29,104 nucleotides of DNA from positions 1-29,104 of IMG/VR virus record IMGVR_UViG_3300035698_012468; one strand, given 5' to 3'. A model generated the notes under the pieces. It was given only the letters and a program-made list of their open reading frames with translations. It ran no database searches and was not told the origin of the DNA. Below are positions 1 to 29,104 of this stretch, one piece after another; the stretch's first letter is position 1; the number at the start of each line of letters is the position of its first letter. This stretch comes from a virus. The position numbers and the translations under genes were made by a program.

Positions 1-845
1 CATAGTTTATTTGCTTCTTTATAAGTACCATCTCTCATCATAAAGGGGTGATCTGGTGTAACATCTAAATATTTTTCATTATCTAACCACACTCTTATTA
101 ATTTTGATTTCTTTACCTTATGTGCATTATAAGCTTTACCTGGAACTATAGTTCCATCTTCTTTACATGAGTATACCCAAAATTCATTTTCTCTCCCTAA
201 TTCAGATAATTCTTTTAATGTTTTTACTTCACCAGATAATAATGGTATCTTAGTATCGCCTCGCAAACACATTCCTGCGCCAAAAGATATTCCAATTCCT
301 GTAAAACTAGAATCCTCTAATTCACTATATACAACAGCTAATCCTTCTGTCATTTTAAAAATATTTTTATATCCTAATTCAGTGAAAACACTTTGTAAGG
401 TTTTGGAATGGAATATAATATCAAAATTACTATCAATAGGTTCAGCAGGGATACAATAATAAACTATATCATCTTCATTGGCTGATTCACCCGCGACACC
501 TTTAATAAGTTCTTTTACCATAACAATGCTTACAGGCTCTTGAGGATTAAGAACTCCCTTTGCCATTGGTCTTAAACATTCTTGATGGAATAGATTTGCA
601 AACTTAAATGCATCATCACCCAATATATGTATAACATCATTGATTTTAAGAAAGTTAGCACCAGATTTCTGAAGCATTTTCTCTCCAAATTGCATGGCAC
701 TTCCTTGCATAAATTTACCAGGATCAATTTTGAAAAAGGCGTCTTTTACTTTATATAATTGAACACCATCTTCTTCACTTCTTTCAGATACACAAATATT
801 ACCAGTACCTACATCTATACCAATTACTTTAGGTTTGCTTTTCAT
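1..845 (-). CDS. Actin-like (ParM/MreB-type) ATPase interrupted by an intein; partial, continues past the left edge
   Basis: The minus-strand frame opens at ATG 845, preceded by GGAG, and stays open to the window edge (281 codons). Residues 1-192 look like an actin-superfamily ATPase: phosphate-1 motif IGIDVGTGN near the N-terminus, TEGLAVVYSE, and phosphate-2 motif GISFGAGM just before residue 193. From Cys193 (codon 267-269) the sequence changes to an intein: block A CLRGDTKIPLLSGE and, about 60 residues later, block B DVTPDHPFMMRDG. The intein therefore interrupts the nucleotide-binding phosphate-2 loop, a typical place for inteins. The C-terminal intein blocks, any endonuclease domain and the C-extein lie outside the window. 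Phage and plasmid actins form filaments that position DNA or segregate plasmids; that role here is inferred. The family is fairly sure, the subfamily is not. Confidence 0.75.
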   Translation of the reverse strand, partial: MKSKPKVIGIDVGTGNICVSERSEEDGVQLYKVKDAFFKIDPGKFMQGSAMQFGEKMLQKSGANFLKINDVIHILGDDAFKFANLFHQECLRPMAKGVLNPQEPVSIVMVKELIKGVAGESANEDDIVYYCIPAEPIDSNFDIIFHSKTLQSVFTELGYKNIFKMTEGLAVVYSELEDSSFTGIGISFGAGMCLRGDTKIPLLSGEVKTLKELSELGRENEFWVYSCKEDGTIVPGKAYNAHKVKKSKLIRVWLDNEKYLDVTPDHPFMMRDGTYKEANKL

Positions 846-857
846 ATTTTCTCCGGA

Positions 858-1121
858 TTATATTTTTCCAATGCGTTTATTATTAAATGACGATTCTACC
901 TTTATCTCATCCTGTTCAAAATTTAATTTAGGTACATCGTCTAACGCATTGGTTTTTTTATTCTTATTAAAAATTTTTAGCTTAGCTTTTTCGTCTAAAT
1001 TGTCTTCAGTGTTATTTATACTAAATTTGCTATTAATAGTCTTAATAGATAGGTATACTAAGCATATAAACACACATGTTATAAATTCAATACAAAATAT
1101 TGTAAAAATCAATTCATACAT
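858..1121 (-). CDS. Small single-pass membrane protein, unknown function
   Basis: This 87-residue protein starts with a hydrophobic stretch at about residues 4-26 (rich in I, F, L, V, with two Cys), followed by a polar, Lys/Asn/Asp-rich tail of about 60 residues. This is the layout of an N-terminally anchored membrane protein with a cytoplasmic or periplasmic tail; there is no signal-peptidase-like site after the hydrophobic segment. It ends 12 bases before the start of the actin-like gene and follows the 208-residue gene on the same strand, so it is probably co-transcribed with both. It could be a membrane partner of the actin-like protein, but only the adjacency supports that. No family was recognised. 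Confidence 0.6.
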   Translation of the reverse strand: MYELIFTIFCIEFITCVFICLVYLSIKTINSKFSINNTEDNLDEKAKLKIFNKNKKTNALDDVPKLNFEQDEIKVESSFNNKRIGKI

Positions 1122-1127
1122 ATTGTT

Positions 1128-1754
1128 TTACTCGTCCTCCTCGTCTTCCATCTCATCAATACTTTTCATTAGTTCATCAACACTTTTAAATGTTGTGTAA
1201 TGATCATCTAATGTACCTTCAGCTTTCCATTTTTCGTAGTCGTCTTTACTTTTATCTAGTTCGTCTTTCTGATCTTTAATTTTATCCTCTGTAAAGCCCA
1301 TGAATGTCATTTCATATAGAGCATGTGAGATAATATCTTCATTACTAAACGTATGATTAGAGTTATCAGCTTTAACTTCCATATCAGCCCATTCACCCCA
1401 TTTCAGAAACTCTAAAGCCCATGTTATCTCTTGATTACCGAAATCATTTGGATCGTCTAAATTACTATTATCAGAAATATATTTAAAATCATCCTGATCT
1501 TTATTTAGTACACCGTCTCTACCATATACATGAGCCCAATGATCTTTAGGTTCTAGTGGTTCTTTTAGTATGTCATCATATATCATCCAATCGATACAAA
1601 GTCTCATCTTTGTCTCTTTTGGCTTAATATCTAACATCTTATAAAATATATGCTCATACCCTATTAGGTTCTCTTTCTCCTCGGCGTACAGCTTGGTAAA
1701 GCTCATGGAAACATCTTCCCATGTACAAAGATTGGCTAATTCCTGTAGTTTCAT
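1128..1754 (-). CDS. Hypothetical acidic protein
   Basis: This 208-residue protein is acidic, with a very acidic C-terminus (EMEDEEDE) and a charged helical region at about residues 155-180. Its N-terminus (MKLQELANLCTWEDV...) reads like the start of a family of small unknown proteins in which a helix is followed by W/F-E-x-V; I thought of DUF6557 but cannot confirm it. The central part contains several Trp-rich segments (WALEFLKWGEWAD). No catalytic motif is evident. It lies six bases upstream of the small membrane protein and follows the 79-residue gene closely, in one minus-strand run. Function is unknown. Confidence 0.65.
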   Translation of the reverse strand: MKLQELANLCTWEDVSMSFTKLYAEEKENLIGYEHIFYKMLDIKPKETKMRLCIDWMIYDDILKEPLEPKDHWAHVYGRDGVLNKDQDDFKYISDNSNLDDPNDFGNQEITWALEFLKWGEWADMEVKADNSNHTFSNEDIISHALYEMTFMGFTEDKIKDQKDELDKSKDDYEKWKAEGTLDDHYTTFKSVDELMKSIDEMEDEEDE

Positions 1755-1760
1755 AATGTT

Positions 1761-2000
1761 TTATTCCTTTTCACTATCTTCTAGATGTCTTTCAAAATAT
1801 TCGTACATTTGTTTTACATTATCCTCATTATCCATGAAAATAGCTACCACAGAAGCCAACATTACATTGTCCGGACATGTGGCATCTGGATCTACGTGAT
1901 GATCACTAGGCAACATTAATGTTATTTCGTTGTCTGCTGTAATTACTACAGCGGCATCAGTATCATTAAGAACTGTTTTGTTATTTTCTTTACTCTTCAT
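1761..2000 (-). CDS. Hypothetical small protein
   Basis: This is a 79-residue acidic protein with no recognised family. The middle part (residues about 14-55) has alternating hydrophobic stretches that suggest a small alpha/beta fold; the C-terminal 20 residues look helical and charged. An AAGGAATAAA purine stretch lies upstream of the ATG. It sits between the metallophosphoesterase and the 208-residue protein on the same strand, with short gaps, so it is probably part of the same transcript. Confidence 0.55.
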   Translation of the reverse strand: MKSKENNKTVLNDTDAAVVITADNEITLMLPSDHHVDPDATCPDNVMLASVVAIFMDNEDNVKQMYEYFERHLEDSEKE

Positions 2001-2018
2001 TTTATTCCTTATTCTGAT

Positions 2019-2543
2019 TTAAAAAAAATTATGTCCTAATGCAATTTTTTGTTGCATTTTTTCTTTTACTTCATTCCAACTTAAAGGTGTGAAATTATTA
2101 CAATCTACACCCACATCAAAACTTAAATTATCTGTAACAATTCTGCCATGTGAATGACCAAATAAATGCCAAGACCCATGACATGACCCTTTCCATGTTC
2201 TCATACAATAATGACAAAGGGTTATTTGTTGTTTGTCTATTTTCATGTCTTTTAGTGGTGTAACATCAGTAAAATTATCATACATCACCTGAGACATTTC
2301 GTCATGATTACCTATGATCAGGCTCTTCTTACCATTCAACGCCATTTGCCAATGGCCATGTTCTTTCCAAGCAAAATCACCTAGAATATATACTAGATCT
2401 TTCTTACCAACCTTTTTATTCCAATTTTCAACTATTTGCTGATTCATGTCCATAACATTGTTAAATGGTCTGTTACAATGTTTACGAATCGAATCGTGAT
2501 CTAGATGTAGCTATAGATCTGCCGTAAAGAATACATTACTCAT
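2019..2543 (-). CDS. Calcineurin-like metallophosphoesterase with an in-frame TAG inside its first metal-binding motif
   Basis: Metallophosphoesterase motifs can be read in order: GDFAW, GNHDE and GHSHGR, spaced as in the small phage phosphoesterases. The stretch with all these motifs is open from Met 2453 (144 residues). The same frame extends upstream to ATG 2543, which has AGGGGA about eight bases ahead, and encodes MSNVFFTADL, then TAG (2511-2513), then LHLDHDSIRK and CNRPF. The family N-terminus should read FFTADxHxxH, so removing the six bases TAGCTA gives a perfect match. Either the gene is broken and translation restarts at 2453 without the first Asp-His ligands, or the ribosome bypasses TAG between the two CTA codons. 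The HNH gene lies immediately upstream and a second copy of the 5' end lies at 3499-3561. The substrate is unknown. Confidence 0.75.
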
Positions 2544-2570
2544 GATGGTATCCCCTATTGGCAGATCTAT
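2513..2570. repeat. 11-bp perfect inverted repeat around the start of the phosphoesterase gene
   Basis: ATAGATCTGCC at 2513-2523 is the exact reverse complement of GGCAGATCTAT at 2560-2570. The 36-base spacer holds the AGGGGA ribosome-binding site, ATG 2543 and the first codons. In the minus-strand RNA the 3' arm ends on the TAG codon discussed for the phosphoesterase, so the stem would form just before that stop. It may be an RNA hairpin or a footprint of the endonuclease insertion. Confidence 0.6.
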
Positions 2571-2576
2571 TATCTC

Positions 2577-3482
2577 CTATTTTTTTCTTTTCCATTTTTC
2601 ACCTTTTTCATATTTCTCTATTAAATCTAAACATCCTTGATGTTCTATCCAATTACCTTTATACATTTTTATATCTTTTATTAATTCTTCTAATGGTATA
2701 CTATTATCCAAACCATAATTAAACATGTCTTTATGTCTTTTTCTGACATTATCAGGCATAGATATTAATTTACAATTACATGGATGTCTTAAAATTTCGG
2801 GAAATATATTATTTTCAAATCCAGATTTTCTTCCATATTTATGATCTCTAACTAATCCCGTTTTATTTTTTCTCATATTATATACACCACATATTTTTAA
2901 TTTTTCTTTATCTTCTTTACTAATATGATTAAACATTCTTTCTATCCATGCGGCTTCTTTAAAATATATTTCATAATTTGTTTTCTTATCTAGGGTAGGC
3001 CAACGACCACGATCTTCCATCGTTTTCCGAAATTTTATCTTAAATTCATCTGTCCATTTTTCTGCTGATTTTTTCCCTATAATTTTTTTTGTTTCTTCTG
3101 TGGGTGAACAAATATATGATTCCCTTGTTCTTCCTCCATGCATTTTTTTAATTAATTCTTTTGAAAACTTCTTTCCTCTATTTGCACTACCAGCCCTATA
3201 TCTTCTATCTGGGTCTTCCATTAATTTTTTTGCATATTTACTCTGTTGTTTTCTAAGATCATCATTCCATTTATTACCGAAATTATTATTATTTTCACCT
3301 CTGTGAGTTTCTCCATATTTCTTTTTTGTTTCTTCTGACCAATTACATTTTCCTATTTGATATTTGTTTTTATGGTCTTTATTACAAAAATATGACTTAT
3401 TAGGTTTTATTAAACATGGATATCTAAAAACATCCTTTCCACAAAATGAACATTGTACTTTTACTTTATCCACCTTTCTCAT
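2577..3482 (-). CDS. Free-standing HNH homing endonuclease with zinc finger and NUMOD3-like repeats
   Basis: This is a 301-residue basic protein. An N-terminal zinc finger is formed by CSFCGKD and, 20 or so residues on, YFCNKDH. Next come several NUMOD3-like DNA-binding repeats (GENNNNFGNKW, RGKKFSKELIKKM, SPTEETKKIIGKKS), and finally an HNH core with VRDHKYG, LRHPCNCKLIS and NVRKRHK near residues 210-260. Such proteins cut a recipient allele so that their own gene is copied into it. The gene is wedged between a 20-codon fragment of a phosphoesterase 5' end and a second, nearly complete phosphoesterase. AAAAGGAG precedes the ATG, and a TATAAATA box (3500-3507) lies just upstream, so it may be expressed late. 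Too little non-coding sequence flanks it for a normal group I intron core. Confidence 0.85.
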   Translation of the reverse strand: MRKVDKVKVQCSFCGKDVFRYPCLIKPNKSYFCNKDHKNKYQIGKCNWSEETKKKYGETHRGENNNNFGNKWNDDLRKQQSKYAKKLMEDPDRRYRAGSANRGKKFSKELIKKMHGGRTRESYICSPTEETKKIIGKKSAEKWTDEFKIKFRKTMEDRGRWPTLDKKTNYEIYFKEAAWIERMFNHISKEDKEKLKICGVYNMRKNKTGLVRDHKYGRKSGFENNIFPEILRHPCNCKLISMPDNVRKRHKDMFNYGLDNSIPLEELIKDIKMYKGNWIEHQGCLDLIEKYEKGEKWKRKK

Positions 3483-3498
3483 AATGACTCCTTTTATA

Positions 3499-3561
3499 TT
3501 ATTTATAAAAAGAATCGATATCGTGTGAAAGATGGCAATCTGCTGTGAAAAAGGTGTTCAT
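3499..3561 (-). pseudogene. Truncated 5' end of a metallophosphoesterase gene (20 codons)
   Basis: ATG 3561 overlaps the end of the preceding gene in a TAATATG junction and begins a frame encoding MNTFFTADCHLSHDIDSF before a stop at 3499-3501. FFTADCHLSHD matches the metal-binding N-terminus FFTADLHLDHD encoded again at 2500-2543, with synonymous differences at DNA level. The frame is cut off where the endonuclease gene and its promoter box begin. This looks like the original start of the phosphoesterase gene, separated from its body by the HNH insertion. Confidence 0.7.
3500..3507 (-). promoter_or_regulatory. T4-type late promoter box TATAAATA for the HNH gene
   Basis: On the minus strand TATAAATA is followed by the HNH gene's AAAAGGAG and ATG 3482. 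The box overlaps the end of the truncated phosphoesterase reading frame. In such an AT-rich genome this octamer also occurs by chance, so position is the main support. Confidence 0.4.
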
Positions 3562-3562
3562 A

Positions 3563-3805
3563 TTATTCTGGTCGGTCATTAAAATTGAAAAGTTTTTGGC
3601 TAATCAAATGTTCGATATCATCCCGGTTTTTTGATATATCACGTACCATACTATGTAAAAGTTCTTTGTCCTTATCTCTGTTCAACTCGTTGCTAGATAT
3701 ATAATCTACAATTTCATTAATTTTTTCAACAATAATATCGAATTTCATATCTAACGATAAGTTACCAGTACGATAAACGTCCTCAATTTTTTCAATCATT
3801 TTCAA
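3563..3805 (-). CDS. Hypothetical small helical protein
   Basis: This 80-residue charged protein is predicted by eye to be mostly helical, with heptad-like spacing of I, L and V over about residues 20-70 that could form a short coiled coil. It overlaps the 3' end of the 136-residue gene by 14 bases, and its stop abuts the old phosphoesterase start, so the three were probably one translationally coupled unit. No family was recognised. Confidence 0.6.
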   Translation of the reverse strand: MKMIEKIEDVYRTGNLSLDMKFDIIVEKINEIVDYISSNELNRDKDKELLHSMVRDISKNRDDIEHLISQKLFNFNDRPE

Positions 3806-4199
3806 TTACATCAATTTTTGGTTTTGGTTGATCTGTTAATTTTATCTCGTTACTAAACGAACTTTCAAAATTATTAGCCTTATGTATAGCATGTTGAATC
3901 CATTTTAATAACTCATATGCTTTTTTTGCGGGTTCATACGAGTTAGTAATACCTAAACTAGAATTTAAATTACCACTATCTAATCTGGGCATTAAAATTT
4001 CTCTTGCACAACTTAAATGAGCCTCAGCTGATTTAAAATCCATTTCACTATTTTGTTCCAATACATGTGGGTCTATTGTAGTAATTAGTTGTTCAATATT
4101 TTTCCATTGACCCATCAAGATCCTAGAATAAAAATCTAAAGCATTCTTTATAAGCATTGCTTGATCTTCATTCATTTCAATTTTAATCGTTTTACTCAT
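3792..4199 (-). CDS. Conserved-type phage hypothetical protein
   Basis: This protein of about 135 residues has a helical N-terminal half (EDQAMLIKNALDFYSRILMGQW) followed by helices with AEAHLSCAREILMPRL. I have the impression that such proteins occur widely next to replication genes in tailed phages, but I cannot name a family. Two adjacent ATG codons exist (4202 and 4199); 4199 is chosen because it leaves a little more room after AAAAGG. It overlaps the 3' end of the MazG-like gene by a few bases and the next gene by 14 bases, so translation is probably coupled. Confidence 0.6.
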   Translation of the reverse strand: MSKTIKIEMNEDQAMLIKNALDFYSRILMGQWKNIEQLITTIDPHVLEQNSEMDFKSAEAHLSCAREILMPRLDSGNLNSSLGITNSYEPAKKAYELLKWIQHAIHKANNFESSFSNEIKLTDQPKPKIDVIEND

Positions 4200-4527
4200 C
4201 ATCCTTTTCTAGTATTAAGAAATCTTCAAATCCACCAAAGCGTGTTTTTTTATCTTCTATTAACACATCTATTCGTTTAATATTAATGTTATTGTATTCG
4301 ATTATTGTTTGTAAAACTGTCATAACATCGCATATTTCTTCTGCAACTTCTTCTTTAGTTTTCGCGTTCCCTAACTCATTTACTTCTTCGCGAAGTTTAT
4401 CAAAAAGATATGTTTTTTGAATTATCTCTTTTTCGATTTCGTTATCTGTTATATCTTTAATATAATATAACTTAACATCTTCGTCTTTTATAATCTCTTT
4501 ATATTTGTCGCGAATTAATTTTTTCAT
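4192..4527 (-). CDS. MazG-like NTP pyrophosphohydrolase
   Basis: This 111-residue all-helical protein has the metal-binding pattern of the MazG / phosphoribosyl-ATP pyrophosphatase superfamily: REEVNEL at about residues 45-51, then EEVAEEICDVMTVLQTI at about 59-75, i.e. ExxE followed by ExxxD on a second helix. The N-terminus KLIRDKY is typical of the small single-domain members. These enzymes hydrolyse nucleoside triphosphates to monophosphates and pyrophosphate; phage versions may clean the nucleotide pool or act on alarmones, but the substrate cannot be read here. It overlaps the clamp-loader stop by ATGA, so it is co-expressed with replication genes. Confidence 0.7.
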   Translation of the reverse strand: MKKLIRDKYKEIIKDEDVKLYYIKDITDNEIEKEIIQKTYLFDKLREEVNELGNAKTKEEVAEEICDVMTVLQTIIEYNNINIKRIDVLIEDKKTRFGGFEDFLILEKDDE

Positions 4528-5447
4528 TTACAGAGTTCCAATATTAATGCATAAGACTGAATTTCCTTATCAAGGACCATTGCCATCTTATATAAATATT
4601 CAGCAATTAAAATTTGTTTACATCCCTCATCTTCAAACTTATTAAATAATTCACTTACCAATAATTCATAATCATTGTTAAATTTTTCTTCGTTTTGTAT
4701 CAGGTACTTTCTAGCATCTCTTGGCTTATTTTTATCAATAAACTTTAAAATATTATTTAATACTTCATAAATTTGTGAATTATCTGATACCCCATTATTT
4801 ATTAATTTTCCGCTAATACACCAATGTTCCAAATTATTGATAATAGACCTGATATCAGGAAATAATTTAAAAACCACTTCCCCCACAAACTCTTTTAAAA
4901 CAGGTTCTTCCCATTCGATTTGTTCATTTTGCATAATATTAATAATTCTGGTTGTTATATCAGCTTTAGAATATTGCATTTTAATCGGTGTACATCTACT
5001 TTGTAACGGGTCAATAATTCTATTCAAATAATTACAGGTTAAAATAAACCTTGTATCATCAGATGAATCTTCTATTAATCCTCTTAATGCTCCCTGTGCA
5101 CTTCCACCTGTACCTACATTACTAGAAAGATTATCTGCCTCATCTAATATTACGATTTTTATAACATCATTTAAACTAACACAATCACAAAATTCTTTTA
5201 CTTTGGTTCTAATTGTGTCAACATTACCTTCTTGACCACAATTAATATACAAAGAAATTGCACCTAATTCATTAGTAATAATATGGGCTAAACTAGTTTT
5301 ACCCATACCCTGTTTCCCAGCTAACAGAATATTACAAATAGTTTTCTTATCTAGGTAATCTCTAATTAACTTTTTAGTACTAGGATCTAAAATTAAATCC
5401 TTTAAACCAATTGGTCTATATTTTTCAACAAAATTTATTTCATTCAT
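4524..5447 (-). CDS. 44: Sliding-clamp loader large subunit (T4 gp44 type, AAA+ ATPase)
   Basis: This 307-residue AAA+ ATPase begins with the clamp-loader motif VEKYRP. It has Walker A AGKQGMGKT (about residues 43-51), Walker B VILDEAD (99-105), sensor 1 TCNY (137-140) and the SRC arginine-finger motif (150-152). Length and motif order match T4 gp44 (319 residues) and RFC small subunits. With its partner subunit it would open the gp45-type ring clamp and load it onto primer-template DNA for the phage polymerase. The next gene downstream overlaps by ATGA; the upstream 110-residue gene ends on its start codon. In T4 the partner gp62 follows gene 44; here the downstream neighbour is MazG-like, so no clear gp62 is present in the window. 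Confidence 0.92.
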   Translation of the reverse strand: MNEINFVEKYRPIGLKDLILDPSTKKLIRDYLDKKTICNILLAGKQGMGKTSLAHIITNELGAISLYINCGQEGNVDTIRTKVKEFCDCVSLNDVIKIVILDEADNLSSNVGTGGSAQGALRGLIEDSSDDTRFILTCNYLNRIIDPLQSRCTPIKMQYSKADITTRIINIMQNEQIEWEEPVLKEFVGEVVFKLFPDIRSIINNLEHWCISGKLINNGVSDNSQIYEVLNNILKFIDKNKPRDARKYLIQNEEKFNNDYELLVSELFNKFEDEGCKQILIAEYLYKMAMVLDKEIQSYALILELCK

Positions 5448-5779
5448 TAGCAGTGCTCTCTAATTTTATTAGCTAGTTTTCCTTTTTCATACATTTTCTC
5501 ATATATAGTATAATCTATTTTCGGTAGAAATTTAAATTGAAAATCTTTCATATACGTACCGTCATCAGAAATTGCCTTAATTAATTTTTCTTTTTGTAAG
5601 AAAACACACACCTCCCAAACACCTGAACATGTATCACCCCAGCGCCAACCATGAAAAAGATGACGGTACGCATAAGCATCGCCTAGTATTCCATCTACTA
5701 CTTCTTCAATTTTAAATTTAGTCGTTTCACCTTTACTTTGCTTGTAAATAAAGCCTAAAACTTGTTTAGAATATTGCAT
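5447..5779 (-). CDS. Hypothetical protein upstream of the clamp loader
   Basis: This 110-residue protein contains an aromatic-rich centre (YAYRHLFHGWRWGDTCSGVWEV) followed by a short helical section that resembles a small winged-helix-like layout (FLQKEKLIKAI). It shares its last base with the first base of the clamp-loader gene, giving coupled translation. Position next to gp44 makes a replication role thinkable, including a divergent gp62-like partner, but the sequence gives no direct support. No family was recognised. Confidence 0.6.
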   Translation of the reverse strand: MQYSKQVLGFIYKQSKGETTKFKIEEVVDGILGDAYAYRHLFHGWRWGDTCSGVWEVCVFLQKEKLIKAISDDGTYMKDFQFKFLPKIDYTIYEKMYEKGKLANKIREHC

Positions 5780-5786
5780 TTAAATT

Positions 5787-6173
5787 CTATAGAAGACCGC
5801 GGAATGCTTTAGTACACCCGTTGGCATCTAAGCCCATTTTTTGTAAAACTTCATCAGTAAAACTGTCCATCTTATCCATGATATCTTTTTTGTCATCAGT
5901 AATAAGATAGAATTTAACGTCCTTACCAATTGCCTCTTTAATACCCTCAGTTAAATACTCTGGAGCACACCAAGGCATATGCATATCTTTACCAGTGTAA
6001 AATCTAGCCATACGCCAAACATATGCGTAAATGCCATTTTTAGGTCTTGATGTTTTAATAGTAAGTCCGTTACCTCTTGGCGAAATTTCTCGAATTGCAC
6101 GATCGGTATCCGAAACAACTTCCGAAATATAATCGTTAACTTCTTTAGGAACTAAACCACGATATGAATTCAT
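5787..6173 (-). CDS. Hypothetical protein, first gene of the replication-side operon
   Basis: This 128-residue protein has a mixed alpha/beta look with the conserved-looking stretch YVWRMARFYTGKDMHMPWCAPEYL in the middle (about residues 50-73). AAAGGAGT precedes the ATG with good spacing. It is the first gene of the minus-strand run and is preceded by a sigma70-like promoter candidate. No function can be assigned from motifs. Confidence 0.65.
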   Translation of the reverse strand: MNSYRGLVPKEVNDYISEVVSDTDRAIREISPRGNGLTIKTSRPKNGIYAYVWRMARFYTGKDMHMPWCAPEYLTEGIKEAIGKDVKFYLITDDKKDIMDKMDSFTDEVLQKMGLDANGCTKAFRGLL

Positions 6174-6205
6174 TTCATTACTCCTTTAAAATTTGTCCTT
6201 AATAT

Positions 6206-6233
6206 AATATAGCTGTTTAAACAAAAAAATCAA
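6206..6233 (-). promoter_or_regulatory. Candidate sigma70-like (early/middle) promoter for the 6173-to-1 operon
   Basis: On the minus strand TTGATT (6228-6233) is followed after 16 bases by TATATT (6206-6211), 33 bases before ATG 6173. This fits a host-type -35/-10 pair. In AT-rich DNA such pairs are common, so it is only a candidate. Confidence 0.35.
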
Positions 6234-6270
6234 GTATTTTTATTAAAATATCCCAAAAAATATAGTATAA

Positions 6271-6278
6271 TATAAATA
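6271..6278 (+). promoter_or_regulatory. TATAAATA late-promoter-like box in the divergent region
   Basis: A perfect TATAAATA on the plus strand, followed 24 bases later by a terminator-like hairpin (6302-6334). A weaker box, CATAAATA, lies at 6346-6353 and is better placed to serve the gene at 6384. The two may be tandem late promoters separated by the hairpin. Confidence 0.35.
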
Positions 6279-6301
6279 GTTGCTCATAGTTTTACTCCTT
6301 T

Positions 6302-6334
6302 AAAAAAAGGCTAGATATAATCTAGTCTTTTTTT
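6302..6334. terminator. Hairpin with A-tract and T-tract, bidirectional terminator-like
   Basis: Seven A, then GGCTAGA, loop TATAA, then TCTAGTC and seven T. The stem is about 14 pairs with one G-T pair and would act as an intrinsic terminator in either direction. It lies between two divergent genes, which is an unusual place for one. Confidence 0.6.
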
Positions 6335-6383
6335 GTGTTTAAAATCATAAATAATAAAAATATGTATTGAAGGGTATATTAAA

Positions 6384-6740
6384 GTGATCACATTTAGAAA
6401 GTATTTAAGAGAAGAGTATATTAAGGGTGGATTAGGTGATAATAAATCTATTCAAGATATTGCCACTAAACACGATGTTGACCCATCTGTTATTCTTAAT
6501 GAATTAATTATGGGTATCAAAGTTGAGTTTGAACACGTAAATAAGAAAAAAGATTCAGATGATGACATTATTGATTTTTCTGAAGATCAAATAGTAGATT
6601 TTATTATGGACGATACAGATAATTTTTCTGATGCTGAATTGGGTGTATTAAATAAAAGTTTAGAAATATCTAAGGATCATCTTACAGAGATGTCTGACTA
6701 CTACACAAAATTAGCAGACATGGAAAATGAGGAAGATTAA
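6384..6740 (+). CDS. Small acidic protein with capsid-targeting-like leader
   Basis: The 118-residue frame starts with GTG after AAGGGT. The N-terminus ITFRKYLREE resembles that of the nuclease-like gene at 7943 (ISFKRYLREK) and is a variant of the leader shared by many proteins here. Residues about 14-50 (IQDIATKHDVDPSVILNELIMGIKVEFEHV) look like a small helix-turn-helix-like helical domain that recurs in phage structural proteins; the rest is very acidic and helical. A strong terminator follows the stop. Function is unknown; a role inside the head is inferred only from the leader. Confidence 0.65.
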   Translation: MITFRKYLREEYIKGGLGDNKSIQDIATKHDVDPSVILNELIMGIKVEFEHVNKKKDSDDDIIDFSEDQIVDFIMDDTDNFSDAELGVLNKSLEISKDHLTEMSDYYTKLADMENEED

Positions 6741-6764
6741 ATAAAAATATAGTGTAGTTACAGT

Positions 6765-6808
6765 AAAACACCCAATACTAAAAATTAATTAATATTGGGT
6801 GTTTTTTT
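6765..6808. terminator. Bidirectional intrinsic terminator between convergent genes
   Basis: A perfect 13-bp stem (AAAACACCCAATA with TATTGGGTGTTTT), a 15-base loop, and a T-tract on the plus strand mirrored by an A-tract on the left arm. It separates the plus-strand gene ending at 6740 from the minus-strand gene ending at 6825. Confidence 0.85.
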
Positions 6809-6824
6809 GTGCTTTAATAACTAT

Positions 6825-7943
6825 TTAAAACGAAAAACCATATGACGCACGTGCATTCCATCCCGGAGGTGTTTTTGATTTACTTTTTATAAATTTATAT
6901 ATATCTTTAAAATTAGTTGCGGCTTCCCAAACAAAGAAACGGTCATATACTGAATTCTTATCTTTAGCTGTGTAGAAAATAAAATAGTCAATTTTATCCA
7001 TCTTTATATATACTGTAGTATGTATTGATAAGATAAATTTACATAAATCTGTACTATCCATACTTTTAATATCCTCTTTAAGTACAGTCGCGGCCGCACT
7101 AACTATAACCGGATCCGATATATCAGCATTAATTGCTGCAGTACAAAAATCGTTAGCTAACTTATCAACAGACTCTTTAGCTGTCATTTTACCATCGGTT
7201 ATATTATTCATTTCTTTTTTAGGATCTAATTCTTTTTTAAGATATTCCAACAATCCGGATTTACCAATATATTTTTTACTAACATTTCCAGTCTTTGGTA
7301 GAACTAAATCTGATTTAAACATATCATTTAGTCTTTTAATAAAAGCTTGACCATCAATTTTTCCACTTTTATTAGCTACAGGTCGACCACCGGTTACCTT
7401 TACCTCAACCTTTTTACTACCATATAGTAGATCACCTCCACCTTCACCCCCAGGTTTATTAGTTAAATTAGTAAAAAGACCGAGTACAAACTCACCTTTT
7501 CCTATTGATATACTACCATAGGTATCGTCTGTGTTTGCTATCTCCATAATTGCATCTTTACTCAGACCATATTTTTGCTCATAATAAGAGCCAACATTAG
7601 ATGTAGAGTCATATGAACCACTTTTCATAGATACATTATAAAAGCTTTTATTGTCTATATCATTTTTTAAATTATTCAACTGTTCAGTGGTACCCTTAAA
7701 ATATTTTTTGAATTTAAACTTAACCATCTCAATAAGTTTTTTATTACTATCATATTTACTAGCTACCACAAGTGACTCACATATGTTTTCGAAAATCTTA
7801 GATTGTATTTCATTACTAATACCAACTATACCATCATAGTCATTACTATCTATAATTCCTAGTAGTTTAGCACCTTTAATTTCCTTATCCGAGATATATA
7901 TATTCATATCTTTTTCTCGTAAATATCTCTTAAAACTAATCAT
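6825..7943 (-). CDS. PD-(D/E)XK nuclease-like protein with leader-like N-terminus
   Basis: This 372-residue protein starts ISFKRYLREK, related to the leader family. In the centre, GKGEF (Glu151), GGDLLYG (Asp171) and VEVKV (Glu180-x-Lys182) give the order E...D...ExK expected of the PD-(D/E)XK nuclease fold, with a glycine-rich GGEGGGD before the Asp. This reading is by pattern only. The C-terminal third (IDYFIFYTAKD, FVWEAATNFKDIY) looks like a beta-sheet domain. AAAGGT precedes the ATG. It lies directly downstream of the gp14 neck gene on the same strand, so it may be a late, virion-associated protein. If packaged, it could act on host or superinfecting DNA. Confidence 0.6.
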   Translation of the reverse strand: MISFKRYLREKDMNIYISDKEIKGAKLLGIIDSNDYDGIVGISNEIQSKIFENICESLVVASKYDSNKKLIEMVKFKFKKYFKGTTEQLNNLKNDIDNKSFYNVSMKSGSYDSTSNVGSYYEQKYGLSKDAIMEIANTDDTYGSISIGKGEFVLGLFTNLTNKPGGEGGGDLLYGSKKVEVKVTGGRPVANKSGKIDGQAFIKRLNDMFKSDLVLPKTGNVSKKYIGKSGLLEYLKKELDPKKEMNNITDGKMTAKESVDKLANDFCTAAINADISDPVIVSAAATVLKEDIKSMDSTDLCKFILSIHTTVYIKMDKIDYFIFYTAKDKNSVYDRFFVWEAATNFKDIYKFIKSKSKTPPGWNARASYGFSF

Positions 7944-7965
7944 ATTTTTACCTTTTATTTATTTA

Positions 7966-9027
7966 TTATAAACCATATCCACCATATACACCATCACTAT
8001 CCTCCTGGTCTATACTGTCGACAGCATTTTCATAGTCAAATATCTCATTAGAAGAATCTTCATACCATTGTTTATATTCACTCTTATCAGTAGTTCTTGG
8101 TTCTTCTTGATCATCACCAGGTACATCCTCGGCACTAGGATCCCTACGAACTACATCACATTTCCAAATATATTTTCCCATTAATGGATTTAATCCATCG
8201 GTATTTAAATTTCTATCTGATACTGTTGTTATTTCATATTCTTCTTTATTATTACCGTCACCTATATCCGCATTACCATCCTCAAAGTCTATTCTAAAGA
8301 AATCACCAGCTTGAGGTGCTACATTCCAATATGGACCAGCATCTGTTGCGGGATATTTGAAATATATTACAGGACCTTGTACTGTACCAGTTAATACACC
8401 AGTACCACTGATATCAATAGTACCACTGTAATTACCGGTTAATCTACCAGCTAAATACCTTGTACCATAGTCGTAATAGTTTACATTTTTTATATCGGGA
8501 TTTACAGGTCTTAACTGTGGAATAATATCTTCATCCAAATATCCACTAACATTACCACTTGGACCCATTATATTAGCACTAACAATACCAGATAAATCAC
8601 TATTATAAACCTGTCCGCTTATAACACCCGTAAACCCACTTACTTGAGAATATACTGATGTAGATAGTTGTGTAGATGCTGTTGTACCTATCATATCTTT
8701 GTACTGTTCGTAGAAGTCATCCATTGTGAAATAAATAGCGGCATCACCGTCGGTTTCAATACCCATATTATTTAATAAAAATGAATCACCCAACATTTCC
8801 ATATACACAACCATTGGTGCACTTAAATAATAAGTTGCGGTAGTGTGTTCACCATATACATAATTTGCATAACCGGATGGGACATCATAATAACTATTAT
8901 CAAGTCTAAAATATTTTACATCAATTCCAAAATTATGTATAAGTTCTCTGAAATATTCTTTTTGTAGCCTTCTTTCGGATTCTAAGTTTTGTCTTTTTAA
9001 GAATCTTACTTCATTAATACCAGCCAT
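7966..9027 (-). CDS. 14: Neck protein, T4 gp14 type
   Basis: This 353-residue protein carries the pattern of T4-like neck protein gp14: an N-terminal helix (RRLQKEYFRELI), HNFGIDVKYFRLD, then YGEHTTATYYLSAPMVVY, an internal FLLNNMGIETDGDAAIYFTMDDF block, and a beta-rich, Gly/Thr/Ser-rich middle. gp14 (256 residues in T4) binds gp13 and forms the collar that closes the filled head and joins it to the tail. The protein here is longer because of an insertion at about residues 125-220 with repeated SGxxSG-like strands and an acidic C-terminal tail. AAGGAA precedes the ATG. The partner gp13 is not adjacent but about 7 kb away at 16032-16790, which is unusual. Confidence 0.7.
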   Translation of the reverse strand: MAGINEVRFLKRQNLESERRLQKEYFRELIHNFGIDVKYFRLDNSYYDVPSGYANYVYGEHTTATYYLSAPMVVYMEMLGDSFLLNNMGIETDGDAAIYFTMDDFYEQYKDMIGTTASTQLSTSVYSQVSGFTGVISGQVYNSDLSGIVSANIMGPSGNVSGYLDEDIIPQLRPVNPDIKNVNYYDYGTRYLAGRLTGNYSGTIDISGTGVLTGTVQGPVIYFKYPATDAGPYWNVAPQAGDFFRIDFEDGNADIGDGNNKEEYEITTVSDRNLNTDGLNPLMGKYIWKCDVVRRDPSAEDVPGDDQEEPRTTDKSEYKQWYEDSSNEIFDYENAVDSIDQEDSDGVYGGYGL

Positions 9028-9066
9028 AATATTCCTTCATTTATTATATTTATTACTTTAATCGTT

Positions 9067-9074
9067 TATAAATA
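9067..9074 (+). promoter_or_regulatory. T4-type late promoter box TATAAATA
   Basis: The box lies 22 bases before ATG 9097 in the short divergent gap between the gp14 gene and the plus-strand set of small leader-bearing genes. Spacing fits a late promoter with a short leader. Confidence 0.5.
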
Positions 9075-9096
9075 AATAAAAAGAAAGTATTATAAT

Positions 9097-9345
9097 ATGA
9101 AATTTACAGAATTATATGAAAACATGACAGAAGCCAAAGCTGCTTGGATTCATGATATTAATATTTTAAAACCTGAAGAGCTAGATAAAAAAGGTATTGA
9201 AAAATTAAAAAAAATAAAGGGTCCTATAGGTTATGATAACAAAGAGGGTCAAAATATACAAATGCTAGTAGGTATGGGAATTATTGAATTATTAGATAAA
9301 AATAATAAAGTAATACCACTAAAATCTAAATTTGATTTCGCATAG
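9097..9345 (+). CDS. Small leader-bearing protein (putative head-packaged protein)
   Basis: This 82-residue protein begins MKFTELYENMTEAKA. The first 13 residues fit the leader family, with a possible prohead-protease site M-T-E|A. The remainder is a small mixed fold with KIKGPIGYDN and two LL/II-rich helices. It is the first of six plus-strand genes downstream of a late promoter box. No function was recognised for the mature part. Confidence 0.65.
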   Translation: MKFTELYENMTEAKAAWIHDINILKPEELDKKGIEKLKKIKGPIGYDNKEGQNIQMLVGMGIIELLDKNNKVIPLKSKFDFA

Positions 9346-9354
9346 GAGAATATA

Positions 9355-9621
9355 ATGAAATTTACAGAACTACATAAACAATTAATGGAAGATTTCGGAG
9401 CCGATTCAGCAGTTGCGGGCGGGAATTTTGGTACTGAGGGTGGTATGGGTTCAGCTGATTATGTTGATGCATCCGTTAATGATCCTGGTGCTAGTAATGC
9501 AATCTATATAGCAACATATGGTAATGAAAAGAAAAAATTCGCGAATAAAGAAAAATTAGCTTTATTCCTAAGAGAAAACCCGGATTGGGAGATTCTAGAT
9601 AAAAAGAAAGAAAAATTATGA
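9355..9621 (+). CDS. Small leader-bearing protein
   Basis: The 88-residue protein begins MKFTELHKQLMEDFG, a variant of the leader with D in place of A/G after the glutamate. AGGAGAATATA precedes the ATG. After a glycine-rich stretch (AGGNFGTEGGMGSADY, residues about 20-36) comes a compact C-terminal section with KKKFANKEKLALFLRENPDW. It overlaps the next gene by four bases (ATGA). Function is unknown. Confidence 0.6.
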   Translation: MKFTELHKQLMEDFGADSAVAGGNFGTEGGMGSADYVDASVNDPGASNAIYIATYGNEKKKFANKEKLALFLRENPDWEILDKKKEKL

Positions 9622-9812
9622 AATTTGATAATATGGTAAAAGATATTAAAGAAGGTACATGGGCTATTAAAGATGAAAAATCTATTGAATCTTTTATTGC
9701 TGATATAGAGAAGTTGAAAAAGAAATATTATAATAAGGTCGGTGATGATGAGGTTTATGACGGATTAGATGCTGCTATAAGTCGTCTAGAAGACCTAAAA
9801 CAAACACTATAA
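9618..9812 (+). CDS. Small helical leader-bearing protein
   Basis: A 64-residue protein starting MKFDNMVKDIKEGTW; I-K-E|G fits the T4 prohead-protease consensus (I/L-x-E before A/G). The mature part would be about 52 residues and looks like a helical hairpin. It starts within the stop codon of the previous gene (ATGA overlap). No known family. Confidence 0.6.
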   Translation: MKFDNMVKDIKEGTWAIKDEKSIESFIADIEKLKKKYYNKVGDDEVYDGLDAAISRLEDLKQTL

Positions 9813-9825
9813 GGATTTTTATAAA

Positions 9826-10245
9826 ATGACTACTTTTAATAGTCTATGGAGTGAATTAATTAGTACTCTAGATGAAGAAGATGAAGATAAGAAAATTGAA
9901 ATTGAAATGATATCAGCATTATATGTAGATGATGATGGAAATGAATTTTCAATAGATCAATTAAATGCTGATGACGATGAAGAAGAAGAAGATGAAGAAA
10001 TAGTATCTGAAGCTTTAAAAAAGGTTAAAGTAGTACGTGGTGGAAAACGTATGAAAAAGTTTAAAACTAATAAACCTGGGTTTAAAATTCAGATGAAGGA
10101 TGGTAAACCAAAAGAAGTAAAGATGTCATCTAAAGAGAAAATGACAAGGAAAAAAGCAGCAAAAAAAGCTGCTAGGTCTGGAAAATCGAAACGTAAAATG
10201 GCTGTTAAAAAAAGAGCTAAAAGCGTCAAGAAAAGAATTAAATAA
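9826..10245 (+). CDS. Bipartite protein: acidic N-half, extremely basic C-half; possible packaged DNA-binding protein
   Basis: This 139-residue protein is split by charge. Residues 1-62 are acidic (DDDEEEEDEE before residue 59); residues 63-139 are rich in Lys and Arg (KAAKKAARSGKSKRKMAVKKR and similar). The junction reads I-V-S-E62|A63-L-K-K, a plausible prohead-protease site, so cleavage would free a histone-like 77-residue peptide from an acidic propeptide. This is the logic of T4 prohead-core and internal proteins; the parallel is inferred from charge and site only. AAGGATTT precedes the ATG. The N-terminus (MTTFNSLWSELI) is a diverged leader. Confidence 0.65.
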   Translation: MTTFNSLWSELISTLDEEDEDKKIEIEMISALYVDDDGNEFSIDQLNADDDEEEEDEEIVSEALKKVKVVRGGKRMKKFKTNKPGFKIQMKDGKPKEVKMSSKEKMTRKKAAKKAARSGKSKRKMAVKKRAKSVKKRIK

Positions 10246-10270
10246 ATAAATAAAATAAAAGGGATTAAAT

Positions 10271-10612
10271 ATGAAATTTGATGAACTATACGAAAGTATT
10301 ATAAAAGAAGAAGACGAAGAGACTAAGACTAAATTATATTGGGAGGTTGTTTTTCCTGTAAAACTAAACAAGAATGTTAAAGATAAACTAGTATATAAAC
10401 CAACCTTATTATATGCAATTGAAGAACTTACTGAAAAGGATATACCAACTGGTAAATATTTTTCTGAGGATCCTAATGCAGGTGTTGAATTTGTCGGTAA
10501 AACACCTGAAGATGTTATTAAGAAAATAACAAAACATATATTAGATAATGAACATGTTAATAGCGTTGGTAAACCTAAAATTGATAAAAATGCAAACCCT
10601 TACGCTGATTAA
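10271..10612 (+). CDS. Small leader-bearing protein
   Basis: This 113-residue protein begins MKFDELYESIIKEEDEE: the leader is clear but is followed by Glu, not Ala/Gly. The rest reads like one small alpha/beta domain (YWEVVFPVKLNKNV, YAIEELTEKDIPTG, GVEFVGKTPEDVIKKI). It is the last gene before a terminator-like hairpin. The function of the domain was not recognised. Confidence 0.6.
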   Translation: MKFDELYESIIKEEDEETKTKLYWEVVFPVKLNKNVKDKLVYKPTLLYAIEELTEKDIPTGKYFSEDPNAGVEFVGKTPEDVIKKITKHILDNEHVNSVGKPKIDKNANPYAD

Positions 10613-10716
10613 AAGTATAAAGAAAAAAATTAAATAAATAAATAAAATAAACTATTAAAGATGTTAAAAACTATTATAAAAATAAATCTAAATAGTACCA
10701 ATTAAAATATTATATT

Positions 10717-10754
10717 AAGAGTAGAAAATTTAAATAATTAACTACTCTTTTTTA
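10717..10754 (+). terminator. Intrinsic terminator-like hairpin directly before uvsY
   Basis: AAGAGTAG (10717-10724) pairs with CTACTCTT (10742-10749), loop 17 bases, then a T-tract. It would end transcripts from 9097-10612. The uvsY ATG follows only a few bases after the T-tract, so it may instead act as a leader structure for uvsY. Confidence 0.6.
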
Positions 10755-10759
10755 TTGTA

Positions 10760-11170
10760 ATGAAAAGACATACAGACTTATTAAACAACCGCATAAAAGA
10801 AATTAATATTGAACTAGTTCAAGATCTTAAATTGAATGAAATGAATATTAAAGAGAAATCCCTATCCACACCTGCTCTAAAAGCTAAATGGCTTCAAATA
10901 TCCTTTGAAGAAGAACGTTATTTAAATAGAATAAAAGACGTTAAGGATAAGTTAACTAAAAAATATGTAGAGCAATTTGGGCAACGTGGTAAACCAAAAT
11001 TCATTACTGAGCAAGAAGCTGGTGCTGACAATGAGATTGGTAATTTAAATAAAGCCATTAATGAACAAAAAGATGTAGTAAGGTATTTAGCTGGTATATT
11101 GGAAATTATGAAATCATTTGGATGGGATTTGAAAAATGCAACAGATTTAATAAAGTTGGAGTGCGCTTAA
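10760..11170 (+). CDS. uvsY: Recombination mediator UvsY
   Basis: The 136-residue protein matches T4 UvsY (137 residues) in length and layout: KAKWLQISFEEERYLNRIKDVKDKL parallels the UvsY KWL...IKKEMLRIE region; GQRGKPKF parallels its SGRGDGDEF; and the end (KDVVRYLAGILEIMKSFGWDLKNATDLIKLE) parallels UvsY's C-terminal oligomerisation helix. UvsY helps UvsX recombinase replace gp32 on single-stranded DNA during recombination-dependent replication. UvsW lies 1.7 kb downstream on the same strand, as uvsY and uvsW are near neighbours in T4. No good ribosome-binding site is seen before ATG 10760, and a terminator hairpin abuts it; the alignment to UvsY still favours this start. The stop overlaps the converging gene by four bases. 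Confidence 0.75.
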   Translation: MKRHTDLLNNRIKEINIELVQDLKLNEMNIKEKSLSTPALKAKWLQISFEEERYLNRIKDVKDKLTKKYVEQFGQRGKPKFITEQEAGADNEIGNLNKAINEQKDVVRYLAGILEIMKSFGWDLKNATDLIKLECA

Positions 11171-12222
11171 TCTTCTAATAAACCTTCTTTATCAACTTCC
11201 TTAGTAAAGATTTTAATTGCCCTTTTCAATACATTGCGTTTAGATTTTACTGCAATACCTTGTTTCTCAGCTTTATCTTCAAATTTAGATGTTAAATTCC
11301 ATTCGATAAACCTTTTTAACTCAGTCTTATCAAACCTATAGTTTTTATCTCTTGATTTACTATCCAATATTTCATTTTTCAATTCGGCTATTAAGGTTGT
11401 AATAGTAGGGCCAAATTCGGTTTTTGATCCATAATAATCACCTAAATTAGAAGACGCCATTGTACGTATGCTATCATATGTTTGAAATCCGGATAATTTT
11501 AAATAACTTTGGACCCAGTGTTGTAGTTCATGTTCAATTATACCATCAATAAGATTCATTGTCTTTTGAAATTCAACCATTGCTCTTTCAACACCATTTT
11601 GATTAGAAAAAGCCTTTAAGGCGTTACTTAAATTAACAGAAAGTAAATCCATTTGCCATTTGCCATTATAAGGCATTTTTTCATGATCTTCTATTCTAAC
11701 TGTAAACTCATCTTCTTTCCTGGGAACAAAATCTATTTTTTCTTCATCAGGTATAAAATGTGGTGGTGTATTAATCGCCTTTTGCATTAATTCCGGTAGA
11801 TCTTTAACCTTAAATTTAATCATAGTTATTGAATTTTTAGTCCCTAAATCTGCTGGTTTAACCTTATATTTTGATTTAATTAACTTGATTAAACTTAATA
11901 TTTCATTTATAGCCTTCTCGGGATTTTCTATATCTTTCAATTCAGTTTCACGGTGTCCGGGTGATAACATATAAGACATCCAATCTGAATCTTTTTTTAC
12001 TTTTACATTTGGTTTATATTTACCTTTTGGATCAAACCTATCTTTTTTCTTTTGTGCTAATTTTAACTCATTTAATACGCTTTGTAATTTAAATAATAAA
12101 TATGAGAAAGCGGTTGTATGCACAAAATCGATTACTTCTTTTAGTATGTCTCTAGGAATTGGTAGTATGCCTCCTACACCAACTTTTTCTAATAGCAAAT
12201 TGCATAATTTTTCAAATTTCAT
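11167..12222 (-). CDS. Zincin-like metallopeptidase candidate with capsid-targeting-like leader
   Basis: This 351-residue protein begins MKFEKLCNLLLEKVG, a leader-family N-terminus. At residues 231-235 it has HELQH inside a helix (IDGIIEHELQHWVQSY), the HExxH zinc-binding motif of zincin peptidases. A possible third ligand lies in TLIAELKNEI downstream. The N-terminal 200 residues show no known domain. Presence of the leader suggests it could be packaged in the head and act in the host after injection, or process virion proteins. A TATAAATA box occurs upstream on the minus strand at 12235-12242 but is very close to the ATG. The zinc site is seen; peptidase activity is inferred. Confidence 0.65.
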   Translation of the reverse strand: MKFEKLCNLLLEKVGVGGILPIPRDILKEVIDFVHTTAFSYLLFKLQSVLNELKLAQKKKDRFDPKGKYKPNVKVKKDSDWMSYMLSPGHRETELKDIENPEKAINEILSLIKLIKSKYKVKPADLGTKNSITMIKFKVKDLPELMQKAINTPPHFIPDEEKIDFVPRKEDEFTVRIEDHEKMPYNGKWQMDLLSVNLSNALKAFSNQNGVERAMVEFQKTMNLIDGIIEHELQHWVQSYLKLSGFQTYDSIRTMASSNLGDYYGSKTEFGPTITTLIAELKNEILDSKSRDKNYRFDKTELKRFIEWNLTSKFEDKAEKQGIAVKSKRNVLKRAIKIFTKEVDKEGLLED

Positions 12223-12290
12223 TTTAAGTTTCCATATTTATATTGTATATTATATTAAGTATATTTATTAATTATATAAGGATTATAATA

Positions 12291-12854
12291 ATGGACAAAG
12301 ATATATTAATTTCATTAACAGAACGGTATAATGAACCACATAGATATTACCATACATGGAATCATATTGCTAGAATGTTTGAAATTGCTAAACAATATGA
12401 CATAAAACTAAACGAAGTTCAAACATATGCTATTTTATTTCATGATGCAATTTATGATATACCAATTAGCTTTAGAAAATCTAATGAACTAAGAAGTGGT
12501 AATTTAGCATATTATTACTTAAGAGATGTTGTTGATACAACAGTCGCGTTAACAGTTCGCGATATTATTCTTAGCACCCAACACCACTTACCATTATGCA
12601 ACGAAGCTATAGATGTTATTGATTTAGATTTATGGGATTTATCTACTGATAACTATGATGATAATTCACAATTAATACAATGTGAATGGGAATCAGCATT
12701 TTCAAATTGTTTAGAATATAATAGAAGTAGAGCTGAATGGTTAAAATTAATGTTAGCTAGAAAAAGTATTTTTGTTTCAGAGCATGCTACAAAGGAAATG
12801 GAAGAACGTGCTAGGAACAATTTGAACGCTGAATTAGAGGATCTAGTACTATAA
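12291..12854 (+). CDS. HD-domain metal-dependent hydrolase
   Basis: The protein of 187 residues is taken from ATG 12291, which follows AAGGATTATAATA; an in-frame upstream Met lacks a binding site. Motifs are EPHRYYHTWNHI near the N-terminus, FHDAIYD (the HD pair) at about residues 52-58, STQHHL at about 99-104 and DVIDLDLW at about 111-118. This is the pattern of a family of HD-domain predicted hydrolases widespread in bacteria, often misannotated as an NMDA-receptor-like protein. HD proteins cleave phosphoesters of nucleotides; the substrate is unknown. Its stop touches the UvsW start, so the two are translated from the same message. Confidence 0.8.
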   Translation: MDKDILISLTERYNEPHRYYHTWNHIARMFEIAKQYDIKLNEVQTYAILFHDAIYDIPISFRKSNELRSGNLAYYYLRDVVDTTVALTVRDIILSTQHHLPLCNEAIDVIDLDLWDLSTDNYDDNSQLIQCEWESAFSNCLEYNRSRAEWLKLMLARKSIFVSEHATKEMEERARNNLNAELEDLVL

Positions 12855-14288
12855 ATGTCAAATTCTATTAACTTTACATATTCTAGGAATCGCGGATTAA
12901 TTGAAGCGAATAATATTGAAATATTTGATGAATTAAGAGAGTCGATTTCATCACCAAATAAAGCTGCTAAATATTCTCCTTATGCTCCGTCTGTTATATG
13001 CCCTGTATCACCTTTAGGAGGATTCTTACCTGGACTAACTAAAGAATTAGCAGAGAGAATAAGAGAGATAGATCCTAATGTAAATCTTACAATAAGTAAA
13101 TCATTACTTAACGTAGCTCAACCAATATCATATTCTGGTGATATTATAATGCCAGGTGATCCTAAATTTGTATATAGAGACTACCAATTAATGGGAATAA
13201 AAACAGCTTTATTAAATGGTAGGGGTATTGTATTATTACCTACTGGCAGCGGAAAGGGATTAATAATATTCGGTATAGCGTCAATACTTATTAAGAAATT
13301 AAATGTAAAAAATATTCTTGTACTAGTACCTAATATTCAATTAGTAAGACAGTTATATGGTGACTTTAAGGATTATGGTACAGATTTAAATATTTCAATG
13401 TTTAGTAGTTTCGCTAAAACATTAACACTTAAAGATAGTAATGTTATAATATCTAATAGACAGTGGCTAGAAAGACATAATGATGAATTACCACCAATTA
13501 ATGCATTGCTAATTGACGAAACCCATCAGGCTAAGAAAACTAATAAAATTTCAAAATATATTAATAAACTTAATACTAATATAAGAATTGGATTTACTGG
13601 AACATTACCTGATGATATAGAGGATGAATGGCATGTCAAGGGTATAATAGGTACCGTATTACATACTAGAGATGTATATGATTTACAGGATAAAGGATAT
13701 CTAGCTAATATTAATATTACTCCAATAAAATTTATACATAAAAATAAACCTAGATTTGTATATGTAACACTAGAAGATTATAAAAAAGCGTTTCATGATG
13801 AGTGGACCCATATTGAAAAAGAGGAACAGAGTAATAAGTCTATAATAAAGATAGTTAAACAGTTAAAGGGTAATACTCTAGTGTTATTTGACCATATTAT
13901 ACATGGTAATAAATTATTTTCATTACTTGATCATAGACATAAATATTTTATTGATGGTAGTATTGACCTAAATATACGTGAAGATATAAGACATGAAATG
14001 GAAACTAATCCAAACGTAATTACAATAGCGAATACACGCTGCTTCGGGACAGGGATTAATATTAAGGCAATTGATAATATAGTATTAACTATGCATGGTA
14101 AAGGTGCTACTAAGATTATTCAATCAATTGGTAGGGGGTTAAGATTAAAGGCTGGTAAAAGTAAAGTGAATTTAATAGATATATATCATAATTTCAAGTA
14201 TAGCGAAAAACACTTCTTACATAGAAAAGATCTATATAAGAAGTATTATGATATTAATATTACAAATGTAGGTGAAATATCTATTTAG
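12855..14288 (+). CDS. uvsW: UvsW-type superfamily 2 DNA/RNA helicase
   Basis: This 477-residue helicase has motif I LLPTGSGKG (about 127-135), a RDYQ Q-motif-like element (108-111), motif II DETH (221-224, the DExH box), motif III FTGTLP (247-252) and motif VI QSIGRGLR near the C-terminal third. Length and order fit T4 UvsW (about 500 residues), which unwinds R-loops and branched DNA, drives fork regression and helps switch from origin- to recombination-dependent replication. The N-terminal 100 residues correspond to UvsW's small DNA-binding domain by position. It directly follows the HD hydrolase and ends with a four-base overlap with a converging gene. Confidence 0.85.
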   Translation: MSNSINFTYSRNRGLIEANNIEIFDELRESISSPNKAAKYSPYAPSVICPVSPLGGFLPGLTKELAERIREIDPNVNLTISKSLLNVAQPISYSGDIIMPGDPKFVYRDYQLMGIKTALLNGRGIVLLPTGSGKGLIIFGIASILIKKLNVKNILVLVPNIQLVRQLYGDFKDYGTDLNISMFSSFAKTLTLKDSNVIISNRQWLERHNDELPPINALLIDETHQAKKTNKISKYINKLNTNIRIGFTGTLPDDIEDEWHVKGIIGTVLHTRDVYDLQDKGYLANINITPIKFIHKNKPRFVYVTLEDYKKAFHDEWTHIEKEEQSNKSIIKIVKQLKGNTLVLFDHIIHGNKLFSLLDHRHKYFIDGSIDLNIREDIRHEMETNPNVITIANTRCFGTGINIKAIDNIVLTMHGKGATKIIQSIGRGLRLKAGKSKVNLIDIYHNFKYSEKHFLHRKDLYKKYYDINITNVGEISI

Positions 14289-14539
14289 AGAGCTTTGAGA
14301 GCTATACCTAACTCATCAACTATAATACCCTCAATATCATCACCAGCATTCGGCATACTCTTAATATAATTAACTATATCCTTATGCTGTGCAATATTTT
14401 TCGCGTATTCATACATCTGGTCTACACCAGTCATATTCATTGATTTCATTTCCATTGCATATTCTTTAATTTCTTGTAAGAACATTTTCTGGTTCATTTT
14501 ACCTTCAACAATATCTTCATATAGTTCTTCAAATTTCAT
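14285..14539 (-). CDS. Small leader-bearing protein
   Basis: The start at 14539 (MKFEELYEDIVEGKM) is chosen because it restores the leader and follows GAAGGGAATACAA; an upstream Met (14554) lies on the binding site itself. I-V-E|G fits a prohead-protease site and would leave about 72 residues, rich in Met and helical (MEMKSMNMTGVDQMYEYAKNI in that region). The stop overlaps the uvsW stop in the opposite direction. Function is unknown. Confidence 0.65.
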   Translation of the reverse strand: MKFEELYEDIVEGKMNQKMFLQEIKEYAMEMKSMNMTGVDQMYEYAKNIAQHKDIVNYIKSMPNAGDDIEGIIVDELGIALKAL

Positions 14540-14550
14540 TTGTATTCCCT

Positions 14551-14790
14551 TCATTTAATATGTTGTTTAATTGTAGATTTAATTGCTGCGTGTATATCAC
14601 TTATTAGTGCATCATAAAAATCCATATATCTATCGTTATCATCAGAAAAATAACTGGATATATCATCAGAAAATGAATCATCAGAAAATGCTAGTTCATC
14701 TAGTGCCTCTGATATAGTTTTATATAATGCTTTGCTTTCCTTTGTATCTTCTGTTACTGTTATTTCGTCGTATATTTTTGTAAATTTCAT
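14551..14790 (-). CDS. Small acidic leader-bearing protein
   Basis: A 79-residue protein beginning MKFTKIYDEITVTED. A second possible cleavage site, I26-S-E28|A29, follows. The centre is rich in Asp and Ser (SDDSFSDDISSYFSDD) and the C-terminus is a short helix with Lys/His. Acidic, short-lived propeptides and core proteins of phage heads look like this, but nothing proves it. It lies in a minus-strand run of leader-bearing genes. Confidence 0.6.
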   Translation of the reverse strand: MKFTKIYDEITVTEDTKESKALYKTISEALDELAFSDDSFSDDISSYFSDDNDRYMDFYDALISDIHAAIKSTIKQHIK

Positions 14791-14799
14791 TTTATTACC

Positions 14800-15072
14800 T
14801 TATAAAATAACGCCATCAATTATACTAATAATATATAATTTAATATCATCGTAGTCTAACTCTACTTCTAGACTCTCTAGGTGGTCAACTAGTTTATCAG
14901 CAGCCATATGTACAGCCATTTTATACTTATTGTCAATCTCATACTCAATTTGTTTAAGCTTAGATGAATCTAATCTTGCTATCTTTTCTATTAATTCTTG
15001 ATTTTGTTTTTGTTTAGAAAAGGTATCAACCTTTTTATATGCTTCGTTAATTACTTCTTTATATGATTTCAT
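14800..15072 (-). CDS. Small leader-bearing protein with the closest match to the T4 capsid-targeting sequence
   Basis: The 90-residue protein starts MKSYKEVINEA; the T4 internal-protein leader is MKTYQEFIAEA, so 7 of 11 positions are the same, including I-x-E|A at the cleavage point. The mature part is a charged helical protein (about 80 residues) without a known domain. AGGAGT lies upstream of the ATG, seven bases away. It is the best single piece of evidence that the shared N-termini in this window are capsid-targeting leaders. Confidence 0.65.
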   Translation of the reverse strand: MKSYKEVINEAYKKVDTFSKQKQNQELIEKIARLDSSKLKQIEYEIDNKYKMAVHMAADKLVDHLESLEVELDYDDIKLYIISIIDGVIL

Positions 15073-15120
15073 ATTAATTTACTCCTTGTATATCTTTGTT
15101 AAAGTGTTTTTTACGATAGT

Positions 15121-15339
15121 TCATTTGATCTGATATTCTGGTTGATCTAGTGATTTCTTTAAACGATAGATTTGTTCTCCGTCTATATCTACAAGACCAA
15201 CCTTATCATCATCCGAAAGATCATCATAGTCCTTATTACCATTTAATTTAGGATCATAATAATATTTTTCTTTTTTAATTCTAAATTTCTTTTGTTTTCC
15301 TTCACCCATAATGTCTTCGTATAGTTCTAAAAATTTCAT
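15121..15339 (-). CDS. Small leader-bearing basic protein
   Basis: This 72-residue protein begins MKFLELYEDIMGEGKQ; M-G-E|G is a possible cleavage site, after which the mature peptide starts with a basic run (KQKKFRIKKEKYYY). The rest contains a short acidic patch (DYDDLSDDD) and GLVDIDGEQIYRLKKSL, which resembles a single small beta-hairpin. It overlaps the stop of the nucleotidylyltransferase gene by four bases (ATGA). Function is unknown. Confidence 0.6.
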   Translation of the reverse strand: MKFLELYEDIMGEGKQKKFRIKKEKYYYDPKLNGNKDYDDLSDDDKVGLVDIDGEQIYRLKKSLDQPEYQIK

Positions 15340-15956
15340 AGTATTTTACTTCTTATTAAATTAAATATATCTTTGTTAAATTTCGGGTATATAGTATTGA
15401 AAAACTTTGTTGCTGTCTCTTCATTACTACCTAAATTTTCCCTAGATGATGTACCACTTATTATTTCACCATTATATTTTAATGTGTTTAATGGATTAAT
15501 ATAAGTGTAACCTTGCTCTTTATATCCCTTAAATTCTCTACCATCCTCATACTTCTCAAAATACTTACCACCCAATCTCTTAGAATCTTTCTCACCAACA
15601 GCTGCAATATATACAGTATCATCATCAAATTTACTTAATATTTCCTGTGGATTATATGGATTTTTAATTTGAACTACCTTGTCTTTAGGAATATCCTTAA
15701 ACATTGTAGTTATAATTTTATGTTTTTCTTTAAAATTAAATGGTGATTTATTTGGTACTGTCTTATTAGATGTTGCTATATAAACATTATCACCAAATTT
15801 ATTTACTAGATCCTTATAGGTTTTATAGTGATTATTGTGAAATGGTTGGAATCTACCACTATATACAACTACATAATCCTGTTGTTTTTCAGTATATTTT
15901 TCTTGAATATCTTCTTCGTATTCTATTAATAATTTATATAAGCCATTAAATTTCAT
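15336..15956 (-). CDS. Nucleotidylyltransferase (HxGH class, NadM-like) with leader-like N-terminus
   Basis: This 206-residue protein has the N-terminal nucleotidylyltransferase motif YSGRFQPFHNNH (about 32-43), the HxGH-type signature with Asn in place of Gly, and the C-terminal signature ISGTSSRE (166-173), equivalent to ISxTxxR. KEKH in between fits the family. GRFQPFHxxH and ISGTxxR together point to the NMN adenylyltransferase (NadM/NadR) branch, which makes NAD from NMN and ATP; other cytidylyl or adenylyl transfers are possible. Before the catalytic domain there are about 25 extra residues beginning MKFNGLYKLLIEYEED, a leader-family N-terminus with no clear A/G cleavage site. If the leader is real, the enzyme could be injected with the DNA. 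Confidence 0.8.
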   Translation of the reverse strand: MKFNGLYKLLIEYEEDIQEKYTEKQQDYVVVYSGRFQPFHNNHYKTYKDLVNKFGDNVYIATSNKTVPNKSPFNFKEKHKIITTMFKDIPKDKVVQIKNPYNPQEILSKFDDDTVYIAAVGEKDSKRLGGKYFEKYEDGREFKGYKEQGYTYINPLNTLKYNGEIISGTSSRENLGSNEETATKFFNTIYPKFNKDIFNLIRSKIL

Positions 15957-16031
15957 TTTTTAGTCTTCTGTTTTTATTATTTATCATTTTTACTGTGGTT
16001 AATATATTATAACTAGTTATATACCAACAGA

Positions 16032-16790
16032 TCAACCACAGAAAAATCCATATGGTCCACTATATTGTAGTCTTAGTTTTTCTTCTAGTTCAGCCTTTTC
16101 TGATAATCCTTCTTGTAATACATCTACACTAATAGTACCACCACCAAGTAACTGGACACCTGCGAACTTATTTCTTATTCGCCCCAGAATAATTTTTCCT
16201 TCAGCTAATGCATATTTTTTACACCAACTCTCACCATATTGTTGATCATCTGGTCTAAGTATATAAACACCCAATACTATATGTCCTGCGTTATTTGCTA
16301 AAGCACCGTCTGGAAACAATATAAGCCTTTTTGTGCGCGGATTATATTCAAAATCAAAACCTTTACCTGTTAATATTCTTATCATATCAACATATTGCAT
16401 AGCTAATTCATATGTTACCCAACCACTACCACCATTTGATAAGTTATGAAAATTGGGTAATAATCCGGCGTTCCACATACTATTATTAACACTAAATAAT
16501 GTACCTACGCCACCCATATTAGCCATATAATCATTCATAGAAAACACAGCCATTACATTATCAGGTAATAAAGCACCAACACCTTCTTCATAATCATCAG
16601 GTAATTCAATATGAATAAAGGATTGTTCTTGAACAGCATACTCAGTAAATTTTTCCACAGCATTATCAACGCATACTTCTAATTGAGAATCTGCTAGCTC
16701 TACAGTAACTAATGGTTCACCTAACATGGTGAGAATCCATTGTTTAAACTGTTCTCTTGTTTTTACACTAAAATCTAAATAGTTGCTCAT
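16032..16790 (-). CDS. 13: Neck protein, T4 gp13 type
   Basis: This 252-residue protein has the gp13 layout: an N-terminal helix TREQFKQWILTMLGEPLVTVEL, then DSQLEVCVDNAVEKFTEYA, a signature of the head-completion family in which a short helical bundle is followed by beta strands; GHIVLGVYILRP and the C-terminal helix WCKKYALAEGKIILGRIRNKF follow. gp13 (309 residues in T4) works with gp14 to seal the packaged head. A TATAAATA box lies 32 bases before the ATG. The neighbours are leader-bearing proteins, not gp14. Assignment is by pattern, not alignment. Confidence 0.7.
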   Translation of the reverse strand: MSNYLDFSVKTREQFKQWILTMLGEPLVTVELADSQLEVCVDNAVEKFTEYAVQEQSFIHIELPDDYEEGVGALLPDNVMAVFSMNDYMANMGGVGTLFSVNNSMWNAGLLPNFHNLSNGGSGWVTYELAMQYVDMIRILTGKGFDFEYNPRTKRLILFPDGALANNAGHIVLGVYILRPDDQQYGESWCKKYALAEGKIILGRIRNKFAGVQLLGGGTISVDVLQEGLSEKAELEEKLRLQYSGPYGFFCG

Positions 16791-16821
16791 ATTTTATTCT
16801 CTAAGATTAGTAATTTATTAT

Positions 16822-16829
16822 TATTTATA
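16822..16829 (-). promoter_or_regulatory. T4-type late promoter box TATAAATA for the gp13 gene
   Basis: On the minus strand TATAAATA lies 32 bases before ATG 16790, good spacing for a late promoter and leader with a weak AGAG ribosome-binding site. Confidence 0.5.
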
Positions 16830-16840
16830 TAATAGTAAAA

Positions 16841-17014
16841 TTATTTAGTTTTCTGTTTTCGTTTTTTCTTACGTTTTTTAGATTTGCCTTTACTAGTAGG
16901 CTCAGATTCGAAACTACCAGTACCAGCTACCTTAAAATTATAGTTGTTACTAGATGTTCCAACATTAAACAAAGACAAGCTTGTCTTTGTATACTTAGAT
17001 AGATCTTCACTCAT
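16841..17014 (-). CDS. Small protein with strongly basic C-terminus (57 residues)
   Basis: ATG 17014 opens a 57-residue frame that starts MSEDLSKYTKTSLSLFNVG and ends in a run of about 16 mostly Lys/Arg residues (SKKRKKKRKQKTK). The frame has no stop until 16841 and its ATG is preceded directly by TAA within the 66-bp repeat. The start is duplicated: after the upstream copy of the repeat (17431-17440) the same first four codons appear but run into a stop (MSEDFYLG). This is what one expects if this gene once followed the 18069 gene directly. Basic tails of this kind bind DNA or RNA; the function is unknown. Confidence 0.6.
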   Translation of the reverse strand: MSEDLSKYTKTSLSLFNVGTSSNNYNFKVAGTGSFESEPTSKGKSKKRKKKRKQKTK

Positions 17015-17068
17015 TTATTTTACTTCGTTAATTATTTTATTATATAACTTATCAAATGTAGATTCATA
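17003..17068. repeat. 66-bp direct repeat, copy A
   Basis: Identical over 66 bases to 17431-17496. It holds the last codons of the gene ending at 17443 and the first four codons of the 57-residue gene. In this copy the preceding gene body is missing. Confidence 0.9.
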
Positions 17069-17076
17069 TTTACACT

Positions 17077-17367
17077 TTATTTCATTTTTGATTTATATTT
17101 TTTAAATGTTTTCCATTTATTTCGATCTTGTAATTCAAACCATATATTACGAAGATCCATTTTAAGAAGTGCTTTCATAGGGCCTTTCATTCCCCTATAT
17201 ATGTCTTTAACATGAAAAATTCTAGCAACTAACTCTTCTAATGTTTGTTCTTTTAACGGTTTATCAGAATAATATTTTATTTTTTTATAATTATCTTTAT
17301 TAATGATTGGAACTATTTCATCTTTATTTTTAATAGTTTCTTCATATAGTTCTGTAAATTTTCTCAT
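17077..17367 (-). CDS. Small leader-bearing protein on an inserted cassette
   Basis: The start MRKFTELYEETIKN (17367) is chosen to align with the leader family; in-frame ATG codons at 17376 and 17397 are also possible. About 96 residues, basic, with a central helix region (LEELVARIFHVKDIYRGMKGPMKALLKMDLRNIWFEL region) and Lys-rich C-terminus. There is no A/G after the leader Glu. The gene is the sole content of the segment between the two copies of the 66-bp repeat, so it looks like a cassette that arrived with duplication of the junction. No function was recognised. Confidence 0.6.
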   Translation of the reverse strand: MRKFTELYEETIKNKDEIVPIINKDNYKKIKYYSDKPLKEQTLEELVARIFHVKDIYRGMKGPMKALLKMDLRNIWFELQDRNKWKTFKKYKSKMK

Positions 17368-17410
17368 TTTTCTCATTTTTCCATTTTTTATTAACATTAT
17401 TATAATTTAA

Positions 17411-17433
17411 GATTTCTATCCTAGATAGAAATC
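17411..17433. terminator. Small hairpin at the cassette edge
   Basis: GATTTCTAT and ATAGAAATC form a 9-bp perfect stem with a 5-base loop (17420-17424). No T-tract follows, so it is a weak terminator at best; it may mark the cassette boundary because its right arm runs into the 66-bp repeat. Confidence 0.4.
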
Positions 17434-17496
17434 TTCACTCATTTATTTTACTTCGTTAATTATTTTATTATATAACTTATCAAATGTAGATTCATA
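17431..17496. repeat. 66-bp direct repeat, copy B
   Basis: Identical to 17003-17068. This copy is the natural 3' end of the gene at 17443-18069 (its last codons and stop), followed by ATG-AGT-GAA-GAT of the downstream gene. Separation of the copies is 428 bases from start to start. Confidence 0.9.
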
Positions 17497-18069
17497 AACT
17501 CCCCAACGATCTCTCATATACGAAGCTTTCTTACTTTTATCTACGTTTTCAAACCATTGAGATATTGTATCAAAGTCTGCATTATTTTGTAAAGTATCTA
17601 ATGTTCCTTCATGTGCTTTATCAAATGCACTTAAAAGATTATAACCTAATTTTGACAATACTGATTCTCCTGTATTGTGAATAGTATTATTAACTCTATC
17701 TAGGTAGTATATTAGCTTCTTTATTGAATTAGAAGACTTAGATAGGTTTAATACAGCTTCTATTATATTCTCCCATTCTGTATTTCTTCTAGACATATCA
17801 GATCTATATGTTTTCTTCATTTTATCTAATAACACTTCTAATGAATCTGATTTAGATACCTTAGTTAAATCGTCATCAATACGACCTCTTTTAATATATT
17901 TAAGTATTTGATTTACTATAATTGGTTTTAAATTTGTTATATATGATTGTTTAAGATCTTTTAAGAAATTAACTATATTAGGCTTATTTTTAATTGGCTT
18001 TTTAAGCCTATCAATATAGTATGATGTTAAATAAAAGTTATAAATGTCTTCAGGTGTTATTTTATTCAT
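17443..18069 (-). CDS. Hypothetical helical protein downstream of the WxxGx paralogues
   Basis: The ATG 18069 is chosen because it overlaps the previous stop as ATGA and has GGAG just before it; a TTG at 18078 is less likely. The 208-residue protein is helical and basic (residues 1-80), with SRRNTEWENIIEAVLNL and a Ser-rich middle. The C-terminal end reads FDKLYNKIINEVK, strikingly like the N-terminal leader motif (MRFNKLYNF...NEA) of its neighbours. The last 15 or so codons and the stop lie in the 66-bp repeat. The gene follows the 560-residue WxxGx protein and is probably translated together with it. Function is unknown. Confidence 0.6.
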   Translation of the reverse strand: MNKITPEDIYNFYLTSYYIDRLKKPIKNKPNIVNFLKDLKQSYITNLKPIIVNQILKYIKRGRIDDDLTKVSKSDSLEVLLDKMKKTYRSDMSRRNTEWENIIEAVLNLSKSSNSIKKLIYYLDRVNNTIHNTGESVLSKLGYNLLSAFDKAHEGTLDTLQNNADFDTISQWFENVDKSKKASYMRDRWGVYESTFDKLYNKIINEVK

Positions 18070-19748
18070 TTTCTCCAATATTCTTTTGGATTAATTGGGC
18101 TTTTAACCCATTCTCCATTCCATTCCCAACCTTCTTTATAATTACCCTTTCGCATCGGGTCAAAAATCCACCCAGTTTGCCAAACTCCACTTTTCCAAAC
18201 TCCACTTTTCCAATGACCATCATTCCATACACCATCATTCCACATACCGTTTTCCCAAAGTCCATTATTCCAAGTACCATATTCCCAAACCCCATATTGC
18301 CAAGTTCCATCTTCCCATGTACCATCTTTCCAATCACCTTCAAACCATTTACCGCCTTCCCATGTACCATATTCCCATTTACCGCCACCCCAACTGCCCC
18401 CTTTCCAAGTACCTTCATCCCAAATACCGTTTTTCCATATTCCATCTTCCCATGTTCCGTTTTTCCAGTTTCCATCTATCCAAACCCCATCTATCCAAAC
18501 CCCATCTATCCAAGTACCGTTTTGCCAAGTACCTTGACGATGTGAACCGCCATACCAGGTACCCTTTTCCCAAGTTCCATTATGCCAAGTACCTTTACGC
18601 CACATACCATTATGCCAAAGACCATCTATCCAATCGCCATTATGCCATATACCATTATGCCAAGTACCTTTAAGCCATTCCCCATTTTCCCAATCACCTG
18701 TTACCCATTTACCATTCTTCCATAAACCATCTTGCCAAATACCATCATTCCATAAACCCCCGACCCATTCTCCACCTTTCCAAGTTTCACCATCCCATAG
18801 AATATTATATTGTTGATCATCAATATCAAAAACCCAACTGTCACCGCTTAATTTAGATTTTGCTCTACTCTTTGGCTTATTTTTAATACCTAATCCAGCG
18901 TTATCTGATTTATTTTTTCTTAACCATGATTGAAGATCCTCACCACCAAACATCCCGCCAGAATTCTTAATTATATATGCGGCGAAACCTTTTAATCCGA
19001 TACTTAGATCATCATATATTTCAAATAGAGATTTCATATTAGCTCTTTTATTAAGAGATTCTAAAACCCAATACCAACCACCCTTGTAATAAGATTTCAA
19101 TTTATTAAATACTGTTGAAGTATTATGTTGTAAATGATAGGCGTAATCAATAGCTACCATTTTATCATGGTCAGATGTTGCATCATCTAGATATTGCCAT
19201 CCCATAGCTATATCTGCCCATTTTTTACCACCATAACTCTTTTTCCATTTTAAATCTCTAAACGCATCTTCAGCTAATTCAATTATTTTTCTATCTGATA
19301 TCTTTGTAGATTTTAATGCTTTATAACTCTCAAAATAACCACGTTCATTATCTTTAAATCTATCAATTAATGTACTACGTTCAGTATCTAAAAAAGCATC
19401 ATCAACCATACCTGCTAATTTGTATTGTTGGGTATATTTCTTTATAAAGTCTTTATAACCTTTTTTCTTAAAAAAATTAATTATAACTGCTGCCTGATTA
19501 ACATCAAATAAATGCCTAAACTCTGCTGAAATAGCGAAGAATATACTATTTTTTAAATGTGGAATTAAGTAGTTGTAAAGATCAGTTTTTGCATCTAGCA
19601 ACGCGGTTCTAAGAACTATATCATCCGGTAATGGTAAATTAACTAACATATAAAAATCATATAGTAATTGTTGTTTATCTTTAGGTGGTGCATATTTGTA
19701 GTTACTAAATGCTTCCGTAAGAAAATTGTATAGTTTATTAAATCTCAT
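18066..19748 (-). CDS. WxxGx-repeat protein 1 (longest of three paralogues), capsid-targeting-like leader
   Basis: This 560-residue protein starts MRFNKLYNFLTEAFSN: leader, with L-T-E|A as a good prohead-protease site. Residues about 15-300 form a domain shared with the next two genes (PKDKQ..LYDFYM, AIDYAYHLQHN, SGGMFGGEDLQSWLRKNKS). Residues about 318-526 are about 42 tandem pentapeptides of the pattern W-x-x-G-x (WEDGT, WKNGI and the like), one with His instead of Trp. A C-terminal cap follows (FDPMRKGNY, SPINPKEYW). I know no named repeat family that fits exactly; a regular Trp-stacked beta structure is likely. AAAGGAGT precedes the ATG. Function is unknown. Confidence 0.75.
   Translation of the reverse strand: MRFNKLYNFLTEAFSNYKYAPPKDKQQLLYDFYMLVNLPLPDDIVLRTALLDAKTDLYNYLIPHLKNSIFFAISAEFRHLFDVNQAAVIINFFKKKGYKDFIKKYTQQYKLAGMVDDAFLDTERSTLIDRFKDNERGYFESYKALKSTKISDRKIIELAEDAFRDLKWKKSYGGKKWADIAMGWQYLDDATSDHDKMVAIDYAYHLQHNTSTVFNKLKSYYKGGWYWVLESLNKRANMKSLFEIYDDLSIGLKGFAAYIIKNSGGMFGGEDLQSWLRKNKSDNAGLGIKNKPKSRAKSKLSGDSWVFDIDDQQYNILWDGETWKGGEWVGGLWNDGIWQDGLWKNGKWVTGDWENGEWLKGTWHNGIWHNGDWIDGLWHNGMWRKGTWHNGTWEKGTWYGGSHRQGTWQNGTWIDGVWIDGVWIDGNWKNGTWEDGIWKNGIWDEGTWKGGSWGGGKWEYGTWEGGKWFEGDWKDGTWEDGTWQYGVWEYGTWNNGLWENGMWNDGVWNDGHWKSGVWKSGVWQTGWIFDPMRKGNYKEGWEWNGEWVKSPINPKEYWRK
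18171..18797. repeat. 15-bp tandem repeats encoding about 42 W-x-x-G-x units
   Basis: The coding DNA is a 15-base tandem array with Trp (TGG) and Gly (GG) codons fixed and the other positions variable. The copies are not identical, so the array has been diversified after expansion. Confidence 0.9.
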
Positions 19749-21220
19749 TTTTTTACTCCTTTAAAATATTCTTTTGGATTAATTGGACTGTTAACATAAT
19801 CTCCATCCCATTCCCAATCCTTTTCATAATGACCTTTTTTCTTAGGGTCTAAAATTAATCCTTTTACCCATGTACCATCTTCCCAAGTACCCTTTTCCCA
19901 TGTACCATCTTCCCAGAGTCCATTATACCAAAACCCCCCTTGCCAAATACCATCATTCCATACACCACCATACCACATTCCACCATACCAAACCCCATTT
20001 TCCCAGGCGCCACCTTCCCAAGTACCATATTCCCAAACCCCATCTTGCCAAGTACCGTCTTTCCAAGTTCCCTCTTCCCATGTACCACCTTCCCAATCAC
20101 CTTCAAGCCAAGTTCCATCTTGCCAAGTACCGTCTTTCCAAGTTCCGTCTTTCCATTCACCATTTACCCAAGTACCATATTTCCAAACCCCATCTTCCCA
20201 TATTCCATCCCACCAAGTACCATCTTCCCATGTCCCAGATTTCCATATTCCTTCAAACTCCCCACCGTTCCAAGTACCAGATTTCCATATTTGATCACCA
20301 CTATATCCCCTTTTACTCCGTTGGGCCACCTTTTTCCCAGGTTTCCCACTTTTCATTACTCCATCTCCAGCCTTAACAGATTTGTTTTTTCTTAACCACG
20401 ATTGAAAATCTTCACCACCAAACATCCCACCAGAATTCTTAATTATAAACGCCGAAAACCCCCTCAACCCGATACTTATGTCTTTATATATTTCAAATAG
20501 AGATTTCATATTAGCTCTTCTATCAAGTGATTGAAGAACCCAAGACCAACCACCTTTGTAATAAGATTTCAATTTATTAAATACTGTATCGTTGTTGTGT
20601 TGTAAATGATAGGCATAATCAATAGCTACCATTTTATCATGATCTGATTTAGCATTATTTAAATGCTGCCATCCTTTAGCTATTTCAGCCCATTTCTTAC
20701 CACCATACCCACCTTTCCATTTCAAAACATTAAATGCCTTTTCAGCTAACACAGCTATTTCTCTATCTGATAGTTTAGTAGCTTTTAATGCTTTAAAACT
20801 TTCAAAATAACCTCTTTCATTATCCTTAAATCTATTAATTAGTTCATCACGACTTGCATCCATAAATCTATCTGATACTACACCTGATAGTTTATATTGC
20901 TGTGTATACTTCTTAATAAAATTCTTATAACCATTTTTCTTAAAAAACGCAATAATAGTTTTAGCGTTATTAACATCAAATACATGTCTAAATTCAGCGG
21001 CAATAGCAAAAAAGATACTATCTTTTAAATGAGGTATTAAATAATTATAAAGATCAGTTTTAGCGTCAAGTAATGCTGTTTTCAAAACCACATCATCAGG
21101 TAACGGTAAATTAACCAACATATAAAAGTCATATAGCATTTCCTGCTTATCTTTAGGTACCGAATACTTATAATTGCTATAAGCTTCGTTGATAAAATTA
21201 TATAATTTATAAAATCTCAT
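19745..21220 (-). CDS. WxxGx-repeat protein 2, capsid-targeting-like leader
   Basis: The 491-residue paralogue starts MRFYKLYNFINEAYSN, with I-N-E|A as a cleavage candidate that fits the (I/L)xE|A consensus exactly. The shared N-terminal domain covers about residues 15-300 and the array has about 29 units, one only four residues long (FEGI between WNGGE and WKSGT). The C-terminal cap LDPKKKGHY...SPINPKEYFKG matches protein 1. The stop overlaps the next gene's ATG region. A basic linker of about 20 residues (KPGKKVAQRSKRGYSG) joins domain and array. It lies second in the three-gene tandem set. Confidence 0.75.
   Translation of the reverse strand: MRFYKLYNFINEAYSNYKYSVPKDKQEMLYDFYMLVNLPLPDDVVLKTALLDAKTDLYNYLIPHLKDSIFFAIAAEFRHVFDVNNAKTIIAFFKKNGYKNFIKKYTQQYKLSGVVSDRFMDASRDELINRFKDNERGYFESFKALKATKLSDREIAVLAEKAFNVLKWKGGYGGKKWAEIAKGWQHLNNAKSDHDKMVAIDYAYHLQHNNDTVFNKLKSYYKGGWSWVLQSLDRRANMKSLFEIYKDISIGLRGFSAFIIKNSGGMFGGEDFQSWLRKNKSVKAGDGVMKSGKPGKKVAQRSKRGYSGDQIWKSGTWNGGEFEGIWKSGTWEDGTWWDGIWEDGVWKYGTWVNGEWKDGTWKDGTWQDGTWLEGDWEGGTWEEGTWKDGTWQDGVWEYGTWEGGAWENGVWYGGMWYGGVWNDGIWQGGFWYNGLWEDGTWEKGTWEDGTWVKGLILDPKKKGHYEKDWEWDGDYVNSPINPKEYFKGVKK
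19859..20287. repeat. 15-bp tandem repeats encoding about 29 W-x-x-G-x units
   Basis: Same type of array as at 18171-18797, with fewer units and one 12-base unit. Units such as WKDGT and WEDGT recur more exactly here, pointing to recent duplication within the array. Confidence 0.9.
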
Positions 21221-22546
21221 TTATTTTGTTCCTTTAAAATATTCCTTAGGGTTGATTGTACTGTTAATATAATCACCCTTCCATTTCCAGTTTGAATTAT
21301 AATTACCCTTTTTATCAGGATCATAAATTAGTCCTCTTTCCCACTCACCGTCTTCCCATGTACCACTTTTCCATGTACCACTCTTCCAAATTCCATTTTT
21401 CCATACACCAGTTTTCCAAACTCCATCTTCCCATGTACCATTAAGCCATGTACCATCATCCCAAAGACCGGAACGCCAAAAACCATTCTCCCATGTACCG
21501 TCTTCCCATTTACCACCTTCCCATACTCCGTCTTCCCAGGTACCCTTATTCCATACTCCATATTCCCACTTACCGTCTTCCCATACTCCACCTTTCCATA
21601 CTCCACCACTCCAAACATTATTCGAAGCCTTCTTTTTAGCTTTCTTTGGTTTAGAAATAATACCTCTACCAGACGTTTCTGACTTATTCTTTCTTAACCA
21701 TGATTGAAGATCTTCGCCACCAAACATCCCACCAGAATTTTTAATTACAAATGCTGAGAAGCCTCTTAGACCAATACTTATATCCTTATATATCTCAAAT
21801 AAGGATTTCATATTAGCTCTTTTATCTAAAGATTTTAGAATCCAATCCCATCCGAATTTATAATAAGATTTTAGTTTATCAAATACCGTGTCATTATTAT
21901 GTTGTAGGTGATAAGCATAATCAATAGCTATCATCTTATCATTATCAGAAACAGCGTCATTCAGGTGCTGCCATCCCTTAGCTATTTCAGCCCATTTCTC
22001 ACCACCAAAACCTCTTTCCCATTTTAGATTACTAAAGACCTCATCAGCTAATTTAACGATTTTATCATCAGGTATTTTAGTAGCCTTTAATGCTTTATAA
22101 CTTTCAAAATATCCTTTTTCATTATCTCTAAATCTATTAGTTAGTTCATCCTTATCACTATCAGAAAAATCACTTGAGGACTTCATTAATATTTTGTATT
22201 GCTTATTATAATTTTTTATAAAATTCTTATAACCTTTTTTCTTAAAAAATTCGGCTATATCCGACGATGTATTATTAGAAAATAAGTATCTAAATTCAGC
22301 TGAAATAGCAAAGAAAATACTGTCCTTTAGGTGCGGAATTAGATAGTTATATATATCGGTTTTTGCATCTAGAAGAGATGTCCTTAAAACTACATCATCA
22401 GGTAATGGTAAATTAACTATCATATAGAAGTCATATAATAATTCTTGCTTATCTTTAGGTACTGAATACTTATAATTGTTAAAAGCTTCTTTTATTATTA
22501 TAGAAGAATATGCATTTTCAATTATTTTTCTATTATTTGATATCAT
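21221..22546 (-). CDS. WxxGx-repeat protein 3 (shortest array)
   Basis: The 441-residue first gene of the tandem set has a longer, diverged N-terminus (MISNNRKIIENAYSSIIIKEAF) that lacks the MKF start but keeps I-K-E|A before the shared NNYKYSVPKDKQ. The shared domain follows, then a basic linker (KPKKAKKKA), about 19 W-x-x-G-x units and the cap (YDPDKKGNY...INPKEYFKGTK). AAAGGA precedes the ATG. It diverges from the terminase gene at 22586 across a 39-base gap. Confidence 0.75.
   Translation of the reverse strand: MISNNRKIIENAYSSIIIKEAFNNYKYSVPKDKQELLYDFYMIVNLPLPDDVVLRTSLLDAKTDIYNYLIPHLKDSIFFAISAEFRYLFSNNTSSDIAEFFKKKGYKNFIKNYNKQYKILMKSSSDFSDSDKDELTNRFRDNEKGYFESYKALKATKIPDDKIVKLADEVFSNLKWERGFGGEKWAEIAKGWQHLNDAVSDNDKMIAIDYAYHLQHNNDTVFDKLKSYYKFGWDWILKSLDKRANMKSLFEIYKDISIGLRGFSAFVIKNSGGMFGGEDLQSWLRKNKSETSGRGIISKPKKAKKKASNNVWSGGVWKGGVWEDGKWEYGVWNKGTWEDGVWEGGKWEDGTWENGFWRSGLWDDGTWLNGTWEDGVWKTGVWKNGIWKSGTWKSGTWEDGEWERGLIYDPDKKGNYNSNWKWKGDYINSTINPKEYFKGTK
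21332..21613. repeat. 15-bp tandem repeats encoding about 19 W-x-x-G-x units
   Basis: Third and shortest array. Together the three arrays give 19, 29 and 42 units in genome order from right to left. Confidence 0.9.
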
Positions 22547-22572
22547 TATACGGGGTCCTTTGTAAAATACAA

Positions 22573-22580
22573 TATAAATA
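22573..22580 (+). promoter_or_regulatory. TATAAATA box before the terminase gene
   Basis: The box is only 5 bases upstream of ATG 22586, too close for a normal late promoter using that start codon. Either the real start is different, the box is accidental, or the promoter lies elsewhere. Confidence 0.25.
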
Positions 22581-22585
22581 TATTT

Positions 22586-23494
22586 ATGGATATTTATAGG
22601 AATAACGAAAATTTAAAAGCACCTAATGCATCTGAATATGTAAGTATTGATGAATTTGAATATAGGACTGCAGAGATTATAAAATGTCGTAATGACCCGG
22701 TTTATTTTGCAAAAAAATATTTTACTATAGTTACAATCGATTCTGGGAAACAAATTATAGACCCTTATCCTAAGCAAATAGAATTGGTTAATATGATGTG
22801 TGCTGAAACACGTATTGTTGTATTAGCATCTCGACAAAGTGGTAAAACAACAGCATATAATATATTCGCGTTATGGCAGACTATATTTTATAAGGATCAA
22901 AACATATTAATATGTGCTAATACCGGTCCATCCGCATCCGATTTCGTATCTAGAATTAAATTGGCTTATGAACTATTACCAATGTGGTTAAAACCTGGGG
23001 TAGTTGAATGGAATGTAAGACGAGTTTCATTTTGTAATGGTAGTTCAATAGGTAGTAAAACAACTGGCCCCTCTGTACGTGGTACGACTGCTAGCACATT
23101 AATAATTGATGAAATGGCATTTATTGAACATAGTGTTGAAAAGGATTTTTGGGAAGCCGTGTATCCAGTAATTTCATCTTCTAAAAAATCTAAAGTTATT
23201 ATTGTAAGTACTCCTAATGGTACGGGTAATATGTTCTATGAACTATATAGCAAAGCTGAATTAAAAATATCTGATAATGTAGGATTTAAACCCTTTAGAA
23301 TTGATTGGTGGGATGTTCCGGGTAGAGACGAAGAATGGAAAATACAAACAATTGCTTCTTATAATGGTGATCTACGTGCCTTCGCACAGGAGTTCGGAAA
23401 TTGTGTAAGTGGTGATACTTTTATAGATATATATGATACTGTTGAAAAGAAATATCAAAGAATTAAAATAAGTGATTTTTATGAATTGTTGTAA
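22586..23494 (+). CDS. 17: Large terminase (gp17-type) N-terminal ATPase half fused to an N-intein
   Basis: Residues 1-272 are the ATPase domain of TerL: Walker A ASRQSGKTT (81-89), Walker B LIIDEMAF (172-179), coupling motif STPNGTG (208-214), and AQEFGN just before the split. From Cys273 (codon 23402-23404) a 30-residue N-intein, CVSGDTFIDIY...KISDFYELL, ends in a stop at 23492-23494. Only intein block A is present; the rest is on the gene at 23673. The motor domain alone cannot package DNA, so trans-splicing with the second half is needed to give a 591-residue terminase, close to T4 gp17 (610). This matches the atypically split TerL inteins such as AceL-TerL. No ribosome-binding site is evident. 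Confidence 0.9.
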   Translation: MDIYRNNENLKAPNASEYVSIDEFEYRTAEIIKCRNDPVYFAKKYFTIVTIDSGKQIIDPYPKQIELVNMMCAETRIVVLASRQSGKTTAYNIFALWQTIFYKDQNILICANTGPSASDFVSRIKLAYELLPMWLKPGVVEWNVRRVSFCNGSSIGSKTTGPSVRGTTASTLIIDEMAFIEHSVEKDFWEAVYPVISSSKKSKVIIVSTPNGTGNMFYELYSKAELKISDNVGFKPFRIDWWDVPGRDEEWKIQTIASYNGDLRAFAQEFGNCVSGDTFIDIYDTVEKKYQRIKISDFYELL

Positions 23495-23645
23495 ATTGTG
23501 TAAAAAAGAAATAACTAAAAATCGAACGTATTGTGGATATTTGTGTTCATCTAAAGATAAAGACTATAGTAACCATAAAACAGTTATAAAAGAGCAATAT
23601 AAAAAGACTCAATATTATTTAAATAAAGAAAATATAATTACGTAA
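23481..23645 (+). CDS. 54-residue zinc-finger ORF between the intein halves, probable homing-endonuclease remnant
   Basis: ATG 23481 overlaps the end of the N-intein frame and encodes MNCCKLCKKEIT...YCGYLCSSKD, i.e. CxxC followed by CxxxC, the zinc-finger pattern seen at the start of phage HNH endonucleases, including the one at 2577-3482. The frame ends at TAA 23643 with no nuclease core. The next codons continue in the same frame, without another stop, into the C-intein gene, so TAA alone separates them. I read it as what is left of an endonuclease gene once lodged between the intein halves. It may also be a translated small protein. Confidence 0.5.
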   Translation: MNCCKLCKKEITKNRTYCGYLCSSKDKDYSNHKTVIKEQYKKTQYYLNKENIIT

Positions 23646-23672
23646 CAAGAAACATATGATATATTAAGTAAA

Positions 23673-24965
23673 ATGGAAAAGAAATTAACAAATAGATATA
23701 AAGTACTTACGCCTAATGGGTATAAAGATTTTACTGGTATTCGAAAAGATATTGTTTATGAAACATTAAAAATTATATTTAATAATAATGAAGAAATTAT
23801 TTGTACTAAAGAACATATTTTTATATCTGATAATCAAGAAAAAAAAGCTTATCAATTAAAAAAAGGTGATACGATTGATGGTAAATGGGGAAAGCAGCAG
23901 ATGGTTAAATATATTACACCTCTAACACCAAAAACAGATGTTTATGATTTATATAATGTTGATGGGGGTAATATATATTACACAAACGATGTTGTTTCAC
24001 ATAATTGTTTTCACGGTAGTAGTTTCACACTTATTAATGATAAAATACTATCAAAATATAGAAAGTATATGGAAAATCATACTGTCGAACCCAAATTAAT
24101 TACCTTTAATGAAAATGACTTATTTGAAACTAAAATGTGGCAACCACCACAAAAGGATAGAACATATATAATAGGTGCTGATGTTGGTGAAGGTATTGGT
24201 GGTGATTATAGTACTATATTGGTATTTGAAATATCTGATTTAACTAACATAAATTTAGTAGCAACATATGGTAGTAATAGGGTTTCAACAACTGAATTTG
24301 CTTTTATGTTAGCAAAAATAGGATCGATTTATAACAAAGCTTATATAGCATGCGAGTGTAACTCTATTGGTGATGGGGTTCTTAAAATCCTGTGGAATGT
24401 ATACTTATATGAAAATATAGTCAGGGTAGAACAAAAAAATAGAGCACGAATTGGCATATACAGTCATAATGCTATTAAAACTAAAGCTTGTTTATGGTTA
24501 AAAGATTTAATGAATAATAGTAATATTAACATTACTATTAATGACGGTAATCTTATATATGAGATGGGTTGGTTTGAAAAGAAAGTTCCTAGTCAACACA
24601 CAATTTTTAGAGCTGTTGGTGGTAAACATGATGACTATATGTTATCATTTATTTGGGCTATGTACGTATTAAATCCCAGCATTATTGAAAATTATTATAA
24701 CGTTGTTGGATATGCGACTAATGAATATGGTATGGCCTTTCCAACTAAAATAACTAGTTATTCATCATCTTATTATGAAGAAGAGGGTTCATCATTAATA
24801 CAAAGCACAGATGTAGATAATATATATCGTAAATTCACAGAAAAGGATATTGATAATTTGCATACAAACACATCACCTATACCTAATGAAGACGCACTAC
24901 CAAGACAAATCGGGTTTTTTAGTGATGGTAATGATGATAATTATAATGATGACGCGTCATGGTAG
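23673..24965 (+). CDS. 17: C-intein fused to the large terminase C-terminal nuclease half
   Basis: Residues 1-111 form the C-intein: RYKVLTPNGYKDFTGI, block B ICTKEHIFIS, KKGDTI, then block F/G VYDLYNVDGG and VVSHN ending at residue 111. The +1 residue is Cys112 (codon 24006-24008), and the terminase resumes with CFHGSSFTLI. The nuclease domain shows IIGADVGEGIGGDYST (first Asp), ACECNSIGDG (Glu) and GGKHDDYM (Asp), the three acidic metal ligands of the RNase H-like terminase nuclease. After splicing it would rejoin AQEFGN to CFHGSS, as in intact gp17 proteins. ATG 23673 is the only Met before the intein motif; upstream sequence gives only a weak ribosome-binding site. The C-terminus is acidic. 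Confidence 0.9.
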   Translation: MEKKLTNRYKVLTPNGYKDFTGIRKDIVYETLKIIFNNNEEIICTKEHIFISDNQEKKAYQLKKGDTIDGKWGKQQMVKYITPLTPKTDVYDLYNVDGGNIYYTNDVVSHNCFHGSSFTLINDKILSKYRKYMENHTVEPKLITFNENDLFETKMWQPPQKDRTYIIGADVGEGIGGDYSTILVFEISDLTNINLVATYGSNRVSTTEFAFMLAKIGSIYNKAYIACECNSIGDGVLKILWNVYLYENIVRVEQKNRARIGIYSHNAIKTKACLWLKDLMNNSNINITINDGNLIYEMGWFEKKVPSQHTIFRAVGGKHDDYMLSFIWAMYVLNPSIIENYYNVVGYATNEYGMAFPTKITSYSSSYYEEEGSSLIQSTDVDNIYRKFTEKDIDNLHTNTSPIPNEDALPRQIGFFSDGNDDNYNDDASW

Positions 24966-24967
24966 TT

Positions 24968-24975
24968 ATAAATAA
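24968..24975 (+). promoter_or_regulatory. TATAAATA late-promoter-like box before the tail tube gene
   Basis: The box lies 16 bases before ATG 24992, with AAAGGATT in between. The spacing is short for a separate leader but this is the position where a late promoter for the structural gene would be expected. Confidence 0.35.
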
Positions 24976-24991
24976 CATAAAGGATTGATTA

Positions 24992-25528
24992 ATGCCAATA
25001 GATCATTTACCAATTACAGGTACAAATTTAAACCTTGCAACCGCTACAAGATGGGTCGCAGTTATACCATATAACATGATTAACAATGATTTGAATTCTA
25101 GAAATGTAGTATTTAATTTAACAAGTTTTAATATGCCTGAAATGGAAGTTGGTACAACCACAATTACATATTTAGGTTATGAATATGAAATACCTAATTT
25201 TATAAGAAGCCAATCAAAAGAAATAACATTCGAATATCTTATAAGTAGTGATTGGCATCAATGGAAATTATTATATTATTGGTTACAAAAGATAGTTAAG
25301 GAAGAAGGTGCTGGTAGTAATATTGACACATTAAGCGAGGTGGTGCTACCTATTCGAGTAATGTTACTAAGTGAATTTAAAAACCCTATATTTGAAATAA
25401 TATATAAAAATTGTTGGGTAAAAAGATTTGGTGCTGTATCTATGGATTATCAAGATACAGAAGGTTCTGTTATAAAACATGATTTCACATGTAGCTATAG
25501 TGATTTTGAGTTTAATGACAATTTTTAG
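24992..25528 (+). CDS. 19: Tail tube protein, gp19 type
   Basis: The 178-residue protein has the fold pattern of T4-like tube protein gp19 (163 residues): beta-rich, starting with RWVAVIPYNM, a central FNMPEMEVGTTTITYLGYEYEIP that fits the tube's lateral loop, then a helix (WHQWKLLYYWLQKI) and closing strands (FEIIYKNCWVKRFGAVSMDYQ, FTCSYSDFEF). Stacked hexamers of such a protein form the channel for DNA. AAAGGATT precedes the ATG. It directly follows TerL, where T4 has the sheath gene 18 in between; no sheath gene is seen here. Assignment is from pattern and context. Confidence 0.75.
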   Translation: MPIDHLPITGTNLNLATATRWVAVIPYNMINNDLNSRNVVFNLTSFNMPEMEVGTTTITYLGYEYEIPNFIRSQSKEITFEYLISSDWHQWKLLYYWLQKIVKEEGAGSNIDTLSEVVLPIRVMLLSEFKNPIFEIIYKNCWVKRFGAVSMDYQDTEGSVIKHDFTCSYSDFEFNDNF

Positions 25529-25535
25529 AAATATG

Positions 25536-25543
25536 TATAAATA
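25536..25543 (+). promoter_or_regulatory. T4-type late promoter box TATAAATA
   Basis: It lies 28 bases before ATG 25572 with a good AAGGAG in between, the best-spaced plus-strand late promoter candidate in the window. Confidence 0.55.
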
Positions 25544-25571
25544 ATTTAACAATACATCAAGGAGAATTATA

Positions 25572-25904
25572 ATGATTCGTAATAGAAAATTAGAAGAAGC
25601 ATATCGTAAGGTTGCCTCACAACAAACATCTGAAGTTGAAGTAGAGTTATCTAAAACAGTTAAAGTAAAAGATGAAGATTATCGTACCATTATGGAAGCA
25701 TATACTAATGTTAATGAAGCTGACTATAAGAAAAATACTTTAAAATTTATTGATGACCTTTTAAAAGGTGATGACGTAGAAAAAGTAAAAGACTTTCTCC
25801 AAGGAATAAGAGATTATTTAGATGAAAATGGTTATCTTTCACCTGGACAACAAGCAGCCTTAGGTAAGATTAAAGGTAATCTAAACCACGGTGCTGGTAA
25901 ATAA
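25572..25904 (+). CDS. Possible prohead core protein with several protease-like sites
   Basis: This 110-residue helical, charged protein has three places that fit the T4 prohead-protease pattern: L7-E-E9|A10, I40-M-E42|A43 and V47-N-E49|A50. It has a strong AAGGAG and a late promoter box. Position after the tube gene is where T4-like genomes carry portal and prohead-core genes (67, 68), so a core protein is a reasonable guess. The C-terminal part (GYLSPGQQAALGKIKGN) is unlike the leader family. Its last base is shared with the next gene. Confidence 0.6.
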   Translation: MIRNRKLEEAYRKVASQQTSEVEVELSKTVKVKDEDYRTIMEAYTNVNEADYKKNTLKFIDDLLKGDDVEKVKDFLQGIRDYLDENGYLSPGQQAALGKIKGNLNHGAGK

Positions 25905-26170
25905 TGGAACTAGTTTATAATCTTTTTAATAAGTTAAACGGACTAATAACTCTCCAGGAGCCGTATATTCTCTCGGAGGATAGCGGTTTAACATACTACG
26001 AACTAAGGCGTTTCGTAACATTGTTATATCGCAATTCTAAAGAAAAATCTACTAAAGAGGTTCTTGGAGATTTATTAAAAGTATTAACTGTTTTAGAAAT
26101 AAGAAAACAGCCTGTTCCAGTAATTAAAAAATTAAAATCAAATAGCCCAGAGATATTTTCTGGTGACTAG
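25904..26170 (+). CDS. Hypothetical small helical protein
   Basis: This 88-residue protein starts inside the previous stop (TAATGG) and has no leader. It reads as a helical protein: VYNLFNKLNGLITL, YELRRFVTLLYRNSKEK, LGDLLKVLTVLEI. The codons for CGG-AGG-like GGAG sequences (25960s) are less AT-rich than its neighbours. No family was recognised; its place among head genes suggests an assembly role, which is only a guess. Confidence 0.55.
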   Translation: MELVYNLFNKLNGLITLQEPYILSEDSGLTYYELRRFVTLLYRNSKEKSTKEVLGDLLKVLTVLEIRKQPVPVIKKLKSNSPEIFSGD

Positions 26171-26180
26171 AGGTAAATAA

Positions 26181-26474
26181 ATGAAATTTAATGAAGTATA
26201 TGATAATTTTATTAATGAAGCGATGTCAGTAGATGTCAGATGGGCTCTAAAACGTATTACGTCATTTAATAAGAACCTGTTCCCATATAATACTGATAAT
26301 GAAGAACCTAATCTTAAACAGCTTACAGAAGATATTGTTAAAGATTTAGGATATAGACAAACCTCCTCTAACGTTAATAGTGCAATAGATCATCTAGGAG
26401 CATCTAGAGGTAGTTCGGATGCGATTCCGGAGAATAAAACCGTTATTAAAGAATTAGATAGGTTATTAAAATGA
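26181..26474 (+). CDS. Small leader-bearing protein
   Basis: A 97-residue protein beginning MKFNEVYDNFINEAMS, with I-N-E|A as an exact (I/L)xE|A site. The mature part is about 83 residues (VRWALKRITSFNK, DIVKDLGYRQ), helical and without a known domain. AGAGGTAAATAA precedes the ATG. It overlaps the next gene by ATGA. Confidence 0.65.
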   Translation: MKFNEVYDNFINEAMSVDVRWALKRITSFNKNLFPYNTDNEEPNLKQLTEDIVKDLGYRQTSSNVNSAIDHLGASRGSSDAIPENKTVIKELDRLLK

Positions 26475-27010
26475 AATTTAAAGAATTATATGAAAGTGTT
26501 GTAAATGAAGCTAAGGGTGCAGATTGGACCAAATCTTGGACATTAGCAATTATTGATATTGATAAGTCTGAGTTTAAAGATAATTTACAGACAGTTATAG
26601 ATCAGATAAAAGGTGAATTATCACCAGGTTATGAACTAGAAGAAATAAGCTTACCTAACGCTCATCAACTAAGAATGAAAATTAAAGATGAGAAAGAAGC
26701 AAAATCTTTAGTTAAAAAATATCATCCAAAATATATGGACGGTATTATATTCTCAGAGTTAATTAGAAGATGGTATATTACTAAATTTGAAATGTATACT
26801 GGGCAAAAGGGTTGGAAAACAGCATTAAAATCAATTGAAGCTATTTGTAAAAAAGAAAATCTACCCTACTTCTATGATGTAAACAAAAAAAATGAAAACG
26901 AGTCACTGAACGTTAAGTTTGATAATGAAGAAACAGCTGGACAGTTTGCGGATAGATTTAAGGATGCGGATGTCGATTTCGTAGATGTTGACGGTAAAGC
27001 ATGGTATTAG
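26471..27010 (+). CDS. Leader-bearing two-domain protein
   Basis: This 179-residue protein begins MKFKELYESVVNEAKG, leader with V-N-E|A. The mature part seems to contain two similar halves of alternating beta and alpha character (WTLAIIDIDKSEFKDNLQTVIDQI...YHPKYMDGII and MYTGQKGWKTALKSIEAI...LNVKFDNEETAGQFADRF), each with a hydrophobic strand, helix, strand pattern; the resemblance is by eye. Start is within the previous stop (ATGA). Function is unknown; capsid loading is inferred. Confidence 0.65.
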   Translation: MKFKELYESVVNEAKGADWTKSWTLAIIDIDKSEFKDNLQTVIDQIKGELSPGYELEEISLPNAHQLRMKIKDEKEAKSLVKKYHPKYMDGIIFSELIRRWYITKFEMYTGQKGWKTALKSIEAICKKENLPYFYDVNKKNENESLNVKFDNEETAGQFADRFKDADVDFVDVDGKAWY

Positions 27011-27014
27011 TTAA

Positions 27015-27512
27015 ATGAACTTCGACCCAAAAAGTATAGAAAATGTGTTAGATATTGGTAATTTAGAGGTTGACAAGGTAAAAGAAAAACTAGATTTAGT
27101 TAAAGCCTCTGAATCCAATATCGATGTTAATATAAATCAAATATATGGTGAGTTAGGTAAACTAATATCTACTGGAAATAATATATTAACATTTGCTGAA
27201 CAAGCTGTTGAATATGAGATAAATGGTGAGAACATATCAGGTATAGCACAACTACTTAATTCTGTTAAGGATGTTTTAAAAGAGTTTACTAAAATACATA
27301 CTACAAAAGTTCGCCACGAACAACAAAAAGAACTAGAAGATATTAAGCTGAAAGCTAAGAAAGAACTATTAGAACTAAAATACGTAAAGGAAAAGGAACT
27401 TAAGGTTGATAGTAACGCTGGTGAATCTATCGATTGTGTTAACTTTAATCAAGAAGATATAATATCTAAACTTGCTGAAATTGAAAAATCTAAAGAAGAA
27501 GAATCAGATTAG
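27015..27512 (+). CDS. 16: Small terminase, T4 gp16-like
   Basis: The 165-residue protein equals T4 gp16 (164) in length. It has a similar plan: an N-terminal LDIGNLEV, a central antiparallel helical hairpin (NINQIYGELGKLISTGNNILTFAEQA and GENISGIAQLLNSVKDVLKEFTKIH) and a Lys/Glu-rich C-terminal helix. gp16 forms a ring that recognises DNA and stimulates the TerL ATPase. It lies 2 kb downstream of the split terminase on the same strand, although in T4 gene 16 comes before 17. The C-terminus overlaps the converging zinc-binding gene by four bases. Moderate certainty. Confidence 0.55.
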   Translation: MNFDPKSIENVLDIGNLEVDKVKEKLDLVKASESNIDVNINQIYGELGKLISTGNNILTFAEQAVEYEINGENISGIAQLLNSVKDVLKEFTKIHTTKVRHEQQKELEDIKLKAKKELLELKYVKEKELKVDSNAGESIDCVNFNQEDIISKLAEIEKSKEEESD

Positions 27513-27889
27513 AATTTAACTGATACTCTCTCATCACCATAACTCAATGTTAATTTAATTAATTCTCGTTTACAGCTATTGCATATAATAGGATATGGGT
27601 TTTCAAATGCAATTGTAGCTGCGCCACTTTGAGGCATTTCAAATTCATCAAAATCTACACCAGCTCCACCCATCATACCTTTTATATTATCTAGAAAACT
27701 TTCTTTGTTTTTATAGAACTCTTGTATTTTTCGTGTATCCCGCGCATCTTCAATTTTAACATCAACATATATATTATATGGTAATTTTTTATAATTGGGA
27801 ATTTGTAATTTTAAGGGTCTATTGTCGAACTTAATACCCTTTCTACCCTGTGCTTTACCACAAATATCGCACCTATTTAAAAATGACAT
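27509..27889 (-). CDS. Zinc-binding protein of unknown function
   Basis: This 126-residue protein has CDIC at residues 8-11 and CNSC near residue 103, two CxxC knuckles far apart that would form one zinc site. The intervening region is mixed, with a Gly/Met-rich MMGGAGVDF. AAAGGAAC precedes the ATG and a TATAAATA box lies 39 bases upstream. It may bind nucleic acid or act as a transcription accessory next to the sigma factor gene, but no known phage factor was recognised. Confidence 0.6.
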   Translation of the reverse strand: MSFLNRCDICGKAQGRKGIKFDNRPLKLQIPNYKKLPYNIYVDVKIEDARDTRKIQEFYKNKESFLDNIKGMMGGAGVDFDEFEMPQSGAATIAFENPYPIICNSCKRELIKLTLSYGDERVSVKF

Positions 27890-27927
27890 TTATATGTTCC
27901 TTTAGCTTTAATAGCATTGATTAATAA

Positions 27928-27935
27928 TATTTATA
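27928..27935 (-). promoter_or_regulatory. T4-type late promoter box TATAAATA
   Basis: On the minus strand the box precedes ATG 27889 by 38 bases, leaving room for a leader with AAAGGAAC. It overlaps neither neighbour's coding sequence. Confidence 0.5.
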
Positions 27936-27952
27936 ATATACTGATTAGTGTG

Positions 27953-28723
27953 TTAAATTTTTAATTTACGTTTCAAACTTTTTAAAGCCCTATCTTGAAT
28001 AGCCTTAATACCAGCTGGTGTCATTCCACCCAATTCTTTTCCAATAACATCTAAAGTTTTATTTTCAAAAAATCTACCACGAATAACATAAGCCTCTTGG
28101 TCTGTTAATCTATCAATAGTCTTTGAAATATATTCTTTGAAATCTTTATTACAAAGATCGACATCTGGGCGAAGATTATTATTTTGCTCAGTATCAGCGT
28201 CTAGAATTTTTTCAAGCCTATCGCCACTCTCATTAATTTCTAAATCAAGAGAGACAACACCTTTAACCTGATAATTAATAGCATTTTCAATAACCTTTTT
28301 ACTGACCTTCAACTTCTTAGAAATTTCAGTAACAGAGGGAAGATAATTGTGTTTGTCTTTATATTCATTAATAAACTTTTGAATATCTTTAGCCTTTTGG
28401 ATATGAGCGCTTGATTGCTTGATATGGCTATTTTGTGCCGTCAAAGCATTTCGCATTTTCATACGAATATAATGAACAGCGAAGGTGATAAATTTAATAT
28501 TTTTTGAACGATCAAATTTATTTAATGCTTCCACCAGCCCAATATTACCTTCTTGAACCAGGTCGTTCAATTGCAAACCCATATTTTTAAATTTATGAGC
28601 TTCCTTAATCACAAACCTAAGATTAGACTTAATCAGTTGGTCATCAGTTGCAGTTTTTTCTTCTTCTTTGGAAAGAATCTTGGCGTTCAATTCGTCGATG
28701 TTACGTACATAATTATTAATCAC
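27953..28723 (-). CDS. RNA polymerase sigma factor, sigma70 family (probable late sigma, gp55 role)
   Basis: The start is GTG 28723, preceded by a strong GTAGGAGGTAAC. Region 2 is clear: LIKSNLRFVIKEAHKFKN, LNDLVQEGNIGLVEALNKFD, FITFAVHYIRMKMRNAL (core-binding and -10 recognition). A region 3-like helical part (LPSVTEISKKLKVSKKVIENAI) and region 4 (LTDQEAYVIRGRFFENKTLDVIGKELGGMTPAGIKAIQDRALKSLKRKL) follow, so the protein has a complete group 3-like architecture of 256 residues. T4 gp55 (185 residues) is a smaller sigma lacking region 4. A TATAAATA box lies upstream, so it may be autoregulated. That it reads the TATAAATA boxes is inferred. Confidence 0.85.
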   Translation of the reverse strand: MINNYVRNIDELNAKILSKEEEKTATDDQLIKSNLRFVIKEAHKFKNMGLQLNDLVQEGNIGLVEALNKFDRSKNIKFITFAVHYIRMKMRNALTAQNSHIKQSSAHIQKAKDIQKFINEYKDKHNYLPSVTEISKKLKVSKKVIENAINYQVKGVVSLDLEINESGDRLEKILDADTEQNNNLRPDVDLCNKDFKEYISKTIDRLTDQEAYVIRGRFFENKTLDVIGKELGGMTPAGIKAIQDRALKSLKRKLKI

Positions 28724-28757
28724 AAGTCGTTACCTCCTACAATAACATTAATATTAA

Positions 28758-28765
28758 TATTTATA
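28758..28765 (-). promoter_or_regulatory. TATAAATA box upstream of the sigma gene
   Basis: The box is 34 bases before GTG 28723 on the minus strand, with AGGAGGT in the leader. A late sigma gene with its own late promoter would be positively autoregulated. Confidence 0.45.
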
Positions 28766-28853
28766 CCTTTAATTCTGCGTTAATCGCGAGTTTTTATTTA
28801 TTTTACCATATATTTAATATAAGAGTTTAAACAAATAAAGCCCGCGAAGTTTC

Positions 28854-29104
28854 TTAAATTTCAGTGATAATAGGTTTAAAATTGGTATCAGCACTGTTGA
28901 TTTCGAACAACGAAATAAGACGTGCCTTATTGCATTTATAAGATTTTTTGGTTTGAAGATCTTTGTAGAGGAATGCATATTTATATCCCTGACCCATTCC
29001 TGTGAATACATTTTTACCAACAATCTTTCCTAGAAGATCAGCTGGCAACCCATGTTCGAACCGTTTATTTCTAAATCTCTCGACCTCTTCTGATACAACT
29101 GATC
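28854..29104 (-). CDS. Partial protein, C-terminal part; unknown function
   Basis: The frame is open from the right edge to TAA 28854-28856, 82 codons. It reads SEEVERFRNKRFEHGLPADLLGK, then GKNVFTGMGQGYKYAFLYKD and NKARLISLFEIN. The piece has a small alpha/beta look with a basic first part. In-frame TTG codons exist but no start is supported, so the 5' end is beyond the window. The 130-base gap to the sigma gene carries the sigma promoter. Confidence 0.55.
   Translation of the reverse strand, partial: SVVSEEVERFRNKRFEHGLPADLLGKIVGKNVFTGMGQGYKYAFLYKDLQTKKSYKCNKARLISLFEINSADTNFKPIITEI

Follow-up and report, generated by a model that had tools for sequence, protein, structure and literature searches.

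Why should some eighteen phage proteins whose bodies have otherwise little in common begin with nearly the same few residues? This question is raised by the window, namely the whole stretch of 29,104 nucleotides of viral DNA analysed here, a fragment from an uncultured T4-like giant phage, in which an earlier note had seen about eighteen proteins with a capsid-targeting-like leader and a site of the prohead-protease type. The principle is known from the internal proteins of T-even phages, of which at least ten are already known (PMC12373910), while the leader type and the set size are new. In T4, IPI, IPII, IPIII and Alt have a capsid-targeting sequence, which like that of the window is a short N-terminal leader, with an (I/L)xE↓(A/G) site (↓, cut point) that part of the window set has as well, and the internal proteins likewise show otherwise unrelated bodies and a variable gene content. 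For IPIII, the first 10 residues suffice, with residues 4 and 7 for targeting and residues 8 and 10 directing the cutting (PMC9026906). The window differs from T4 in its consensus (MKFxELYE vs MKTYQEF), in several bodies which are larger and enzyme-like, and in its number of genes (about 18 in 29 kb vs 3 in 169 kb), and the earlier note was right in calling the set far larger than that of T4.

A common leader in the window

All open reading frames named in the earlier note are present at the starts it gave (19/19 in the window ORF list); 17367 and 14539 use inner starts, and 6384 begins with GTG. The genes, called by the position of their first base, and one DNA block are as follows, with ↓ for the predicted cut point; L081 is the sole close relative found.

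6384..6740, plus strand: looser leader MITFRKYLRE↓E; DUF5661 body (E 1.3e-11)
6825..7943, minus strand: looser leader MISFKRYLRE↓K; 372-aa body, family unassigned
9097..9345, plus strand: leader gene, MKFTELYENMTE↓A
9355..9621, plus strand: leader gene, MKFTELHKQLME↓D; orthologue L081:1830, MKFTELYKSIVE↓G
9618..9812, plus strand: leader gene, MKFDNMVKDIKE↓G
9826..10245, plus strand: looser leader MTTFNSLWSEL; N-terminal ~60 aa acidic, C-terminus very basic
10271..10612, plus strand: leader gene, MKFDELYESIIKE↓E
11167..12222, minus strand: leader MKFEKLCNLLLE↓K; HELQH (zincin-like) body, homologue of virion proteins GAP32_317/CBB_322
14285..14539, minus strand: leader gene, MKFEELYEDIVE↓G; leader start within the 109-bp block common to L081
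14526..14634, minus strand: 109-bp block, 95% identity to L081 (104/109)
14551..14790, minus strand: leader gene, MKFTKIYDEITVTE↓D
14800..15072, minus strand: T4-type leader MKSYKEVINE↓A; weak match to phrog_2667 'internal head protein' (E 0.062)
15121..15339, minus strand: leader gene, MKFLELYEDIMGE↓G
15336..15956, minus strand: leader MKFNGLYKLLIE↓Y; cytidylyltransferase-like body (phrog_395, E 8.4e-10; PF01467)
17077..17367, minus strand: leader gene, MRKFTELYEETIKN; site not convincing
18066..19748, minus strand: leader MRFNKLYNFLTE↓A; N-terminal domain and WxxGxW repeats, first of a trio
19745..21220, minus strand: leader MRFYKLYNFINE↓A; second of the trio
21221..22546, minus strand: diverged leader MISNNRKIIENAYSSIIIKE↓A, site kept; third of the trio
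26181..26474, plus strand: leader gene, MKFNEVYDNFINE↓A
26471..27010, plus strand: leader gene, MKFKELYESVVNE↓A

About 14 of the window genes carry the core leader M(K/R)Fx(E/K)(L/V/I)Y. The N-terminal profile scan proposed in the earlier note was run with residues 1-8 and gave 16 matches with a score of at least 7 among 49 window genes, against 0.30 expected from shuffled N-termini, the profile being trained on the same genes as counted; two of the 16 (1706 and 3748) are low scorers absent from the earlier list. Unsupervised clustering of the N-termini yielded a cluster of 11 genes against at most 2 in shuffles, and L081 has its own leader set, far beyond chance. Profile and clustering thus confirm that a short N-terminal leader is common to about 18 otherwise unrelated proteins of the window. 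A strict rule that combines the leader with (hydrophobic)xE↓(A/G/S) is matched by 9 window genes, with 0.0 expected, and in the whole T4 genome by ipII and ipIII only. An equal occurrence of the leader on replication enzymes, which would have spoken against the earlier reading, was not found: none of the window's clamp loader, UvsY, UvsW, TerL, tail tube, neck and sigma genes has it.

Since many AT-rich genes have Lys/Phe/Glu-rich starts, one could ascribe the leader to chance or to composition bias in an AT-rich genome. However, shuffles that keep the composition of each N-terminus give 0-2 matches vs 9-16 observed, which refutes this explanation and leaves it practically no credence. The repeated start might also be a feature of the DNA, such as a ribosome-binding/start region or a recombination patch, with no role of the peptide; the codon of F3 is indeed TTT in 22 of 22 leaders, and the start regions of the window and L081 align as DNA. 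Yet the 40 bases upstream average only 40% identity, the codons of L6 and Y7 vary synonymously, the distance from leader to site is variable, and homologues with unrelated leaders keep the site alone, so that a DNA-level origin is highly improbable. The T4-type late promoter motif is not above chance in the window (6 vs 4.9 expected).

A cleavage-type site behind the leader

Within residues 6-24, [ILVM]xE↓[AG] occurs in 10 of 19 proteins of the leader set and in 2 of 26 other window genes, compared with a mean of 0.8 and a maximum of 5 in 2000 shuffles, and with 3 of 155 body stretches. The exact (I/L)xE↓(A/G) is found in 7/19, the ten being reached once V and M are allowed. Clusters built from residues 2-9 barely overlap the site region; here the site is found in 7/12 vs 5/37 genes of the window (p=0.004) and in 4/5 vs 1/14 of L081 (p=0.006). 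Clustering on 7-8 residues does not recover T4 itself, and small sets thus fall below the limit of that method. As for the prohead-protease-like site claimed for the set, the enrichment speaks for it in part, as A or G stands at P1' in about half only: most of the remaining leader proteins keep (hydrophobic)xE with a different P1' residue, and 17367 has no convincing site.

That about half of the proteins lack A/G after the Glu would suit a leader that directs proteins to the head, or else to a different part of the virion (neck or baseplate, for example), and stays uncut. Leader genes adjoin gp25/baseplate genes in L327 and L332, and in T4, targeting is unaffected by an Asp at position 10 that stops cutting (PMC9026906). 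What speaks against an uncut leader, which we consider improbable, is that two body families, described below, conserve the Glu site better than any other feature of their leaders. Regarding the protease itself, the search suggested in the earlier note found no gp21 in the 29-kb fragment, from which scaffold and major capsid genes are absent as well; the relatives tested encode gp21, together with a gp23 that has a similar site.

Virion homologues and the site without the leader

From residue 10 onward, that is from the predicted cut point, the 12222 protein is homologous to CBB_321/CBB_322/GAP32_317 (hhalign probability 96.1%, E 3.3e-9). Its homology to HELQH virion proteins (phrog_22033/18596/34216) spans the body including HELQH, phrog_34216 being common to 12222 (E 4.8e-8) and its homologues. 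Mass spectrometry of the CBB virion detected CBB_322 with 30 unique peptides, and likewise CBB_320 with 4 (PMC5259590 Table 4). In the RaK2-like jumbo phages, CBB_321/322 and GAP32_316/317 have the HELQH body of 12222 and bear [IL]xE↓A at the corresponding junction; the sites there are LLE↓K in the window, LQE↓A, INE↓A and LDE↓A, and LAE↓S in XacN1, and they stand behind different leaders. The MKFxELY leader itself is absent from the GAP32/CBB homologues: unlike 12222, CBB_322 has an N-terminus of 61-62 residues ahead of the site, not of the MKFxELY type, and the CBB/GAP32 leaders of these virion proteins are not common to a large set there, as the leader of the window is. CBB_320 starts with MQKKELLNAILE↓AIAPTDV, and its RaK2 counterpart with MNYNELYNTIME↓AIAPTDV.

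The second family is that of the W-repeat trio 19748, 21220 and 22546, which are paralogues with 57-60% identity, and the independent bodies consequently number 17; the earlier description of the bodies as otherwise unrelated holds for the set at large, with this trio as the exception. The sites of the family are INE↓A, LTE↓A, IKE↓A and LKE↓G, a 595-kb phage adding LDE↓G and INE↓V, and the only invariant leader residues are M1 and the P1 Glu. The 22546 protein, rightly singled out before as a diverged case, is without the leader and retains IKE↓A. In these sequences, the site persists when the leader is replaced. AlphaFold2 gave no usable model for the trio (pLDDT 39) or for 6825-7943 (pLDDT 34).

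Capsid targeting with processing by a prohead protease is thus a well supported prediction: in T4 the strict rule picks out internal proteins alone; mass spectrometry found the homologue of one putative cargo in virions, and this homologue has a comparable site at the corresponding junction; the site survives leader replacement; and both gp21 and a gp23 carrying a comparable site are encoded by relatives.

Exchange of bodies at the leader

The 109-bp block common to the window and L081 has flanks unrelated to L081 (34-37% identity), and its junction lies at codon 4-5 of the 14539 leader, between unrelated bodies. Since the block ends inside leader codons with unrelated bodies, it is direct evidence of cassette swapping, and this mosaic junction supports the modular set proposed in the earlier note. 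The two close relatives also differ in the presence and absence of genes.

As an alternative, the proteins might belong to the head core or structure, as gp67/gp68 do, and be retained or degraded after cutting, with no delivery to the host. In favour of this, DUF5661 genes, relatives of 6384, adjoin gp21 in L347 and G015, CBB_322 is annotated simply as structural, and 9826 encodes a protein of core-like acidic/basic build, in which a second site lies internally at the junction (VSE↓A, and ISE↓A for the orthologue in L081). However, the set size, the unrelated bodies, the presence/absence of genes between two close relatives and the enzyme-like bodies (cytidylyltransferase, HELQH) point to variable cargo more than to a conserved core; we regard the head-core explanation as rather unlikely, if worth keeping in mind.

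Leader families in other genomes

RaK2, GAP32 and P-RSM4 show no clear multi-gene leader set of the window's kind, hence the set is not universal. Unsupervised clusters comprise 17 genes in G004 (shuffle maximum 2), 35 in G018 (4), and about 85 in LR756508 (16) and 79 in G001 (5), the last two being N-terminal likeness that may not be head-linked; other giant T4-relatives appear to have leader families of their own. Taking these clusters as a lead, large T4-superfamily phages in general may use a lineage-specific packaging code, each lineage with its own short leader and with anything from ten to dozens of proteins delivered by the virion, among them enzymes and candidates for counter-defence, which are swapped in and out at the leader, a generalization to which we give somewhat less than an even chance. 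In SPN3US/phiKZ-type giants, several head proteins are processed by the prohead protease and ejected (PMC5694885); unlike the window proteins, they mostly have long propeptides (several >100 residues) and no single shared short leader. Scans with a DNA pattern of the leader also gave chance matches, among them L343 (integrase) and L384 (ATP-grasp enzyme), and single hits without phage context were left out for this reason. A candidate ADP-ribosyltransferase (L360:6341-7540) was rejected, with motifs seen by eye and no family match.

Proposed mechanism and further candidates

Very probably, the leader serves a T4-superfamily phage as a lineage-specific propeptide for capsid targeting, which a gp21-type prohead protease cuts off, with bodies swapped as cassettes. 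F3 and L6/Y7, aromatic/hydrophobic and one helical turn apart, would dock the precursor on the prohead scaffold core; the protease would cut after (I/L/V/M)xE and free the mature bodies inside the head, where they would be packaged, and at least some bodies would enter the next host together with the DNA. Injection is the least certain step, with a chance only slightly better than even, and an "arsenal" role of the leader proteins is conjectural. The ribosome-binding site together with the leader codons may form the shared joint at which body cassettes are exchanged.

If this holds true, uncultured giant phages would reveal their virion cargo by the N-terminus alone, dozens of unassigned genes would become testable candidates for the first minute of infection (counter-defence, host takeover), new cargo would be gained by recombination at the shared leader, and new packaging tags would be available for putting proteins into phage heads. 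The 6825-7943 and 9826 proteins have no homologues in cultured phages, and the former may, as a guess, hold a nuclease motif. By sequence alone, one gene directly after the tail tube gene is a possible further member of the set:

25572..25904, plus strand: MIRNRKLEE↓A

Genome context of the leader genes

By its gene content, the window of 29,104 bases from IMG/VR is assigned to the T4 superfamily, and the following core genes were annotated in it.

4524-5447, minus strand: clamp loader
10760-11170, plus strand: UvsY
12855-14288, plus strand: UvsW
16032-16790, minus strand: neck protein Ad2/gp13
22586-24965, plus strand: large terminase, interrupted by an intein-like sequence
24992-25528, plus strand: tail tube
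27953-28723, minus strand: sigma factor

The nearest phage records of the neck protein are those of RaK2/GAP32-type jumbo phages, at ~34% identity. The intein-like sequence (CVSGDTF... to VVSHN|C) divides the terminase gene into two ORFs, with a small Cys-rich ORF (23472-23645) between them, an arrangement resembling that of fractured genes that encode split inteins. A ParM/actin-like gene (3-845, minus strand), truncated by the window end, includes the N-terminal region of an intein (TIGR01445, E 4.4e-11). UvsW is intact in the window, whereas in L081, the only close relative found, two ORFs whose ends are intein-like make up the gene (6030-8772, plus strand), and between them lies a free-standing 290-aa endonuclease-like ORF (7032-7904).

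Leader and cleavage-type site

All 19 genes that the earlier note had listed for a capsid-targeting-like leader, 22546 among them as a diverged case, are present in the window. When residues 1-8 were scored with a profile built from the window and L081 leaders, 16 of 49 window genes reached a score of at least 7, against 0.30 from shuffled N-termini. The same profile gave 0/278 genes in T4, 1/236 in P-RSM4, 9/581 in RaK2 (1.55 expected) and 7/583 in GAP32 (1.7 expected). Because the profile was trained on the genes it counted, an unsupervised clustering of N-termini was added, in which links between homologous bodies were left out, and it returned one window cluster of 11 members, with at most 2 in shuffles. 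A strict rule, M(K/R) plus an aromatic residue plus (hydrophobic)xE(A/G/S), selected nine window genes (0.0 expected), four in L081 and, in T4, only ipII and ipIII. The start of the hypothetical T4 protein gp61.1 (NC_000866, 18966-19130, minus strand), MKTFKEFIKEDM, also resembles a capsid-targeting sequence.

The predicted site of a gp21-type prohead protease, [ILVM]xE|[AG] (the bar marking the predicted cut after Glu), occurs within residues 6-24 in 10/19 leader genes and 2/26 other window genes, in 3/155 body stretches of equal length, and in shuffles with a mean of 0.8 and a maximum of 5 in 2000. When clusters were drawn from residues 2-9 and the site was sought in residues 8-22, it was found in 7/12 cluster members versus 5/37 others in the window (p=0.004), and in 4/5 versus 1/14 in L081 (p=0.006). 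In most other leaders the residue after (hydrophobic)xE is D, E, K or Y, and these may be candidate sites.

As to the protease gene, which the earlier note proposed to locate, gp21 (PF03420) was found in relatives, namely T4, RaK2, GAP32, CBB, P-RSM4, XaC1 and the compared contigs G001-G005, G007-G011, G014-G018, G020 and G021, but the window ends short of the gp21 and gp23 genes. The gp23 N-termini of these gp21-bearing genomes contain plausible sites, e.g. LRE|A, LFE|G, LNE|A and LFE|S.

Unrelated bodies and a joint inside the leader

With the first 20 residues taken off, the claim of unrelated bodies stood for most window leader genes; the exceptions are 18066, 19745 and 21221, related at 57-60%. 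The bodies that could be recognized are as follows.

6384: DUF5661, a domain that also adjoins gp21 in contigs L347 and G015
9826: acidic/basic protein whose charge junction has a second site, in the window and in L081 alike
11167-12222: HELQH protein
15956: cytidylyltransferase-like
18066, 19745 and 21221: W-repeat trio

The trio members (18066-22546, minus strand) are paralogues, each with a long tail of WxxGxW (MORN-like) repeats whose number differs between them. In the W-repeat family the sites are INE|A, LTE|A, IKE|A (behind a leader of quite another kind) and, in contig G020, LKE|G; a 595-kb uncultured phage has LDE|G and INE|V. Among the leader positions of the four aligned sequences, M1 and the Glu alone do not vary. 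In this family, as read from the alignment, the predicted site stays and the leaders vary. The G020 copy lies ~5-9 kb from the gp23, gp22 and gp21 genes of that contig.

Core genes flanking the leader genes are 65-79% identical between the window and L081, whereas only two pairs of leader-gene bodies match (9355 with L081:1830, 9826 with L081:3276), and L081 has no counterpart of 11167-12222 between UvsY and the next gene. At 14539 there is a 109-bp block, 95% identical to L081 (104/109), which runs from the last part of the upstream gene through the ribosome-binding site to leader codon 4 or 5, and on both flanks identity falls to the random level of 34-37%; we therefore place the recombination joint inside the leader codons. 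The L081 leader gene 9296 (MKFSEQYENIINEAAAVF) enters this block out of frame. Among leader genes, mean pairwise DNA identity is 71% over codons 1-8, 40% over the upstream 40 bases and 36% over codons 9-30, with synonymous variation at L6 and Y7 and none at F3.

In T4, IPI-III have only the leader in common, are injected, and act as inhibitors of distinct type IV restriction enzymes (PMC12373910); ten leader residues suffice for packaging (PMC9026906), and the targeting sequence is the sole common part of diverse T-even internal proteins (PMC3012670). The principle is therefore already known. The window set, having a common leader on unrelated bodies, is like these proteins, and on both leader and bodies its members are predicted to be internal proteins of this type, which would be present in the virion and might be injected. 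New in the window are the kind of leader, how large and dense the set is, its larger bodies, and a recombination joint seen within leader codons.

In another contig, L360, three tandem genes (5805-8576, minus strand) have the same leader type and encode a 2H-phosphoesterase similar to anti-CBASS Acb1 (PF13563, E 9.4e-11; 6.5e-6 against Acb1, slightly short of its cut-off), a lysozyme-like protein and a protein without family assignment. The Acb1-like gene may point to counter-defence cargo, as a lead rather than proof.

Link to virion proteins

The HELQH protein 12222 starts MKFEKLCNLLLE|KVGVGGILPIPRDIL, with HELQH later in the protein, and from residue 10 on it aligns to CBB_321, CBB_322 and GAP32_317 of RaK2-like jumbo phages (hhalign probability 96.1%, E 3.3e-9), a connection made independently by phrog_34216. 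In CBB virions, CBB_322 was detected with 30 unique peptides, the highest in Table 4, and CBB_320 with 4 peptides (PMC5259590); our CBB numbering was matched to that table via the neck (CBB_201) and sheath (CBB_204) proteins. At the junction homologous to the predicted cut point, LLE|K in the window corresponds to LQE|A, INE|A and LDE|A in the CBB/GAP32 homologues and to MKTSFRQFLAE|S in XacN1. CBB_320 starts MQKKELLNAILE|AIAPTDV and its RaK2 counterpart MNYNELYNTIME|AIAPTDV, both close in sequence to the window leader.

Leader families in other giant T4-relatives

Unsupervised clustering also detected leader families on unrelated proteins in contigs G018 (35), G004 (17) and G001 (79) and in the uncultured phage genome LR756508 (85), while T4's own set counted 5 versus a null of 2-4. 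T4/cyanophage homologues are rarer among cluster members (6/184) than among other genes (120/1590; p=0.017). Lineage-specific leader families may occur across giant T4-relatives, which we treat as a lead because the clusters differ in how well they carry the site.

In G001 (L305-L324), ~45-79 proteins start M(E/K)ILKSEQYINEKLNI(K/Q)PV(S/T)K(D/E)RL; this shared leader is longer and has no obvious site of the T4 type. Many small proteins of the 484-kb LR756508.1 (L439, L441-L465) have the leader MKxxExKLRxIIRxEI...E, and several of their genes directly adjoin its gp21 gene. The N-terminus MKIRxGFV(S/T)NSSSSSFI is common to 4-6 proteins per genome in G007 and G020. A gene run in G018 (47730-56191, minus strand) has an MKFxDLLNE-type leader and includes, judged by eye, NUDIX-like and CCA-nucleotidyltransferase-like proteins.
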